Assembly (NCBI RefSeq): GCF_026011735.1
Contig: NZ_BRVN01000019.1
Coordinates: forward strand, 1 to 59,973
DNA: 59,973 bases
Source: Dietzia sp. NCCP-2495
Lineage (GTDB): Bacteria; Actinomycetota; Actinomycetes; Mycobacteriales; Mycobacteriaceae
Direction: 5' to 3'
In this document: one piece after another, positions 1 through 59,973 of the stretch
Layout: every line of letters starts with the position of its first letter
Numbering within the stretch: the stretch's first letter is position 1
Made by a program: the position numbers and the translations under genes
The notes under the pieces: model-generated
What the model saw: only the letters and a program-made list of their open reading frames with translations
The model's database searches: none
What the model was told of the DNA's origin: nothing

Positions 1-1
1 G

Positions 2-157
2 GGCACGAGCACGAGCGACCCCTACGGCACAAGCACCGGCACCGGCACGGGCACGGGCACAGGCACGGGCGACGGACCCCACATCAACCCCGACAGCGCC
101 ATCGAACTCTCCGTCCACACCGCCCTCCAGAACCACCTCAACCCACCACCCTTCTGA
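2..157 (+). CDS. C-terminal end of an unidentified protein (5' truncated)
   Basis: An open frame runs from the window edge to a TGA at 155-157, giving 51 residues. It begins with a low-complexity Gly-Thr stretch (an alternating GT run) and ends in a more ordinary tail, NPDSAIELSVHTALQNHL followed by NPPPF. The start lies outside the window. No domain can be recognised; the Gly/Thr-rich linker followed by a short helical tail would fit several actinobacterial families, so no function is proposed. The frame is supported only by its openness and amino-acid composition. Confidence 0.45.
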   Translation, partial: GTSTSDPYGTSTGTGTGTGTGTGDGPHINPDSAIELSVHTALQNHLNPPPF

Positions 158-200
158 CACACACAACGCAGAGGTGAGCGACGCGGCGACGCGTACGCGG

Positions 201-1241
201 TCAGGTGTCTGATGTGTCGGCAGCCCAGGTCGAGGGACCCGGCACCTGTGAGGCCAGCGAAAGTCTGACGGCGAGGGCGGCGAAGGTCTCCCTCAACTCA
301 TCCGGCGACTCGACGACGAATGGGCCGGGAAGTCGGGCCAGGTACCAGGCGAGAACCTCCAGGTCGTCCGCTCCTGTGTCCAGCCTGCATGCGGGGCCAT
401 CTGGGTGACTGGCGTCCCGGACGGGCATCACGGTGCCGTAGGCGGGAGGGAAACGCTCGGACACCTTCTCCGCGCGTGCATGGACCACGACTCTGGCCTG
501 ATATCTGTACGGCGCCAGCGTGACCGACTGCTGCACGTGCAATGCAGGATCGGGGACGTCCGACCGAGGAGTGAAGCGCCACCGAGAACGGTGGACGTCG
601 CCCATGCGGTCCAATCGGAACGTTCGCCAGTCCTGTCGGTCGAGGTCGTATGCCAGCAGATACCAACGACGGCCCAGCACCACGATCCGATACGGCTCGA
701 CCCGGCGCTCACTGTCCCTGCCGGCCCGGTCCCGATACTCCAGACGCACCTGCTCCGTCCCGCGCACAGCATGGCCCAAGTCGATGAGCAACTCCGGCTT
801 GACCGGGGTATCCGCTCCGGGCACCGTGACCATCGACTCGGTGACATCCGCGACCCGCTCACGCAGTCTGCCCGGCATCACCTGGTCTAGCTTGGTCAAC
901 GCCCCCAACGCGTGCTCACCAACCCCCGCCACCGCGCCCCCGGCAGCCAGGCGGAGGGCGATGGCCACGGCGACGGCCTCGCGGTCGTCGAGCAAGAGCG
1001 GCGGCAGCCTTCGGCCCGAGCCCAACCGGTACCCGCCGCCGGCACCGCGCTCGGACTCGACCGGATAACCGAGATCACGCAGCCTGTCGACGTCCCGTCG
1101 CACGGATCGAATCGTCACACCCAGCTCGTCGACCAACTCGGAACCGGTCCACACGGATCGTCTCTGGAGCAGGTCCAGAAGGGTCAACACTCGCTGCGTC
1201 GTAGGCGTCCGGTCCGTCGCTGGTGTCCGGTTTGTGGTCAT
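201..1241 (-). CDS. WYL-domain helix-turn-helix transcriptional regulator
   Basis: Predicted 346-aa DNA-binding regulator of the YafY/DeoR-like WYL class. Residues about 15-65 form an HTH_11 winged helix (LTLLDLLQRRSVWTGSEL, then RSVRRDVDRLRDLGYPV). The WYL ligand-binding domain follows at about 150-215 and contains the family motif RRWYLLAYD. I chose the ATG at 1241 because the HTH begins soon after it; an in-frame GTG at 1262 would add seven residues. It is divergent from the DinB-like gene at 1355, with a perfect palindrome in the space between, so control of that neighbour and of itself is likely. WYL domains sense small ligands or nucleic acids; the ligand here is unknown. Confidence 0.88.
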   Translation of the reverse strand: MTTNRTPATDRTPTTQRVLTLLDLLQRRSVWTGSELVDELGVTIRSVRRDVDRLRDLGYPVESERGAGGGYRLGSGRRLPPLLLDDREAVAVAIALRLAAGGAVAGVGEHALGALTKLDQVMPGRLRERVADVTESMVTVPGADTPVKPELLIDLGHAVRGTEQVRLEYRDRAGRDSERRVEPYRIVVLGRRWYLLAYDLDRQDWRTFRLDRMGDVHRSRWRFTPRSDVPDPALHVQQSVTLAPYRYQARVVVHARAEKVSERFPPAYGTVMPVRDASHPDGPACRLDTGADDLEVLAWYLARLPGPFVVESPDELRETFAALAVRLSLASQVPGPSTWAADTSDT

Positions 1242-1265
1242 GCTCAGGAGTCTTCCACGCACAGA

Positions 1266-1280
1266 GGACAGTAACTGTCC
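1266..1280. promoter_or_regulatory. 15-bp palindrome, candidate operator of the WYL regulator
   Basis: GGACAGT-A-ACTGTCC is a perfect 7-bp inverted repeat around one base. It lies 25 bp upstream of the regulator's start codon and 75 bp upstream of the divergent DinB-like gene. A single palindrome in a divergent regulator/target gap is the usual arrangement of an autoregulatory operator. Binding is inferred. Confidence 0.5.
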
Positions 1281-1354
1281 GGTTTACGTGTGATGCTTCT
1301 GCTTGACCGCAAAGCCACACATCACGAGACGCTCGATCAGCCCGGGAGGATCCG

Positions 1355-1930
1355 ATGAACACCAACCTCACGATCGACTGGACGACTCAGCTCGTCGACC
1401 AACTCGAACGCCACTGGACCGACCAACTCCGCCCCCGCCTGGACGGGATGACCGACGATGAGTACCACTTCTCCCCTGCGCCCGATGAGCGGACGTGGGG
1501 CGTGCGCCCCCGGGGCACCGGCCTCGCTGCGGTCCAGGGAGGATCCGGCGACTTCACGATCGAGTTCGCATTTCCTGAGCCCGATCCGGCCCCGTTGACG
1601 ACGATCGCGTGGCGCATCGGTCACGTCGTCGTCGGCGTCCTCGGGGCACGCTGGCACTCCCACTTCGGGGGACCACCGCACGACTACATGACCCACGACT
1701 ACGCCGGCGATGCCGCCGGCGGTCTGGCCCAACTCGACACCGTCTACGCCGGCTGGATGGACGGGTTACGGGGCCTGGACGCCGAAGCACTCGCCGCACC
1801 CGTCGGCCCCGACGAAGGACCGTGGGCCGACGCGCCCATGGCGATGCTCGTGCTCCACATCAACCGGGAGGTCATCCACCACGGAGCCGAGATGTGCCTG
1901 CTACGCGACCTCTACGCCACGACCCACTGA
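1355..1930 (+). CDS. DinB superfamily protein
   Basis: Predicted 191-aa four-helix-bundle protein of the DinB/YfiT-like fold. The start MNTNLTIDWTTQLVDQLERHW, the WRIGH segment near residue 90 and the late LHINREVIHHGAEMCLLRDLY helix supply the three spaced histidines that bind a metal in this superfamily. Members include thiol (mycothiol or bacillithiol) S-transferases and many proteins of unknown role. The start is preceded by a GGGAGGATCCG ribosome site. It is followed by a second DinB-like gene on the same strand, and the divergent WYL regulator probably controls the pair. The substrate cannot be read from sequence. Confidence 0.8.
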   Translation: MNTNLTIDWTTQLVDQLERHWTDQLRPRLDGMTDDEYHFSPAPDERTWGVRPRGTGLAAVQGGSGDFTIEFAFPEPDPAPLTTIAWRIGHVVVGVLGARWHSHFGGPPHDYMTHDYAGDAAGGLAQLDTVYAGWMDGLRGLDAEALAAPVGPDEGPWADAPMAMLVLHINREVIHHGAEMCLLRDLYATTH

Positions 1931-2065
1931 CCACGTCGGCGCGTCAGTTCGCCGGCGCCTCGCCCCGTCGACGAACCGTCCCGGCGACACGTCGGCAGGC
2001 CGCGAACTTCACGCTCGAACACCCCACCACGCCCACATCAGCACCACCGACACCAAGGAGTAGTC

Positions 2066-2683
2066 ATGCCACTATTCGCAGCAACGACGACCACCGAGCT
2101 CGACAGCCTCATCGAATGGGTCGATGTCACGCTCACCAACGCACGATCAATCGTCTCCGGGCTCACCGGCGACCAACTCCGAGCCCGCCCGATCGGGACG
2201 AGCGAGCTCACACTCGGATGGCTGATCCTGCACATCGGTGAGGTGGCCGAGACCTGGATCGCGCGCGCCGCCGCCGGGCCCGGACCGCTCGAGACCGGCC
2301 GGACGCTCCTCGAGTCCTTCGAGCACGCGGCCACCGTCAACGAGGTCGCGCCTGACGCGACCGCCGAGGACATCCTCGCCGAGTTCGACCGACGACATGC
2401 TGCGGCGCTCGAGCATCTTCGACGCGTCGACCTCGACGTGGCCGTGCCCGTTCCGGCTGAGATGCCGTGGTTCCCGCCGGACCTCCCGGCGTTCAACGGA
2501 CGCTGGGCAGTGCTGCACGCCGTCAACGAGATCGGGCGGCACAGCGGACATGCCGACATCTTGCGGGAAGCGATCGACGGCAGCACGATGTACGAGCTCA
2601 TCGCCAGCGACCAGGGTATCGACATGTCCTACATCGGCACGTGGTTCGCCGAGCACCCCGAGGTCCCGGCGCCGCAATGGTGA
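2066..2683 (+). CDS. DinB/DUF664-type protein
   Basis: Predicted 205-aa DinB-fold protein, related to but clearly divergent from the preceding one. The spaced metal-ligand positions are recognisable: LILHIGEVAETWI near residue 55-65 and NEIGRHSGHADILREAI near 155-170. The N-H-x-x-H arrangement fits the DUF664/mycothiol-dependent transferase branch, a natural role in a mycothiol-producing actinomycete. A good AAGGAG ribosome site precedes ATG. The gap to the upstream DinB-like gene is 135 bp, so co-transcription is possible but not certain. Confidence 0.8.
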   Translation: MPLFAATTTTELDSLIEWVDVTLTNARSIVSGLTGDQLRARPIGTSELTLGWLILHIGEVAETWIARAAAGPGPLETGRTLLESFEHAATVNEVAPDATAEDILAEFDRRHAAALEHLRRVDLDVAVPVPAEMPWFPPDLPAFNGRWAVLHAVNEIGRHSGHADILREAIDGSTMYELIASDQGIDMSYIGTWFAEHPEVPAPQW

Positions 2684-2782
2684 GGAGTTCTGCGGGGGCT
2701 CGGGACCAGCGACGGTGAGGGTCGGGGGTCGGTGAGGTCCGAGAGCCTGTGAGAGCTGATCCGCTTTGTGATCTCCGACGGG

Positions 2783-4270
2783 CTACTCGTTCCACCCGGC
2801 GAAGGTCTCGAACTGCTCGCCGATCATGCGCGCCAGGACGCCGGGCTCGGGAACGAGTCCGGCATCGGTGGCGATACCCACGGAGACCTGGCCGTTGTAG
2901 CTGTAGATGCAGACGCCCAGGGACTGGTCACCTGTCATCGGCACCCACCCCAGCAGACCGCCGACAGGAACACCGCCGAACGTCACCGGCCCCGACGGAC
3001 CCGGAACCGAGGTCAGCTGCCCGATCGACTTGTTGGCCACCACATCGACGAGTGAATTGGTGAGGCCGCTCGGAACCGCTGCCGAGCCGACGATGGCCGC
3101 GTAGGTGGCGTGCGGCTCGAACGAGTACTGCACTCTGGTCATGGACGACGTGATCTCGTTGATCAACTGCTGCGAGTCGTCGACCCCGAGAGGCAGCCGG
3201 AGCAGGATGAGCGTGATGTGGTTGCCCAACTCCGCGGGAGCGCCCTCGCCGACCGGGGCCACCGACATCGGGATCATGAGGTTGATGGCCGCAAGGGGCT
3301 TGTCGCCCTGTGTCCTGAGGTACTCGGTGAGGGCACGTGACACCGCTGCGGTCATCACGATGGTCACGGTGGAATCGTGTGCCTTGGCGACCCGCTTGAC
3401 GCCGGCCAGGTCGACACCAGAGATCCACGACACCCGCTTCTCGGCTCCCGGACGCCCACTCCACGAGCGGCGCGGCGTCCTGGGTTCCCACAGCAACCGG
3501 AAGAGAGCTCGGTAGGTATTGGCCGTCTTGTTGGTGGGGCCCACGATCGAGGTGAGCGACTCGACGACCCGCGTGGGCACCCGGGTGACCTGGAAGCCCG
3601 GGGCAGCAACGTCCTTGACGAGCTTGGTGAGCGTCAGCGGGAACACTGCGGCAGCTCCACCGAGCCCCGTGGCGATTCCCAGCGAATCCTTCACGAGACC
3701 TGCGCCGGCCTCGGTCGCGGTCCGCAGGAGACCTCCGCGTGGGGCGAGATCCCGTCCGACCTTCGGAGGCAACGCATCGTCATCGATCTCGCACAGGCTG
3801 AGCAGGAGTTGGGTGAGACGGACACCGTCGACGAGTCCGTGTTGGACGCGGAAGAGGACGAGGGCACCTTCCTGCCCGTCCGGGCCGTCGTGTCCGTGGT
3901 AGTTCTCGATGTACTCGATGCTCCACATCGGCCGCCCTGCAGGCAGCGGGACACTGATGCGCTCCGAGATGAGCTTCTCCGCCTCGTCACGCCCTCCGTC
4001 ACCGGGAAGCGTGGAGCGGGAGAAATGGGCATCAAAGTCGAACTCCGGGAAATCCACCCAGTACCACCGGCGGCCACGCCGCTCGGAGACACGACGGAAC
4101 ACCGGATACGGATCGACGATCTTCTTCGCGATCACCGTCGTGATGGCATCCCAGTCGGGAATCTCTTCGAACCACATCAACGAGTTGATGTACATCAGGT
4201 TGTCCGGAGTATCCATCTGCAGCCAGAGCTGATCCCGGAACGGAATCTTCACGCTCGCCTTCTCCGCCAT
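2783..4270 (-). CDS. wax ester synthase / diacylglycerol acyltransferase (WS/DGAT)
   Basis: Predicted 495-aa acyl-CoA:alcohol/diacylglycerol acyltransferase that makes storage triacylglycerol or wax ester. The family length is about 460-500 aa. The conserved N-terminal block (RDQLWLQMDTPDNLMYINSL), the RPMW segment near 113 and later blocks around NLMIPMSV and GNHITLILLRLPL are present. The catalytic HHxxxDG motif reads Q143-H-G-L-V-D-G149: the first histidine is Gln, while the second histidine, the likely base, and the Asp-Gly are kept. I used the ATG at 4270, where family similarity begins; longer in-frame starts give an unrelated arginine/glycine-rich tail. It is divergent from the flavin reductase gene. 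Confidence 0.92.
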   Translation of the reverse strand: MAEKASVKIPFRDQLWLQMDTPDNLMYINSLMWFEEIPDWDAITTVIAKKIVDPYPVFRRVSERRGRRWYWVDFPEFDFDAHFSRSTLPGDGGRDEAEKLISERISVPLPAGRPMWSIEYIENYHGHDGPDGQEGALVLFRVQHGLVDGVRLTQLLLSLCEIDDDALPPKVGRDLAPRGGLLRTATEAGAGLVKDSLGIATGLGGAAAVFPLTLTKLVKDVAAPGFQVTRVPTRVVESLTSIVGPTNKTANTYRALFRLLWEPRTPRRSWSGRPGAEKRVSWISGVDLAGVKRVAKAHDSTVTIVMTAAVSRALTEYLRTQGDKPLAAINLMIPMSVAPVGEGAPAELGNHITLILLRLPLGVDDSQQLINEITSSMTRVQYSFEPHATYAAIVGSAAVPSGLTNSLVDVVANKSIGQLTSVPGPSGPVTFGGVPVGGLLGWVPMTGDQSLGVCIYSYNGQVSVGIATDAGLVPEPGVLARMIGEQFETFAGWNE

Positions 4271-4391
4271 CCCCGGCCCCCTCTTGCGGTTCGCGTCACG
4301 CATAGTCGTACTCGACCCACTGCACCCCGAGCGTAAACAAGCAATGACGACCACCACATCGCCACCGTGGGATCCGCGGCAGAATGTCTCC

Positions 4392-4982
4392 ATGCGCATC
4401 GTCCACTCGCCGGAGAACCCGCCGTCCAAGGGAATCTACGCGTTGCTCACCGCGTCGATCGCGCCGCGCCCGATCGCGTGGATCTCCTCGCTCTCCGCGG
4501 ACGGCACCCCCAACCTGGCGCCGTACTCGTTCTTCACCATCGCCTGCACGGATCCGGCGATCCTCTCGATCACGTCGGTCGGCCACAAGGACACCTTGAG
4601 CAACGTCGAGGCCACGGGCGAGTTCGTCGTCAATATCGGCACCGAATCACTCATGGAGGTCATGAACGCCACCTCCGCGCCGTTCGAACCCGAAGTGGAC
4701 GAGTTCGCGAAGGTCGGCCTCACCGCCGCGCCCTCGGACGTGGTGTCAGCGCCCAGGGTCGCCGAAGCGCCGATCGCATTCGAGTGCGTGCGCCACGACG
4801 TCATCGACCTGGGCACCAGCGCGATGATGCTCGGCCGCGTGGTGAGTGTCTCGGTCGAGGACGAGGTGCTCGCCGAGGACGGCCTGCCCGACTTCGGCTC
4901 ACTGCTGCCGCCCTCCCGCCTGGGCCGTCACGAGTGGGGATACGCCCCGCGGACCCGCGAACTCCCGCGGCCGCTGAAGTAG
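4392..4982 (+). CDS. flavin reductase-like domain protein
   Basis: Predicted 196-aa split-barrel flavoprotein. The stretch YALLTASIAPRPIAWISS followed by LAPYSFFTIACTDPAIL is the FMN-binding signature of the flavin reductase-like/DUF447-type family, and a late ECVRHDVIDLG block matches its dimer region. Such proteins reduce FMN with NAD(P)H or act as FMN-dependent enzymes. The ATG at 4392 places the family block at its usual distance from the N-terminus; an ATG at 4344 in the same frame would add 16 residues. It stands alone between the divergent WS/DGAT gene and convergent menC. Confidence 0.82.
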   Translation: MRIVHSPENPPSKGIYALLTASIAPRPIAWISSLSADGTPNLAPYSFFTIACTDPAILSITSVGHKDTLSNVEATGEFVVNIGTESLMEVMNATSAPFEPEVDEFAKVGLTAAPSDVVSAPRVAEAPIAFECVRHDVIDLGTSAMMLGRVVSVSVEDEVLAEDGLPDFGSLLPPSRLGRHEWGYAPRTRELPRPLK

Positions 4983-5000
4983 GCCGAGCCGGCCGGACCC

Positions 5001-5073
5001 GAGCGGCGGGGTCAACACGCCGGGGCACCCGAGCTGAGGGGTCCCGAGCTGCGGGGTCCCGAGCAGCGAGATC
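5001..5073. repeat. 15-bp tandem repeat between convergent genes
   Basis: Two near-identical 15-bp units (GAGCTGAGGGGTCCC at 5031 and GAGCTGCGGGGTCCC at 5046) are followed by a decayed third unit at 5061 and preceded by a related unit at 5001. The array fills the 103-bp gap between the flavin reductase stop and the menC stop. No hairpin stands out. Confidence 0.7.
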
Positions 5074-5085
5074 AGATCAGCGGGG

Positions 5086-6183
5086 TCAGAGCAGCGCGAA
5101 GCAGCGACGGATCCGCTCCGTCCACCAGTCTCTGCGGTCACCGTCGGCACGGAGCGAGCCCACTCTGGCCGGATCCGGACACACCGGCCCCACCGGGAGA
5201 TGTCCGTCTACCAGAGCGAGAGTGCCCGGATTCACGACGTCCTCGACGAAGAACCCGCCTGTGCCCAGTCCTGCGGCGGGGATGGTGTCGTCGTCGTCAG
5301 GACTAGCACCGCCATGACCAGCACCTCGGCCGGGCAGAGCGGCGGCCGCCGCGATGCCCGCCGCGACCCCGACCGCCGAGTCCAGCGCACTCGAGACCGT
5401 GACCGGCACGCCGAGCCGGGCGGCCACCGACACGAGGCGCCGCGGCCCACCCAGGGGCGCGGCCTTGACCACCGCACGGTCCGCACCGCCGGCCCGCACG
5501 ACGCGGAACGGGTCGTCGGCGCGACGGATGGACTCGTCCGCGGCCACGTCCACTCGGACGCCATCGGAGGCCAAGCGCGCGCGCAGCTCGACCAACTCGT
5601 CCACCGTCGCGCACGGCTGCTCCACGTACTCCAGCCCCGGCCCGTCCAACGACACCGGTCCCGTGCCGGGCGTCCTCGAACAGTCGGCCGCCCGGACCGC
5701 CTGGTCCAACACCCGCACCGCGTGCGCGGCCTCGTCGACCGACCACGCGCCGTTGGCGTCCACGCGCACCCGGGCACCCGGTCGGGACTGGAGGACGGCG
5801 GCGACGCGGGCGACGTCATCGGCTAGATCCTCCCCCGCCTCCGCCACCTTGACCTTCACCGTCGTGCAGCCCGGGAACCGCTCGAGGATCCCCTCGACCT
5901 CCCCCGAGGAGACCGCCGGGACCGTCGCGTTGACCGGCACGCGCGTGCGCACCGCGGGCGGCGGGCCCTGCCAGGCCATCTCGATCGCCGACGCCAGCCA
6001 GGCCGCGGCCTCGGCGTCCGGATACTCGGGGAACGCACCGAACTCGCCCCACCCGACCGGACCGTCGACCAGCACCACCTCACGCTCGGTGATCCCGCGG
6101 AACCGGACCCGCATGGGCAGCGTCACCACGTGGACACGGTCGAGCAGATCGTCGATCGACTCGGGACCCGGAACGGATGTCAT
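5086..6183 (-). CDS. menC: o-succinylbenzoate synthase
   Basis: Predicted 365-aa enolase-superfamily enzyme that dehydrates SHCHC to o-succinylbenzoate in menaquinone synthesis. Catalytic features are visible: the K110-V-K112 pair, metal ligands D142 (VDANGAW), E188 (EYVEQP) and D216 (VAADES), and the second catalytic lysine K240 (AVVKAAPLGG). The length suits the actinobacterial enzyme. It is divergent from menB with only 23 bp between the start codons. Asn- and Gly-rich N-terminal capping segments are also in place. Assignment is firm because menB, menE and menA are neighbours. Confidence 0.93.
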   Translation of the reverse strand: MTSVPGPESIDDLLDRVHVVTLPMRVRFRGITEREVVLVDGPVGWGEFGAFPEYPDAEAAAWLASAIEMAWQGPPPAVRTRVPVNATVPAVSSGEVEGILERFPGCTTVKVKVAEAGEDLADDVARVAAVLQSRPGARVRVDANGAWSVDEAAHAVRVLDQAVRAADCSRTPGTGPVSLDGPGLEYVEQPCATVDELVELRARLASDGVRVDVAADESIRRADDPFRVVRAGGADRAVVKAAPLGGPRRLVSVAARLGVPVTVSSALDSAVGVAAGIAAAAALPGRGAGHGGASPDDDDTIPAAGLGTGGFFVEDVVNPGTLALVDGHLPVGPVCPDPARVGSLRADGDRRDWWTERIRRCFALL

Positions 6184-6206
6184 ATGACCACGCTAACGTC
6201 GAACCC

Positions 6207-7214
6207 ATGACAGAGCAGAGCAACACCGGGCAGGGCACCACCGAGGACGCAGCGCAGGACGCCGGCAACCCGTTCGATCCGTCGCAGTGGCGGGAGATCG
6301 AGGGCTTCCGAAACGGCGTCGACCTCACGGACCTCACGTACCACCGCCACGTGGGTGATGGCCGCGCCAACGGGATCGTGCGCATCGCCTTCGACCGGCC
6401 CGAGGTGCGCAACGCGTTCCGCCCGCACACCGTGGACGAGCTGTACCGGGTGCTCGACCACGCCCGTCGCACGCCCGACGTGGGCACGGTCCTGTTCACC
6501 GGGAACGGCCCCAGCCCACGCGACGGCGGCTGGGCGTTCTGCTCCGGCGGCGACCAGCGGATCCGCGGCCGCTCCGGCTACCAGTACTCGACCGAGCACG
6601 ACTCGGACGTTGAGGCCGCGACCGCCGACAAGGTGGACGAGGCACGTGTGAAGGCCGAGGGCGGGCGCCTGCACATCCTCGAGGTGCAGCGGCTCATCCG
6701 CACCATGCCCAAGGTCGTGATCTGCCTCGTCAACGGGTGGGCCGCGGGAGGCGGGCACTCCCTGCACTCTGTCTGCGACCTCACGTTGGCCTCGCGCGAG
6801 CACGCCCGGTTCAAGCAGACCGACGCCGACGTGGGCTCGTTCGACGCCGGCTACGGCAGTGCCTACCTGGCGAAGCAGGTCGGCCAGAAGTTCGCGCGCG
6901 AGATCTTCTTCCTCGGCGAGGCCTACACCGCCGAGGAGATGTTCCACATGGGCGCGGTCAACCGGGTGATCGACCACGCCGAGCTGGAGAACACCGCCAT
7001 CGAGTGGGCACGCAAGATCAACGGCAAGTCCCCCACCGCGCAGCGCATGCTCAAGTTCGCATTCAACCTCACCGACGACGGCCTGATGGGCCAGCAGGTC
7101 TTCGCCGGCGAGGCCACCCGACTGGCGTACATGACCGACGAGGCCGTCGAAGGTCGCGATGCGTTCCTCGAGAAGCGCGAGCCGAACTGGGACGACTTCC
7201 CGTACTACTACTGA
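6207..7214 (+). CDS. menB: 1,4-dihydroxy-2-naphthoyl-CoA synthase
   Basis: Predicted 335-aa crotonase-fold enzyme that cyclises o-succinylbenzoyl-CoA to DHNA-CoA. Typical MenB blocks are FDRPEVRNAFRPHTVDEL, the oxyanion-hole segments FCSGGDQRIRG and GWAAGGGHSLHSVCDL, the DADVGSFDAGYGSAYLAKQVG block with the conserved Asp/Ser, and the C-terminal PNWDDFPYYY. The ATG at 6207 was preferred to an in-frame ATG at 6177, which would overlap menC. No ribosome site is seen, and a TAAC-like -10 element at about 6194 suggests a leaderless transcript. The region from 6207 to about 6300 is an acidic/Gln-rich extension usual for actinobacterial MenB. Confidence 0.95.
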   Translation: MTEQSNTGQGTTEDAAQDAGNPFDPSQWREIEGFRNGVDLTDLTYHRHVGDGRANGIVRIAFDRPEVRNAFRPHTVDELYRVLDHARRTPDVGTVLFTGNGPSPRDGGWAFCSGGDQRIRGRSGYQYSTEHDSDVEAATADKVDEARVKAEGGRLHILEVQRLIRTMPKVVICLVNGWAAGGGHSLHSVCDLTLASREHARFKQTDADVGSFDAGYGSAYLAKQVGQKFAREIFFLGEAYTAEEMFHMGAVNRVIDHAELENTAIEWARKINGKSPTAQRMLKFAFNLTDDGLMGQQVFAGEATRLAYMTDEAVEGRDAFLEKREPNWDDFPYYY

Positions 7215-7241
7215 GCCAGACTCGTACAGAGCCCAACCCGG

Positions 7242-7311
7242 AATCCGCTACCCTCCCGCCACATCCGCTACCCCTACAGCGGTAGCGGATCTCGAGCGGG
7301 AGTAGCGGATT
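7242..7311. repeat. four phased copies of ATCCGCTA as nested inverted repeats
   Basis: ATCCGCTA occurs at 7243 and 7263, and its reverse complement TAGCGGAT at 7283 and 7303: four starts exactly 20 bp apart, two in each orientation. The outer arms extend (AATCCGCTACC...CCCG against CGGGAGTAGCGGATT), as do the inner arms (ATCCGCTACC against GGTAGCGGAT). The block lies between the menB stop and the menE start. It could be an attenuator or terminator RNA structure, or a two-turn-phased operator. Confidence 0.75.
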
Positions 7312-7339
7312 TCGCAGAGAGGGAGAGAGGGAGAAGGCT

Positions 7340-8563
7340 GTGCCCACTTCCCGCGAACTACGCAGTCTGCCGGTGCCTGGGGGGGCCGCGGTAGCCGAAT
7401 TGTTCCCCGCGTTGGAGGAGATGCTCGCCGACCGTGGCCCGGCGCTGCTGCCGGTCCCGGCCAACGACCCGGCGCGCACCCGCCTGCTCGTCGACAGCCA
7501 GCGCCCGGGCGAGCCGATCGATGACCGCGCCGCGCTCGTGGTGAGCACCTCGGGGTCCACGGGGACGCCGAAAGGCGCCATGCTGACGGCGGACGCGCTG
7601 GGGGCGTCGGCTGCGGCGACGGACCTGTTCCTCGGCGGGCCCGGCCGCTGGCTGCTCGCGCTGCCCGCCCACCACATCGCGGGCCTGCAGGTGATGCTGC
7701 GGTCCCTTCGCGCCGGGTACGCACCGACCGTGATGGACGTGACCAGCGGATTCGACCCCGCCGCGCTGCCGAGCGCCGTGGAGTCCGCGCTGGCCGGGGC
7801 GCCGCGCGTGTACACCTCACTCGTTCCCGGCCAGCTCGCGAAGGTCCTCGACGAAGGGTCACCGGAGGCCGTTGAGGCGCTGACGCGGGTGGAGGCGATC
7901 CTGCTCGGCGGGGCCGCGACCGCGCCCGGACTCCTCGCGCGCGCGTCTGACGCCGGACTCCGCGTCGTGCGCACGTACGGGATGAGCGAGACCGCGGGCG
8001 GGTGTGTGTACGACGGCCTCCCGCTCGAGGGGGTCGAGGTCCGGATCGAGAGTGACGGCGGCGGGGTTGACGGAGACAGAGCCGACGATCACCCGACCGG
8101 CCGCGTCTGGCTGCGTGGCCCCCAGGTCGCCCTCGGCTACCGGAACGCGCCCGCCCACCCGGCATTCGCGCGACCCGGCTGGTTCCGCACCGACGACGCC
8201 GGTCGGATCGGGCCCGACGGACGACTCCGCATCCTGGGCAGGCTCGACGAGGCGATCAGCGTCGGTGGTCTGACGCTCCTGCCGCAGACCGTGGAGGACG
8301 CACTCCGGGGGCATCCTGCGGTGGTCGACGTCGTCGTCGTCGGGATCACTGATGCCCGGCTGGGCGCCCGGCCAGTCGCCGCGGTGACCCTCCGCTCCCC
8401 CGCCACTGCGGAGGACCTGCGCGCCCACGTCCGCGCCGAGCTCGGCGCGCACTCCTCCCCCGCCCGCGTGGCGGTCCTGACAGAACTCCCGACCCTGCCC
8501 GGCGGCAAAGTGGACCGTCGCTCCGTCGCCCGGGCCTTCGCCGATGGGACAATCGACCAATGA
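7340..8563 (+). CDS. menE: o-succinylbenzoate--CoA ligase
   Basis: Predicted 407-aa acyl-adenylate-forming enzyme that makes o-succinylbenzoyl-CoA, the MenB substrate. The P-loop [11 protein letters not shown] (69-79), the YGMSE motif (213-217), [11 protein letters not shown] and [20 protein letters not shown] (hinge and A8) and the C-terminal lysine in [10 protein letters not shown] (A10) are all present. It is shorter than general acyl-CoA ligases, as expected of mycobacterial-type MenE, which has a trimmed N-domain. The GTG start has a GAGAAGG ribosome site. The 3' end overlaps the menA start by four bases (ATGA), indicating translational coupling. Confidence 0.94.
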
Positions 8564-9501
8564 CCCGCCAGACCGCCCCGTCCACAGACCTCCCCGCCGA
8601 GCACGGCCGCGCCACGCTGGCCCAGTGGTTGGAGGGCGCCCGACCGCGGACCTGGCCCAATGCGTTCGCGCCGGTCCTGGTCGGCTCCGCCGCTGCGCAC
8701 CTGGCCGGCGGATTCGCGTGGTGGCAGGCGCTGTTGGCGTTGGTGGTGGCGTGGTCGTTCATCGTGGGCGTGAATTACGCAAACGACTACTCCGACGGCA
8801 TCCGCGGCACGGACGACGACCGCGTGGGGCCGCTGCGACTGGTCGGCTCGGGGCTCGCCCGGCCGGCCACCGTGAAGCGCGTGGCGTTCGCCTTCCTCGG
8901 ACTGGGCGGTCTCGCCGGGCTGGTCCTCAGTGCCACGTCGGCGCCGTGGCTGATCCTCGTGGGGTTGGTCTGCATCGCCGCCGCCTGGTTCTACACCGGC
9001 GGGTCGCGGCCGTACGGCTACCGCGGTCTCGGAGAGGTGGCGGTGTTCGTGTTCTTCGGGCTGGTCGCCGTGCTCGGGACCCAGTTCACCCAGCTGCAGG
9101 GCTCAGGGGCCGGGACCATCACCTGGTACGCGGTGGTGGCGGCCGTGGCCGTGGGCAGCTTCTCCTGTGCGGTGAACCTGACCAACAACCTGCGCGATAT
9201 CCCCTCGGACACCGAGGCCGGAAAGATCACGCTCGCGGTGCGACTCGGCGATCCGGGCACACGCGGGTTGCACGCGCTGCTGGAGATCTTCCTGCCGCTG
9301 ATCGCGACCCTCGCCCTGATCCCGGCGACCCCGTGGGCGCTGCTGGGACTCCTCGCGATGCCGCTCGCGTGGAAGGCGAACGGCCCTGTCCGGGCGCGCG
9401 CCACCGGCGCCGATCTCATCCCGGCGCTCGGGATGGCGGGGCTCGCGATGCTCGCGTGGAGCGTGCTCGTCAGCGTCGGATTCGTGATCTCGACGCTGTA
9501 G
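8560..9501 (+). CDS. menA: 1,4-dihydroxy-2-naphthoate polyprenyltransferase
   Basis: Predicted 313-aa UbiA-superfamily membrane enzyme that attaches the polyprenyl tail to DHNA to give demethylmenaquinone. The first Asp-rich motif N75-D-Y-S-D79 and the second motif [20 protein letters not shown] are intact, and about eight hydrophobic helices alternate with short loops. The start ATG overlaps the menE stop. It ends the menE-menA unit and is followed by a short tandem repeat rather than a clear terminator. Confidence 0.95.
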
Positions 9502-9510
9502 TCGCCACAG

Positions 9511-9565
9511 CCCAGACCAGCCTAGTCCTGCTCAGTCCTGCCCAGTCCTGCTCAGCCCTACTCAA
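9511..9565. repeat. degenerate 10-bp tandem repeat after menA
   Basis: Consecutive decamers CCCAGACCAG, CCTAGTCCTG, CTCAGTCCTG, CCCAGTCCTG, CTCAGCCCTA and the start of CTCAACCCGG run from ten bases after the menA stop into the end of the small minus-strand ORF. The units share a C-x-C-A-G-x-C-C-T core. Confidence 0.7.
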
Positions 9566-9726
9566 CCCGGCTCGTGTAGCTGCTCCTGCGGCGACGCCGG
9601 GACCTCCACGACCAGGGGCGGCACCTCCGGCACCTCGGGCGACTCGGTTTTACCCGCCACGTACCCGGCCCCGCACATCGCCACGAGCACGATGGCGGAT
9701 ACGACGACCGAGCGTGAGAAGTGCAC
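9562..9726 (-). CDS. 54-aa secreted or membrane-anchored peptide
   Basis: A small ORF starting with GTG at 9726 and ending at TGA (9564-9562). It begins VHFSRSVVVSAIVLVAMCGAG, a short positive N-terminus followed by a hydrophobic stretch, with a cysteine at residue 18 that could be a lipobox (VAM-C) but with a poor consensus. The rest is acidic and Pro/Val-rich (EVPEVPPLVVEVPASPQ). A GAAAGG ribosome site lies seven bases upstream. It follows the secreted-protein gene at 9884 on the same strand, but a strong hairpin separates them. No family is recognised; the ribosome site and signal-like start are the support. Confidence 0.55.
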   Translation of the reverse strand: MHFSRSVVVSAIVLVAMCGAGYVAGKTESPEVPEVPPLVVEVPASPQEQLHEPG

Positions 9727-9794
9727 GGGGACCTTTCGACGAGCGACGGCGGGCGGTGACGCGACCCCCCCTACGCTAACCCCACCAGCACGAC

Positions 9795-9835
9795 ACCCCG
9801 GCGGTCACCTCAGATGTAGAGGTGACCGCCGGGGT
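9795..9835 (-). terminator. strong 17-bp stem-loop terminator
   Basis: A perfect 17-bp inverted repeat (9795-9811 and 9819-9835) with a 7-base AGATGTA loop lies 49 bp past the stop of the minus-strand secreted-protein gene. There is no U-tract, which is usual for actinobacterial intrinsic terminators. Confidence 0.8.
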
Positions 9836-9883
9836 TCACGTGGTCACCGACGGCCTACCCGGCCGCCGGGAGTTCCGGTGGGA

Positions 9884-11002
9884 TCAGCCGCGACCGTTGG
9901 CGACCGTCGGTCCGGGGGCCTGCTTGGTCGGCGAGCCGGCGGCGACGATCGGGGCGACGGGCTGCGTCGAGCCGCTCGAGCCCTCGGTCGAGCCGGTGGT
10001 GCCGCCGGTCGTGGTGGACGAGCCCGGCAGCGACGGCAGGCTCGACGAGACGCCCGGGGTGGAGGAACCGCCGTTGAGGATGATGCTCAGGCCGGCGATA
10101 CCCAGCAGCGCGGCACCGGTCAGCGCCAGGCCGGGGGCGAGGTCGCCGAGCGAGCCCGTGGTGCCGGTGGTCGACGAGCCCGGGATCTCCACACCGGGGA
10201 CGGAGGAGCCGGGGACGGCCAGCTCGCCGCCGATACGTCCGTCGGTCTCCCCGGTGACCTCTCCGCCGGTGGTCGACCCCGGCATGGTGGTCTCGGAGTC
10301 GAGTACCGAGCCGAGCGGGCCGGTCGGTCCCAGGCTGTCGGTGGTGACGGTGCCGGTCGCGTCGCCGCCGGTCTCCCCGGTGGTGACCGAGCCGAGCGGG
10401 CCGGTCGGGGTGTCGGTGGTGGTGCCGCCGGTCGAGCCGGTGGCGAGCTCGCCCGCCGACCCGGTGTCGACGCCGAGGGCCGCGACGATGCTGGTGACGG
10501 CGCCGAGGAGCGCGTCGGTTCCGTCGGAACCGGTGGTCAGCTCACCGCCGGCGGTGGCCTCTCCGCCGAGGCTGCCCTGGACGGCGCCAGCCGAGCCAGC
10601 CGAAGCTCCGGCCTCGACGACGGTCAGGGGGATGACGTAGCTCCTGGGCTCGCCGTTCAGCGTGCCCAGGAACGTGATGTCGAAGGTGCCCGACTCGGTC
10701 GGGGTACCGCTGATCACGCCGTTCTCGTACGTCAGGCCCGGGGGAAGGCCCTCGACGCCGGTCACCTCGAAGCCGGCCATCTCACCGGCCCACTTGATGG
10801 TGCCAACGTCGAACGAGAAGCCGGCGCCTGCCTGGAAACCGGAGATGGTGGCGGCGACGGTCTGGATGTCCTGTCGGACGGTCGGGGTGTCAGGGGTGGC
10901 GACGACGACACCGCCCACGAGTGCGACTGCGGCGGCGGCAGCGACGGGGGCGACGAGGCGACCCCGGACGATACGACGGGGACGGGCGAGGCGTGCACGC
11001 AT
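9884..11002 (-). CDS. secreted surface protein with Ig-like putative domain
   Basis: Predicted 372-aa exported protein. Residues 1-40 form a twin-region signal (Arg-rich MRARLARPRRIVRGR, then an Ala/Val core ending near ATPDTP). Residues about 55-130 resemble the He_PIG/putative Ig fold, with the typical GLPPGLTYENGVISGTPTESGTFDITFLGT strand pair. The remainder is a Gly/Ser/Thr-rich low-complexity stalk, with a hydrophobic segment near 290-310 (LALTGAALLGIAGLSIIL). There is no LPxTG motif. It is the last of three tandem minus-strand secreted proteins; the gene at 12239 has the same Ig-like module. Role unknown, probably cell-envelope. Confidence 0.75.
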   Translation of the reverse strand: MRARLARPRRIVRGRLVAPVAAAAAVALVGGVVVATPDTPTVRQDIQTVAATISGFQAGAGFSFDVGTIKWAGEMAGFEVTGVEGLPPGLTYENGVISGTPTESGTFDITFLGTLNGEPRSYVIPLTVVEAGASAGSAGAVQGSLGGEATAGGELTTGSDGTDALLGAVTSIVAALGVDTGSAGELATGSTGGTTTDTPTGPLGSVTTGETGGDATGTVTTDSLGPTGPLGSVLDSETTMPGSTTGGEVTGETDGRIGGELAVPGSSVPGVEIPGSSTTGTTGSLGDLAPGLALTGAALLGIAGLSIILNGGSSTPGVSSSLPSLPGSSTTTGGTTGSTEGSSGSTQPVAPIVAAGSPTKQAPGPTVANGRG

Positions 11003-11200
11003 CGGCTGGTTCCTTCCGGAGGGGGTTCGGATCGCTCACTCCCCGGAATGGGAGCGGACCATTACTCGGGCCACTCTAGCCACTCACATAACTTCTGTCT
11101 ACTTTTGCACCACCATTAACTTATGTCTCACTAATCACATCAGTAACATACCCCGCTACGTATAAGCGCTGGGCCCGGCGTGTGCTCTCGCGAGAAAATG

Positions 11201-11235
11201 CCGAACGCCCGACCCCACAGGGATCGGGCGTTCGG
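11201..11235 (-). terminator. intrinsic terminator of the 250-aa secreted protein gene
   Basis: The arms CCGAACGCCCGA (11201-11212) and TCGGGCGTTCGG (11224-11235) pair perfectly, with further CCC/GGG pairing possible in the loop. Read on the minus strand, the stem is followed by CATTTTC, a short U-run. It sits 54 bp beyond the stop codon at 11289. Confidence 0.8.
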
Positions 11236-11288
11236 ATGTCGGACTGTGCGCCGGCTGTACGCGAGCTGTGCGTCCGCGGCTGCCGGCG

Positions 11289-12023
11289 TCAGCCGACGGG
11301 GACCGGAACAGTGGTGGGGAGCGGAACAGTGGTGGGGAGCGGAGCTTCGGCCTCAGCCTCGTCGCCGACTGTGTCGCCGACCTCGGCACCATCGACGGCG
11401 CCGTCGACCGTGGTCGAGGCATCATCGGACTGCTGGGACGACACCGCGGTCGACGTCGAGGTCGCCTGCGCCGGCTTGGCCGCGATGGTGCCGGTGACCG
11501 TGGTGACCGGGTTTCCGTCCTGGTCCACGATCACGGTGACCGGGGGCATGACCATCTCGCCCCCGAAGATCGAGCTGCACAGCACGCCGTTCAACGAGCC
11601 CGTCTGACCAAGGAGAACCGTGCCCGCACCCTCGCCCGCCACCAGGTCGAGAAGGTTGGGGAACGAGTCGAGCGCGTCGGTGACCATGGCGATCACGCTC
11701 GTGGGGATGCCGGTGAGGCCGAAGAGCGGATAGAACTTGGCGACCGACCCACCGAGATCCGGCAGGTCGCACACCTCGCCCGTCTCTGGGACGACACTGG
11801 ACAGCCCCTCCCCTTCCGAACCGAGCGAGCCCTCTCCCTCGGATCCGAGAGAGCCCTCCCCCTCCGAACCGAGCGAGCCCCACTCCAGGCTTCCACCGCC
11901 GAGTCCCTCGACCGACAGCGCGCCGGTATCGGCGACCTCGTCTTGCGCGTTGACGACTGGAGCTGCGGCCGCCGCAAGTGCGAGGGCTGCGACTGAAGCG
12001 GTGACGACCTGACGTACAGACAT
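11289..12023 (-). CDS. secreted protein with SLGSEGEG repeats
   Basis: Predicted 244-aa exported protein. The ATG at 12023 has a GAGAGG ribosome site ten bases upstream; the in-frame GTG at 12041 overlaps that site and is less likely. Residues 1-27 are a signal peptide (VVTASVAALALAAAAAPVVNAQ). Three direct copies of GSLGSEGE follow at about 45-75. The middle has two cysteines (EVCDLPDLGG and GVLCSSIFGG) that could form a disulfide, and the C-terminus is acidic and Thr-rich, ending in two LPTTVP repeats. No family is recognised. It lies between two Ig-like secreted proteins and may be co-regulated with them. Confidence 0.68.
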   Translation of the reverse strand: MSVRQVVTASVAALALAAAAAPVVNAQDEVADTGALSVEGLGGGSLEWGSLGSEGEGSLGSEGEGSLGSEGEGLSSVVPETGEVCDLPDLGGSVAKFYPLFGLTGIPTSVIAMVTDALDSFPNLLDLVAGEGAGTVLLGQTGSLNGVLCSSIFGGEMVMPPVTVIVDQDGNPVTTVTGTIAAKPAQATSTSTAVSSQQSDDASTTVDGAVDGAEVGDTVGDEAEAEAPLPTTVPLPTTVPVPVG

Positions 12024-12122
12024 GGACTGCAGACCTCTCACGGATCACGATCGGTGGCGATGCCGCGGCCACACGGAAACGCTCTCCGAGGTGTCGGCGA
12101 CGACACCCCTGAGATTAACGCC

Positions 12123-12155
12123 ACCGGGGCGACCCTGGATAGAGGATCGCCCCGG
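12123..12155 (-). terminator. stem-loop terminator after the 369-aa secreted protein gene
   Basis: CCGGGGCGA (12124-12132) pairs with TCGCCCCGG (12147-12155) around a 14-base loop. It lies about 84 bp beyond the stop at 12239, past the 14-bp tandem repeat. Confidence 0.6.
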
Positions 12156-12182
12156 CGGGGGAGAGTGAAGTTGTGCGTCCCG

Positions 12183-12238
12183 TACTCGGACCCTTGTACT
12201 CGGACCCTTGCACTCGATCCCTTGTACTGGACCCCTTA
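12183..12238. repeat. four 14-bp tandem repeats directly after a stop codon
   Basis: TACTCGGACCCTTG occurs twice exactly (12183, 12197), then CACTCGATCCCTTG (12211) and TACTGGACCCCTTA (12225). The last unit abuts the stop codon of the minus-strand gene that ends at 12239. Confidence 0.85.
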
Positions 12239-13348
12239 TTACTCGCCGAGACTCCCCGTCGCGGTAGTGAGGAGCCCCGCCAGAGCCGACGGGTCGATCG
12301 GGAGCCCGGCGGCGCCGGTGGCGGTGGTCGCGGTGGCACCGTGGCCGGTGGTCGCGGTGGCACCGTCGCCGGTGGTCGCGGTGGTGCCGTCCACCGCAGT
12401 GGGCGCCTCACCCTGGCTGCCCAGCAGCGACGGGGCGAGCGTGCACAGCATCGTCCCGGCGGAGCCGAGGTCGCCGAGGGATCCGTCCTCGCCGAGGACC
12501 GAGGGCAGGAGGCTGACGACCGCATTGAACAGCGTCAGGACCAGGCCCGTCGAGGCGGAGTCCTCGTCACCGACAACCGCGGGGACCAGTTGCGCCAGCG
12601 AGGCGGCGTCGAGCTGCCCGTCACCGAGTGCGGCACACAGATCCGGGCTGGTGCCGACCTCGTCGTCGTCGGACTCGAGCCCGTCACCCGCGCCGTCGGT
12701 GCCACCGGTCCCGGCGTCATCTCCGGCCTGGGTGGTCCCCTGCGTGGCCGTGGCCGCGCCCTCGTCACCACTGCGCGCGGGATCCCCCGCGCGGGCGGAG
12801 AGAGTCGGCTCCGTCACCTCGGGGGACTCGCCGGACTCGCCCGTCTCCGGCGCCTCCGTGGACTCGGTCGTCTCGGGAGACTCGGCGGTCTCGGCTTGCT
12901 CGGTGGTCTCCGTGGTGGCGCCGGTCCCCTCGTCGGTGACCGTGATCGCGACCCTCTGGGACTTGGACACACCCGAGTTGGACACCGTGACGAGGACGTC
13001 GTAGTCACCCGCACGGGTCGGGGTGCCGGAGATGACCCAACCGTCCTGAGTCAGGCCGTCCGGCAGTCCGGTGATCTTGACGGTCGTTCCGGCCGGGATC
13101 GTTCCGCCGGCGGCCTCGGCCACGACCGGCTCCAGGTCGACGTTGACGGGCTCGCCGAGCGGCATCTCCTGCGCGGCCGCCTGATCGGTGGCGTTCTGGG
13201 CGAGGAGGATGTCGCCGGCGTCGACCTGCGCCGGTGAACTGACGACGGCCGCCGTGCCGCCGCCGACCACGGCGAGTGCGGCGACCACGCCGCCGAGCGC
13301 GAGGGAACGAGAGCGCGGAGCGTTGCGGAACGGGCGTCGCTGGAACAT
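12239..13348 (-). CDS. secreted protein with Ig-like putative domain and acidic stalk
   Basis: Predicted 369-aa exported protein. The N-terminus has a positive start (MFQRRPFRNAPRSRS) and a hydrophobic signal core ending near AVVSSPAQVDA. Residues about 65-140 contain an Ig-like block, ITGLPDGLTQDGWVISGTP, then TRAGDYDVLVTVSNSG, matching the putative-Ig module of the gene at 9884. A long Glu/Thr/Ser stalk follows (about 140-215), then a conserved-looking segment with two cysteines (DLCAALGDGQLDAASLAQLVPAV, then TMLCTLAPSLL). First gene of the secreted trio. Function unknown; an envelope location is inferred. Confidence 0.72.
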   Translation of the reverse strand: MFQRRPFRNAPRSRSLALGGVVAALAVVGGGTAAVVSSPAQVDAGDILLAQNATDQAAAQEMPLGEPVNVDLEPVVAEAAGGTIPAGTTVKITGLPDGLTQDGWVISGTPTRAGDYDVLVTVSNSGVSKSQRVAITVTDEGTGATTETTEQAETAESPETTESTEAPETGESGESPEVTEPTLSARAGDPARSGDEGAATATQGTTQAGDDAGTGGTDGAGDGLESDDDEVGTSPDLCAALGDGQLDAASLAQLVPAVVGDEDSASTGLVLTLFNAVVSLLPSVLGEDGSLGDLGSAGTMLCTLAPSLLGSQGEAPTAVDGTTATTGDGATATTGHGATATTATGAAGLPIDPSALAGLLTTATGSLGE

Positions 13349-13707
13349 GGGGCCACCTTGTCATCGAGAAGCGAGGGCGGGGCGTGGCTCTGCACGCCAA
13401 GTCACTCTGGAACCATACGTCACTTCAACCACACAGACCACAGTCGCCACAGGGTTTCGCTCATCGTCGTGTCCGATCAGTCCTTCACGAAGCCTGATCA
13501 ACCGCCGCCGCGGGGGGGGATTGCTGTGGCCCCACTGAGAAAGCAACCATCGGTAACATTTCTATCGTCATGCCCGATCACAGGAGTGAACGCCGACCCG
13601 GGCCCAACTCCGGGCCGGCACGGTCACGGATGCCGTCCCTCGGACTATCCGAAGTCTTTAACTATTGACCGGTAGCCATTCTTTGACAGAACTGAGACAC
13701 TATCGTT
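13349..13707. other. 359-bp divergent intergenic region
   Basis: Spacer between the minus-strand secreted protein and the plus-strand lipoprotein. It contains an 8-base G run (13513-13520), two CTGATC-type half sites near 13476-13500, and a TTGACC at 13665 and TTGACA at 13683 upstream of the lipoprotein gene. No convincing small ORF or RNA gene is seen. Confidence 0.5.
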
Positions 13708-14523
13708 ATGCGAAATCGGGTGCTCCTGTCCGCCGGCGCTGTTGCGCTGCTGGCAGCGTCGTGCGCGCAGCCGGAACCGCAGGTCCTCTCCGAGGCGCCA
13801 TGGTCCGCCTCCACGGCCGAACTCACGTCGCCCAGCCAGTCGGCTGAGGCCGAAGCCCAACAGGGCCGCTTCATCGCCCGGTGCGCCACCGAGGCCGATG
13901 GCGGGACCCCGGGCATGACGTTCTTCACCGACGGCTCCCAGAACGTGACCGACCACTGCCTCAGCCGCTACTACATCGGCGTGCAGCCCGCGCCCGGCGC
14001 CCTGTACGTCCCGGACGAGGACGCGGGCAGCCTCGCGCCGTCGACGCGGGAGTCGGAGAACTCCCCCTCGTCCGACACCTCGTCATGGACACCCGCTCAG
14101 CCGCGGACCGATTCCGGGTCGGAGTCGATCACGGACGCGGAGGACGACCCGGATTCGCCGGACGGCGACTCGGACGGAGACGAAGAGACGTCGACGACGG
14201 CCACCTCCGAACCCGGCGACCCGGACTCGCCCACATCTCCGGACGAGTCACCGACCTCGCCCACCACGACCACTCCCGGCACCAGCGAACCCGACACGAG
14301 TGAGCCCGACGACTCCGACGCCGGCACGACACCGCCGGTCGACGAGGGGACCTCTCCGACGGGCTCGACGGAGACCACCAGGCCCACCGAGGTGCCGACC
14401 GAGACGGCGCCGGATGCGCTGGCGCCGAACACCTCCCCGAGCACCGCGCCGGGGAGCACGCCGACCTCCGTGCGGTCCGCCAGGTTTCCGATGCCTTTCG
14501 GGTCGTTCGGCTCCCACTCCTGA
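13708..14523 (+). CDS. Ser/Thr/Asp-rich lipoprotein
   Basis: Predicted 271-aa lipoprotein. The N-terminus MRNRVLLSAGAVALLAASC has a clear lipobox (LAAS-C19), so the mature protein should be diacylated on C19. Residues about 50-105 are the only ordered part (RFIARCATEADGG, then TFFTDGSQNVTDHCLSRYYIG, with two cysteines). From about 115 to the end it is a long Ser/Thr/Pro/Glu/Asp stalk. No ribosome site is visible; a TATCGT at 13701 suggests a very short or absent leader, and an in-frame GTG at 13720 is an alternative start. Family unknown. Confidence 0.7.
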   Translation: MRNRVLLSAGAVALLAASCAQPEPQVLSEAPWSASTAELTSPSQSAEAEAQQGRFIARCATEADGGTPGMTFFTDGSQNVTDHCLSRYYIGVQPAPGALYVPDEDAGSLAPSTRESENSPSSDTSSWTPAQPRTDSGSESITDAEDDPDSPDGDSDGDEETSTTATSEPGDPDSPTSPDESPTSPTTTTPGTSEPDTSEPDDSDAGTTPPVDEGTSPTGSTETTRPTEVPTETAPDALAPNTSPSTAPGSTPTSVRSARFPMPFGSFGSHS

Positions 14524-14610
14524 CCTACGGCGCTCGCGGCCCGGCCCGGCCCGATCTGACGCGGACCGGCCGGGCGCGCATCGACGCGTATCGGCGTGGC
14601 TCGGCGCGGT

Positions 14611-14949
14611 TCAGGCCTCGTTCATGCGTCGCCGCAGGTCGTCCCGCTTCTCCCGACGGTTCTCGTCGACGGCCGCGATATCCGAGTTGATCTGCGAGCG
14701 CAGCTTGCCGAACAGCACCATCGACAGCGGAAGCGCGATCACGACCGCGATGATCGCCGCGACCAGAACCGGGATCTGCACGTCCGCGAGCAGGCCGATA
14801 CCGATGATGATCAAGGTCAGCGCCAGCACGACGAGCAGTCGTACGATCGTGTAGAAGATCATGTTCCGCGCCAGGCGAGCACCGGGAGAGCCAGCCCTGG
14901 CGTTCGCAGGTGCCGGTTCCACTGACTCGTCTCGCTCGCTCATACTCAT
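14611..14949 (-). CDS. DUF4229-type small membrane protein
   Basis: Predicted 112-aa protein with two membrane helices (NMIFYTIVRLLVVLALTLII and IPVLVAAIIAVVIALPLSMVLF) followed by a charged cytoplasmic tail KLRSQINSDIAAVDENRREK, the pattern of DUF4229. Starts at 14949 (MSMSERDE) and 14943 are both possible. In mycobacteria such genes are found near the menaquinone genes. It is divergent from the 53-aa membrane protein at 14983. Function unknown. Confidence 0.75.
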   Translation of the reverse strand: MSMSERDESVEPAPANARAGSPGARLARNMIFYTIVRLLVVLALTLIIIGIGLLADVQIPVLVAAIIAVVIALPLSMVLFGKLRSQINSDIAAVDENRREKRDDLRRRMNEA

Positions 14950-14982
14950 CAGGATACGTATCGTGGTGGAAAGGAGGTTCGA

Positions 14983-15144
14983 GTGATCTGGCTGTTCGCT
15001 CTCATCGGGGTGGTGACCGTGGTAATTCTGCTCTGGCGGGCCTTCGGGCCCTCGTCCCGACCGGCGCCACCGCACGTGATCGCGCCTGACGACGACCCGG
15101 ATTTCCTCCGGGACCTGGACCGGCGGAAACCGCTCGATCCGTAG
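14983..15144 (+). CDS. 53-aa single-span membrane protein
   Basis: A short ORF from GTG (14983) to TAG (15142-15144). A near-perfect AAGGAGG ribosome site lies five bases before the start. It begins VIWLFALIGVVTVVILLW, one membrane helix, followed by a Pro-rich linker and an acidic/basic tail (DDDPDFLRDLDRRKPLDP). The tail composition resembles conserved small membrane proteins of mycolata. It is divergent from the DUF4229 gene. The ribosome site and clear topology make it a likely real gene; function unknown. Confidence 0.68.
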   Translation: MIWLFALIGVVTVVILLWRAFGPSSRPAPPHVIAPDDDPDFLRDLDRRKPLDP

Positions 15145-15145
15145 G

Positions 15146-15193
15146 CACTCACTCACCGCGTCACTCACTCACCGCGCCACTCACTCACCGCGC
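15146..15193. repeat. three 16-bp tandem repeats over a gene end
   Basis: CACTCACTCACCGCGT, CACTCACTCACCGCGC and CACTCACTCACCGCGC follow one another. The third copy contains the stop codon and last residues (RGE) of the minus-strand enoyl-CoA hydratase gene, and the first lies just past the small membrane protein stop. Confidence 0.85.
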
Positions 15194-15963
15194 CACTGCG
15201 GGGATCGCTTCTCCAGGAACGCGCTCATCCCCTCCTGCGCGTCGCAGGTCATGGCGTTGGTCGCCATGGTCTCCGCCATCTCCGCGTAGGCCTGCTCCTG
15301 CGGTAGATCAATCTGCCGATAGAAGGCCTGCTTCCCGATCTTCAGGGTCAGGGAACTGGCGTCGGCGATGCTCAGCGCCAGTTCGTCGACGCGAGCACGG
15401 AGCCGGTCCGCCGGGACCGCCTCGTTGACCAGGCCCCAGTCCACCGCTGTGGCGGCGTCGATCGTCTCGCCCGTGAGCAGCATCTGCAGCGCGCGCTTGC
15501 GTCCGATGTTCCGCGAGACGGCGACCATGGGCGTCGAGCAGAACAGCCCGATCTTCACCCCCGGCGTGCCGAAGCGGGCGGTGTCGACCGCCACGGCGAG
15601 GTCACACGTCGCCACGAGCTGACAACCGGCCGCGATCGCATGCCCCTGGACCTCGGCGATCACGGGCTGGCGGATGGACTGGATGCTCTCCATCAGGTCC
15701 ACGCAGGTCGCGAACACCTCACGCTCGTGCTCGAGTGTGCGGTCGACCATCTCGCCGAGCTCGTGTCCCGCCGACAGTGCGGGCCCGGAGCCGGTGAGGA
15801 CGACGACTCCGCACGAGTCGTCCTCCCCCAGAGAATGGATGGCAGCGGTCGCCTCGCGCATCATCTGCAGCGAGAGGGGGTTGCGACGCTCGGGACGATC
15901 GAGGATGACGCGCGCGATCGGGCCGCTGCGCTCGACGAGGACATGCGGGGACGAGGGGTCGAT
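15181..15963 (-). CDS. enoyl-CoA hydratase, apparent ATC start
   Basis: Predicted 260-aa crotonase-fold protein. The oxyanion segments (ALSAGHELGEM, and VQGHAIAAGCQLVATCDLAVAV) and the C-terminal AFLEKRSPQW are typical. The first ATG in frame (15864) would remove about 33 residues, yet the sequence upstream reads VLVERSGPIARVILDRPERR, then NPLSLQ: the conserved crotonase N-terminus. It runs back to a TAG at 15975-15973 with no ATG, GTG or TTG. The ATC at 15963-15961, with AAGG just before it and TAGAAC upstream, gives the expected length. A frameshift or sequencing error is the alternative. Physiological substrate unknown. Confidence 0.8.
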   Translation of the reverse strand: MDPSSPHVLVERSGPIARVILDRPERRNPLSLQMMREATAAIHSLGEDDSCGVVVLTGSGPALSAGHELGEMVDRTLEHEREVFATCVDLMESIQSIRQPVIAEVQGHAIAAGCQLVATCDLAVAVDTARFGTPGVKIGLFCSTPMVAVSRNIGRKRALQMLLTGETIDAATAVDWGLVNEAVPADRLRARVDELALSIADASSLTLKIGKQAFYRQIDLPQEQAYAEMAETMATNAMTCDAQEGMSAFLEKRSPQWRGE

Positions 15964-16088
15964 GCCTTGGTTCTACCCCTCAGCGGGCGGCGTCGGTAGC
16001 GAAAGCTCCGTGCCGCTCCCCCGTCACGGTGCGCCCGGCGGCGGAGACGGGCGTCACCGCACTGCGCGAGTCACCGCACGTACATCGC

Positions 16089-16220
16089 CTACTGCGCGGT
16101 GTCGTGCTCCCCGCCGCACCACTGGTCGGCGGGCACGTTCGCCTTGACGTCCTCGATGTGCTGGCCGCAGCCGTCCCAGGTGGTCTTGCCGCAGACGGTG
16201 CAGGTGACGGGGTAACACAT
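16089..16220 (-). CDS. 43-aa cysteine-rich zinc-ribbon-like protein
   Basis: A small protein starting MCYPVTCTVCGKTTWDGCGQ, then HIEDVKANVPADQWCGGEHD. Six cysteines, including a CxxC and a C-x4-C-G-x-H arrangement, suggest a metal-binding knuckle. Short proteins of this type are widespread in actinobacteria, and their role is not known. The AAGGAGA ribosome site five bases upstream fixes the start; longer in-frame starts run into a GC-rich tandem repeat. It lies downstream of rmlC's 3' side and is read on its own. Confidence 0.75.
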   Translation of the reverse strand: MCYPVTCTVCGKTTWDGCGQHIEDVKANVPADQWCGGEHDTAQ

Positions 16221-16290
16221 GGTGATCTCCTTCAGGTGGTGCTTGTTCCAGCTGACGCTAGTTCCAGTTGCTGCTTGCTCGTCGGTGCGC

Positions 16291-16340
16291 CGCGCGCCGG
16301 GTGGCGGGTGCCGCGCGCCGGGTGGCGGGTGCCGCGCGCC
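16291..16340. repeat. 21-bp tandem repeat, 2.4 copies
   Basis: Two exact 21-bp units beginning CGCGCGCCGGGTGGCGGGTG at 16291 and 16312, then a partial third (16333-16340). It fills the gap between the rmlC stop and the small Cys-rich protein. Confidence 0.85.
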
Positions 16341-16377
16341 GCTGCCTTCTATCCGGCGCCGCCCACACGACCGCTGT

Positions 16378-17034
16378 TCACGACGACGGACGCCACAGTC
16401 CGTCGGCCCGCGGGGTGGCCTCGCGCAGAGAGTCCACATAGGCGACGCAGTCGTCCCACTTGGGCAGGCGACCGGCGGCGGCCACGTCCAGCAGACTCGG
16501 GGCAGCGCGGTCCCGCTCACTCATGACGTGCTCGATCGGGGTGCCGTCCAGCGCGACGGCGGGCCAGTCGATCGCGATCTTGGGGTCGAATGCGTCGATC
16601 GGGTGCTCGGCGCCCGGCCGCCAGCCCTCCGAACAGAGGTAGGTGACCATCGACTGCGGCTCCAGCGCGAGGAACCCGTGCGCGACGCCCTCGGGAATGT
16701 AGACGGCACGGTTGTCGACGGAGTCGAGGATGACCCCGGACCACTCGCCGAACGTCGGCGAGCCCACCCGGACGTCCACCACGACGTCGAACACGGTGCC
16801 CGACGGGCACGAGACGTACTTGGCCTGACCGGGCGGCACCTCCGCGAAATGCAGGCCGCGAAGGACGCCCTCGCCCGAGACCGACACGTTGACCTGCGCG
16901 AGGTCGAACCGGTGACCGGTCATCTCCCGGAAGGCGGAATCGGTGAACGCCTCGTGGAACACGCCACGGTCGTCCGCGATCTGGCGCGGCGTGATCTCCC
17001 ACGCGCCGGAGACGCTGAGTTCGCGAAGCTGCAC
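16378..17034 (-). CDS. rmlC: dTDP-4-dehydrorhamnose 3,5-epimerase
   Basis: Predicted 218-aa cupin enzyme of the dTDP-L-rhamnose pathway. Hallmarks are DDRGVFHEAF, VLRGLHF with the catalytic histidine, KYVSCPSGTVFDVVVDVR, the YIPEGVAHGFLAL block with the Tyr and His, and an ID(W)P segment. The GTG at 17034 begins VQLRELSVSGAW, the usual N-terminus; upstream in-frame codons are Pro/Gly-rich. L-rhamnose joins arabinogalactan to peptidoglycan in mycolata. It is separate from rmlBAD, some 2.5 kb away. Confidence 0.93.
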   Translation of the reverse strand: MQLRELSVSGAWEITPRQIADDRGVFHEAFTDSAFREMTGHRFDLAQVNVSVSGEGVLRGLHFAEVPPGQAKYVSCPSGTVFDVVVDVRVGSPTFGEWSGVILDSVDNRAVYIPEGVAHGFLALEPQSMVTYLCSEGWRPGAEHPIDAFDPKIAIDWPAVALDGTPIEHVMSERDRAAPSLLDVAAAGRLPKWDDCVAYVDSLREATPRADGLWRPSS

Positions 17035-17107
17035 TTCAGGGGTTCCTCTCGTCGGGGTGGCCGGTCCCGTCCCCGGATGAGGACGGGACGTGAGGACGCC
17101 TGCCACC

Positions 17108-17659
17108 CTAGCCGCGCATCGCGTCCACGATCTGTGCCGCGGTCCACTCGCCGATCAGCAGGCACTCCAGCGCGTGCTCGTGGAGATCGGCGTCCTCGCT
17201 CCACCCGGTCACGACGAACTGGAAGACGTACGTCGCCTCGGAATCGCTCCAGCCCACGATGAGGCTGGAGGTGGCCAGTGCGCCCGGCTCGGCCGTGTAG
17301 GTGCCGCGGAGGTAGCGGTACACGCTGCGCACGGCCCCGGCGCTCTCGTCGCCCTCACCTGCCACCTCGTCGAGCAGGGTCCAGTCGGCCAGCGCGTCGG
17401 CGGTCGAGACGATCATGTCGACCGCCGTGTCCGTGGCCATCGCCGGCGCCACGCGCGCGCAGGTCGCCACGGCGTTGGGCGAGAACCCGTCGCGGTGGGC
17501 ACCCGGGTCGACGAAGATCACGGCCGCTGGTTCGGGCGACTCGATACGCTGCCATGGCGCGCTGTCCACCCAGGTCAGCGGCTGGGCGGCGACCGCCATC
17601 GGCGGGCTCGCCCCGAGTTCACGTCCGGTCGAGGCGCAGTACTCCTGGATCGAGGTCAT
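17108..17659 (-). CDS. LpqN/LpqT-like protein without a signal peptide
   Basis: Predicted 183-aa protein. The patterns VDSAPWQRIESPEPAAVIFV, FSPNAVATCARV and, later, SSLIVGWSDSEATYVFQFVV match the LpqN/LpqT fold of mycobacterial lipoproteins, but there is neither a signal peptide nor a lipobox, so it is predicted cytosolic. Its start lies one base from the stop of the upstream SDR gene, so the two are co-transcribed and probably translationally coupled. Function unknown. Confidence 0.65.
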   Translation of the reverse strand: MTSIQEYCASTGRELGASPPMAVAAQPLTWVDSAPWQRIESPEPAAVIFVDPGAHRDGFSPNAVATCARVAPAMATDTAVDMIVSTADALADWTLLDEVAGEGDESAGAVRSVYRYLRGTYTAEPGALATSSLIVGWSDSEATYVFQFVVTGWSEDADLHEHALECLLIGEWTAAQIVDAMRG

Positions 17660-17660
17660 G

Positions 17661-18467
17661 TCAGCCCTGCAATCCCGCGCCGACCATGTGGGCGCCGCCG
17701 TCGACGACCAGTGTCTGCCCGGTGATCCAGTGCGCGTCGTCCGAGAGGAGGAACGACACCGGTCCGGCGATGTCGTCCGGAACCCCCAACCGACCGGTCG
17801 GCAGCGCCGCCGACATCGCCTCCTCGCGTCCGGAGTACAGGGCCTCGGCGAACTTGGTCTTGACCACGCCCGGCGCGACCGCGTTGACCCGCACAGCGGG
17901 CCCGACCTCCACCGCCAGCTCCTGCGTCAGCCGCATCACAAGCGCCTTGGTCGCGCCGTACCAGCCGATTCCCGGTGAGGGCGCGAGTCCGGCGATCGAG
18001 GCGACATTCACCACGGCTCCGCCCCGCTCCCCCAGACCGGAGTGGTAGACCTTCTGGGTCCAGGCCAGGGTGGCCAGGTTGTTGACCTCCGCGATCTTGC
18101 GGGCGGCGTCCAGGTCGATGTCGATCGTGCGACCGAACACCGGATTGATCCCGGTGTTGTTCACCAGGAGGTCGACCGGGCCGAACTCCTGCTCCGCGCG
18201 GGCCACGGTGGCGGCGCGATGCTCGTCGTCGTCACTCTTCCCCGCCACGGCGACGACACGACTGGGCGCGTCGAGCTCGGCCAACGCCGCGTCGAGTCCC
18301 TCCTGACCGCGGGCGGTGATGACCACCGAGGCCCCCTCCGCGAGGAGACGGCGGGCGATCCCGAGGCCGATACCCCGGCTCGCGCCGGTGACGATCGCGG
18401 TCTTGCCGGCGAAGCGGTCGGGCACCACCGGCCCTGTACGGGGGGAGGGAAGTGGGGGGTTGGTCAC
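17661..18467 (-). CDS. short-chain dehydrogenase/reductase
   Basis: Predicted 268-aa classical SDR. The nucleotide-binding motif TGASRGIG (about 27-34), LVNNTGINP (NNAG-type), the catalytic set N-S-YxxxK (NVASIAG, and WYGATKALVMRL) and NAVAPGVVKT are present. The C-terminus ends VVDGGAHMVGAGLQG. These features suggest a FabG-like NADPH-dependent ketoreductase or alcohol dehydrogenase; the substrate is not predictable. First gene of a two-gene unit with the LpqN-like protein. Confidence 0.88.
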   Translation of the reverse strand: MTNPPLPSPRTGPVVPDRFAGKTAIVTGASRGIGLGIARRLLAEGASVVITARGQEGLDAALAELDAPSRVVAVAGKSDDDEHRAATVARAEQEFGPVDLLVNNTGINPVFGRTIDIDLDAARKIAEVNNLATLAWTQKVYHSGLGERGGAVVNVASIAGLAPSPGIGWYGATKALVMRLTQELAVEVGPAVRVNAVAPGVVKTKFAEALYSGREEAMSAALPTGRLGVPDDIAGPVSFLLSDDAHWITGQTLVVDGGAHMVGAGLQG

Positions 18468-18599
18468 GGGCCGGCTCCTTCGTCAGGTCACTGTCGTGTC
18501 GCGGGTATGTCCAGCCTAGATGCCGCGGGATCACCGTGGCGTGCCGGATCGCCTCCACAGATCGTGCCTGTAACCGGTCGGTGCCCGGGCCGGTCGCGC

Positions 18600-18605
18600 T
18601 AGAGT
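18600..18605 (+). promoter_or_regulatory. candidate -10 element (TAGAGT)
   Basis: TAGAGT fits the actinobacterial TANNNT -10 consensus, 60 bp before the GTG of the MpaB-like gene. No good -35 is seen. Confidence 0.35.
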
Positions 18606-18665
18606 CTGCCCCAGGTTCACGCCGGTTGCTCAGCTCGACCTCGCATCCACATCAAGGGGGTATCC

Positions 18666-19532
18666 GTGTCTCCACTCGCTCCACGCGACGGTGCGGACGC
18701 CCGGGTGTGCACGGTGCTCGAGGTCCCCGGTCCGCGGTGGTTCTCGCCCGGCGACCCGATCTGGCGCGCGCACGGCGACGTCGCCACCCCGCTCGGCATC
18801 ACCACCGCGCTGCTGATGCTGCTGGCCAACCCCTCGTTCGCCGCGATGGTGGAGTCCAGCGGCGCGATCGACAATCCGTGGCTGGTGGACGACTACCTGC
18901 ATGACCTGGTGGAGATCACCACCTTCGGCACGGTCGACGACGCGATGGTGACCATCGAGCACGCCTACCGCGATCGCCGCTCGATGTCCGGCACCACCGA
19001 GCACGGGGACTACTACTACGGCACGGACCCCGACCTCCAGACATGGGCGCAGGCCGCCACCGCGTGGTCCCTCCTCGCCGCCTTCCAGCGGTTCACCACC
19101 CAGCCGCTCACCGCGACCGAGACCGACGAGTACGTCCGCCAGTGGTCCGGCATCGCCCACCTGCAGGGCGCCCGGAACTTCCCCCGGTTGGTGCGTGAGC
19201 TCGAGCAGCTCCTGCGCGGGTCACGCGGTCGGGCGCGGGCCACGGATACCGGTCGGCTCGCGGCCCGGAACCTGCGCGAGAGGGCCACAGCGTGCCCCGG
19301 CGTCGCCGAGAACTCCGTCACCGCGCACCGGTCCTGCACCACGGTCGTGGACGCCGCGGCCAGCCTCGTCCCCTCGGACGTGCGCCGCGCCCTGGACCTG
19401 CCGTACCGCCCGATGGATCGCGTCGCCGTGTTCGGCCGGATCTCCAAGGCCCACGAGGGTCTGAGCATGCCCCGCCTCGCCACGCGGGCCCCCATCGCGG
19501 CGCCGTCGGCGATGCGCTCGCACCCGGCTTGA
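18666..19532 (+). CDS. MpaB/DUF2236-type oxygenase
   Basis: Predicted 288-aa alpha-helical protein of the DUF2236 (MpaB/latex-clearing-protein-like) family. The N-terminal block PRWFSPGDPIWRAHGDVATPLGI leads into helices with AMVTIEHAYRDRRSMSGTTEHGDYYYG, the region that in family members carries the histidine and acidic residues contacting haem. The later C-terminal arginine-rich part is less conserved. Known members oxidise polyisoprenoids or side chains; the role here is open. The GTG start has an AAGGGGG ribosome site. It is convergent with ydcF. Confidence 0.75.
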   Translation: MSPLAPRDGADARVCTVLEVPGPRWFSPGDPIWRAHGDVATPLGITTALLMLLANPSFAAMVESSGAIDNPWLVDDYLHDLVEITTFGTVDDAMVTIEHAYRDRRSMSGTTEHGDYYYGTDPDLQTWAQAATAWSLLAAFQRFTTQPLTATETDEYVRQWSGIAHLQGARNFPRLVRELEQLLRGSRGRARATDTGRLAARNLRERATACPGVAENSVTAHRSCTTVVDAAASLVPSDVRRALDLPYRPMDRVAVFGRISKAHEGLSMPRLATRAPIAAPSAMRSHPA

Positions 19533-19586
19533 CCGGGGGCGGTCGGGCACGGCCCCGCGCCGCTCAGCCCGTCACCGTTCAGCCCC

Positions 19587-20141
19587 TCACCACTGCCCGT
19601 TGAGCTTGCCCTTGATCCAGCCGGCCGCCTCCCACACCAGGTGCACCGGCAGCATCGTCGTGTCGAGTCGCTGAACGGGTGTCACGCGCACGTCGAGGCC
19701 GGTCACGGTGCGCATCCAGGTCTTCACGCGCACCGTGTGCGGCCGGTTGGTGACCACCAGGATCCGCTCCCAGCCGCGCCGCTCGGCGATGGCCGAGACC
19801 ATCTGCGCCTCGCCCCACGTCGTGCGCGGGTCGGGGCTGAAGCACACCACCTCGGCGTCGGCGGGCAGGGCGATCCCGGTGCACAGTCGACGCGCGACCT
19901 TCTCACTGTTGCCGCCGGGATTGCTCACCAGCAGGGTGTCGGCATAGCCGGCCTCGACGAGGTCGCGGGCGTAGAGGTGTCGGCCGTCGTCGGCGCCGGC
20001 GAGCATGACCACCGCGTCGGCGGGAGCGGGGTCGTCGCCGTGCGGCCGGAGGAGGAACGCGCCCCAGGTGGTGAGGACGGCGGCACCGGTCACCGTGAGC
20101 ACGACGGCGACCACCGCCACGCGACGGAGGTGTCGGTTCAC
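19587..20141 (-). CDS. YdcF/ElyC-family envelope protein
   Basis: Predicted 184-aa protein with an N-terminal signal anchor (VAVVAVVLTVTGAAVLTTW) and a DUF218 domain: DAVVMLAGADDGRH, DTLLVSNPGG, TTWGEAQMVSAIAERRGWERILVVTNRPHTVR. ElyC/SanA-type proteins act in envelope polysaccharide or peptidoglycan metabolism. The start overlaps the rmlD stop by four bases (ATGA), placing it last in the rmlB-rmlA-rmlD operon and suggesting a role in the rhamnose-containing cell wall. Confidence 0.82.
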   Translation of the reverse strand: MNRHLRRVAVVAVVLTVTGAAVLTTWGAFLLRPHGDDPAPADAVVMLAGADDGRHLYARDLVEAGYADTLLVSNPGGNSEKVARRLCTGIALPADAEVVCFSPDPRTTWGEAQMVSAIAERRGWERILVVTNRPHTVRVKTWMRTVTGLDVRVTPVQRLDTTMLPVHLVWEAAGWIKGKLNGQW

Positions 20142-21190
20142 CGCGTCCCGTCACCGCCGGTGGGGGCGGAGGTGTCGGGAGACGACGACGACCCAGCATC
20201 CGTCAACCCCGGTGAGTCCTGCGCACCCAGCACCGACATCCCCCGCGCGAGCGAGGTCCGCCAGTCCTCGACCGGGGTCAGTCCCAGCTCACGCCAGCCG
20301 GAATCGGCGAGCACCGAGAACGCCGGCCGCGGCGCGGGCCGGGGGAATTCCTCGCTGCTGCACGGTCGCACCCGCTCCGGGTCGGCGCCGAGCTCGCGGA
20401 AGACGGCCCGGGCGAGCTCGAACCAGGTGGCCCGGCCCGCGTCCGTGACGTGGTGGACGGCGCCGCTGGTGTCGATCCGCTTGGCCTTCTCGGCGGCGAG
20501 CATCTCGAGGATCTGCGCGGTGAGCGTGGTGACGTCCGTGGGCGATCCCCACTGGTCGTCGACGACGGTGAGCGTCTCCCGCTGGGCCTCCAGGCGGATC
20601 ATCGTGGCGACGAAGTCGCCGCCGGGGATCTCCAGGGCCACCCTGCGGGCACCGGTGTAGAGCCACGCCGTGCGGAGGACCGTCGCCTCGGGCAGCTCCT
20701 CGAACACGGCCCGCTCCCCCGCGAGTTTGGTGCGGCCGTAGACGGTGACCGGGCCCGTCGGGTCGTGGGGCTGCAGACCGGGCGCGGTGGCGGGATCGCC
20801 GCCGCCGGGCACCCCGCCGGGGAACACGTAGTCGGTACTGATGTGGATCATCCGGATCCCGCGGTCGGCACATCCTCGGGCCAGGTTGCGGGCGCCGTCG
20901 ATGTTGATCTCGGCCGCGCCGTCCTCATCGGACTCCGCACCGTCGACATCGGTGTATGCCGCGGCGTTGACCACCACGTCCGGCGCGAAGTCGTCCAGCA
21001 CCGAGGCGATCGACCACGGGTCGGCGATGTCCATCTCGTCCCGCCCCGGTGCGACGGCCCGGTCGCCGGCCTGACGGGCGAACTCCCGCCCGAGCTGACC
21101 GCGGCCGCCCGTCACCAGGATGCGCGGCAGTCCGCCCCGGTCGGTGAACTCCCCGCTCGTCGCACTCGTCATCGGCTCCCCCTCTGTCAC
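20138..21190 (-). CDS. rmlD: dTDP-4-dehydrorhamnose reductase
   Basis: Predicted 350-aa NAD(P)H-dependent reductase for the final step to dTDP-L-rhamnose. Motifs are [14 protein letters not shown] (Rossmann), [26 protein letters not shown] and the catalytic [13 protein letters not shown]. The length is slightly above the usual 290-310 aa because of a C-terminal Ser/Asp-rich tail of about 40 residues. Overlaps of four bases with both rmlA (upstream) and ydcF (downstream) tie the three together. Confidence 0.95.
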
Positions 21191-22068
21191 GGCCGCCGAC
21201 CCTGTTCCCGTCGCAGTATCTCCAGCAGATATCCGCCGTACCCCGACTTGAGCAGGTCATTCGCGCGGGCGGCGAGCTCGTCGTCGTCGATATATCCCAT
21301 CCGCCACGCGACCTCCTCCGGTGACCCGATCTTCAGGCCCTGGCGGTCCTCGATCGTGCGCACGTAGTTGCCCGCGTCGAGCAGCGAATCGTGGCTGCCG
21401 GTGTCGAGCCACGCCGTGCCGCGCGGCAGCACCTCGACGTGGAGGCGGCCCTCGCGGAGGTAGTGGCGGTTGACGTCGGTGATCTCGTACTCCCCGCGCG
21501 CCGACGGCTCGAGCCCGCGGGCCACCTCCACCACGTCGGGGCTGTAGAAGTACAGGCCCGGCACCGCGAAATCCGAGCGCGGGTTCTCCGGCTTCTCTTC
21601 GAGGCTGGTCGCGCGACCGTCGGCGTCGAAGTCGATGACGCCGTACTCCTGCGGGTTGGACACCTGGTAGGCGAATACCGCGCCGCCGTCCGGATTCGCG
21701 AAGCGCCGCAGCTGCGTGCCCATGCCGGGGCCGTAGAAGATGTTGTCGCCCAGCACCAGCGCCACCGGCTCGTCGCCGATGTGATCCGCGGCGAGGACGA
21801 ACGCCTGCGCCAGACCGTTCGGCTCCGGCTGCACAATGTAACTGAGCGAGATGCCGAACTGCGCCCCGTCCCCGAGCAGTCGGCGGAACTGCGGCGCGTC
21901 CTCGGCGGTGGTGATGAGGAGGATGTCGCGGATCCCCGCCAGCATCAAGGTGGACAGCGGGTAGTAGATCATCGGCTTGTCGTACACCGGCATGAGCTGC
22001 TTGCTGGTCGCGAGCGTGAGCGGCCGCAGGCGTGTTCCGCTGCCGCCGGCCAGGACGATGCCCTTCAC
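21187..22068 (-). CDS. rmlA: glucose-1-phosphate thymidylyltransferase
   Basis: Predicted 293-aa nucleotidyltransferase making dTDP-glucose. The signature [20 protein letters not shown], then [18 protein letters not shown], is at the N-terminus, with [28 protein letters not shown] and [18 protein letters not shown] following. I chose the GTG at 22068: an AAGGAG ribosome site is eight bases upstream and the product has the family length. The longer open frame upstream overlaps rmlB and is not real. It lies 13 bases after rmlB. Confidence 0.95.
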
Positions 22069-22081
22069 CAGATCAGCTCCT

Positions 22082-23197
<1,116 letters not shown>

Positions 23198-24265
23198 TCA
23201 TGCCGTGGCCTCGGGCCCGGCGCCGGTCTCGGTCTCGGGCCCTGACTCGGCCACGGACTCAGGCTCCGCCCCGGACTCGCGTCGCAGCTCGCGGTACCGG
23301 GCGAGCATCGTCTCCCGCCGCCGGTCCCTCGCGACCTGCGCGCGTGTGTCCCGCGGCAGCACCACCAGCTCCTCTTCCGCCGGCAGACCCGCGCGGAGTT
23401 GGCGGACGCGCATCACCTCGGCGTCGAGCCGGGCGCCGTAGACCACCGCCATGTTGACGAGCCAGAGCCACAGCAGGAACACGATCACGCCGGCGAGTGA
23501 GCCGTAGACCCGGTTGAAGTTGCCGAAATTGGCCACGAAGAACCCGAATCCGACCGTGGCCACCGCGATGATCGCCAGCGCGCCCGCCGCCCCGAGCGAG
23601 ATCCAGTGGAAGCGGCGCCCGGAGATGTTGGGGGCGAAGCGGTACAGCAGGGCCAGCGCGAGGACCGCGGCGATCACCGTCACGGGCCATTTGCCCAGTT
23701 CCCACAGGGCCACGGCCTCGCCGCCGAGCCCGATCCAGCCGCCGATCGTCTCGGCGATCGGGCCGGTGAACGCCAGCGCCACGCCGCCGAGCGCGACCAG
23801 GAGGATGAGCGCCGCGGTGAGTCCCAGACCAGTGGGCAGGACCCACCACAGCGGTCGCCCCTCCTCGACGCCGAACACCCGGTTCATCGCCCGACCGAGC
23901 GCCCACACGTACCGGGACGAGGACCACAGCGCGACCGCCGTGCCCACGACCAGCGCGAGACCGGCCGTGGGGGCGGTCACGAGCGCCTCGATGGGCCCGC
24001 GGACGGGGTCGAGGATCACCGGCGGCGCGATGTCGGAGAGCATCCCCATGAGCGCGTCGACGGTCTCGGCGCCGCGCCCGAACACGCCGAGCAGCGAGAT
24101 CACCACCAACAGCGCCGGGAACAGCGACAGGACCCCGTAGAACGTGAGGGAGCCCGCCAGGTCGGGTCCGCGGTCGCTGAAGAACTCGGACACCGAGCGG
24201 ACGAGCACCATCCACACGACCCGGATCCGTCGACGGAGCGACCGCGTGGCGCCGGCGGAGGTCAT
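23198..24265 (-). CDS. YihY/virulence factor BrkB family membrane protein (copy 1)
   Basis: Predicted 355-aa inner-membrane protein with about six helices. The family block DRGPDLAGSLTFYGVLSLFPALLVVISLLGVFG, the charged RYVWALGRAMNRVFGVEEGRPLWW segment and the YGSLAGVIVFLLWLWLVNMAVVYGARLDAE block are all present. The C-terminus is a charged Arg- then Glu/Pro-rich tail (about 310-355). The paralogue just upstream has exactly the same length and may share its transcript, with 34 bp between. YihY proteins are of unknown function. Confidence 0.88.
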   Translation of the reverse strand: MTSAGATRSLRRRIRVVWMVLVRSVSEFFSDRGPDLAGSLTFYGVLSLFPALLVVISLLGVFGRGAETVDALMGMLSDIAPPVILDPVRGPIEALVTAPTAGLALVVGTAVALWSSSRYVWALGRAMNRVFGVEEGRPLWWVLPTGLGLTAALILLVALGGVALAFTGPIAETIGGWIGLGGEAVALWELGKWPVTVIAAVLALALLYRFAPNISGRRFHWISLGAAGALAIIAVATVGFGFFVANFGNFNRVYGSLAGVIVFLLWLWLVNMAVVYGARLDAEVMRVRQLRAGLPAEEELVVLPRDTRAQVARDRRRETMLARYRELRRESGAEPESVAESGPETETGAGPEATA

Positions 24266-24299
24266 GTGGGGGTCACGTGGGGTACTGGTCGCCGCGGGG

Positions 24300-25367
24300 T
24301 CAGAAGCGGTTACGGGCCTGCTCCGCCTGGGCCTCGCGGCGAAGGTCGGCCGCCTGGTCGACGGTCGACTGATGCTTCTCCTCGGCCTTGTCGCTGGCGG
24401 AGGTGTCCCGCGGCGGGAGCAGAATCGCGTCCTCGGCGGGCAGGCCGGCGTTGAGCTCACGGGCGCGTTCCATCTCCGCGTCCACCTCGGCGCCGAAGAG
24501 GAAGGCGTTGTTGGTGATCCAGAGCCAGAGCAGGAACATGATGACGCCGGCGAGCGAGCCGTAGGTGGCGTTGTAGCTGCCGAAGTTGGAGACGTAGAAG
24601 ACGAAGGCGACGGTGGCCAGGCCCCAGACGAGCAGGGCCACGACGGCGCCGATGGAGAGCCACCGGAACTTGGGCTTCCGGATGTTGGGAGCGAATCCGT
24701 ACAGGATGGCGAGGATGAGGACGACGACGAAGACGAGCACCGGCCACTTGGCGATGCCCCACACCATGACGGCCGTCTCGCCCAGCCCGATGAGGTCGCC
24801 GATCCACGCGGCCACCGGTCCACTGACGACCAGCAACAGACCCGCGATGCAGATGAGGACCACCATCACGGCCGTGAGCAGCAGCATGGACGGCTTGAGC
24901 TTCCAGAACGGCCGTCCCTCCTCCACGCCGTAGATGCGGTTCATGGCGCGAGCGAACGCCCCGACGTAGCCGGAGGCCGACCAGAGCGCGCCGGCGACAC
25001 CGGTGACGAGGGCGAAGCCGGCGGCGGGGGTGTTGACGAGGGAGTCGATGGGACCGCGGATCGCGGCGAGGGTCTCCTCGGGGGCCGCCCCCTCGATGAT
25101 CTCCATCACGGCGTCGACCGTGGCCTCACCCTGCCCGAACACGCCGAGCAACGAGACCACGGCCAGCAGTGCGGGGAACAGGGACAGGACGGCGAAGTAC
25201 GTCAATGCGGCGGCCAGGTCGGTGCACCCGTCGCGGGAGAACTTCCCGGCGGCACGTTTGAGGCCGAGCTTCCAGGCTCCCCGCGCGAAAGCGCTGCCCT
25301 GGGCGGCTTCGGTCGTCTCGGACTCGGTGACCCGCTCCGGGGTCGTAGAGAGGTCGCGTTCGCTCAT
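24300..25367 (-). CDS. YihY/virulence factor BrkB family membrane protein (copy 2)
   Basis: Predicted 355-aa paralogue of the next gene. It shares the blocks DGCTDLAAALTYFAVLSLFPALLAVVSLLGVFGQ, SASGYVGAFARAMNRIYGVEEGRPFWKLKP and YGSLAGVIMFLLWLWITNNAFLFGAEVDAEMERA. A GGAAAGG ribosome site precedes the ATG at 25367. The tail is Lys/Gln/Arg/Ala-rich rather than Glu/Pro-rich as in copy 1, so the copies diverge mainly at the cytoplasmic ends. Confidence 0.88.
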   Translation of the reverse strand: MSERDLSTTPERVTESETTEAAQGSAFARGAWKLGLKRAAGKFSRDGCTDLAAALTYFAVLSLFPALLAVVSLLGVFGQGEATVDAVMEIIEGAAPEETLAAIRGPIDSLVNTPAAGFALVTGVAGALWSASGYVGAFARAMNRIYGVEEGRPFWKLKPSMLLLTAVMVVLICIAGLLLVVSGPVAAWIGDLIGLGETAVMVWGIAKWPVLVFVVVLILAILYGFAPNIRKPKFRWLSIGAVVALLVWGLATVAFVFYVSNFGSYNATYGSLAGVIMFLLWLWITNNAFLFGAEVDAEMERARELNAGLPAEDAILLPPRDTSASDKAEEKHQSTVDQAADLRREAQAEQARNRF

Positions 25368-25485
25368 GCGGTGAACCTTTCCATCGTCTGAGCATCCGCG
25401 CAGCACGACCCGCCTAAACGGCAACGGGAATTCACCGTATGAACACGGCCCGGGGCCGAGCGGGGGCCCGACGCGGATTCCGGGA

Positions 25486-25513
25486 TTGAAATCGGGCGAT
25501 CGTGCGTTACCCT
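25486..25513 (+). promoter_or_regulatory. sigma70-type promoter of the DoxX-like gene
   Basis: TTGAAA (25486-25491), 16 bp, then TACCCT (25508-25513). The spacing and both hexamers fit a housekeeping promoter. It would give an untranslated leader of about 110 bases before the ATG at 25633. Confidence 0.6.
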
Positions 25514-25632
25514 GTTCGGTGTCACGTCACCTATGTGGCGTATCAACCATCACAACAGATCACATCCCCACCCGGACATGGACGCGAGCACCGGTCCGAC
25601 CCCGGGACACACACTGACAGAAGGAGCCCTTC

Positions 25633-26028
25633 ATGAGCCTGTCCAACGCGATCCTCCGCGGCGTCACCGGCGCATTCGTCCTCAACTCCGGCCTGGGCAA
25701 GCGCGGCCTGCCCACCGAGTCCGCCCAGGGCCTTCAGGGCTTCGCCTCCACCGGCATCCCCGCGGTGACCAAGCTGGACGCCGACACCTTCGGCAAGGTC
25801 ATCGCCTACTCCGAGATCGGCGTGGGCGCGGCCCTGCTGACCCCGTTCGTGCCGAAGAAGGTCGCCGGCGCCGCACTCGGAGCGTTCTCCGCTGGCCTGC
25901 TGAGCATGTACTTCCGCAATCCGGCCATGACCGAGTCCGACGGCATCCGTCCCAGCCAGGAGGGTCTGTCGCTGTCCAAGGACGTCTTCATGCTAGCGAT
26001 CGCCGGCGCGCTGGTCACCGACAAGTGA
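25633..26028 (+). CDS. small conserved DoxX-like membrane protein
   Basis: Predicted 131-aa hydrophobic protein with about four helices: ILRGVTGAFVLNSGLG, IAYSEIGVGAALLTPFVP, GAALGAFSAGLLSMYF and KDVFMLAIAGALVTDK. The conserved-looking loop reads NPAMTESDGIRPSQEGLSLS. Compact four-helix proteins of this kind are close to the DoxX family, which is mostly uncharacterised. An AAGGAGC ribosome site precedes ATG. Strong codon bias and a clear promoter suggest good expression. Confidence 0.7.
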   Translation: MSLSNAILRGVTGAFVLNSGLGKRGLPTESAQGLQGFASTGIPAVTKLDADTFGKVIAYSEIGVGAALLTPFVPKKVAGAALGAFSAGLLSMYFRNPAMTESDGIRPSQEGLSLSKDVFMLAIAGALVTDK

Positions 26029-26067
26029 CGCTGCCCGCCAGCGCCTGACGTCCCACGGCGCCGCGCC

Positions 26068-26101
26068 CCGGCCCGGCCCCGCACTGTCGGGGCCGGGCCG
26101 G
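26068..26101. terminator. bidirectional terminator (13-bp stem)
   Basis: CCGGCCCGGCCCC (26068-26080) pairs perfectly with GGGGCCGGGCCGG (26089-26101) around an 8-base loop, between the convergent DoxX-like gene and the minus-strand gene ending at 26104. Confidence 0.82.
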
Positions 26102-26103
26102 AG

Positions 26104-26982
26104 TCATTCCCGCTCGTCGACCTCGTCCGCGGCGCGGTGCTCGCGATCCCGCTCGACCTTCCACCCGTCTTTGATCCTTTGAGACTTCCGCGAATGCCGG
26201 ACGGCGAGTACCGCCAGGGCCACGCCGATCACCAGCGGGACCCACACCTTCGAGTACTCGAGCAGGAACTCCACCCAGCCGGGCAGTTCCACCGCGGGCA
26301 GGTCGATCGCGGGCAGAGTGATGTCCGGCCACGGGATGGCCGGCAACGAGATGTCGGGCCACGGGATATCGATGTCCGGCATCCGCTCGGCGATCCAGTC
26401 GATCACCGGATCGAACAGCGGTCGCAGCAGCGGAAGGAGCAGGATCATCGCGATCGCCCAGCCCGACTTCCCGACGCCCGCGGCCAGTGGATAGACCACG
26501 CGTTTCCACGGCGACGCGGCGATCGCGTCCAGCCGCGCCTCCGCCGCCGAGTCGGGCGGCGGGTCGAAGTGGACGAGTTCCGAACCGTCGCGGAAGGTCA
26601 CCTGCCGCATCTCGCCGGAGAAGGTACTGCTGCGCAGTTGTACTCGAGGGCCGGAGAGCGCGGTGAGCACCGTGGTGAACTCTCCGTGGGCCGGCGGCTC
26701 CGACTCCAGCGCGACACGGTGGTTGCCGATCTGGCGGATGCGGGCCACCACCTCGCCGCCCTCCAGCACCACGCATCCGGGAGTCGTGGGCTCGTCCGCA
26801 CCGGACTTGAGGCGGGGAAAGCCCTCGTCAACGAGCCGCAGGGTGTCCGTGGCGCCCACCGCGACCTCGATAACCCCGAGATCGGGATGGTCCAGTCGCC
26901 AGACCTCGGGCTCCGGCACCGGCCCGGCTGGGGCACCGTCGTCCGACGGCCCCTCCTCGCGATGATCGCCCACGCCCCGCAC
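26104..26982 (-). CDS. hypothetical two-helix membrane protein with a WPDI/LPAI repeat
   Basis: Predicted 292-aa protein. Residues 20-150 form a soluble beta-rich domain (EVWRLDHPDLGVIEVAVGATDTL and following), then a membrane helix near 170-190 (GKSGWAIAMILLLPLLRPLF), a short repeated linker built of IPWPDISLP, IPWPDITLP and similar units, a second helix (VWVPLVIGVALAVLAV) and a basic tail. A GTG at 26982 is used; a GTG nine bases downstream is also possible. Not assigned to a family I can name. Confidence 0.62.
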   Translation of the reverse strand: MRGVGDHREEGPSDDGAPAGPVPEPEVWRLDHPDLGVIEVAVGATDTLRLVDEGFPRLKSGADEPTTPGCVVLEGGEVVARIRQIGNHRVALESEPPAHGEFTTVLTALSGPRVQLRSSTFSGEMRQVTFRDGSELVHFDPPPDSAAEARLDAIAASPWKRVVYPLAAGVGKSGWAIAMILLLPLLRPLFDPVIDWIAERMPDIDIPWPDISLPAIPWPDITLPAIDLPAVELPGWVEFLLEYSKVWVPLVIGVALAVLAVRHSRKSQRIKDGWKVERDREHRAADEVDERE

Positions 26983-27036
26983 GGTACCCGACTGATTTCA
27001 GCAACTGCACAGCATGCCGGGCGTACGCTCGCGACC

Positions 27037-27549
27037 ATGAAGCTGAACGACGAACTGGAAGCCCAATTCAACGACCAGATCACCCTGGAGTTCGAATCCA
27101 GCCTGGTCTATCGGCAGTTGGCGATCGAGATGGATATGGCGGATCTGCCCGGTATGGCCTCGTGGCTGCGTCGGCAGGCCGACGAGGAGATCGTCCACGC
27201 CAACAAATTCATCGACCATCTCAACGCCCGCGGCAACCACCCGCGCATCGGTGACATCTCCACCGGCAAGCTGTCGGTCTCGCAGGACCCGGTCAAGGTC
27301 TTCACCGCGGCGCTCGAGCATGAGCAGCGCGTCTCGGAATCGGTCCGCGAGCTCTACCGTGCGTGCGCCAAGGCGGACGACATCGACTCGAACCCCCTGC
27401 TCAACTGGTTCCTCGCCGAGCAGATCGAGGAGGAGGCCACGGTCGACGAGATCCTGGGCCGCCTCGAGCACACCGGGGACGACGGCCCGGGCCTGCTCCG
27501 CCTGGACGACGAGCTCGCCGGACGCCCCAACACCGGCACCGAGGCCTGA
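27037..27549 (+). CDS. ferritin
   Basis: Predicted 170-aa ferritin-like iron-storage protein. Ferroxidase ligands are visible: E17 (ITLEFESSLVY), the E-x-x-H pair in DEEIVHANKFIDHL, and the later acidic residues in EQIEEEATVDEIL. The length and lack of a haem-ligand Met-type motif fit the non-haem ferritin class (BfrB-like) of mycobacteria. The ATG at 27037 gives the normal start MKLNDELEAQFNDQI. The gene stands alone and is followed by a perfect palindromic terminator. Confidence 0.9.
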   Translation: MKLNDELEAQFNDQITLEFESSLVYRQLAIEMDMADLPGMASWLRRQADEEIVHANKFIDHLNARGNHPRIGDISTGKLSVSQDPVKVFTAALEHEQRVSESVRELYRACAKADDIDSNPLLNWFLAEQIEEEATVDEILGRLEHTGDDGPGLLRLDDELAGRPNTGTEA

Positions 27550-27593
27550 GTTTCCCGGCCGACCCGGGCTGGCCTCGGCCGACCACCACGACT

Positions 27594-27625
27594 GTGCCCG
27601 GCCCCGCGATCGCGGGGCCGGGCAC
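27594..27625. terminator. perfect 32-bp palindrome, bidirectional terminator
   Basis: GTGCCCGGCCCCGCGA (27594-27609) is followed without a spacer by its exact reverse complement (27610-27625). It separates the ferritin gene from the convergent 47-aa ORF, which ends at 27628. Confidence 0.82.
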
Positions 27626-27627
27626 GG

Positions 27628-27771
27628 TCATGCAGGACACAGAGCCGGATGGCACATGATGCGCATAATGGGCGGCAGCCCCAGCGATCCCCGGATCATG
27701 TCGGTGAGCCAGAAGGTGAACGCCTCCCAGGGCGAACTCGGTCCGACCAGTCCTTCGGCGTACTGCGACAT
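27628..27771 (-). CDS. 47-aa peptide ORF downstream of cysQ
   Basis: ORF with a perfect AGGAGG ribosome site seven bases before its ATG (27771). It starts MSQYAEGLVGPSSPWEAFTF, then WLTDMIRGSLGLPPIMRIMC, and ends HPALCPA. It is amphipathic with two late cysteines and no signal peptide. It lies 109 bp past the cysQ stop on the same strand and ends three bases before the palindromic terminator, so it may be the last gene of a cysQ transcript. No family recognised. Confidence 0.6.
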   Translation of the reverse strand: MSQYAEGLVGPSSPWEAFTFWLTDMIRGSLGLPPIMRIMCHPALCPA

Positions 27772-27880
27772 CGTCAACCTCCTCATAGCAGCGTGAACTG
27801 ACCTCACCCTGTACATCGCGCCGACACCGCGAGGTGTGACAACGCGAGGTGCGACATCAGACCGCGAGGGCGCCGCCGCC

Positions 27881-28690
27881 TCAGACGGATGCGATGGCCG
27901 CGAGGATGTCGTCGGCCAGATCCGCACGGCAGACGACGAGGTCGGGCAGGTACGTGTCGGCGACGTTGTACTCCAACGAGTCTCCGTTGACGCGAACGGC
28001 GACGAACCCGCGGGCCAGCGCCACCCCGGCGGGCGCCGCGGAATCCCACTGGTACTGCCCTCCCGCGTGGATGTAGGCGTCGGCCTCACCGCGCACCACA
28101 GCGGCGGTCTTCGCCCCCGCCGAGCCGAGCGGGGTCAGATCACCGTCGACCGCGCGGGCGACCGCCTCCGCGAACGCCGGAGGGCGGGACGCCGAGAGAA
28201 CGATGCGCGGGCGGGAGTCGGTGCGGGGCGGGAGCAGGCCACCGCCGACCACTCCGTGGTTGCCCACCGGGTCGGCGTAGTTCTCGTCGTCGTCGACCCC
28301 CAGGACCACCCCGAGCGCGGGGAGGGACACCGCTGCGGCGGTGAGTCGTGACCGCGCCGGATCGCCGTCCCGCTCCCACAGGGCGACGTGGACGGCCCAG
28401 TCCGGGCGGTCGCCGAGACCGTACTCGCGGGTTCCGTCGACGGGGTCGATGATCCACACGCGATCGGCGTCGACGCGCGCGAGGTCGTCCTTCGACTCCT
28501 CCGACAGGACCGCGTCACGGGGACGCTCCTCCGCGAGGCGCTCGAGCAGCATGGTGTTGGCCTGCGCGTCCCCCAGATCGCCGAGCTCACGACCCGTCGG
28601 ACCCGACGCCCTCAGGTCCACGAGGAGCCGGCCGGCCTCCGCGGCGAGATCCATGGCGAGCTGCTGGTCCGGAGTGCGTATGACGGTCAT
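27881..28690 (-). CDS. cysQ: 3'(2'),5'-bisphosphate nucleotidase (inositol-monophosphatase fold)
   Basis: Predicted 269-aa Mg-dependent phosphatase. The metal/phosphate motif WIIDPVDGTREYG and the second motif QWDSAAPAGVALARGF are diagnostic of the IMPase/CysQ family, with SEESKDD supplying the preceding acidic residue. CysQ removes PAP, a by-product of PAPS use, and so belongs to sulfate assimilation. The gene is divergent from a TauE/SafE exporter whose promoter region carries the operator shared with cysD, which supports this role over inositol phosphatase. Confidence 0.9.
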   Translation of the reverse strand: MTVIRTPDQQLAMDLAAEAGRLLVDLRASGPTGRELGDLGDAQANTMLLERLAEERPRDAVLSEESKDDLARVDADRVWIIDPVDGTREYGLGDRPDWAVHVALWERDGDPARSRLTAAAVSLPALGVVLGVDDDENYADPVGNHGVVGGGLLPPRTDSRPRIVLSASRPPAFAEAVARAVDGDLTPLGSAGAKTAAVVRGEADAYIHAGGQYQWDSAAPAGVALARGFVAVRVNGDSLEYNVADTYLPDLVVCRADLADDILAAIASV

Positions 28691-28746
28691 GCCCCCAGCC
28701 TAGAAGCCCCGACCCGGCCCCGTGCCGACCCCGCCCCGAGAGTCGG

Positions 28747-28762
28747 TAGACAGATCGGTCTA
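28747..28762. promoter_or_regulatory. TAGAC-N6-GTCTA operator upstream of the TauE exporter
   Basis: TAGACAGATCGGTCTA matches the cysD-upstream site (34391-34406) at 14 of 16 positions. It lies in the 141-bp gap between divergent cysQ and the TauE gene. A further TAGACA/TGTCTA pair (28761-28766, 28781-28786) follows. The Rrf2 regulator encoded just downstream is the obvious candidate to bind. Confidence 0.65.
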
Positions 28763-28790
28763 GACAAGTCGGGTTGAGTATGTCTACTGT
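28761..28790 (+). promoter_or_regulatory. candidate promoter of the TauE exporter gene
   Basis: TAGACA (28761-28766), 18 bp, TACTGT (28785-28790). The -35 overlaps the right half of the operator, so a bound repressor would block RNA polymerase. Confidence 0.4.
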
Positions 28791-28831
28791 TTTAGTCAAC
28801 TTAATCAACTCACTAACCTGAAGAGGCTCTC

Positions 28832-29743
28832 GTGAAGACACTCATCGTGCTCGGCGTGGTCGGCGCCATCGCCCAACTCATCGACGGATCACTGGGCATG
28901 GCCTATGGCGTCACCTCCACGACGCTGCTGGTGGCGGCCGGGATCGCCCCCGCCGCGGCGTCCGCCTCCGTGCACTTCGCCGAGATCGGCACCACGCTCG
29001 CCTCCGGCGTCTCCCACCACCGACTCGGCAACGTCGACTGGAGGATCGTGCGCATCCTCGCCGTGCCGGGCGCACTCGGCGCCTTCGCCGGGGCCACGAT
29101 CCTGTCGAGCCTCCCCGCCGACGTCGCCAAGCCCGTCGTGGGCGCGATCCTGTTGGCCCTCGGCATCTATGTGCTGTACCGCTTCCTCGCACTGGGCGGA
29201 CGACGTCCCGAGTTCCGCGGACGCGTGCGCACCGGATTCCTCGTCCCCCTCGGTCTGGTCGGCGGCACACTCGACTCACTCGGCGGAGGCGGATGGGGCC
29301 CGGTCGGCACCACGTCCCTGCTCTCCTCGGGACGCGTCGAGCCGCGCAAGGTCGTGGGCTCGATCGACACCTCGGAGTTCGTCGTGGCCGTGGGCGGCTC
29401 GCTCGGCTTCCTCGTGGGACTCGGCGCGGCCGGCATCAACTGGGGCTATGCCGCGGCGCTGCTCATCGGCGGCGTGCTGGTGGCGCCGATCGCGGCGTGG
29501 CTGGTCAAGCATCTGCCGGCGCGCGTGCTCGGTACCGCCGCGGGCGGACTGATCGTGGTGACCAACACGCGGACCCTGTTGCTCTGGGCCGAGGCGCCGA
29601 CTGCGCTGGTCACGGCCATCCTGATCGGACTCGTCGTGGCGTGGATCGCCGGGATCGCCTGGGCCGTGCGCGCCGAGAAGATCGCCCGGGCCCTGGAGGA
29701 CCTCGGCGAGGACGCCGTGCAACCCGAGGTGGCGCGGGCCTGA
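28832..29743 (+). CDS. sulfite exporter TauE/SafE family permease (copy 1)
   Basis: Predicted 303-aa membrane protein with 8-9 helices in two related halves. GVVGAIAQLIDGSLGMAYGV and LVGGTLDSLGGGGWGPVGTTSLL are the paired glycine-rich repeats of TauE/SafE permeases; the second half reads SSGRVEPRKVVGSIDTSEFVVA. The GTG start has GAAGAGG upstream. It is followed by the Rrf2 gene (110 bp gap) and divergent from cysQ, so a role in sulfite, sulfate or organosulfur transport is likely. Confidence 0.88.
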   Translation: MKTLIVLGVVGAIAQLIDGSLGMAYGVTSTTLLVAAGIAPAAASASVHFAEIGTTLASGVSHHRLGNVDWRIVRILAVPGALGAFAGATILSSLPADVAKPVVGAILLALGIYVLYRFLALGGRRPEFRGRVRTGFLVPLGLVGGTLDSLGGGGWGPVGTTSLLSSGRVEPRKVVGSIDTSEFVVAVGGSLGFLVGLGAAGINWGYAAALLIGGVLVAPIAAWLVKHLPARVLGTAAGGLIVVTNTRTLLLWAEAPTALVTAILIGLVVAWIAGIAWAVRAEKIARALEDLGEDAVQPEVARA

Positions 29744-29853
29744 CCCTGTCGGTCTCGCGAGTGGCCCGGCGGTGTCGGTTCGTCCGACCTGCCGGGCCTC
29801 AGCGGCGCCGGGTCGTCCGCCGACGGCCCGGCGCCTCTGGGACACTGGTGGCC

Positions 29854-30336
29854 ATGAGGGTCACCGCCAAATCGGACTATGCGCTGCGGGCACTCGTCGA
29901 ACTCGCCGCGGCCCAGCGCGACAGCGCGGACGGCGACGCCCGCGACGCCCCGATCAGCGCGGAGGAACTGGGGCGCCTCCAGGACATCCCCCACGGCTTC
30001 CTCCAGGCGATCCTCTCGGACCTCCGCCGGTCAGGGATCGTGTCGAGTCGGCGCGGTAAGACCGGCGGCTGGTTCCTGAGCAGGGACTCCTCCGAGATCA
30101 CGGTCGCCGACGTATTGCGGGCCGTCGACGGCCCGCTGGTCAGCGTCTACGACGTTCGGCCCGAAGCGGTGGAGTACAACGACCGCGCCGACATCCTCCA
30201 GCACGTGTGGATCGCCTCCCGCGCAGCACTGCGCCGGGTAATGGACGCGGTGACCCTGGCCGACCTGGCGGAGAAATCGTTGCCGGAGGCGGTCCACGAA
30301 CTCACGCTCGATTCGGACGCGTGGGAGGCCCGCTAG
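29854..30336 (+). CDS. Rrf2-family transcriptional regulator
   Basis: Predicted 160-aa winged-helix regulator. The N-terminus MRVTAKSDYALRALVELAA is the Rrf2 signature; the recognition part reads ISAEELGRLQDIPHGFLQAILSDLRRSGIV and the wing RRGKTGGWFLSRDSSEITVADVLRAVDGPL. The protein contains no cysteine, so it is not an IscR/NsrR-type iron-sulfur sensor and is closer to CymR-like regulators of cysteine metabolism. Its place between sulfur genes and the shared palindromes at 28747 and 34390 suggest it controls this module. The ATG at 29854 lies inside a longer open frame. Confidence 0.87.
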   Translation: MRVTAKSDYALRALVELAAAQRDSADGDARDAPISAEELGRLQDIPHGFLQAILSDLRRSGIVSSRRGKTGGWFLSRDSSEITVADVLRAVDGPLVSVYDVRPEAVEYNDRADILQHVWIASRAALRRVMDAVTLADLAEKSLPEAVHELTLDSDAWEAR

Positions 30337-30555
30337 AGCGAAGCGCGACCTGACCGCCAGCGGCTTGTCGACATCACTGCGAAGCGTGATGCCACCACTG
30401 CGAGAAACCGCCGCGGAACCCGCAGTGAGGGCAACAAACCGGGCCACGGACGGCGGGCCGCGGGCCGAGCGCAGAGGACGACCGGCAGTGATCGGCGGCC
30501 GCCCGAACTCAGTTCGCGGCGGACACCGAGCTCAGTGCGCGGCGGCCGCCGGCGC

Positions 30556-31497
30556 TCAGCTCACGGCCGACTTGCCGGATGCTGGCGCTGCGCCCGGCCC
30601 CGCCGCGGCATCGCCGAGATGCACCGAGTAGCGACGGACCATGGCGGCCCAGGCGACAGGTCCACCCACGACGAGCACCACGGCGATCGCCGCGACCAGC
30701 AGCGGCGGGGCACCGAGCATCGACGCCGCGGTCACGGCCAACACGATCGTGATGCCCCGACGGATGAGCCCCTGCGGGAGTCGGCCGGCGAACCGGGATC
30801 CGACGTAGGTGCCGATCGCGCCGCCGATGAGCAGCGGGATGAGCAACGCCCAGTCGACGCCGGTCACCAGCACGTGGCCGATGGCCGCGGCGATCACCAG
30901 GGGGACCGCCTGCACGAGGTCGGTCCCGACCAGCCGCAGCGCGGACAGCGTCGGGTACAGCAGCATGATGCACATCATGATGACCGTGCCGGACCCCACG
31001 GAGGTGATGCCCACCATGAGCCCGCCGATCACCCCGACCAGCAGCGTCAGAACGGGTTTGACGGGCGGGTTGGGGTCGTTGCCGGTGCGGATCCGCCCGG
31101 ACATCTCGAAGAACGCCCGCAGGAAATAGGCGCTGGAGGCCACGATGAGGGTCGCCCCGATCGCCTTCTTGAGCATCCCCTGCACGTCCTCGGCGCCCAC
31201 GGCGTGTACCAGCCAGGCGCCGAGGTAGGCGGTCGGCACCGAGCCGATGATCAGCCAGAAGGCGATCTTGAGGTTCGGTTTGCCGTGCCTCCAGTGCACG
31301 CCCGCGCCGATGACCTTGTTGACCGCGTTGACCACGAGGTCGTTGGCCACCGCCGCGGTGGGCGGGATCCCGAAGAGGATGAGCGCGGGCGTCATCAGCG
31401 CGCCGCCGCCCATCCCCGTCAGTCCGATCACCACGCCGATCAGGGCGCTGACGACCAGCAGGCCGAGCGAGTCGTAGGTCCAGAGGGCCTCGGGCAC
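30556..31497 (-). CDS. TauE/SafE family permease (copy 2), in the cysD-cysNC operon
   Basis: Predicted 313-aa membrane protein with 8-9 helices. SALIGVVIGLTGMGGGALMTP and GVIGGLMVGITSVGSGTVIM form the two Gly-rich half repeats of the family. The GTG start lies four bases after the cysNC stop, so it is the third gene of the cysD-cysNC unit and most likely moves sulfate, sulfite or thiosulfate. Between its stop and the Rrf2 gene is a 219-bp gap in which I see no gene. Confidence 0.88.
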   Translation of the reverse strand: MPEALWTYDSLGLLVVSALIGVVIGLTGMGGGALMTPALILFGIPPTAAVANDLVVNAVNKVIGAGVHWRHGKPNLKIAFWLIIGSVPTAYLGAWLVHAVGAEDVQGMLKKAIGATLIVASSAYFLRAFFEMSGRIRTGNDPNPPVKPVLTLLVGVIGGLMVGITSVGSGTVIMMCIMLLYPTLSALRLVGTDLVQAVPLVIAAAIGHVLVTGVDWALLIPLLIGGAIGTYVGSRFAGRLPQGLIRRGITIVLAVTAASMLGAPPLLVAAIAVVLVVGGPVAWAAMVRRYSVHLGDAAAGPGAAPASGKSAVS

Positions 31498-31501
31498 GCG
31501 C

Positions 31502-33442
31502 TCAGACCCCGAGGAGGGTACTGACGATCCGCTGCGCGACCTCCTCCGCCGTCCCGTCCTCGGGACGGATGTGCAGGTCGGGGGTCAGCGGCGGCTCGTA
31601 CGGCGCGGAGACGCCCGTGAACTCGGCGATCTCACCGGAGCGCGCCTTTGCGTACAGGCCCTTGGGGTCGCGCGCCTCGCACTCGGCCAGCGGCGTGTCC
31701 ACGAACACCTCGGTGAACGGCAGGTCCGCAGCGGCGTGGACCTCGCGCGCCTTGTCGCGGTCGGCGCGCATCGGCGAGATGAGAGAACAGATGACGACGA
31801 CGCCGGCGTCGGCGAACAGTGCGGCGACCTCTGCCGTGCGCCGGATGTTCTCCGCACGGTCCTCGGCCGAGAAGCCGAGGTCGGCGTTGAGGCCGTGACG
31901 CAGGTTGTCGCCGTCGAGGATGTACGCGCTCTGCCCGGACTCGATGAGCAGGCGCTCGACCTCGGAGGCGATCGTCGACTTGCCCGAGCCCGACAGTCCG
32001 GTCAGCCACAGGGTGCGGCCCTGGCCGCGGTCGCCGCGCTGGACGGATCCGGCGTGCCAGACCACGTTGGAGCCCTTGGCGGCCGGCCCGATGATCATGC
32101 CGGCGCCGACGGTGTTGCCCGTCACCTCGTCCACCACGATGAACGCGCCGGTGTCGCGGTTGCGGCGGTACTCGTCGTACATCAGCGGCGTCTGCGTGCG
32201 CAGGCCGATGCGGCCGATCTCGTTCAGCTCGAGCTCGGTGGCCGCCTGGTCGCGGTGCAGCGTGTTGACGTCGAGCCGGTACTCGAGGCCGGTGACCACG
32301 GCCTTGGAGTCGCGGGTGGTGTGCTTGATGATGTAGCGCTTGCCTGTGGTCAGGTTCGAGTCGTCGGCGAACCAGCACACCATTGCCTCGAGCTCGGTGC
32401 CCTGGTGCGGACGGTTACCCGGCCGGGCGATCATCTCGCCGCGGACGATGTCGATCTCGTCGTTGAGGGCGATGGTCACGGCGGCGGGGGCCGCAGCCTC
32501 GTCGAGCTCCGAGCCGCCGGGGCCCCAGATCGCCTTGACGGTGGACTGCCGGCCGGACGGCATGACCACGACGTCGTCGCCCGTCTTGATGATCCCGCCG
32601 GCGATGGTGCCCGCGAACGAGCGGTGGTCCAGACCGTCGGCGCGCTGGGGCCGGATCACGTACTGGACCGGGAAGCGCACGTCGGTGAGGTTGCGGTCGG
32701 AGGCGATGTGCACGTTCTCGAGATGATCGAGGAGCGCGGGCCCCGTGTACCACGCCATCGCCTCGCTGCGCTCGACGACGTTGTCGCCCTTGAGCGCCGA
32801 GAGCGGGACGAAGGTGACGTTGTGGACCTCGAGCTTGGCGGCGAACTCGGTGAACTCGGTGCGGATGGCCTCGAAGGTGGCCTCGTCGTAGTCGACCAGA
32901 TCCATCTTGTTGACCGCCACGACCAGGCGCGGGATGCCCAGCAGGGCTGACAGGAATGCGTGACGGCGGGTCTGCTCGAGCACACCCTTGCGGGCGTCCA
33001 CGAGGATGATCGCCACGTCCGCCGTCGAGGCGCCGGTGACCATGTTGCGCGTGTACTGCACGTGCCCCGGGGTGTCGGCGATGATGAACTTGCGCTGCGG
33101 GGTCGAGAAGTAGCGGTACGCCACGTCGATCGTGATGCCCTGCTCCCGCTCGGAGCGCAGGCCGTCGGTGAGAAGCGCGAGGTCGGTGTACTCGTCGCCG
33201 CGTCCGGCGGAGGTGGCCTCGATGGAGGCGAGCTGGTCCTCGAAGATGCCCTTCGAGTCGAACAGCAGGCGGCCGATGAGCGTGGACTTGCCGTCGTCGA
33301 CCGAGCCGGCCGTGGCGATGCGCAGCAGCTGCGCGTTCTCGGACATGGTGTGGCCCTCGGGCAGCACGGCGTCCCCAGTCGTGTAGTCGGTCGCGGACGC
33401 GGAGCCGGTCACGCCGGTCTCCTCGGTGGTGGGGGTGCTCAT
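31502..33442 (-). CDS. cysN/cysC: bifunctional sulfate adenylyltransferase subunit 1 / APS kinase
   Basis: Predicted 646-aa CysN-CysC fusion. CysN, a GTPase, spans about 35-450: P-loop GSVDDGKS (46-53), DTPGHVQYTRNM, NKMDLVDYD. APS kinase begins with its own P-loop GLSGSGKST (482-490), then LDGDNLRHGLNADLGFS and FVDTPLAECEARDPKGLYAKAR. CysN drives APS synthesis with GTP; CysC phosphorylates APS to PAPS. The ATG shares one base with the cysD stop (TGATG), indicating coupling. A longer upstream frame inside cysD is not real. Confidence 0.95.
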   Translation of the reverse strand: MSTPTTEETGVTGSASATDYTTGDAVLPEGHTMSENAQLLRIATAGSVDDGKSTLIGRLLFDSKGIFEDQLASIEATSAGRGDEYTDLALLTDGLRSEREQGITIDVAYRYFSTPQRKFIIADTPGHVQYTRNMVTGASTADVAIILVDARKGVLEQTRRHAFLSALLGIPRLVVAVNKMDLVDYDEATFEAIRTEFTEFAAKLEVHNVTFVPLSALKGDNVVERSEAMAWYTGPALLDHLENVHIASDRNLTDVRFPVQYVIRPQRADGLDHRSFAGTIAGGIIKTGDDVVVMPSGRQSTVKAIWGPGGSELDEAAAPAAVTIALNDEIDIVRGEMIARPGNRPHQGTELEAMVCWFADDSNLTTGKRYIIKHTTRDSKAVVTGLEYRLDVNTLHRDQAATELELNEIGRIGLRTQTPLMYDEYRRNRDTGAFIVVDEVTGNTVGAGMIIGPAAKGSNVVWHAGSVQRGDRGQGRTLWLTGLSGSGKSTIASEVERLLIESGQSAYILDGDNLRHGLNADLGFSAEDRAENIRRTAEVAALFADAGVVVICSLISPMRADRDKAREVHAAADLPFTEVFVDTPLAECEARDPKGLYAKARSGEIAEFTGVSAPYEPPLTPDLHIRPEDGTAEEVAQRIVSTLLGV

Positions 33443-34359
33443 CAGAAGTAGCCCTCCTTCTTGCGGTCTTCCATGCCGGCCTCGGAGATGCGGTCGTCGG
33501 CGCGGGTCGCACCGCGCTCGGTGACTCGGGTCCCGGCGACCTCGGCCACCACGGCGGCGTTGTCGGCGGCGTCGGACTCCACGCACCCGGTACAGGTGGC
33601 GTCGCCGACGGTGCGGAAGCGGACCAGCTCGGTGCGGGCCTCTTCGCCCGGGAGGGTCTCTAGGAAGCGGGTGTTCGCGAGCAGCATGCCGTCGCGCTCG
33701 ATGACCTCGCGCTCGTGCGCGTAGTAGATCGGCGGCAGGTCGATGTCCTCACGCTCGATGTACTGCCAGATGTCCAGCTCGGTCCAGTTGGACAGCGGGA
33801 AGACGCGGATGTGCTCGCCCTTGCGGTGCCGACCGTTGTAGAGCTTCCACAGCTCGGGGCGCTGGGCGCGGGGGTCCCAGGCGCCGAAGGCGTCGCGGAA
33901 GGAGAAGACGCGCTCCTTGGCGCGGGCCTTCTCCTCGTCGCGGCGGGCACCGCCGAAGACCGCGTCGAAGCGGTTCTCCTGGATGCCGCGCAGCAGGGCG
34001 GTGGTCTGGAGGCGGTTGCGGCTCGTGCCGGGGCCGGTCTCCTCGATCACGCGGCCGGCGTCGATGTCGTCCTGGACGTAGGAGACGTGCAGCGTCACCC
34101 CGGTCTCGGCCACGACACGGTCGCGGTACTCGATGACCTCGTCGAAGTTGTGCCCGGTGTCGACGTGCATGAGCGGGAAGGGCATCGGCGCGGGCCAGAA
34201 GGCCTTGCGGGCGAGGTGGAACATCACCACGGAGTCCTTGCCGCCGGAGAACAGCATCCCCGGTCGTTCGAACTGCGCGGCTACCTCGCGGAAGATGTGG
34301 ACGGACTCCGCCTCGAGCGCGTCGAGGTGCGAGAGCGTCACCGCCGTCCTGGGCGTCAT
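33442..34359 (-). CDS. cysD: sulfate adenylyltransferase subunit 2
   Basis: Predicted 305-aa PP-loop adenylyltransferase that makes APS from sulfate and ATP. The PP-loop FSGGKDSVV (about 37-45), MHVDTGHNFDEVIEYRD, FDAVFGGARRDEEKARAKERVFSFRD and the C-terminal GDATCTGCVESDA are standard. A GGAGG ribosome site is upstream. The leader carries a perfect 18-bp palindrome, so transcription of cysD-cysNC-tauE is probably repressed when reduced sulfur is sufficient. Confidence 0.96.
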   Translation of the reverse strand: MTPRTAVTLSHLDALEAESVHIFREVAAQFERPGMLFSGGKDSVVMFHLARKAFWPAPMPFPLMHVDTGHNFDEVIEYRDRVVAETGVTLHVSYVQDDIDAGRVIEETGPGTSRNRLQTTALLRGIQENRFDAVFGGARRDEEKARAKERVFSFRDAFGAWDPRAQRPELWKLYNGRHRKGEHIRVFPLSNWTELDIWQYIEREDIDLPPIYYAHEREVIERDGMLLANTRFLETLPGEEARTELVRFRTVGDATCTGCVESDAADNAAVVAEVAGTRVTERGATRADDRISEAGMEDRKKEGYF

Positions 34360-34389
34360 GCGACCTCCATCGTCGTGTGGACAATCTCA

Positions 34390-34407
34390 ATAGACAGAAC
34401 TGTCTAT
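34390..34407 (-). promoter_or_regulatory. 18-bp palindromic operator upstream of cysD
   Basis: ATAGACAG-AA-CTGTCTAT is a perfect palindrome 31 bp before the cysD start. Its core TAGAC-N6-GTCTA is the motif found upstream of the TauE gene at 28747. Confidence 0.7.
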
Positions 34408-34509
34408 CAGATCGTGCTGGAACCATCGTGCGCCGCCCCCGCCCGGATTCCCGCCACCGCGAGCGGAACGACCCTGCTATCGACGGATTATCGACGTAGA
34501 GTGTCGACT

Positions 34510-35430
34510 ATGCGACACGAGCCCACCCGCCGCGCCGTGGAGGTGGCCACGGCACTCGCCGCGGCCGGGGAGCCGGTCACGACGACGAGGCTGGCCGCCT
34601 CGCTCGGGGCGAGCCGCTCGACGCTGCACGCCGTCCTCGCCGAGCTGCACGCGTGCGGCTGGGCCGACCGCGTCAGCGGCGCCGGGGGCGGATGGGTGGC
34701 GGGGCCGGTCCTGCGCGCGGTGGGGCGGAGCGTCGGCACGGAGCCCGACCTTGCCCGGATCGCCCGCCCGGCCCTGGATGAGGTCGCCGACCTGACCGGC
34801 ATCGCCGCCGCCGCGCTGCAGCTCCGCGGGGACTTCCTCGAGGTGGTCGACGTCGTCCGCGGCGGCGTGCGCACCTCGTCGTCGTCCTCCGCCATGCCCA
34901 CCGGACACACCATCCCGCTCCGGGCGCCGTTCGTGCGCGACGTCGCGGCCCGGCTTCCGGAGTCCCGCCGCGAAATGTGGCTGACGGACGGCGCGGTCCC
35001 CGCCGCCGCCCGGGCCCGGCTGGACCTCGTGATGCCACAGGTCACGCGGCGCGGCTGGTCGGTCGACCGACTCACCCCCGCCCGGCGCGAACTGCTGCGG
35101 ATGGCCGACGCGCTCGAGTCCTCCGGCGTCGGACCGCTCGTGAGGGACCGGGTCTCCGAGCTGTTCGCCGAGCTCAGCACGATCGACGTCCTGGACTCCG
35201 AACTCACCCCGGGCGCCGACCTCGCGGTATTCGCGGTGTCCGCCCCGGTGATCGGACGGGGAAACGTCGCGGTCGGTTCGATCGCGGCGACCCCCGGACG
35301 GCGGATGACCGGGCGCGCGGTGATGCGGACGACCGACGCGGTCACCGTCGCCGCCGCCGACGTCTCGGCGCGCGTGGCCGCGCTCACCACGGCGGCCCCG
35401 CCCCCGCCGGCGCGACTCCGACACGCTTGA
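34510..35430 (+). CDS. IclR-family transcriptional regulator
   Basis: Predicted 306-aa regulator. An N-terminal winged helix (RRAVEVATALAAAGEPVTTTRLAASLGASRSTLHAVLAEL) precedes an effector domain (PALDEVADLTGIAAAALQLRGDFLEVVDVVRGG) as in IclR proteins. A TAGAGT at 34497 lies nine bases before ATG with no ribosome site, so a leaderless transcript is likely. TATCGAC direct repeats at 34479 and 34490 overlap it and could be an autoregulatory site. Target unknown; the convergent aldehyde dehydrogenase is a possibility. Confidence 0.82.
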   Translation: MRHEPTRRAVEVATALAAAGEPVTTTRLAASLGASRSTLHAVLAELHACGWADRVSGAGGGWVAGPVLRAVGRSVGTEPDLARIARPALDEVADLTGIAAAALQLRGDFLEVVDVVRGGVRTSSSSSAMPTGHTIPLRAPFVRDVAARLPESRREMWLTDGAVPAAARARLDLVMPQVTRRGWSVDRLTPARRELLRMADALESSGVGPLVRDRVSELFAELSTIDVLDSELTPGADLAVFAVSAPVIGRGNVAVGSIAATPGRRMTGRAVMRTTDAVTVAAADVSARVAALTTAAPPPPARLRHA

Positions 35431-35531
35431 GAAATCACCGCCGCCGGTCCGGCGCTGACCGGCGACGGCCGCAGAGGGTGCGGCCGCCACCGAGTCGTGT
35501 CGCGGGGTGCCGCGGCCACCCGCCGTCGGCC

Positions 35532-36902
35532 TCAGTGCACGCGCCGCAGTTTGGTGTTGACGAACTCGCCCATCCCCCATCGGCCCAGCTCCCGGCCGTA
35601 GCCGGAGGCGCGGACGCCGCCGAAGGGGAGGCCGGCACGCGTGGTGCCGTGCTCGTTGACGTAGACCATGCCGGCGTCGAGCCGGTCCGCGACGCGGGCC
35701 GCCTCCTCCGGGTCGGTGCCCCACACAGATCCGGACAGGCCGAACCGCGTGTCGTTGGCGATCCGCAGGGCGTCGTCGAGATCGGTGTACCGGTAGATCA
35801 TCGCGACGGGCCCGAACACCTCGTCATGGTAGACGTCCATCTCCTCGGTGATGTCCGTAAGCACCGCGGGCGCCATGTAGGCGCCGGGCCGGTCGAGGGC
35901 CTCACCGCCGACGTGCAGCGTGGCGCCCTGCTCCACGGCGGTGCGGACCTGCTCGACCACGGTGTCCCGCGCGTCCTCGCTCGAGAGCGGCCCCATCTCC
36001 GTGCCGTCCTCGTCGGACGGCCCGACGACGATACGGCCGTAGAGGTCGGTGAGCGCAGAGACGAAGTCGTCGTAGATCCCGTCCGGCACGAACATCCGCT
36101 TGGGCGAGTTACACGCCTGACCGGAGTTCGAGAGCCGCGCCCGCCCGACGGTGTCGACGAGCGCGTCGACGTCGTCACTGTCGAGGACGACGAGCGGATC
36201 CGAGCCGCCGAGCTCCAACACGCTCTTGGTGAGGTTCTTTCCCGCGACCTCGGCCACGGCGGCGCCGGCGACCTCGCTGCCCGTGAGGGAGACCCCCTGG
36301 ACGCGTGGGTCGGCGATCATCTGCGCAACCTGGTCGGAGGAGGCGAACACGTTGACGTAGGCGTCCTCCGGCAGGCCCGCCTCCCGCTGGATCTGCTCGA
36401 TGAGCGCAGAGCTCTTGGCGCAGATCGAGGCGTGCTTGAGCACCACGGTGTTGCCCGCCATGAGGTTGGGGGCGGCGAACCGGGCGACCTGGTAGTAGGG
36501 GTAGTTCCACGGCATCACGCCCACCAGCGGGCCGACGGGCTCCACGGTCACCGTGTTCTCGCGCGCACCGGCGACGTCCAGCGACTCCGGCTGCAGCAGA
36601 TCCGGTCCGTGCTCGGCGTACCAGGCGTAGATGGAGGCGGCCAGCTCGACCTCTCCGGCCGCCTCCTCGGTCGGCTTGCCCATCTCCTCGGAGATGGCCG
36701 CCGCGAGCTCGTCACCGTGCTCCCGGAACGCGTCAGCGATCGCGTCGAGGATCCGGGCGCGTTCCCGCGGATCGACCTCACTCCAGCTGCGGTAGCCCTC
36801 GGTGACGCGGGTGAGGACGGCGTCGATGTCGCCGTCCGCCAGGCCGTCGTACTCGGCGACGGTCTCGCCGGTGGAGGGGTTGTGGGTCCGGTACGTGCTC
36901 AT
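35532..36902 (-). CDS. NAD(P)-dependent succinate-semialdehyde dehydrogenase-like aldehyde dehydrogenase
   Basis: Predicted 456-aa aldehyde dehydrogenase of the SSADH/GabD branch. VGPLVGVMPWNYPYYQVARF, SLTGSEVAGAAVAEVAGKNL, the general-base motif LELGGSDPLVVL, the nucleophile motif NSGQACNSPKRMFV and EVFGPVAMIYRY are all intact. The ATG at 36902 gives the normal start MSTYRTHNPSTGE; the longer frame is Arg-rich and unlikely. The length is typical. It stands convergent to the IclR gene, so co-control is possible but untested. Confidence 0.9.
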   Translation of the reverse strand: MSTYRTHNPSTGETVAEYDGLADGDIDAVLTRVTEGYRSWSEVDPRERARILDAIADAFREHGDELAAAISEEMGKPTEEAAGEVELAASIYAWYAEHGPDLLQPESLDVAGARENTVTVEPVGPLVGVMPWNYPYYQVARFAAPNLMAGNTVVLKHASICAKSSALIEQIQREAGLPEDAYVNVFASSDQVAQMIADPRVQGVSLTGSEVAGAAVAEVAGKNLTKSVLELGGSDPLVVLDSDDVDALVDTVGRARLSNSGQACNSPKRMFVPDGIYDDFVSALTDLYGRIVVGPSDEDGTEMGPLSSEDARDTVVEQVRTAVEQGATLHVGGEALDRPGAYMAPAVLTDITEEMDVYHDEVFGPVAMIYRYTDLDDALRIANDTRFGLSGSVWGTDPEEAARVADRLDAGMVYVNEHGTTRAGLPFGGVRASGYGRELGRWGMGEFVNTKLRRVH

Positions 36903-37032
36903 GTGGAGATCACATCCTGACTTCTCAAGGGGTCGGGTCCCCGACCGTACGCGCCTCGCGGCGGGGCGCACACCGGTCGCCTCACGGCGGCCGCGCAACC
37001 GCCCCTCCCCGCACCGCCGAGGCCACCCCGCC

Positions 37033-37570
37033 CTACGGCGTCGGCGCGCCGCCCGTCACCGAGAGCGTGTTGCCGGTGGTGTACGACGACTCCTTCGACG
37101 CCAGGTACACGTACGCGCCGGCCATCTCGACGGGCTGGCCGGGGCCGACCGAGGGGATTCTTGTGTCCGAAGGTCGGCAGAGCGTCCGGCAGCTGCCCAC
37201 CAGACACCTGCAGAGCAGTCCAGAACGGCCCGGCGCCACGGCGTTGACGCGGATCCCCCGCGCCACCAGCTGCTGCGCCAGGCTCTTGGACATCGTGTTG
37301 ACCGCCGCCCGCGACGCCGCGTAGTCCACCAGGCCCGGCGAGGGCGTGTACGCCTGGACCGACGAGGTGAAGATCACGCTCGATCCCGGCTGCAGGTGCC
37401 CGAGCGCCTCCTGCATCATCCAGAACGGCGCGTTGACGTTGACGTTCATCGTCTCCGCCCACTGCTCGGAGGTGAGGTCCTCCAGCTTCTCGACCTTCCG
37501 CTGCCGCGGCGTTGAGCACGAGGACGTCCAGGCCGCCCAGCCCCGCCACGGCGTCGCGGACCTCCCGACC
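37033..37570 (-). pseudogene. decayed short-chain dehydrogenase with at least three frameshifts
   Basis: The C-terminal two thirds of an SDR can be read only by switching frame. One frame has GLGGLDVLVLNAA; after one extra base near 37509 (or two missing) it continues as KVEKLEDLTSEQWAETMNVN, and SSVIFTSSVQAYTPSPGLVDYAASR, through RVNAVAPG. A missing C at about 37231 breaks the expected PFWTALQVSGGQLPDALPTF; an extra C near 37142 restores the frame for VEMAGAYVYLASKESS and TTGNTLSVTGGAPTP. The N-terminal Rossmann half is not found. A real pseudogene or clustered base errors are both possible. Confidence 0.8.
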
Positions 37571-37912
37571 GTATGCGCGACGCGCGCCCCCGGCTTCCGC
37601 AGCAGCCCACCCGGGACCCCCGCGCGCCTCGGGCATACCACCCGGGTTCCACGACGAGGCCTCCACCCCGGACCACGATTCGCCGCCGGGGTGTCGCGCG
37701 CTTCGCGTCCCTCTCCCCTCCCCACCCGAATGTGACACCGTAAACTCCGCAGGCCGATACACCTCATGGCGTGCCAGGTGTCGACGGGCCTCGACGCGGT
37801 CGACCGTGATCGGGTACGTCATCAGCCCGAGGTGCCCTGGGTGTGCCTCGGGTCCCGCACCGTCACCCGGACGCGCGCGATTGCCTACAGAAATAGTCGC
37901 CTGGCCGTCGAG
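37571..37912. other. 342 bp without a recognisable gene
   Basis: Region between the SDR remnant and the ku stop, where the lost N-terminal half of the SDR would be expected. Frames are open on both strands, but their residues (Arg/Pro-rich) resemble no protein family. No hairpin or repeat stands out. Confidence 0.5.
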
Positions 37913-38977
37913 TCAGGCCGATTTCTTGGACGTGCTCGAGGCGGAGCTGCCGGAGTCCGACTTGGAGGACGTCGACTTCTTTGCCGTCGACTTCTTTGCC
38001 GTCGACTTCTTTGCCGCCGCCTTTCTGGCGGGCGCCTTCTTCGCGGCAGTCTTCTTTGCCGGGGTCTTCTTTGCCGAGCTACTCCCGCTCTTCTTGCTGG
38101 TGGCCTTCTTGGCGGAGCCGGAGTCCTCGTCGTCGTCGCTCTCGTCGTCGTCCTGGTCGTCGGCGTCGTCCGCCTTACCACCCCGGTCCTTCACACTCGC
38201 CCGCAGCGCCGCCAGCAGATCGGCCACCTCGTCGTCACCGTCGTCGCCCGAGGTGTCCTTCTCCTCCACCGTGAACGCCTCACCGCCGGCCGCCTTGGCC
38301 TCGATGAGCTCCTTGAGCTGATTCTGGTAGTCGTCCTCGTACTTCTCCGGCTCGAAATCCGCCGCCATCGTCTCGATGAGCGACGCCGCCATCTTGACCT
38401 CCTGCGGCCGGACCTTCGCCTCCTTGTCCAGGCCCTCCAGGATCGCCGGGCGGATCTCATCCGGCCACAGCAGCGTCTGCAGCATGAGCACGTCCTTGTA
38501 CACCCGGAGCGCACAGAGGCGAGTGCGGTTGCGCAGCGTGAACGTGCAGATCGCCAGGCGGTCCGTCTGCTGCAGCGCCTCCCGCATCAGCACGTACGCC
38601 CGGTTGGAGCGCGACGCCGGCTCCAGGAAGTACGCGTTGTCGAACGCCACCGGATCCACCTGATCGGCCGGGACGAACTCCGTCACCTCGATCTCGTGGT
38701 TCTGCTCCACCGGCAGGCTGGCCAGGTCGTCCTTGGTGAGGATGACCATCTCGCCCTCTTCGGACTCATACGCCTTGGCGATATCGGAGAACTCGACCTC
38801 CTCGCCATTGTCGTCCCGCACCTTCTTGTAGCGGATGCGGACGCCGTCCTTCTTGTCCACCTGCCGCGCGTGCAGATCGTGGTCCTCCGTCGCCGCGTAC
38901 ACCTTGACCGGCACGTTGACCAGACCGAACGAGACCTCGCCCTTCCAGATGGATCGCATGGGATGAGTATGCGACAT
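37913..38977 (-). CDS. ku: non-homologous end joining protein Ku
   Basis: Predicted 354-aa bacterial Ku that binds DNA double-strand ends and recruits LigD. The core runs from about MRSIWKGEVSFGLVNVPVKVY to residue 260, with IRYKKVRDDNGEEVEFSDI, RDIAKAYE-type and EQNHEIEVTEFVPADQVDPV blocks. A Lys/Ala/Ser-rich tail of about 55 residues (AKKTPAKKTAAKKAPARK) extends DNA binding, as in mycobacterial Ku. Two ATGs (38977, 38959) are possible starts. ligD starts in the opposite orientation at 53837. Confidence 0.95.
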   Translation of the reverse strand: MSHTHPMRSIWKGEVSFGLVNVPVKVYAATEDHDLHARQVDKKDGVRIRYKKVRDDNGEEVEFSDIAKAYESEEGEMVILTKDDLASLPVEQNHEIEVTEFVPADQVDPVAFDNAYFLEPASRSNRAYVLMREALQQTDRLAICTFTLRNRTRLCALRVYKDVLMLQTLLWPDEIRPAILEGLDKEAKVRPQEVKMAASLIETMAADFEPEKYEDDYQNQLKELIEAKAAGGEAFTVEEKDTSGDDGDDEVADLLAALRASVKDRGGKADDADDQDDDESDDDEDSGSAKKATSKKSGSSSAKKTPAKKTAAKKAPARKAAAKKSTAKKSTAKKSTSSKSDSGSSASSTSKKSA

Positions 38978-39115
38978 ATGCGGGGCGGCGGCAGCCGGAC
39001 GAGAGCCACACCCTGAATGCAGGAGAGCCGGAGTCGCCGGCCACTGCCTGGGAGTTGATCGCCACCCGCCAGCGCACTCGTCCTACTTGTCAGATGTGGA
39101 TGCAATAGTGCGTTC

Positions 39116-40261
39116 ATGACGACGTACGGCAACGATTCGACTCCCACGATGGAGCTGATGCGGCTTGGGCCCTTCACACCCGGGCGAAACGCCGACCCCG
39201 CTATCGTCGCGGTCAAACGCGCACACGTGCGTGACCTTCACGTTGCGCCAATCAACGCTATCGCCGACGCCGTAGCTGACGCCGAAGGAATCGCCCGAGG
39301 CCTAGTTCCGTACGTCGATCCCCAACTCGGCGGAGTCGAGGCCGAGGTGCTCGCTCTACTGGACAACCCGTCGACCAAGGCGGAAGCTGGAACTGGATCC
39401 GGGTTACTGAGCCTCGAGAACGACGACGGTTCCGCCCGTCGGTGCGCCGGGATCTACAACGACTTCGGGCTGACTCCACAGCAGGTGGTGCACTGGAATG
39501 TCGCACCGGCCCCAATCTCTGGCACCAAGAATGGTCGCTCTTCCGCAGCAGAGCGCGCACGCGGCGCCCGCTGGCTCAGCGAATTACGCGCTCTCCTCCC
39601 GAACTTGAAGGTGGTGCTTCTCATGGGGGCCATGGCCCGCGACGGCTGGGTGCGATCCGGACTCTCCTCCGCGGGGTTGGTCATTCCAGCTGATGTTCCC
39701 CACCCCTCCGGCAAAGGGATGGCTAACCCGGGAGCCCCTGAACGGCTGTATCGCGCGATGACCGAGACGATGACCGTCTTGAACGGGCCCGAGTGCCCAT
39801 TCCCGCTCGTCCCTACCTTGAGCACCGTCCAAAAGTCCGACGCCCCGCTGCGGCCATCGACGTCCCCAGAGGCCCCGCCCCAGCCGTCCAGCTCTGTCAC
39901 TCAACCTCTCGACAGCGAGCTTTGGGGCTGGTGGCCCACTTTCGAGCACTACAGTGCGGGCTCCCCGCCGTGGGGCACCTCGAAAAACCTCGGCTCCGTC
40001 GAGGCTGCGATCGACAGCCACAGGGGCGCGCCACGAAAGAAAAGTCCGATCGCTCGCCTTACCCCAGCAGGGTGGGCCCTGATGGCGAAGCGCGGATCAG
40101 GTACCACCGAGGAGATGAAACCCGACCAAGCCGGCAAGTACGAACGCGCTCGGGCGGGCGGGCCCTGGGGAAATCAAGGCCCTATTCCGCCAGAGGCCGA
40201 GTTGCATAGGACGACGATCGACCTCGACGTTTCGCGACGTCCAAGCGGGTCAGGCGCGTAG
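39116..40261 (+). CDS. uracil-DNA-glycosylase-like superfamily protein
   Basis: Predicted 381-aa protein. The region VPYVDPQLGGVEAEVLALLDNPS (about 64-86) resembles UDG motif 1 with an Asn-Pro; RRCAGIYNDFGLTPQQVVHWNVAPAPI (108-134) resembles the SUDG Asn block; and DVPHPSGKG (193-201) is an HPS-type motif 2. A C-terminal half from about 260 is unrelated (WGWWPTFEHYSAGSPPW and a basic segment). It lies head to head with ku. Codon use seems less GC-biased than its neighbours. A DNA-repair role is inferred; glycosylase activity is not shown. Confidence 0.68.
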   Translation: MTTYGNDSTPTMELMRLGPFTPGRNADPAIVAVKRAHVRDLHVAPINAIADAVADAEGIARGLVPYVDPQLGGVEAEVLALLDNPSTKAEAGTGSGLLSLENDDGSARRCAGIYNDFGLTPQQVVHWNVAPAPISGTKNGRSSAAERARGARWLSELRALLPNLKVVLLMGAMARDGWVRSGLSSAGLVIPADVPHPSGKGMANPGAPERLYRAMTETMTVLNGPECPFPLVPTLSTVQKSDAPLRPSTSPEAPPQPSSSVTQPLDSELWGWWPTFEHYSAGSPPWGTSKNLGSVEAAIDSHRGAPRKKSPIARLTPAGWALMAKRGSGTTEEMKPDQAGKYERARAGGPWGNQGPIPPEAELHRTTIDLDVSRRPSGSGA

Positions 40262-40535
40262 AGCACAACATCCATCGGGCGAGGTCTCGCGAGCCCGTGA
40301 AGGAATTGCACTCGCCACCCCAGCCAGAGGTCCTCGGTCGCGTGGTGATCTCGGCTGTCCGCCCAGCCTGTTCAGCTGCGTGCCGGCGATACCGGCCAAC
40401 CGGGCGGCGAATGAGGGCCGAGGTCGCTCACCTCGTCGTCGTCACCAAGAAACGGCGACCCACACCCACGCGCCAGGCGGCACCGCCCACCGATCGGCCG
40501 ACGGCCACGCCGGAGGCACCTGGAAAGCTGTCCCC
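40262..40535. other. 274-bp intergenic region
   Basis: Between the UDG-like gene and the third TauE gene. An in-frame extension of the TauE gene reaches to 40380 but is Arg/Gly/His-rich and has no family similarity. No regulatory element is evident. Confidence 0.45.
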
Positions 40536-41327
40536 ATGCCCGCCGACGTCGCGCCCCTGCTCCTGCTCGTGGCGGCGTCGGCCGTCATCCTCGGGACCGT
40601 GCTGCAGCGGGTCAGCGGGATGGGTGTCGGGCTCGTGGTCTCGCCGACGTTGGCCCTGCTTCTGGGGCCCGTCGCCGGAGTGCCACCGACCAACATCACA
40701 ACCACCGTCTCCGCGGCCCTCATCGCGATCACGCTGTGGCGCGACATCGACTGGCGCCGCTACCTCCACCTGGCGCCGCTGATCGTCGTGGGGTCCGTGC
40801 CCGGTGCCCTCCTCGTGGGCGCTGCCGACCGCAGCTGGCTCGAGGTGGTGATCGGCACTGTTCTGCTCGGCACCCTCGTCTTTACCGCACTCGTGCGCAT
40901 CCCGCCGGTGGGCGGCCGGCGGCCGGCTGCAGTGGCTGGCACGGCCGGAGGATTCCTCAACACCGCGGTGGGCGTGGCCGCGCCCGCGATGCTCGTCTAC
41001 GCGCAGGCCACGGGGTGGAACCAGCGGTCCTTCGCCGCGACCCTGCAGCCGATCTTCTTCACCATGGGCGCGACCTCCGTCATCACCAAGGTCGGTCTCG
41101 AGGCCGCGCCGATCTCCGGGCTGCCGCCGATCGGCGTGATCGGGCTGGTTGTGGCTATGGTTCCGATCGGCATTCTTCTGGGTGGCGCGGTGGCCACGCG
41201 AGTGTCCGCCACCGTGGGGCGACGGGTCGCCGTCGTCGTCGTCACCCTCGGGGCTCTCACCCTCCTCGGTCGAGGGATCGGGGGGGTTGGCCGGGGTGCT
41301 CTGAACGGTGAGCGGACCTCGCCGTGA
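40536..41327 (+). CDS. TauE/SafE family permease (copy 3)
   Basis: Predicted 263-aa membrane protein with about eight helices. VSGMGVGLVVSPTLALLLGPVAGVPPTN and GTAGGFLNTAVGVAAPAMLVYAQATGW are the two Gly-rich repeats. The ATG at 40536 (MPADVAPLLLL) is used because upstream in-frame residues do not look like a membrane protein. It is more divergent from copies 1 and 2 than they are from each other. It has no sulfur neighbours, so the substrate is unknown. A remnant of a similar gene tail lies 170 bp downstream. Confidence 0.83.
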   Translation: MPADVAPLLLLVAASAVILGTVLQRVSGMGVGLVVSPTLALLLGPVAGVPPTNITTTVSAALIAITLWRDIDWRRYLHLAPLIVVGSVPGALLVGAADRSWLEVVIGTVLLGTLVFTALVRIPPVGGRRPAAVAGTAGGFLNTAVGVAAPAMLVYAQATGWNQRSFAATLQPIFFTMGATSVITKVGLEAAPISGLPPIGVIGLVVAMVPIGILLGGAVATRVSATVGRRVAVVVVTLGALTLLGRGIGGVGRGALNGERTSP

Positions 41328-41494
41328 CGGTCGACGCGCCGCGGGCCTGTTCGCGCCGAGGAGACACAATGGGGCCATGGCATCCCCGGTTGCCCGCAGC
41401 CGTCATCGCCACGGTCCGCGACAGCGCATGGCTTCCCCTCGGGGCGGTCGATGGACGATCTCATCAGTAGCCACGCCTGAGCGGTCAGGCTGTT

Positions 41495-41590
41495 ACGCGG
41501 GTCTCGGCGGCGGTGGGGCGACGGGTTGCCGTCGTCGTCACCCTCGGGCTCTCAGCCTCCTGGGGCGAGGGGCCGCGGGCCCGGCCGGAA
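41495..41590 (+). pseudogene. remnant of a TauE C-terminus (tail duplication)
   Basis: The stretch 41495-41575 repeats the end of the TauE gene (41196-41280, offset 299): it reads TRVSAAVGRRVAVVVTLG against TRVSATVGRRVAVVVVTLG, losing one codon and then the frame. The 5' part of such a gene is absent. It ends just before the inverted repeat at 41599. Confidence 0.7.
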
Positions 41591-41598
41591 TGTTCTAA

Positions 41599-41668
41599 GG
41601 CGTGTCTCCCATAACTGTGTGGTGACCCGCGAGACCGTGGGCCACCACACAGCTATGGGAGACACGCC
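41599..41668. mobile_element. 26-bp terminal-inverted-repeat element, IS-end-like
   Basis: GGCGTGTCTCCCATAACTGT and the following GTGGTG (41599-41624) form an inverted repeat with 41643-41668, 25 of 26 positions matching, around an 18-bp core. Long, nearly perfect arms with GG/CC ends are unlike the pure-GC terminators here and suggest two abutting insertion-sequence ends or a miniature element. No target-site duplication is seen and no transposase is present. Confidence 0.6.
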
Positions 41669-41735
41669 CTGGCCTGGCGTCTGCGCACGCATGGCAAGCG
41701 CCAAGTCCTGTGGCCGCCGCGGGCGGGCGCTTGCT

Positions 41736-42044
41736 CTATGCGGGCTGCTTCTCCGCGACGACATCGAGCTGCTCGATAACGGGCTCCCCGAAAAGCTCAC
41801 CCGTCTTCTCACCGAGCGCTTTCGCGACCTCACCCGACAGGTGCGCCTGGCGACCGTCGTCGGCAAATGCGTCAAAGATCCCGAACGACGAGGGGCCGAA
41901 CTGTATCGCGAACCACCGGACGGTCTTGGGCTCACCCTCTACGATCGACAGGCCCTGGTTCAAGAAGTCGCGGACTTCTTCCTCCCTGCCGGGCAGTGCT
42001 TCGAGGCGCACCAGAAGCGCTTTGCTGACCTTTGTTGCTGCCAT
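41736..42044 (-). CDS. antibiotic biosynthesis monooxygenase-type protein (ABM copy 2)
   Basis: Predicted 102-aa dimeric ferredoxin-fold protein. VSKALLVRLEALPGREEEVRDFLNQG starts the fold, with WFAIQFGPSSFGIFDAFADDGRQAHLSGE following, as in the ABM family of quinol or polyketide monooxygenases. It has 50-60 percent residue matches by eye to copy 1 at 43950, so it is a duplicate. No Shine-Dalgarno is obvious. Two GGATNNATCC palindromes sit just upstream. Last gene in the minus-strand redox cluster. Confidence 0.82.
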   Translation of the reverse strand: MAATKVSKALLVRLEALPGREEEVRDFLNQGLSIVEGEPKTVRWFAIQFGPSSFGIFDAFADDGRQAHLSGEVAKALGEKTGELFGEPVIEQLDVVAEKQPA

Positions 42045-42047
42045 CTT

Positions 42048-42071
42048 GGATCAATCCTATTGGATCTATCC
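42048..42071 (-). promoter_or_regulatory. two GGAT-NN-ATCC palindromes, candidate operator
   Basis: GGATCAATCC (42048-42057) and GGATCTATCC (42062-42071) repeat 14 bp apart, 4-27 bp upstream of the ABM-2 start. The region is AT-rich for this genome and includes a run resembling a promoter. Confidence 0.5.
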
Positions 42072-42101
42072 TTTGCTCGGTTTTGCGTTCTTCGGAATGG
42101 A

Positions 42102-42515
42102 TTAAAACGCCGCTACAGCTGCCTCCGCGACCGTCTGATCCTGCTCGCCGCTACCCCCGCTCACTCCTACCGCCCCGACGACCAGGCCATCGCGGCGCAG
42201 CGGGATGCCGCCAGCAAACACCATGACCCTGCCATGGTTCGAGTTCTGGATGCCGTAGAACTGCTCGCCGGGCTGAGCATTTTCGGCCAGGTCCTTGGTG
42301 GCGATGTCGAAGGCGCGCGCCGTAAAGGCCTTGTTGATCGAGATGTCGACGCTGCCCACCCACGCGTTGTCCATGCGAATGTGGGAAACCAAGTTAGCAC
42401 CCGCGTCGACCACCGCGATGTTGCTCGGCGACCCGATCTCTTCCGCCTTAGCCTGAGCGGCGGCGATCACGCGCTGAGCGTCCTCGAGCGATACGGATTC
42501 GAGCTTGATGGTCAT
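42102..42515 (-). CDS. GlcG/HbpS family haem-binding protein
   Basis: Predicted 137-aa protein of the GlcG/HbpS fold. MTIKLESVSLEDAQRVIAAA, then AVVDAGANLVSHIRMDNAWVGSVDISINKAFTA and GGIPLRRDGLVVGAVGVSGGSGEQDQTVAEAAV, are the family's signature. HbpS of Streptomyces binds haem outside the cell and signals redox stress; others are in glycolate operons. No signal peptide is seen here. GGAGG seven bases before the ATG (42515) fixes the start. Placement with oxidases and ABM proteins fits a redox role. Confidence 0.87.
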   Translation of the reverse strand: MTIKLESVSLEDAQRVIAAAQAKAEEIGSPSNIAVVDAGANLVSHIRMDNAWVGSVDISINKAFTARAFDIATKDLAENAQPGEQFYGIQNSNHGRVMVFAGGIPLRRDGLVVGAVGVSGGSGEQDQTVAEAAVAAF

Positions 42516-42677
42516 GAGTACCTCCTGGTTGTGTGCCACATGCCAATCGGGTCGACCGATGGGCTAAGGCTGTCTCGCCTGAGTTAGACGTCATGCCGGT
42601 GCTTTCGCCGAGCGTACCCATTTCGGCTCGCGCTCGCGGAGAACCCATTGAGTGCGTCCGTTCTGGGGTCAGGCGAA

Positions 42678-43808
42678 CTATCGCAGGGCTTCGCCGAGGC
42701 GAGCGGCGGGCGTGAGGTCGGCGTCTAGACCGCCGCCGGTCGCAGCCCGGGCAAGAGCGCGACCCAGCGCAGGTGCCTGCTTGAACAGATTGTGACCGGC
42801 CACAAAAAAGACAGAGCCTTCCTCCCACACGGCCACGCCGTCCTCGCTCCATGGGAGGTCGGTCACCCAGCAGTGAAGAAAGTCGCGCGGCTCTGGGTGG
42901 AGACCGGGCAGCGCCCGTGTCACGTATTCGCGTGCGCGTTCGTCCAGCGATCGAATCGCCGCAGGGTCGATGAACGTTCCGTCGTCGCGGACGCCCACGG
43001 TTTCGCTGAGTCCGACCGAATAACTGCTGTTGCCCGGTAGCGGCGTCGCGTATACGCCGACTTCGCCGAAGACACCGCTGCCGTCCTGCAGGCACGCGAC
43101 TCGTGCCGGGGCGGCGCCTTTCACGTCGAAGGTCAGCCGGACGTGTGCGGCAAGGCGAACCGGCAGCGACAGGCCGACGGTGCGGGCCAGGCGGGCGGTT
43201 TCGCGGCCGGCGCACACGACCACCTTGGAGTAGACAGCCCGGTCGCTGACGCTGCGCACCTCGACCGTCCCATCGGCGCGGGGATCGATGGAGATGACCT
43301 CTGCGGTGGTGACGGCCTCTGCGAGGGCACCCGCGAGTGCCGTGATCGCGGCGCGGGTGCGGATCGCGCCGCCCGACTCGTCGAGCATCGCTGGCCCCGA
43401 GTACCCAGCGAGCAGCGGCATTCGCTGGGCGAGCTCGGCTGCATCGATCTCGTGCGCTTCCACGCCGCCGACCTGGTCGAGCACCCGCAGCCGCGCCAGG
43501 GCGCTCTCTCCGATCGCCACGACACCGTCTGATGAGACCAGCTCGACGTCGAAGTGTTCGGCCCACTCATCCCATACGCCGCGGCTTTCGCGCGCGAAAG
43601 CGACGAGTCGCGGGTCGTCGTGGGCATGCCGGAAGATCCGCGACTCGCCCGCGGACTGACCCGTTCCGGGCAGACCGGCCTCGTACAAGCGCACCGGAAC
43701 GCCCTGCTCCCGCAGCGCGTACGCCGTCGACAGACCGACGATTCCGCCCCCGATCACTGCTACCTCGGGTGAACGCGTCGGGGCAACGTCGTCGTCAATT
43801 ACTGTCAT
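42678..43808 (-). CDS. FAD-dependent amine oxidase of the SolA/sarcosine oxidase type
   Basis: Predicted 376-aa flavoenzyme. The dinucleotide fold VAVIGGGIVGLSTAYAL lies at 17-31 and the C-terminal FFVAGHNLFKQAPALG near 335-350. C313 (DFLHCWVTDLPW) sits where monomeric sarcosine oxidases carry the covalent FAD cysteine. Such enzymes oxidise N-methyl amino acids to formaldehyde, glycine and H2O2. The ATG at 43808 begins MTVIDDDVAP. It lies in the same strand run as a formaldehyde dehydrogenase, which would use the formaldehyde. The true substrate is unknown. Confidence 0.85.
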   Translation of the reverse strand: MTVIDDDVAPTRSPEVAVIGGGIVGLSTAYALREQGVPVRLYEAGLPGTGQSAGESRIFRHAHDDPRLVAFARESRGVWDEWAEHFDVELVSSDGVVAIGESALARLRVLDQVGGVEAHEIDAAELAQRMPLLAGYSGPAMLDESGGAIRTRAAITALAGALAEAVTTAEVISIDPRADGTVEVRSVSDRAVYSKVVVCAGRETARLARTVGLSLPVRLAAHVRLTFDVKGAAPARVACLQDGSGVFGEVGVYATPLPGNSSYSVGLSETVGVRDDGTFIDPAAIRSLDERAREYVTRALPGLHPEPRDFLHCWVTDLPWSEDGVAVWEEGSVFFVAGHNLFKQAPALGRALARAATGGGLDADLTPAARLGEALR

Positions 43809-43949
43809 CGCGATTCCTCGATCTATTAGGGATGGGCGATAGGCCGTAAGAGGAGGGGCCGCTGCCACGACGTCAACGGGCTGTGTCAGCCCGAAGTCAC
43901 CGCGCGCAGCGACCCTTCATGTCCGGGTCAGTAGTCCCGGTCTGTGGTG

Positions 43950-44252
43950 TCAGGCGGGAAGCTTGGAGCCCAACACGTCGAGCTTCTCGATCGTGGGTTC
44001 GGAGAACAACTTGCCGGTGTTTTCGCCGAGCGCTTCCGCCACGGGTCCGGACAGGTGGGCATCACGTCCGGAGTCGTCCGGAAAGACGTCGAAGATGCCG
44101 AACGAGGTCGGCCCGAGGCGGATCGCGAACCACGCGGTGGTGGCCTGCTCTCCCTCGACAAGCTCACGGCCGCTGTCGAGGAAGTCCTTAACCTCGTCCT
44201 CCTTGCCGGGCAACGCGTCAAACCTGACCAGCAATCCTTTGGTCACACTCAT
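43950..44252 (-). CDS. antibiotic biosynthesis monooxygenase-type protein (ABM copy 1)
   Basis: Predicted 100-aa ABM-fold protein: MSVTKGLLVRFDALPGKEDE, VKDFLDSGRELVEGEQATTAWFAIRLGPTSFGIFD, then DAHLSGPVAEALGENTGKLF. It closely matches copy 2 at 41736, including the C-terminal DVLGSKLPA versus DVVAEKQPA. AGGAGA precedes the ATG (44252). The start lies 11 bases from pfpI, so it belongs to that transcript. The substrate is probably a quinone or peroxide-like compound; inference only. Confidence 0.86.
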   Translation of the reverse strand: MSVTKGLLVRFDALPGKEDEVKDFLDSGRELVEGEQATTAWFAIRLGPTSFGIFDVFPDDSGRDAHLSGPVAEALGENTGKLFSEPTIEKLDVLGSKLPA

Positions 44253-44263
44253 GATGTCTCCTC

Positions 44264-44818
44264 TTACTTTGTAGTGGTGTCCGCGATTTGGGACACGAGC
44301 GCGTCGGAGAACGCCGGCAGGTCCTCCGGCGAGCGGCTGGTGATGAGATTCTTGTCGACCGCGACCTCCTGGTCGACGACGTTCGCGCCGGCATTGCGCA
44401 GATCCGTGCGGATGCTCGGGAAGGACGTCAGGGTGCGACCGGTGGCCACGCCGGCCTCGATCAACGTCCACGGTCCGTGACAGATCGCCGCCACGGGCTT
44501 GCCACTCTCGACGAAGTCGCGGACGAAGGAAACGGCGTCCTTGTCGACCCGGAGCTGGTCGGGGTTCACCGTGCCGCCGGGAAGCAGCAGGGCGTCGTAA
44601 TCGCCCACCGAGGCGTCGGCGACCAGCCCGTCGACGGTGAACGTGCCCGCTTCATCCAGATCGTTCTCACGGGCCTTGATCTCGCCGTCGTGGATCGAGA
44701 GGACCTCGGTCTGAGCGCCGGCCCGGTCCAGTGCTTCGCGGGGTTGCTCGAGCTCGACGCGCTCGACCCCGTCCGCGGCGAGGATCGCGACCCTCTTGCC
44801 CTGCAGATCTGCTGCCAT
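44264..44818 (-). CDS. DJ-1/PfpI family protein (class I glutamine-amidotransferase fold)
   Basis: Predicted 184-aa protein of the PfpI/YhbO type. The nucleophile elbow AICHGPW carries C113-H114, the acidic partner E19 lies in AADGVERVEL, and the pre-motif YDALLLPGGTVNPDQLR is intact. Known members act on methylglyoxal or glycated substrates and protect against carbonyl stress. It starts one base after the stop of the upstream formaldehyde dehydrogenase, so the two are tightly coupled. Confidence 0.9.
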   Translation of the reverse strand: MAADLQGKRVAILAADGVERVELEQPREALDRAGAQTEVLSIHDGEIKARENDLDEAGTFTVDGLVADASVGDYDALLLPGGTVNPDQLRVDKDAVSFVRDFVESGKPVAAICHGPWTLIEAGVATGRTLTSFPSIRTDLRNAGANVVDQEVAVDKNLITSRSPEDLPAFSDALVSQIADTTTK

Positions 44819-44819
44819 G

Positions 44820-45986
44820 TCAGTTCGCCTTCTTTCCGCTGGACATACCTGGCTTGATGACGACCTTGGTCCAACCCTCGGACCTGGCGTCGAAGTTCCT
44901 GTAGGCGTCGGCGGCCTCTTCCAGCGAGATCTCGTGGGAGACGATCCAGGACGGCTTCGCCTTGTCAGCCGCGATCAGGTCCCGGAGCTGGCGGTTGTAC
45001 CGCTTGACCGGGGCTTGACCGTTGCCCATGGTCTGCCCCTTGAACCAGTGGGTGCCGAAGTCGATGGCCGCCTTGCCCTGCTTGGCCAATTCGCTCTTGG
45101 CCCCCGGGTCCTGGGGGACGAACACGCCGACGGTGCCGATTCGTCCGGTGAAGCGGACCGCGTTGATGAGCATGTTCAGCGTGAGGGCGATGTCTTCGTT
45201 GCCCTGGGGATCGTGGGCCTGGTAGCCCACGCATTCGCAACCACGGTCGGCTCCGAGCCCCATCGTCTCGTCCAGCACCGCCTGCACCGGGTCGGTCTTG
45301 GAGTCGTCGATGGCAATCGCACCGATCTGCTCAGCCAGCGCGAGCCGGTCGGGGTGGCGATCGACCACCATCACCTTCGCGGCCCCCTTGATCGTCGCGG
45401 ACAGGGCAGCCATCAGCCCCACCGGTCCGGCCCCGGCGATCACGACGCTGTCGCCCGGGATCACGCCGGCCATCTCGGTTGCGTGGTAGCCGGTGGGGAA
45501 GATGTCGGAGAGCATGACGTAGTCGTTCTCCTTCTCCTGCGCATCCTCACCCAGGCGCAGCGCGTTGTGGTCGCCGAAGGGGACCCGGAGCAGCTCCGCT
45601 TGGCCTCCGCCGTACGGGCCCATGTCCGCAAATCCGTATGCCGCACCGGCGGCGGACGGGTCAGGCTGCGTGGTCAGGCAGTAATTCGTGAGACCGCGCT
45701 CGCAGTTCTTGCAGAACCCGCACGAGATGTTGAAGGGCAACACGACCCGGTCGCCCACCTTGACCTTCTCCACGCCCTTACCGATTTCCACCACCTCCCC
45801 CATGTTCTCGTGGCCGAACGTGCGGCCCTGCTCGAAGGAGGTCCGGCCCTCGTACATGTGCAGGTCCGAGCCGCAGATATTGGTCGTTGTCATTTTGACC
45901 AGCACGTCGGTGGGACGTTCGATCTTCGCGTCCGGAACATCCGTAACCGCGACATCTCTGGGTCCTTGATAGACGACAGCCTTCAT
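44820..45986 (-). CDS. zinc-dependent alcohol dehydrogenase, glutathione-independent formaldehyde dehydrogenase type
   Basis: Predicted 388-aa medium-chain dehydrogenase. Catalytic zinc ligands C38 (TNICGSDLHMYEG), H in FGHENMGEV and a later Asp/Cys are present; the structural zinc loop SCGFCKNCERGLTNYC is complete. GAGPVGLMAALSAT is the NAD fold. Long insertions after 230 (GCECVGYQAHDPQGNEDIAL) mark the Pseudomonas formaldehyde dehydrogenase type. GGAGG lies before ATG (45986). First gene of the cluster with pfpI and ABM genes. Confidence 0.9.
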   Translation of the reverse strand: MKAVVYQGPRDVAVTDVPDAKIERPTDVLVKMTTTNICGSDLHMYEGRTSFEQGRTFGHENMGEVVEIGKGVEKVKVGDRVVLPFNISCGFCKNCERGLTNYCLTTQPDPSAAGAAYGFADMGPYGGGQAELLRVPFGDHNALRLGEDAQEKENDYVMLSDIFPTGYHATEMAGVIPGDSVVIAGAGPVGLMAALSATIKGAAKVMVVDRHPDRLALAEQIGAIAIDDSKTDPVQAVLDETMGLGADRGCECVGYQAHDPQGNEDIALTLNMLINAVRFTGRIGTVGVFVPQDPGAKSELAKQGKAAIDFGTHWFKGQTMGNGQAPVKRYNRQLRDLIAADKAKPSWIVSHEISLEEAADAYRNFDARSEGWTKVVIKPGMSSGKKAN

Positions 45987-46159
45987 GCTGAGCCTCCAAT
46001 GGTTGTGCTTGGCAAACCTCTGACTTCCTCACACTCACACTGAAACGACGCCGCGTCAACCAAATGGAGACCAACAGGCTATGCCTCACGCCGCCCCAAC
46101 AGACGCCGTGGTCTGCGCAAAGCAGGTCTGCAGATCGCCGCTCGCACCTATCGGATGTG
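45987..46159. other. spacer upstream of the formaldehyde dehydrogenase gene
   Basis: Upstream region of the minus-strand redox cluster. TTGACG (around 46059, minus strand) could be a -35, but no matching -10 was found. Further right is a degraded ORF. Confidence 0.4.
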
Positions 46160-46365
46160 GACCTCCCCCGGCGGCCGGTGGACCTGGTCGACCTCACCGC
46201 CACCTACGTCGGCGACGATCTGGGCACCACGACCCTCATCGGCGTCTCGTACGTGACCGAGGACGGCACGGTCATCCAGTGATATGACCACCTCGCCGTC
46301 GTCCCCCACGCCCTGAACGGCGAGCTGTATCCCGGCGGCACCGCCACCACGCCCCAGATCGGAGC
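46160..46365 (+). pseudogene. small ORF broken by an in-frame stop
   Basis: An open frame encodes DLPRRPVDLVDLTATYVGDD, then LGTTTLIGVSYVTEDGTVIQ, followed by TGA at 46280-46282. In the same frame after the stop, protein-like sequence continues: YDHLAVVPHALNGELYPGG. It has no good start codon. Probably a degraded gene; family not recognised. Confidence 0.4.
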
Positions 46366-46367
46366 GC

Positions 46368-46693
46368 ATGACCGCCTGGACCACCCGCGCAGAGACCGAC
46401 GCCGACATCCCCGCGATCCGCGACATCATCCTGCGCGCTTTTCACACTGCCTCCGAGGCCGACCTCGTCGACGCCCTCCGCCCCTGGACGCGGCTCAGGC
46501 GATGGGCGAGAAACTCGTCGTGGTGCTGGGCCATGCCGGCTACTACCCACGATTCGGCTTCCGCCGCGCCTCCAGCTTCGGCATCCGCGCGTCATTTGAC
46601 GCCCCCGACGAGGCGTTGATGGCCCTGCCCCTCGACGACTCCCCTGCCGTCCCGGGCGGCGTCATCCGCTATCCCGCGGCATTCGGAGTATGA
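46368..46693 (+). pseudogene. GNAT acetyltransferase with an internal deletion
   Basis: The N-terminus MTAWTTRAETDADIPAIRDI, then ILRAFHTASEADLVDALR, is a GNAT start. It joins, out of frame, directly to the tail LDAAQAMGEKLVVVLGHAGY, then YPRFGFRRASSFGIRASFD. The intervening 60-70 residues with the acetyl-CoA-binding motif A are missing, and the junction at about 46485 shifts the frame. The whole is 325 bp; a full gene would be near 500 bp. It is likely non-functional. Confidence 0.85.
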
Positions 46694-46765
46694 CCGCGCG
46701 CAGTCGCGGCGACCGCGGGACCGTGAGGGCGGGGTGACCTCGTCGTCGTCGTAGGCTTGGCGACC

Positions 46766-47101
46766 ATGTCTGCGACCGCGGACCTACACCAGGAGCTCGA
46801 CGCCGCCCGGGACCGGTTCGAGCAGTACCGCGTCTCCGTAAGCGCGGCGTTCGACGATCGGCCCGCAGGCGAGCTGTCCCAGGCCGTCGAGGCGGTGCTG
46901 CCGGACCTGGCGTTCCACGAGGGACAGGCGGTCGCAGCGGCAGTGGCTCTGGACCGATTGGCCGCCGGCGCCGATCTGGCCGCGGTGATCCGGGCACTGG
47001 ATCTGCTGCTCCTCGAGCAGCAGGCCGCGCGGCGCAGCCTGGACTTCATGTCCGGCGTGGCCCGGGTCCTCGTCAACGTGAGGCGGCGCGAGGCGGGTTA
47101 A
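46766..47101 (+). CDS. small helical hypothetical protein
   Basis: Predicted 111-aa Ala/Leu-rich helical protein: MSATADLHQELDAARDRFEQ, YRVSVSAAFDDRPAGEL and following. It contains no membrane segment. A leader with GTC repeats lies just upstream. The next gene at 47140 is also small and helical; the two may form a unit (for example a toxin-antitoxin or paired regulator), but nothing in either sequence shows this. Confidence 0.5.
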   Translation: MSATADLHQELDAARDRFEQYRVSVSAAFDDRPAGELSQAVEAVLPDLAFHEGQAVAAAVALDRLAAGADLAAVIRALDLLLLEQQAARRSLDFMSGVARVLVNVRRREAG

Positions 47102-47139
47102 CCGGGTGGCGCGGCGGGTAGTCGGGCGGGGGCGGCGGC

Positions 47140-47412
47140 ATGGCGAGGCGGCTGCACGCCCAGTTCGAGCTCCTCGCCCCTCTCCTGGCCCGCGAGGGCG
47201 TCGATGTGTGGACCGCGACCGTCGCCGACCTCGACGCCGGAATGGAACGCGCCAAGCAGCGCCACGCAGCCGCCGTCGCCCGGGTCCGCGCCGTCCTGAA
47301 CGCCCACTCCAGTTTCTGGCTCGACACGTACCGCCAGAACTACACCAGCACGCCCGGCGGCTGCGGCCGCCGGGCGTTCGTCGTGTTTGTTGTTGATCGT
47401 CACCACCGATAG
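47140..47412 (+). CDS. small helical hypothetical protein overlapping a terminator
   Basis: Predicted 90-aa protein: MARRLHAQFELLAPLLAREG, VDVWTATVADLDAGMERAKQ, then HAAAVARVRAVLNAHSSFWL. The last part (PGGCGRRAFVVFVVDRHHR) is encoded by a 12-bp GC stem-loop at 47350-47377 and the following T-rich run, and overlaps the cynS stop by 13 bp. The real stop could be earlier, or the frame could be an error. Function unknown. Confidence 0.45.
   Translation: MARRLHAQFELLAPLLAREGVDVWTATVADLDAGMERAKQRHAAAVARVRAVLNAHSSFWLDTYRQNYTSTPGGCGRRAFVVFVVDRHHR
47350..47377 (+). terminator. intrinsic terminator with U-rich tail
   Basis: ACGCCCGGCGGC (47350-47361) and GCCGCCGGGCGT (47366-47377) pair perfectly around TGCG and are followed by TCGTCGTGTTTGTTGTT. 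It lies inside the 90-aa ORF and faces the end of cynS. Confidence 0.75.
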
Positions 47413-47849
47413 TCGAGGAACTTTCCGTCGAGGGTGATCACCACCCGGTCCCCATCGGGGTCCGGCCGGCGCTGAAAGTCGACCTGGAAGTTGATCGCGC
47501 TCATGATGCCGTCCCCGAACTCCTCGTGGATGAGGGCCTTGAGCGCCGGACCGTACACCGCCAGCGCCTCGGTGAGCCGGTAGATGGTCGGGTCCGCCAT
47601 CTGATCCGGCGGCGTCCCGCGGCTGGGCTGCAGGGCCAGGCTCTCGGCGACATCCTCACCCAGGCCGAGCAGTTCGCAGACCGACCGTGCCTGCTGGGCC
47701 GTCATCGGATGTTGGCCCAGCAACGCGGCGGTGGTCCACACCAGTGGGGCGCCCAGGTGCTCGGCCAACTCCGACCACGTGCGGCCCTGGCGGATACGCG
47801 CGGAGTCGACGAGGGCGGCGGCGTCGCGCTTGGACATGATCGGGTTCAC
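47400..47849 (-). CDS. cynS: cyanate hydratase (cyanase)
   Basis: Predicted 149-aa cyanase, which converts cyanate and bicarbonate to ammonia and CO2. Catalytic R91, E94 and S117 sit in IYRLTEALAVYG, then IHEEFGDGIMSAIN, with the N-terminal helix domain before. The GTG (47849) follows AGGAGG; MSKRD (47837) is a possible start. The formate/nitrite-type channel upstream on the same strand ends 47 bp before it and may move cyanate or nitrite; a joint operon is likely. Confidence 0.9.
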   Translation of the reverse strand: MNPIMSKRDAAALVDSARIRQGRTWSELAEHLGAPLVWTTAALLGQHPMTAQQARSVCELLGLGEDVAESLALQPSRGTPPDQMADPTIYRLTEALAVYGPALKALIHEEFGDGIMSAINFQVDFQRRPDPDGDRVVITLDGKFLDYRW

Positions 47850-47896
47850 GGGGGATTCCTCCTGGTGGGGTGTGGTCGCGGTGAGGGTCGGCCGGG

Positions 47897-48754
47897 TCAG
47901 GCCGGGGCGCCGGTGGGTTCCACGTCGGCCTGGGCGGACTCGGGCTTCAGCGGCCGCCGCGCCTTGGTACGGGCGTGGGTGACGTACAGGGTCAGGCCCA
48001 CGAAGAGCAGGCCGCCGACCAGGTTCCCGGCGACCGTGGGGATCTCGTTCCACACGAGGTAGTCGCTCAAGGAGAAGTCGCCGCCCAACATGAGTCCGGT
48101 CGGGAACAGGAACATGTTGACCACCGAGTGCTCGAAGCCCATGTAGAAGAACAGCATCACGGGCATCCACATGGTCAGTGCCTTGCCGCTGACGCTGGTG
48201 GACATCATGGCGGCGACCACGCCGGTGGAGACCATCCAGTTGCACAGCACGCCACGGAAGAACAGGGACGCCATCCCGGCCGCGCCGTACTCCTTGTAGC
48301 CCAGGGTCCGCGCCTCGCCGATCTCCCCGAGGCGCTGGCCCACCTCGTCGGGCGCGACGTTGAACCCGTAGGTGGTGATGAACGCGATGAGGAACGCCAC
48401 CGTCAGCGCACCGGCGAAGTTGCCGACGAAGACCAGGCCCCAGTTGCGGAGCATCCCGCCGACCGTGACGCCTCTGCGCTTGTCGAGCAGGGCCAGCGGT
48501 ACCAGCGTGAACACGCCGGTCAGGAGGTCGAAGCCGAGCAGGTACAGCAGAATGAACCCGACGGGGAACAGCACCGCCCCGAGCAGGGCGCTGCCCGTCT
48601 GCACGGTGACCGTCACGGCGAACGCCGCCGCCAACGCCAGTATCGCCCCGGCCATGAAGCCGCGGATCAGGGTGTCGCGGGTGGACATGTGAACCTTCTT
48701 AGCCCCGGCGTCGATCATCGCCCGGGTGAAGTCCTCTGGTTGAACGTAGGACAC
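47897..48754 (-). CDS. formate/nitrite transporter (FNT) family channel
   Basis: Predicted 285-aa membrane protein with six helices of the FocA/NirC/HcsA type. GFMAGAILALAAAFAVTV, GFDLLTGVFTLVPLALLD and NWMVSTGVVAAMMSTSVSGKAL match the family. A GTG start with GGAGG upstream is used. It sits upstream of cynS on the same strand, so the transported anion may be cyanate or nitrite rather than formate; inferred from context. Confidence 0.9.
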   Translation of the reverse strand: MSYVQPEDFTRAMIDAGAKKVHMSTRDTLIRGFMAGAILALAAAFAVTVTVQTGSALLGAVLFPVGFILLYLLGFDLLTGVFTLVPLALLDKRRGVTVGGMLRNWGLVFVGNFAGALTVAFLIAFITTYGFNVAPDEVGQRLGEIGEARTLGYKEYGAAGMASLFFRGVLCNWMVSTGVVAAMMSTSVSGKALTMWMPVMLFFYMGFEHSVVNMFLFPTGLMLGGDFSLSDYLVWNEIPTVAGNLVGGLLFVGLTLYVTHARTKARRPLKPESAQADVEPTGAPA

Positions 48755-49069
48755 GTCGTCTCCTCCAGCTCTGCGGTAGCCGCGCTAATGAACTGGACCA
48801 AGTCTGAACGCGCATTGTGTCGTGGCCGTTTCGCCGCGGCATCGGTCGGTAACCGTCGGCTCACTGGACGGCGGGCGTGCGGTGAGGGGCCGGCGAGGGG
48901 CCCGACCGGTGAGCGGCCAGGGTGAACTCGTCGTCGTCGACATCTCCCCAGGCCCGTCGCTCGCGGCGGCACCGCCCTGCCGGCGTGGTTAGGCTGCACG
49001 ACAGAAGTCACTCGTGCCAACTACCCAGCGGACCGGCCCACCCTCGCCGGTCTGCGGGAAAGAGGAACA
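48755..49069. other. 315-bp divergent intergenic region
   Basis: Between the FNT gene (minus) and the oxidoreductase (plus). TTAGGCT at 48987 is the best -10 candidate for the plus-strand gene. GC-rich with GTCGTC runs at 48928-48937. No gene seen. Confidence 0.45.
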
Positions 49070-50035
49070 ATGACCGTCTCAACCGCCTCCGTCCGCGCCG
49101 TCGGAGTAACGACCTACGGTGGCCCCGACGCCCTGCAGGTCGTGGAAGTCCCCAAGCAGGAACTCGGCCCCACCGAAGTCCGGGTGCGTGTCACCGCCGC
49201 GACCGTCAACCCCACCGACACCTACACGCGCAACGGCTCCCGCTCGAAGACCGGAACGCCGCGCGGAGCCGCGGACGTCCCCGGCATGGACATCGCCGGA
49301 ACACTCATCGAGATCGGCGAGGACGCCGACACGTCCCTGTCCGTGGGCGACCGGGTCATGGGCATCGTGGTCCCCCGCGACGACCACGGTGCGTACCGCG
49401 AGGACATCGTCCTGCCCGCCCGGTCGATCACCGCCGCGCCCCGCAATGCCGACGACATCGCCGCGTCGACGCTCCCGATGAACGGCCTCACCGCCCGGCG
49501 CGCCCTCGACCTGCTGGCGCTGAAGCCCGGCCAGGTTCTCGCGGTGACCGGGGCGGCGGGCTCGACCGGCGGATACGTCATCCAGCTGGCCAAACACGTC
49601 GGCCTCATCGTGGTCGCCGACGCGTCCGAGGCGGACGAGGAGCTCGTGCGGTCACTCGGCGCCGATCAGATCGTGCGGCGCGGCGAGGGCGTCGCCGACC
49701 GCATCCTCGAGCTCTACCCCGACGGCGTCGACGGCCTCTTCGACGGATCCGTGCAGGAGGCCGCCGTGCTCCCCGCGGTCAAGACCGGCGGTGGGGTAGC
49801 GACGGTGCGGTGGTATCGGGGCGACGGAAAGCGCGACCTGCGGGTCCATGCCGTGAGCGTGGTCGACATGGCGGAGGAACAGGAAAAGCTCGACGAGTTG
49901 CGGCAGCTGGCCGAGGACGGCGTGCTCACCCTCCGGTTGGCGGACAGCTACGCGCCCGAGGACGCGTGGCGGGCCCACGAACGACTCGAAGCCGGCGGGA
50001 CTCGGGGGCGGCTGGTCATCGACTTCACACGGTGA
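49070..50035 (+). CDS. NADPH:quinone oxidoreductase-like medium-chain dehydrogenase
   Basis: Predicted 321-aa zinc-independent MDR protein. MTVSTASVRAVGVTTYGGPD, then RVTAATVNPTDTYTRNGS, GDRVMGIV, VTGAAGSTGGYVIQLAKH (nucleotide fold) and the C-terminal GTRGRLVIDF fit the quinone oxidoreductase branch. No zinc ligands are seen. GAAAGAGG precedes ATG. Substrate unknown. Confidence 0.88.
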   Translation: MTVSTASVRAVGVTTYGGPDALQVVEVPKQELGPTEVRVRVTAATVNPTDTYTRNGSRSKTGTPRGAADVPGMDIAGTLIEIGEDADTSLSVGDRVMGIVVPRDDHGAYREDIVLPARSITAAPRNADDIAASTLPMNGLTARRALDLLALKPGQVLAVTGAAGSTGGYVIQLAKHVGLIVVADASEADEELVRSLGADQIVRRGEGVADRILELYPDGVDGLFDGSVQEAAVLPAVKTGGGVATVRWYRGDGKRDLRVHAVSVVDMAEEQEKLDELRQLAEDGVLTLRLADSYAPEDAWRAHERLEAGGTRGRLVIDFTR

Positions 50036-50221
50036 CACGGACCGGGCTGGCCGGTGGGCGGGAGCTTGCCAGCCAACCGGCACCCACCTCGAGTCCGACC
50101 ACGGGCCCCGACAAGCCCAGCGTCGAGACGTCGGTGACCACCGCCGAGGCATGAGCCACCCTCGGCAGGCACGCACCGAGGCCGGCTCTCGGTAGACGAA
50201 CCACAGCCGCCCGCGCCCCGT

Positions 50222-50256
50222 CGGCCGGTCCCGCGCACGATGCGCGGGACCGGCCG
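50222..50256. terminator. 16-bp stem bidirectional terminator
   Basis: CGGCCGGTCCCGCGCA (50222-50237) and its exact complement (50241-50256) around CGA. A further CACAGCCG/CGGCTGTG pair encloses it. It lies between the convergent oxidoreductase and the DUF262-DUF1524 gene, 46 bp before the latter's stop. Confidence 0.85.
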
Positions 50257-50302
50257 CCGGCTGTGCGGACCCTCGTCGTCGTCACCTCTCCCGAACGGTG
50301 AC

Positions 50303-52309
50303 CTAGCCTCCGCCCAGCTGCGCGAGGTCGTCATTGAGAATCGTGACCATCTCCCGATGGTGCTTCTCGATGGAATCCCCGTCCCACACCCCGTCGTTCT
50401 CTCTAACCTCATCAGCCATCAGCGTGAGCTTCGGACTCTGCTTGATGATGCCTTCCTTGCGCACCTTGGTCGCCGGCAGCTCATTGCTGAACTTCGAGTT
50501 GGCGCTCACGCTGACCAGGGCAAGGTTGCCGAAGAGATGAAGCCGCGGATCATCCCCGGCCAGCGCATCCCAGCCCGTGTTGTCGCGGTTAGCGTACTGC
50601 GGGAAGAAGTGCTCCACCGAGTTGCGGAACTGGAACTCGAACTTCGGATCCCGGGCACTGTCCGGGCCATAGCCCTGGGCGAGGAGATAGTCCAGGTAGG
50701 TGTACACGATCCGCTCGATGGCAAAGCCCACCGGACCGGACTCGGTCGGCATCGACTCGCGGACCTTGCCACGGATGAAGGTGCGCAGCTCGTCGGCGAC
50801 CAGACGGCCCACCTGCTGGCGGGGCAACGCGGGATCGACAAGCCGCAGCACGTGAGTGATCCAGTGCATGGTCCTCGGCGAGGTATACGTGACGCGGAGG
50901 AGCGACTGGAGGAGGAGCACGTCGCGGGTCTGGTCCCCTGCCGCCGCCTCGACCTGGTCGTCGGACTCCTCCCCCGTCGGCGAGAACGCGCGAGGGTACC
51001 TCGGGCTGACCTTGCTTCTCTCGCCGGAACCACTCCGCTCGCCCCTCGCGAGTCGCTTGAGCGACCACGCGCCGTCCTCCACGTGGGTGCCCACGAACTC
51101 CCGCTTGAGAACGGCGTTGTCCAGGACGAACTTGCACCGCAGCAACGTCTCCATGAACGTCTTCACGCGGTCGGCCCGCCGTTCGGTGTTTCTGAACTCA
51201 TCGTCGAAGAGCCGAACCAGCTTGGAATCGTCCAGGCGACCGTCATCCTCGTCGTCGTCCCCCGCGCGAGCGTGCATCACCTTGAGGGCGTGCAGAAGCA
51301 GGCTGGGAAAGCGGATCGGCGACTCGAATCGCTGGGTCTCCTGCAGTTCCGTCGCGGGCTCGTCCTTAGTGTGCGCATAGCCCCTAATCGCCTCAGAGAG
51401 GGCCACGGATTCCACGCTCGTCGCATCCGCGGTCCTCTGCTGGCCGCGGACCTCCACCAGTGCGTCGAACCGCGCCACCTCGAGTCCGTCCCAGTCCCGT
51501 CCGAAGATCGCCGCACGGAGATCCGTGTCACCCGGCGTCAACGCCATCTGGATGTAGCGATCCATGTCCGCGCAGGCGTCCCAGATCCACGCGAGGCACG
51601 CGCGCTGGCGCTCGGTGAGATCCGCGTCTGCCGAAACCCCCGAGCTGACGGATCCGAGATAGCTCATGAGCCGGGCCTTGACGATGTCCACCTGCTCGAG
51701 CTGCTGACCGCGGGTGTTCATCACCTCGAAGTACCTGTTGAGGTCGGTGTCCCCGGGAAGCGCTGCTCGCACCACGCAGACCTGCTCGAGAAGGAAACGC
51801 GCGAAATGCCCCAGGTCGGCGCCTGCGTTCCTCAGTCGCGCGAGCCCCTCCTTGAGCTGCTTGTACCCGGTGAGGATTCCGGACCCCTCGTCCTCCTCGG
51901 AATCCGAGAGGTTCTGCAGCGCTTGGGAAGCGGCCCGCCGCGATGCGTAGGTCAGTTGAGCGGTGGCCTCGAGGTCGCGACCGCCGAGCCCCTCCGCCTC
52001 CAGGGATTCTCGATTCAGCCGATGCAGGAGCATGAACAACGTCGTGAGTCGCTGCTGGCCGTCGACCACCTCGTACGTGGTGACGTCTTCGCTGTCGTGC
52101 TCGGACTTCGGGGCCACGATGAGATTGCCCAGGAAGTAGTCGCCGACGTTGCTCGTCGATGCGTTCCAGATGTCATCGAGGAGCTGGTCGATCTGCTCTT
52201 TGCCCCACGCGTAGTTCCGCTGATAGATGGGGATCTCGTAGTGCACGCCCTGTTGGCCGAAGAGCTCTTTGACCGTCAGCAGTTCAGGCGTCAGTTGATT
52301 GGTCATCAT
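50303..52309 (-). CDS. DUF262-DUF1524 protein, GmrSD/SspE-like nuclease
   Basis: Predicted 668-aa protein. The N-terminal DUF262 (ParB/Srx-like NTPase) shows IPIYQRNYAW (26-35) and DGQQRLTT (83-90). The C-terminus matches DUF1524, an HNH-type His-Me nuclease: EHFFPQ gives H567xxP570, followed by FGNLALV (594-599), N604 and N609 and K615. The start (MMTN, 52309 or 52306) overlaps the stop of the next DUF262 gene by four bases (ATGA), so the two are translated together. Architecture resembles GmrSD type IV restriction and SspE; targets unknown. A shorter reading as a single effector cannot be ruled out. Confidence 0.88.
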   Translation of the reverse strand: MMTNQLTPELLTVKELFGQQGVHYEIPIYQRNYAWGKEQIDQLLDDIWNASTSNVGDYFLGNLIVAPKSEHDSEDVTTYEVVDGQQRLTTLFMLLHRLNRESLEAEGLGGRDLEATAQLTYASRRAASQALQNLSDSEEDEGSGILTGYKQLKEGLARLRNAGADLGHFARFLLEQVCVVRAALPGDTDLNRYFEVMNTRGQQLEQVDIVKARLMSYLGSVSSGVSADADLTERQRACLAWIWDACADMDRYIQMALTPGDTDLRAAIFGRDWDGLEVARFDALVEVRGQQRTADATSVESVALSEAIRGYAHTKDEPATELQETQRFESPIRFPSLLLHALKVMHARAGDDDEDDGRLDDSKLVRLFDDEFRNTERRADRVKTFMETLLRCKFVLDNAVLKREFVGTHVEDGAWSLKRLARGERSGSGERSKVSPRYPRAFSPTGEESDDQVEAAAGDQTRDVLLLQSLLRVTYTSPRTMHWITHVLRLVDPALPRQQVGRLVADELRTFIRGKVRESMPTESGPVGFAIERIVYTYLDYLLAQGYGPDSARDPKFEFQFRNSVEHFFPQYANRDNTGWDALAGDDPRLHLFGNLALVSVSANSKFSNELPATKVRKEGIIKQSPKLTLMADEVRENDGVWDGDSIEKHHREMVTILNDDLAQLGGG

Positions 52310-53664
52310 GCCCCCAGGCGTTCGAGAAGAGTGCGGAGTTCCTTCATGTGGTCGGGCCGGTCCTGTCGCTCCAACGGTCCCATTACGAGGCGGCGCAGAT
52401 CCTCCGGCCGTTCGGCATTACGCAGAAGTCCGAAGGCAGAAGCGTTCTCGTCCGTGCTGCGTGCGTGATTATCGACCGATGTCAATTGCACCCGTATCAA
52501 AGCGGTCCGGAGGCTATAGGACCACCGGAAAAGCCGGCGTTTCGCTTCAGAGAGATCGTGGTCGCCGAACTTGTTCGTGTAATAGAGCAACGCGGCGAGG
52601 TATAGCTCGGACACGTACCGAAACTTCGCCTTGGCTGGTTGTTCGTCGAACTCCACCGACGACGAGACGAAATTCTCCCATTCCGGCTCCGTGAATCCAT
52701 CGCGGCGCAAGTGCTTCACCTCGTCCAGCATGAACGAGACCATCTCGAAGAACGGGCGGCCCGCCTGCACGGGTGCCTCCAACTGAAAGCGGGTCCGTAG
52801 CCCGTCCCGGTCGGACGGGGTGGTGTCCGCGGACCATGCCGTCAGCACCGGGACGACGGACTGAGCCGCGCGGTGATAGCGGGCCATCGGGGAGCTCGCG
52901 GCCCTTGCCGTCACTCCCTTGAACTCATCGACGTGGTCGGCGCTGAACGCCGGCGCCGACATCCCCCGCGACCACCTCCGGATCCGCCACAGGTAGGTGG
53001 AGAAGAGGCGATCCAGGTCCCCGTCCGGGACGGCCTCCCACGCCTCGACCAGGGCGACCATCATGAGGCTGGATTCTCCGCGGATCTCCCGCAGGTGATA
53101 GGCCTTGAGCAGGTCGTGTGGCAGGAGGGACTTCCCGCGATAGTTCTGGGAATCGAAGACCCGGAACGCCTCGTCGGCGTCATTCGTCTCGATCCGCATC
53201 ACCACGCAGTTGTCGCGGATGAAGGCGGCGAGCCGGCTCCGGTCGTCGTCGATCGCGCTGACGCGGCTGGCGAGTTCCCGCCAGACCTTCGTGATCGGTG
53301 CGGCCGGGTCGGCGCGGTCCCAGGTCTCGCGATCGACGGCATGCGGGTCCGGCTCGTCGAGAAGCTTCAGCAGCATCGTCAACGTGAGGAGCCGCTGCTG
53401 ACCGTCCACCACGTCCGGAGAATGGGCGCGATCCTCTCGGTGGAGGATCACCGCACCCAGCACGTATGAGGTCTCGAACGCCCTGTCGTCATTCGTCGCC
53501 CCGCTTACGGTCTGGTGGAATGCCGAGCGAATATCGTCGAGTAGTTGCGTGGCCGTCTCCGGCTTCCACCGATAGGGCCGCTGATAGGGCGGGATGCGCA
53601 GATCCTCCGCGAGCAGTTCTCGAATTGTCACGCGCTTCACGCCGTGCTCGCGACTGATGGCCAC
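52306..53664 (-). CDS. DUF262 protein, partner without nuclease domain
   Basis: Predicted 452-aa protein. DUF262 motifs IPPYQRPYRW (24-33) and DGQQRLLT (87-94) are well kept, with SYVLGAVILHRE between. The second half (from about 220) is helical and has no HxxP or GNL/N-K set, so DUF1524 is missing or unrecognisable. It is the first gene of the pair and divergent from ligD across 172 bp. Suggested roles: regulator, substrate-recognition or NTPase partner of the nuclease-bearing DUF262 protein. Confidence 0.86.
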   Translation of the reverse strand: MAISREHGVKRVTIRELLAEDLRIPPYQRPYRWKPETATQLLDDIRSAFHQTVSGATNDDRAFETSYVLGAVILHREDRAHSPDVVDGQQRLLTLTMLLKLLDEPDPHAVDRETWDRADPAAPITKVWRELASRVSAIDDDRSRLAAFIRDNCVVMRIETNDADEAFRVFDSQNYRGKSLLPHDLLKAYHLREIRGESSLMMVALVEAWEAVPDGDLDRLFSTYLWRIRRWSRGMSAPAFSADHVDEFKGVTARAASSPMARYHRAAQSVVPVLTAWSADTTPSDRDGLRTRFQLEAPVQAGRPFFEMVSFMLDEVKHLRRDGFTEPEWENFVSSSVEFDEQPAKAKFRYVSELYLAALLYYTNKFGDHDLSEAKRRLFRWSYSLRTALIRVQLTSVDNHARSTDENASAFGLLRNAERPEDLRRLVMGPLERQDRPDHMKELRTLLERLGA

Positions 53665-53688
53665 GCGGCCCCCTTCTTAATTGACGTC

Positions 53689-53756
53689 CGTGAACATCTC
53701 ACTTTATGTGCCGACTGTTCACGCTGTTACTCCGGATATGGTTCGTTCGACGAACC
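53689..53756. promoter_or_regulatory. two inverted repeats in the DUF262/ligD divergent promoter region
   Basis: CGTGAACA (53689-53696) pairs with TGTTCACG (53716-53723); GGTTCGT-TCG-ACGAACC (53740-53756) is a perfect palindrome. Both are in the 172-bp gap, between DUF262 and ligD starts. Their half sites resemble but do not match the actinobacterial SOS box. Confidence 0.55.
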
Positions 53757-53836
53757 AGTAGTCCGCCTGCTCCCGCAAGCAGCGTCCGCGCGCCGAGCCG
53801 GTCGCCAGTGTCCGAGTCGGATGCAAGAGTGGTCCC

Positions 53837-56455
53837 ATGGCGACTAAGGGGCAGAAGGAGTCGGTGAAGGTCGACGGGCGGACCGTGCGGTTCACCCACG
53901 CCGACAAGGTGCTCTACGAGGCCACCGGCACCACCAAGGCCGATGTGCTGGAGTACTACCAGGCCGTCGCGCCGCTGCTCCTCACCTACGCCGGCAACCG
54001 GCCCGTCACCCGCAAGCGTTGGCCCGAAGGCACCGGCGAGGACTCGTTCTTTGAGAAGAACCTGCCCTCCCACGCCCCTGACTGGGTGCCGCGCGTCGCG
54101 ATCGAGCACTCCTCCCGCACCGTCCGCTACCCGGTGCTCGACTCCCCCGCCACGCTCGCCTGGTTCGCGCAGCAGGCTGCCCTCGAGCTGCACGTGCCGC
54201 AGTGGGCCCTGGAGAACGACGAGCCTGGCCGGACGCGCCGGATCGTGATCGACCTCGATCCGGGCGAGGACGTGGATCTGGATACGACGGCGAAGGTGGC
54301 CCTGCGCGTCCGGGATCTCCTTTCCGAGGCGGGGCTCGACTCCTTCCCCGTGACCTCCGGGTCCAAGGGCATCCATCTCTACGCCCGTCTGGATAAGGCG
54401 GTCACCGCCGCCAGCGCCTCCAAGGTGGCCAAGCAGATCGCGCAATCACTGGCCAAGCAGACCCCCGACCTGGTCACCGCCACCATGAAGCGCTCCATCC
54501 GCGACGGCAAAGTGTTCGTCGACTGGAGCCAGAACAGCGGCGCCAAGACCACCGTCTCCCCCTACTCACTGCGCGGCCGGGCCGAACCGTGGGTAGCGGC
54601 GCCCCGCTCGTGGGAGGAACTCGGCGACGGCGGCCTGGCGCACCTGCACTGGGACGAGGTGTTGAAGCGACTGGACTCCGACGGCGACCTCCTCGACGGG
54701 CTCGAAGGCACGGCCAAGAACGGCGGCTCGGCCAAGAAGAAACCCGCCACAAAGACGACGGCGAGAAAGGCCACCGCCAAGAAGTCGGCGTCGTCATCCA
54801 ACTCGGCATCGCGAGCCACGAAATCGGAGGGCGGCAAGAAGAGCTCGTCGTCGTCAGATGACGAGGACCCCGAGCCCGCCGACACCAGCTCGACCGACGT
54901 CGAGGGCTGCGACGCCGGCCCCACCAGCGCCGACGCCGTGGTGACGAGTCTCGAGGAGTACCGCCGCAAGCGGGATCGCCGGAAGACGCCGGAGCCGTTC
55001 GAGGGTGAGGTCGAAACCGATCGCTCAGGAGGCGACGGACCGATCTTCGTCATCCAGGAGCACCACGCCCGCCGCCTGCACTTCGACCTGCGGCTCGAGC
55101 ACCACGGCGTCCTGGCCTCGTGGGCCGTGCCCAAGAACCTGCCGACCGAGCCCAAGGACCGGCGGCTCGCGGTGAACACCGAGGACCACCCGCTGGGCTA
55201 CGAGACGTTCGAGGGCACCATCCCCAAGGGCGAGTACGGCGCCGGGCACATGACCATCTGGGACCGCGGCACCTACGAGTGCGAGAAGTGGCGCGAGGAC
55301 GAGATCATCGTGTGGCTCGACGGCGAGAAGGTGTCCGGCCGGTACGTCCTGGTGCGCACGAGCGCCGAGAAGAACCAGTGGATCGTGCAGTACATGAAGG
55401 ACCAGTCGCCGGACTCCTACTACGGTGGCCGCGACAACCCCAAGTCGTCGTACCCGGAAGGCGACAAGCGGGCGCGGGGGTCCCGCGACTCCGACAGTGC
55501 CTCGCGCCCGGACGCTCCCCCACTGCCGATGATCCCCACGGCCGCCGAGGTCACCGGACTCCCCGACGACACGTGGGCGTTCGAGGGAAAGTGGGACGGC
55601 TACCGCGTGACCGTGGCGACCAGCGGCGCCGGCGGGCAGTCGCGTCTGGTCAGCCGCAACGGCAACTCCATGGACCGGCTGACCGACGGGTTCCCAGGGC
55701 TGGCCGATGCGCTCGACAAGCCCGCAGTGATCGATGCCGAGTTGGTGGCGCTGGACCCCGCGGGCGTCCCCGACTTCGCCTCGCTGGCGAAGCAGGCCGC
55801 CGCCGAGGGCAAGGACCCATCTCTCCCGCCGGTGGAACTGTTCGTCTTCGACGTGCTGGAGGTCGACGGCGTCGACCTGCGATCGCAGCCGTGGGAGCGG
55901 CGCCGTGAGGTGCTGGACCTGCTCGCGCCGGCCTTGCGCTCGGTCGACCGCGTGCACGTGCCCGACGTCCTCGACGGCCCCGGTGACCGCGCCCTGGCCG
56001 AGGCTGAGGAATACGGCTGGGAAGGCATCGTCGCCAAGCGCCGCGACTCAAAATACGAGTCGGGCCGGCGGTCAAAGGCGTGGCTCAAGCAGAAGCTGCT
56101 CACCACCACCGAGGCCGTCGTCGGCGGCTGGCGGCCCGGCAAGGGCGGACGCTCAGGCTCACTGGGCTCCCTGCTGTTGGGCCTGCCCGCCGAAACCGGC
56201 CTCGTCTACATCGGCCGCGTGGGCACCGGTTTCACCGACAAGCAGGCCCGCGCGCTGCTCGAGGAGCTCGAGCCCCTGAAGCGCAAGACCAGCCCCTTCG
56301 TCGAGCAACTGCCCGCCGACGCCCGCCGCGACGCCATCTGGGTCCTGCCCAAGATCGTCGTCGAGGTCCGCCACCAGGGCTTCACCGACGACGGCCACAT
56401 GCGCCAACCCTCCTGGCGCGGCATCCGCCGCGACAAGCTGCCCGGCGATCTGTAG
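53837..56455 (+). CDS. ligD: multifunctional ATP-dependent DNA ligase D
   Basis: Predicted 872-aa LigD. Polymerase (1-290): catalytic D139/D141 (VIDLDPG) and D229 (VFVDW). A Lys/Ser/Asp-rich linker (295-395). 3'-phosphoesterase (400-545): H409, H415 and D417 in QEHHARRLHFDLRLEHH. Ligase (575-872): motif I FEGKWDGYR with K585, plus the OB fold ending near WRGIRRDKLPGDL. The POL-PE-LIG order is the mycobacterial one. Joins ends with Ku (38977). An AAGGGGCAG-like ribosome site is not clear; the start matches family length. Confidence 0.96.
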   Translation: MATKGQKESVKVDGRTVRFTHADKVLYEATGTTKADVLEYYQAVAPLLLTYAGNRPVTRKRWPEGTGEDSFFEKNLPSHAPDWVPRVAIEHSSRTVRYPVLDSPATLAWFAQQAALELHVPQWALENDEPGRTRRIVIDLDPGEDVDLDTTAKVALRVRDLLSEAGLDSFPVTSGSKGIHLYARLDKAVTAASASKVAKQIAQSLAKQTPDLVTATMKRSIRDGKVFVDWSQNSGAKTTVSPYSLRGRAEPWVAAPRSWEELGDGGLAHLHWDEVLKRLDSDGDLLDGLEGTAKNGGSAKKKPATKTTARKATAKKSASSSNSASRATKSEGGKKSSSSSDDEDPEPADTSSTDVEGCDAGPTSADAVVTSLEEYRRKRDRRKTPEPFEGEVETDRSGGDGPIFVIQEHHARRLHFDLRLEHHGVLASWAVPKNLPTEPKDRRLAVNTEDHPLGYETFEGTIPKGEYGAGHMTIWDRGTYECEKWREDEIIVWLDGEKVSGRYVLVRTSAEKNQWIVQYMKDQSPDSYYGGRDNPKSSYPEGDKRARGSRDSDSASRPDAPPLPMIPTAAEVTGLPDDTWAFEGKWDGYRVTVATSGAGGQSRLVSRNGNSMDRLTDGFPGLADALDKPAVIDAELVALDPAGVPDFASLAKQAAAEGKDPSLPPVELFVFDVLEVDGVDLRSQPWERRREVLDLLAPALRSVDRVHVPDVLDGPGDRALAEAEEYGWEGIVAKRRDSKYESGRRSKAWLKQKLLTTTEAVVGGWRPGKGGRSGSLGSLLLGLPAETGLVYIGRVGTGFTDKQARALLEELEPLKRKTSPFVEQLPADARRDAIWVLPKIVVEVRHQGFTDDGHMRQPSWRGIRRDKLPGDL

Positions 56456-56468
56456 CGGCCGCGCGCCT

Positions 56469-56501
56469 GCGGGGCGGGCGCGTAGCGAGCGCCCGCCCCG
56501 C
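56469..56501. terminator. bidirectional 13-bp stem terminator
   Basis: GCGGGGCGGGCGC (56469-56481) pairs perfectly with GCGCCCGCCCCGC (56489-56501), loop GTAGCGA, between convergent ligD and cotH. Confidence 0.82.
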
Positions 56502-56510
56502 GTGCGGCAT

Positions 56511-58223
56511 CTACACGGCCTGCTTCTCCGCCAGCGCCGCCGTCCGCTGGTCGATCCAGGTGCGGAGCGTCGCCGCGTCTGCCTCGAGCGTGGCGCTGTC
56601 GACCTCGTCGCTCAGCGGGAACTGCTGCAGCACGCGGTCGAGCGTCTGTCCCGCCAGGCCGCTGCCGTAGACCTGGTCGTACAGCCGCCAGTAGGTCTGC
56701 TCGTAGAGTTCGGTGAACGCGTCGGACTCGAGGAACCGCGTCTTGAGCGGGTGATCCATCGACGGGCCGCCGCGGCCGCCGCGCTCGCCGTCCGGGTTCT
56801 CGCTTGACTGGTTCTCGCCGGCCTGGCCGCCTGCGTTCCCACCGTCACCGGGCGGTCCGTCCATCGGCATGCCTGCCGGGGGCTCCATCCCGGCGGGAGG
56901 CTCCATTCCGTCCGGCGGTTCCACGCCATCGGGCAACTCCATCCCGGCAGGAGGCTCGGCGCCGGAGGGGCCACCCATACCACCGCGCCCGCCCATCGAC
57001 ACGGTGTCGTGCGGGCCGGCGGTCGCATCCCCGCTCATCGCCATGTTGAGGTCCCAGGACACCACGGTGAACTTCTCGGTCCCGAGGTCGTACCAGAGGT
57101 AGTAGTTCTGTCCGGGGCCGGACATGTCGTCGGAGTTCGACAGCAGATTCTGCGTGGCCACGTACTCGGCGAACGACTCCACATCGATCCACTGGTCGAG
57201 TTCAGCGGCGAACTCCTCGTCGCTCGCCGACTCCACCCACCGCAGGAGGTCGATGATCGGCTGCATGGTGCCGTCGCCCTCGGCGTTGACCTGAGTGAAC
57301 TGGTCGGAGTAGTCCGACTGGTCCTCGCCCACGTACTCGAACCGTGAGTTCGCGTCCGCCTTGTACAGGTAGCCGGGGCCGTCGAACGCCGCGGACGTGT
57401 ACCCGTCGTCTGGGTGCTCCAACACCAGCCGCGAGGTGGTGGGGCCGTCGTTGACCGAGTACTCGCTGTACGTGTACCGCTGCGTGGCCTGCCCGGTCAC
57501 CTCGGTCAGCTCCAGCGCGACGGCCTCGTTGAGCACCGGCGTGCCCGGGCGCACCGACAGCTCGGTCATCCCCTGGTACGCGCGGCCCTCGTAGTTCTTG
57601 TCGAAGCTGATGAGCAGGGGTAGCGACGCCGGATCGTCGGCCGAGATCCCGGCATCCATTCCGGGCACCGCCATGCCGCCGGGCGGGCCCTCCGGCAGTT
57701 CCGCGTTCTCCGGCATCGGCGGCATCCCCTCGGGCAACTCCATCCCCTCCGGCATCGCTGGCGGCCCGCCATCACCGGGCCCAGCACCACCGCGCCCCTG
57801 GCCGCCGGGACCGGCATCCTCGCCGCGGAGGCCCATGAGCGTCGAGTTGCCCTTGAGCCGCACGGCGACGTCGTTGATGAACTCACCGTCGATCGTCAGA
57901 TCTGCTGTCACCCAGTTCTTGTCGCCGTTGCGCTCGAACGCGTCGATCATCTCGGCGTACTCCACGTCGTCGATCTCCAGGTGGATCTCGTGCGCCACGT
58001 CGGGATCGAACAGCTCCACCGTGCCGGTCACGTTCTCGGTGATGGGCGAGGCGATCACATCCGCGTCGGCGGTGATGTACGGCCGGACGCGGGTGTCGCC
58101 CAGGACGAGGACGACGACGACGAGCGCCGCCACACTCACTGCCAGCAGCTTCCAGTGTTGTCGCAAGGACAGGGGCACACGGTGCCTGAGCCGACGCCGC
58201 GGCGTGGTCGGGTCGGCGGCCAT
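56511..58223 (-). CDS. CotH kinase family protein
   Basis: Predicted 570-aa exported or membrane-anchored protein. One N-terminal helix (LLAVSVAALVVVVLVL), then a CotH-type kinase domain: HLEIDDVEYAEMIDAF, VRLKGNST (about 120-130), the acidic SDDMSGPGQNYYLWYDLG segment and FTVVSWDLNMAMSGD. Met/Pro/Glu/Gly repeats (about 150-180 and 415-460) interrupt it. ATG (58223) shares a base with the DUF4956 stop. CotH members phosphorylate coat proteins in spores; in actinobacteria the role is unknown, but it travels with VTC and DUF4956 genes. Confidence 0.88.
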   Translation of the reverse strand: MAADPTTPRRRLRHRVPLSLRQHWKLLAVSVAALVVVVLVLGDTRVRPYITADADVIASPITENVTGTVELFDPDVAHEIHLEIDDVEYAEMIDAFERNGDKNWVTADLTIDGEFINDVAVRLKGNSTLMGLRGEDAGPGGQGRGGAGPGDGGPPAMPEGMELPEGMPPMPENAELPEGPPGGMAVPGMDAGISADDPASLPLLISFDKNYEGRAYQGMTELSVRPGTPVLNEAVALELTEVTGQATQRYTYSEYSVNDGPTTSRLVLEHPDDGYTSAAFDGPGYLYKADANSRFEYVGEDQSDYSDQFTQVNAEGDGTMQPIIDLLRWVESASDEEFAAELDQWIDVESFAEYVATQNLLSNSDDMSGPGQNYYLWYDLGTEKFTVVSWDLNMAMSGDATAGPHDTVSMGGRGGMGGPSGAEPPAGMELPDGVEPPDGMEPPAGMEPPAGMPMDGPPGDGGNAGGQAGENQSSENPDGERGGRGGPSMDHPLKTRFLESDAFTELYEQTYWRLYDQVYGSGLAGQTLDRVLQQFPLSDEVDSATLEADAATLRTWIDQRTAALAEKQAV

Positions 58224-58900
58224 CACAGGTCCGTCTGGTCGTACCCGGTCAGGACGGTGACGCGCTGGCCGGAGTTGACCTGGTTGAGGGCGGCGATGAG
58301 GTCGGCGGAGCTGCTGCCCTTCTTGAGCTGGGCGGTGTAGTTGAGCTCGGTGAGCGCGCCGCCGCGGGCGGATTCAGTGGAGACCAGCTCGAAGTCGGTG
58401 CAGTGCGCCACGAGGGCGTCCTCGACGAGCGCGTGGTACTCGGCCCCCGGCGGGACCTGCACCTTGACCACCTGCCGCTGGACGTCGAGCGTGAACCAGT
58501 TGAAGCGGTGCATCAGGACGATCACCAGGCAGATCGCGACAGTGGCGGCAATGGCGAGCAGGTAGAAGCGGGTGCCGGCGGCCATGCCCACGGCCATCGC
58601 CAGGAAGATGAAGCCCACGTCGCGGGTCTCCTTGATGGCGTTGCGGAAGCGCACCACGGACAGGGCACCGACAAGCGCGAACGCGCGGGCGATGTTGGAG
58701 CCCACCACCAGCATGATCATCGCGATCACCATGGTCACGATCACGAGCGTCTGCACGTAGGACTGGCTGTACGAGACGTTGCGGTGGGTGTGGCGGTAGA
58801 CCCACCCGATGATCGAGGCGAGGACGAAGGACAGCGAGAGCGCGATCGCCACGTCGAAGGCGGTGAAGGTCCCGCTGAGGTCTTGGAAGTCGAAGTTCAT
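58223..58900 (-). CDS. DUF4956 membrane protein
   Basis: Predicted 225-aa protein. Four helices: AIALSLSFVLASIIGWVY, LVIVTMVIAMIMLVVGS, VGFIFLAMAVGMAAG, LLAIAATVAICLVIVLM, with the conserved ALVGALSVVRFRNAIKETRD loop. The last 90 residues are a soluble tail. Middle gene of the VTC-DUF4956-CotH operon; gap to the VTC gene is 27 bp. Function unknown, possibly polyphosphate translocation. Confidence 0.9.
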   Translation of the reverse strand: MNFDFQDLSGTFTAFDVAIALSLSFVLASIIGWVYRHTHRNVSYSQSYVQTLVIVTMVIAMIMLVVGSNIARAFALVGALSVVRFRNAIKETRDVGFIFLAMAVGMAAGTRFYLLAIAATVAICLVIVLMHRFNWFTLDVQRQVVKVQVPPGAEYHALVEDALVAHCTDFELVSTESARGGALTELNYTAQLKKGSSSADLIAALNQVNSGQRVTVLTGYDQTDL

Positions 58901-58927
58901 TGCTTTCCTGGTTCTGGTGTACGGGTG

Positions 58928-59680
58928 TCAGAGGGCGGCGAGTTCAGGGGCGCCGTGTATCGAGCGCGGGGCCAGTCCGAACGTCTCGACCGACCGGCAG
59001 TACTTGGAGATCCGCACGACGTTCAGGTCGAGCCGGGCCGCCAGGTCGGTGGCCCAGTACGGGACCCGCTCGTTGGCCTTGAGCTCGACGATCGCGAGCT
59101 TGGGCGGGATGATGAACCGGTTCTCGGCGCCGGAGGCGAAGTGGAAGTCACGGTCCCGGCCGTGCACGCGGTGGTCGATCGTCACGCGCAGGCCGGTGTC
59201 CGACCCGCGACCCACGAACGCCTCGCGCAGGTAACCGGTCGTGGCCACGGGCCGCAGGTCCAGGCTCGAGACCAGCCCGCTGACCTCGTTGACGAAGCCC
59301 TGGTGCTCGGGCGCGCACTGCGGGCGTCGGAGCTCGTCCAGCCACTCGCGTGCGACGCCGTACGGCAGCGGCATCCGTCGCTTCTGCGTGACCCGGTTGA
59401 CGCGCTGCTTGATCTCCACGTGGACCGTCGACTCATCGGTGCACTCGGCCGGGTCACCGTAGAGCCGCAGCCGCAGCTTGCGGCGGAACTTAAGGCCCTC
59501 GATTTTCTCCCAGTAGAACAGCAGCCTGTCGGAGTCGTAGTAGAGCGAGGCCACCGGGTATCCGCCGCGTGGCGAGTGCGGGTCGGTGTCCATTCGGGCG
59601 GCCAACTCCTCGCGGAGGGCTGGCACGTCCTTCTCATCGATGAGGTACTTGATCTCGTACCGGTTGAAGGCATGAGCCAT
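58928..59680 (-). CDS. VTC-domain polyphosphate polymerase-like protein
   Basis: Predicted 250-aa tunnel-fold protein. Basic and acidic tunnel residues are visible in NRYEIKYLIDEKD, LYYDSDRLLFYWEKI, GLKFRRKLRLRLYG, VHVEIKQRVNR and AIVELKANE. In yeast the VTC4 tunnel makes polyphosphate from ATP; here the activity is inferred. ATG at 59680 has GGAG upstream. First gene of the operon, after a histidine kinase gene. Confidence 0.87.
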   Translation of the reverse strand: MAHAFNRYEIKYLIDEKDVPALREELAARMDTDPHSPRGGYPVASLYYDSDRLLFYWEKIEGLKFRRKLRLRLYGDPAECTDESTVHVEIKQRVNRVTQKRRMPLPYGVAREWLDELRRPQCAPEHQGFVNEVSGLVSSLDLRPVATTGYLREAFVGRGSDTGLRVTIDHRVHGRDRDFHFASGAENRFIIPPKLAIVELKANERVPYWATDLAARLDLNVVRISKYCRSVETFGLAPRSIHGAPELAAL

Positions 59681-59706
59681 GTTCGGCGACTCCTCTCCCG
59701 TCCCCC

Positions 59707-59732
59707 GCGCCGGCGGTGGATCCCGCCGGCGC
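59707..59732 (-). promoter_or_regulatory. 10-bp stem-loop in the leader of the VTC gene
   Basis: GCGCCGGCGG (59707-59716) and CCGCCGGCGC (59723-59732) around TGGATC, 27 bp before the VTC start. Could be a terminator of the upstream histidine kinase gene or a leader structure. Confidence 0.5.
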
Positions 59733-59801
59733 AGACGGGCTCTGTCTGACTGTGAAGTCAGTACAGCGGGTGAACTGTCGGGAACGCTCCGGTGAAGCTG
59801 G

Positions 59802-59818
59802 CAGTTGCCTGGCAACTG
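59802..59818 (-). promoter_or_regulatory. 17-bp palindrome between the histidine kinase and the VTC operon
   Basis: CAGTTGCC-T-GGCAACTG is a perfect palindrome, 22 bp beyond the histidine kinase stop and about 120 bp before the VTC start. A likely response-regulator operator or a terminator. Confidence 0.5.
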
Positions 59819-59839
59819 GTGTCGGTGGTCGCCGCCGCG

Positions 59840-59973
59840 TCAGTCCCGGGCGCGCGGCAGCCGCACCCGGAATGTCGCACCCCGCCCCGGGCTGGTGTCG
59901 ACCCCCACCGTCCCGTGGTGCGCCTCGACGAGAGCCTGCACTATCGCCAGCCCGAGCCCGCTGCCGCCGGTCG
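59840..59973 (-). CDS. sensor histidine kinase C-terminus (5' truncated)
   Basis: The last 44 residues of an HATPase_c domain: [40 protein letters not shown], then RD and a stop. The GLGLAIV is the G2 box and SPGRGATF the end of the ATP lid region. The gene extends past the window. It is read toward the VTC operon, so its response regulator may control that operon. Confidence 0.9.

Follow-up and report, generated by a model that had tools for sequence, protein, structure and literature searches.

How genes for two partners of one repair pathway become separated is the question raised by the NHEJ locus of Dietzia sp. NCCP-2495. In the window, the whole stretch of 59,973 nucleotides of contig NZ_BRVN01000019.1 analysed here, ku occupies positions 37913-38977 of the minus strand (Pfam Ku PF02735, E 1.7e-51), and ligD, which has a single match in its own genome, positions 53837-56455 of the plus strand, with Pfam polymerase, phosphoesterase and ligase domains. 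Conservation of an M-R-S-I-W start places the true start of ku probably at 38959, 18 nt inside the frame. Pfam and the coordinates confirm that the genes are divergent, head to head, and 14,859 bp apart, as described in a first-pass annotation that considered either insertion into a shared promoter region or an accessory hot spot. An assembly artefact was ruled out as the source of the split, since split pairs also occur in G002, G005, G014 and G017, genomes of one to four contigs each. The gap is regarded here, with good confidence, as an accessory-gene hotspot that began with DNA entry into the divergent ku/ligD promoter region early in Dietzia and was followed by later turnover.

Among the 23 Dietzia genomes retrieved in the genus search, including that of the window, the homologous divergent pair lies on one contig in 15, with gaps of 65, 949, 2705, 4189, 4319, 5186, 5459, 5814, 9117, 9394, 9430, 9842, 11583, 13489 and 14859 bp. 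The shortest gap is found only in G009, where two promoters of about 35 bp stand back to back with about 74 bp between the start codons and nothing left over; cargo differs among the other 14, which span 0.95-14.9 kb. Of ten further family genomes in which both genes occur, four (G027, G029, G031 and G033) retain a head-to-head pair within 100 bp, and adjacency was thus probably the ancestral state. The first-pass annotation had held that lineages in which ku and ligD never lie together would speak against insertion; the genes are adjacent in G009 and in the outgroups.

The two genes might instead have been apart already in the Dietzia ancestor, with adjacency in G009 produced by deletion. Secondary loss of cargo is conceivable because G009 groups with G015 and G004 in both ku trees, and deletions within the gap do happen, as seen in the window, where genes c6, c10 and most of c11 are absent by comparison with G008. 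The deletion account is nevertheless considered rather improbable, given that the pair is adjacent in the same orientation in four outgroups and likewise in named Gordonia, Williamsia and Jongsikchunia loci, and that G009 retains both promoters with no leftover sequence. In a ligD protein tree rooted with three outgroups, moreover, G009 forms the deepest branch, outside the other Dietzia (SH-aLRT 82), a position of modest support in a quick tree with flagged long outgroup branches.

The ancestral ends, left undecided in the first-pass annotation, were likely the two promoters, at about 38995-39001 on the ku side and 53798-53804 on the ligD side. A putative minimal ku promoter (38960..39001, minus strand) has a -10 hexamer CATACT at 38966-38971 (complement), 6 nt before the ATG, and conservation with the four closest relatives stops at CCGGACG (38995-39001). 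The candidate ligD promoter (53798..53836, plus strand) has AAGAGT at 53825-53830, again 6 nt before the ATG, and its outer edge is CCGGTCG at 53798-53804. In 102 of 136 genome pairs, ungapped homology upstream of ligD ends at 38-55 nt; G021, on a contig that begins 38 nt before ligD, was left out, which removed 17 further pairs from the count. G007, with a junction at -14, and G004 depart from this pattern. Upstream of ku, homology ends at 42-48 nt in all ten pairs among the window, G007, G008, G010 and G014. Overall, with G015 excluded for its start offset, 34 of 120 ku pairs end at 39-49 nt and 76 within the first 22 nt (G016, which has a shifted leader, is a member of 15 of them), while in ten pairs homology extends through a shared TauE gene. 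A sharp edge is thus clear at ligD only, and at ku only the closest kin of the window are similar.

CCGGWCG stands in direct copies at most edges, 14 of 17 for ku and 14 of 18 for ligD, and a single CCGG is present in the adjacent pair of G009. This distribution could indicate a site-specific recombination site at the promoter junction, with integron-like capture of cassettes. Such a mechanism appears quite unlikely: the 7-mer occurs throughout the gaps, mostly within genes and without marking cassette borders, no recombinase was seen, and an insert near ligD lies some 13 nt beyond the ligD edge. The motif at both ends is better explained as a promoter edge, since each edge falls where a promoter of about 40 nt has its outer boundary. 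A search for att sites or direct repeats at the ends found only this 7-nt motif near both gap ends; no target-site duplication, tRNA or att site, signatures of insertion proposed earlier, was found at 38978 or 53836.

Between its edges, the segment of the window is layered, with several acquisitions and remnants, including an old TauE gene and an older cyanase/quinone-reductase part. Beside ku lies an intact, plasmid-related gene of 381 aa (39116-40261, plus strand), whose product shares 62% aa identity over almost its full length with a plasmid protein of Dietzia sp. oral taxon 368. It has no Pfam, NCBIfam or PDB match, and uracil-DNA glycosylase, as its plasmid homologue is annotated, is a tentative name. 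This gene does not figure among the contents listed in the first-pass annotation and was exposed by its plasmid similarity. The intact TauE/SafE family gene noted in that annotation was recovered at 40536-41327 (plus strand) by homologues and by Pfam on a longer ORF, 40380-41327. It is followed by remnants (41332..41597, plus strand) recognized by sequence comparison as pieces of gene c4 and a duplicate of the TauE tail at 41495-41597, the latter agreeing with the pseudogene described before. The inverted repeat that had been likened to IS ends, at 41599-41668, consists of two IS21-type element ends fused head to head with the interior absent; the arms of 33 nt are 91% complementary and separated by a 4-nt spacer. 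The assignment derives from a single copy, in L220, where about 0.4 kb separates the terminal sequence from a gene with an IstB_IS21 match (4.3e-38).

The predicted redox cluster, at 41736-45986, was identified with Pfam and plasmid matches as a plasmid-related operon on the minus strand (41709..46107). It encodes ABM-like, HbpS-like, FAD oxidoreductase, a second ABM-like, DJ-1/PfpI and zinc ADH proteins, the ABM names being taken from plasmid annotation; the zinc ADH homologue is annotated as glutathione-independent formaldehyde dehydrogenase. At the DNA level, the operon is 94.2% (909 bp) and 94.5% (2058 bp) identical to plasmid p2 of Gordonia hongkongensis and 92.0% (2272 bp) identical to Dietzia kunjamensis pDK2035-77. 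The operon is followed by a decayed stretch on the plus strand (46184..47361) with c24 pieces, a GNAT-like tail, the c4 N-terminus, a c16 remnant and an ORF of no found family (46727-47098). Neither this ORF nor the GNAT-like piece has a Pfam match; the GNAT pseudogene suggested at about 46480-46690 is visible by eye in the open frame but has nothing in Pfam. The expected cyanase gene lies at 47400-47849 on the minus strand (within ORF 47400-48245; Pfam) and shares 94.6% aa identity with G010. A formate/nitrite transporter family gene (47897-48754, minus strand; Pfam on the orthologue L062; 97.8% aa to G010) and c3, a quinone-reductase-like (MDR) gene (49070-50035, plus strand), were not among the contents reported earlier. 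Then come the 3' end of c11 and the sequence downstream of this gene (50076..50298, plus strand).

The part next to ligD is a clean 3.5-kb insert (50299..53784, minus strand), with the empty site present in G008 and G010; the direction would be gain in the window rather than loss in these two genomes. The insert ends 52 bp before ligD, and no terminal inverted repeats or target duplication were seen in it. Its contents, described previously as a DUF262 pair and confirmed as such (50303-53664), are a 668-aa protein with GmrSD_N and GmrSD_C domains (50303-52309, minus strand) and a 452-aa protein with GmrSD_N and DUF7834 (52306-53664, minus strand), both assigned by Pfam and encoded with a 4-bp overlap. 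The pair shows the DUF262 plus DUF1524-type domain combination of the GmrSD restriction system. The motif DGQQR, typical of GmrSD-type enzymes, is present in both proteins. As in GmrSD-type (DUF262/DUF1524) restriction enzymes, GmrSD_N occurs in both and GmrSD_C in one, but the module differs from these enzymes in comprising two genes, with a DUF7834 partner, and PADLOC models cover mainly the N-terminal part of its proteins. From sequence similarity, the pair is considered a putative restriction-like module. Relatives of both proteins are found on many plasmids, mostly of Klebsiella, and this two-gene GmrSD/DUF7834 module deserves attention, its relatives being common on conjugative plasmids.

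These layers bear on whether one mobile element of about 14.8 kb, such as an island, a transposon or an integrated plasmid, was inserted between ku and ligD. The G+C content of the gap, a check proposed in the first-pass annotation, is lower (66.8% vs 69.7% for the remaining window) and about the lowest among windows of 14.9 kb (range 66.8-70.7%), and the IS-end palindrome and the plasmid-related pieces also fit a single element. TauE, cyanase, the transporter and c3, however, are common to other Dietzia gaps (TauE in 15 of 18, c3 in ten), whereas the operon and the GmrSD pair were absent from all 17 other gaps compared. No integrase was found in the Pfam results for the gap ORFs of the window, no tRNA or Rfam match at gathering score occurs in the window, and mobile genes in other Dietzia gaps amount to one DDE transposase, in G007. 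A single element is already contradicted by these observations and is held to be very improbable. The earlier insertion proposal is thus retained in part: DNA probably entered a shared promoter region, as the back-to-back promoters of G009 suggest, but not as one 14.8-kb insertion.

The proposed alternative of an accessory hot spot is supported by gap contents that vary among Dietzia. None of the 17 other gaps has the same segment; its presence in close relatives had been named as evidence against insertion. Across 18 genomes, the 121 gap ORFs called were sorted into 54 clusters, 35 of them confined to a single genome; gene calling, with training on the window, overlooked at least one gap gene (the 381-aa gene). 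The TauE gene is the only cargo in G004 and is absent from G001.

The conserved genes of the locus have different histories. In AU tests, ku rejected the ligD clade of G020, G002, G013, G003 and G005 (p 0.011, on 438 nt only because the ku gene of G020 is cut by a contig end). ligD rejected the group of G020, the window, G008, G010, G014, G007 and G019 (p 5e-61), and the group of the window, G008, G010, G014 and G007 was rejected by both ligD (p 0.0028) and TauE (p 0.0016); all groups were picked after the trees were seen. The different nearest relatives of ku, TauE and ligD point to a recombination mosaic.

The surroundings are also plastic. In three of the four genomes examined, variability reaches at least 65-100 kb beyond ku on the left, and in G014 shared gene order is not regained within 120 kb. 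On the right, past ligD, a four-genome control with shared genes only to about 50 kb showed differences above 3 kb in 5 of 28 core intervals. The notion of the gap as the sole hotspot was therefore rejected, as was proximity to the chromosome terminus as a cause, because the distance between dnaA and ku is 0.82-0.88 Mb in genomes of 3.7-3.9 Mb (G002, G005, G014 and G017). With an interval of variable length between the same conserved genes, high gene turnover and flanking genes that recombine, the gap is a familiar type of hotspot, several of which lie in this plastic region. Many horizontal-transfer hotspots, according to the available text of Oliveira et al. (2017; PMC5635113), have no recognizable mobile elements, and their flanking core genes recombine. 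Fast turnover between conserved genes, few mobile genes and tree conflicts in the flanks are shared with the hotspots described there. Unlike those, the Dietzia comparison spans species of one genus with a local, four-genome variability control, and the flanks are both partners of one repair pathway, the slot being their shared promoter region.

Separation of the two genes is also seen in Mycobacterium; the accessible part of PMC11551767 gives M. smegmatis LigD as MSMEG_5570 and Ku as MSMEG_5580. In ten Mycobacterium loci (L097, L098, L100-L105, L119 and L136; Pfam on L097 and L105 only), ku and ligD are likewise head to head and split by 1.0-8.1 kb of cargo. This includes a PfkB-like kinase in all ten (blastp to L097), a mannitol-dehydrogenase-like gene in seven, a HAD hydrolase in three and an ABC transporter in L105. 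No match was found between Mycobacterium and Dietzia cargo, and the two splits are thus probably independent. A survey of bacterial NHEJ genes classifies ku-ligD proximity, different-strand cases included, and, in its available text, counts as near anything within ten genes (PMC7719229), so that a split of the Dietzia type need not stand out there. The word Dietzia is absent from the main text of that survey as available, and no title on the ku-ligD gap in Dietzia appeared among the literature matches listed.

In the order and direction of events that we infer, the ancestor would have had head-to-head genes with about 74 bp between start codons and promoters of about 35 bp back to back, the arrangement of G009. 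Between these promoters, foreign DNA would then have entered and broken neither; it may have been the TauE gene, but G001 is without TauE, which was therefore perhaps not the first arrival. Each lineage would subsequently have gained, decayed and deleted further DNA, including, in the window, the plasmid-related gene beside ku, the formaldehyde-dehydrogenase-like operon by the IS21-type ends and the clean GmrSD-type insert. Recombination in the conserved flanks (ku, TauE and ligD), presumably homologous, would finally have reassorted pieces between species, and these genes would therefore differ in their nearest relatives. More speculatively, and with little probability, plasmid DNA might enter repeatedly at the promoter junction through NHEJ itself, which would join linear fragments into breaks there; the GmrSD insert, blunt, free of duplication and with an intact empty site, would be such a capture, and the Dietzia and Mycobacterium splits would be independent cases of it.

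Head-to-head adjacency of ku and ligD is not stable. The NHEJ pathway probably still works, as each gene appears to keep its own promoter, and head-to-head coupling alone would have been lost. The case shows, partly stepwise, how partners of one repair pathway become separated: back-to-back promoters are invaded, each gene keeps a short promoter, and the slot gains and loses genes, some of them plasmid-related. In this case the stages of hotspot turnover, beginning with a probable empty site and reaching 15 kb, can be mapped onto a tree.

In the window, ku (37913-38977, minus strand) and ligD (53837-56455, plus strand), each with a single match within the window's own genome, lie head to head with 14,859 bp between them, in agreement with the arrangement and the spacing of about 14.8 kb described in the first-pass annotation. 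The source is a Dietzia, the closest named relatives of its Ku protein being from D. cinnamea, D. maris, and Dietzia sp. SLG310A2-38A2. A short-chain dehydrogenase gene adjoining ku (37033-37641) matched only the C-terminal two thirds of its family model, and is either truncated or was called with too late a start, as the frame reaches 37767.

Among 23 Dietzia genomes, homologous ku and ligD genes face away from each other on the same contig in 15, with gaps from 65 bp (genome G009) to the 14,859 bp of the window. The comparison of spacing in relatives proposed at first pass thus yielded an adjacent pair, and such pairs were also found in outgroups. In G007, G010, and G013 contig ends interrupt the gap, of which at least 8 kb is visible. 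G011 carries an adjacent but distant ku-ligD pair (locus L082; about 42% identity) whose 20-kb flanks had no match among those of the other Dietzia in the comparison; its NHEJ locus was apparently replaced. In the 99% complete G021, ligD stands at a contig start (L081) and ku was not found, reflecting either loss or an assembly break. G006 holds only a piece of ligD, G018 a distant ku without ligD, and in G022 neither gene was found. Of ten other genomes of the family having both genes, four (G027, G029, G031, and G033) show them head to head no more than 100 bp apart and four on different contigs; they are in tandem in G034 and about 58 kb apart in G032. The genes are also adjacent in named Gordonia, Williamsia, and Jongsikchunia loci. 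In 11 of 14 Mycobacterium and Mycolicibacterium loci ligD lies 0.3 to 8.1 kb from ku within the examined stretch, where it was not found in L099, L107, and L110. The mycobacterial gap carries a PfkB-like kinase and a mannitol-dehydrogenase-like gene (L097, L100, L102, L103, L105, and L136), with an additional sugar ABC transporter in L105, and this split is probably independent of that in Dietzia.

In G009 the two start codons are 74 bp apart, each preceded at 6 bp by a -10-like hexamer, read by eye. In split genomes, 102 of 136 pairs lose conservation of the ligD leader at 38-55 nt from the gene, even when the two are close relatives; this count excludes G021, whose contig starts 38 nt before ligD and which would add 17 pairs. 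Of the 34 exceptions, three extend further (58, 98, and 188 nt), and the rest involve G007, with its junction at -14, or G004. Conservation of the ku leader ends at 42-48 nt in all ten pairs among the window, G007, G008, G010, and G014; of all 120 pairs, only 34 end at 39-49 nt, 76 end within 22 nt of the gene, and 10 continue through a shared TauE gene. The break thus lies between two minimal promoters, which are the likely ancestral ends, a placement with good support on the ligD side and weaker support on the ku side.

From ku, the gap begins with a 381-aa gene (62% identity to a Dietzia plasmid protein annotated as uracil-DNA glycosylase), a TauE gene with its nearest relative in G019, remnants of gene c4 and of a TauE tail, fused IS21-type ends, and an operon that matches a Gordonia plasmid at 94% identity over two blocks. 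Since these blocks abut in the plasmid, two genes between 21-nt direct repeats, those for the FAD oxidoreductase and the second ABM-like protein, are either missing from the plasmid or were acquired by the window. The repeats (42594-42614 and 44012-44032; 95% alike) lie inside two paralogous ABM-like genes and flank the point where the plasmid version is without the FAD oxidoreductase. A decayed stretch follows, then cyanase and a transporter (94.6% and 97.8% aa identity to G010), a quinone-reductase-like gene, the tail of gene c11, and, last before ligD, the GmrSD/DUF7834 pair (50303-53664, minus strand). In other Dietzia, the G019 slot holds a DUF4268 gene (L067 3174-3989) matching the PADLOC candidate defence family PDC-S11, and the G015 gap holds sigma-factor-like and DUF1295 genes, the closest TauE match in G015 being on another contig (G015:C3:89742-90488, within L214).

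The GmrSD/DUF7834 pair is a clean 3.49-kb insert against G008 and G010, a comparison in which no duplication was found. The DUF7834 protein had a relative (E 1e-20) in only one of 400 other genomes sampled from a larger group, at least 20 other Dietzia among them, and there the GmrSD partner adjoins in the same order. Plasmid matches numbered 969 records (906 Klebsiella, 815 conjugative), at less than 60% identity, and both genes adjoin each other in CP052282.1. The pair is a two-gene module that actinobacteria have in common with hundreds of Klebsiella plasmids, most of them conjugative; the genes were seen adjoining each other in a single plasmid listing and at one locus from an actinobacterium. 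PADLOC gave partial matches only.

The locus has a mosaic history: the window clusters with G008, G010, G014, and G007 in the ku tree (97/98), and pairs with G019 in the TauE tree (100/100) and with G015 in the ligD tree (100/99). Common histories were rejected by AU tests, with groups picked after the trees were seen. Identities of ku and ligD correlate at 0.62 (153 pairs), and in G020 the two genes are likewise placed in differing clades. The single insertion suggested at first pass was not upheld.

A local control used four genomes of 1-4 contigs each, with 38 four-way reciprocal best matches over about 230 kb. Length varied by 4.6 kb between TauE and ligD and by 2.0 kb between ku and TauE. 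To the right of ligD, five of 28 intervals vary by more than 3 kb, two of them with order changes, and to the left of ku only seven shared genes, partly reordered, occur in about 120 kb. As neighbouring intervals vary too, the ku-ligD gap is one active slot inside a plastic zone. The process is that of an accessory hotspot, ordinary in kind; its place is unusual and instructive, and its insertion history is partly readable.
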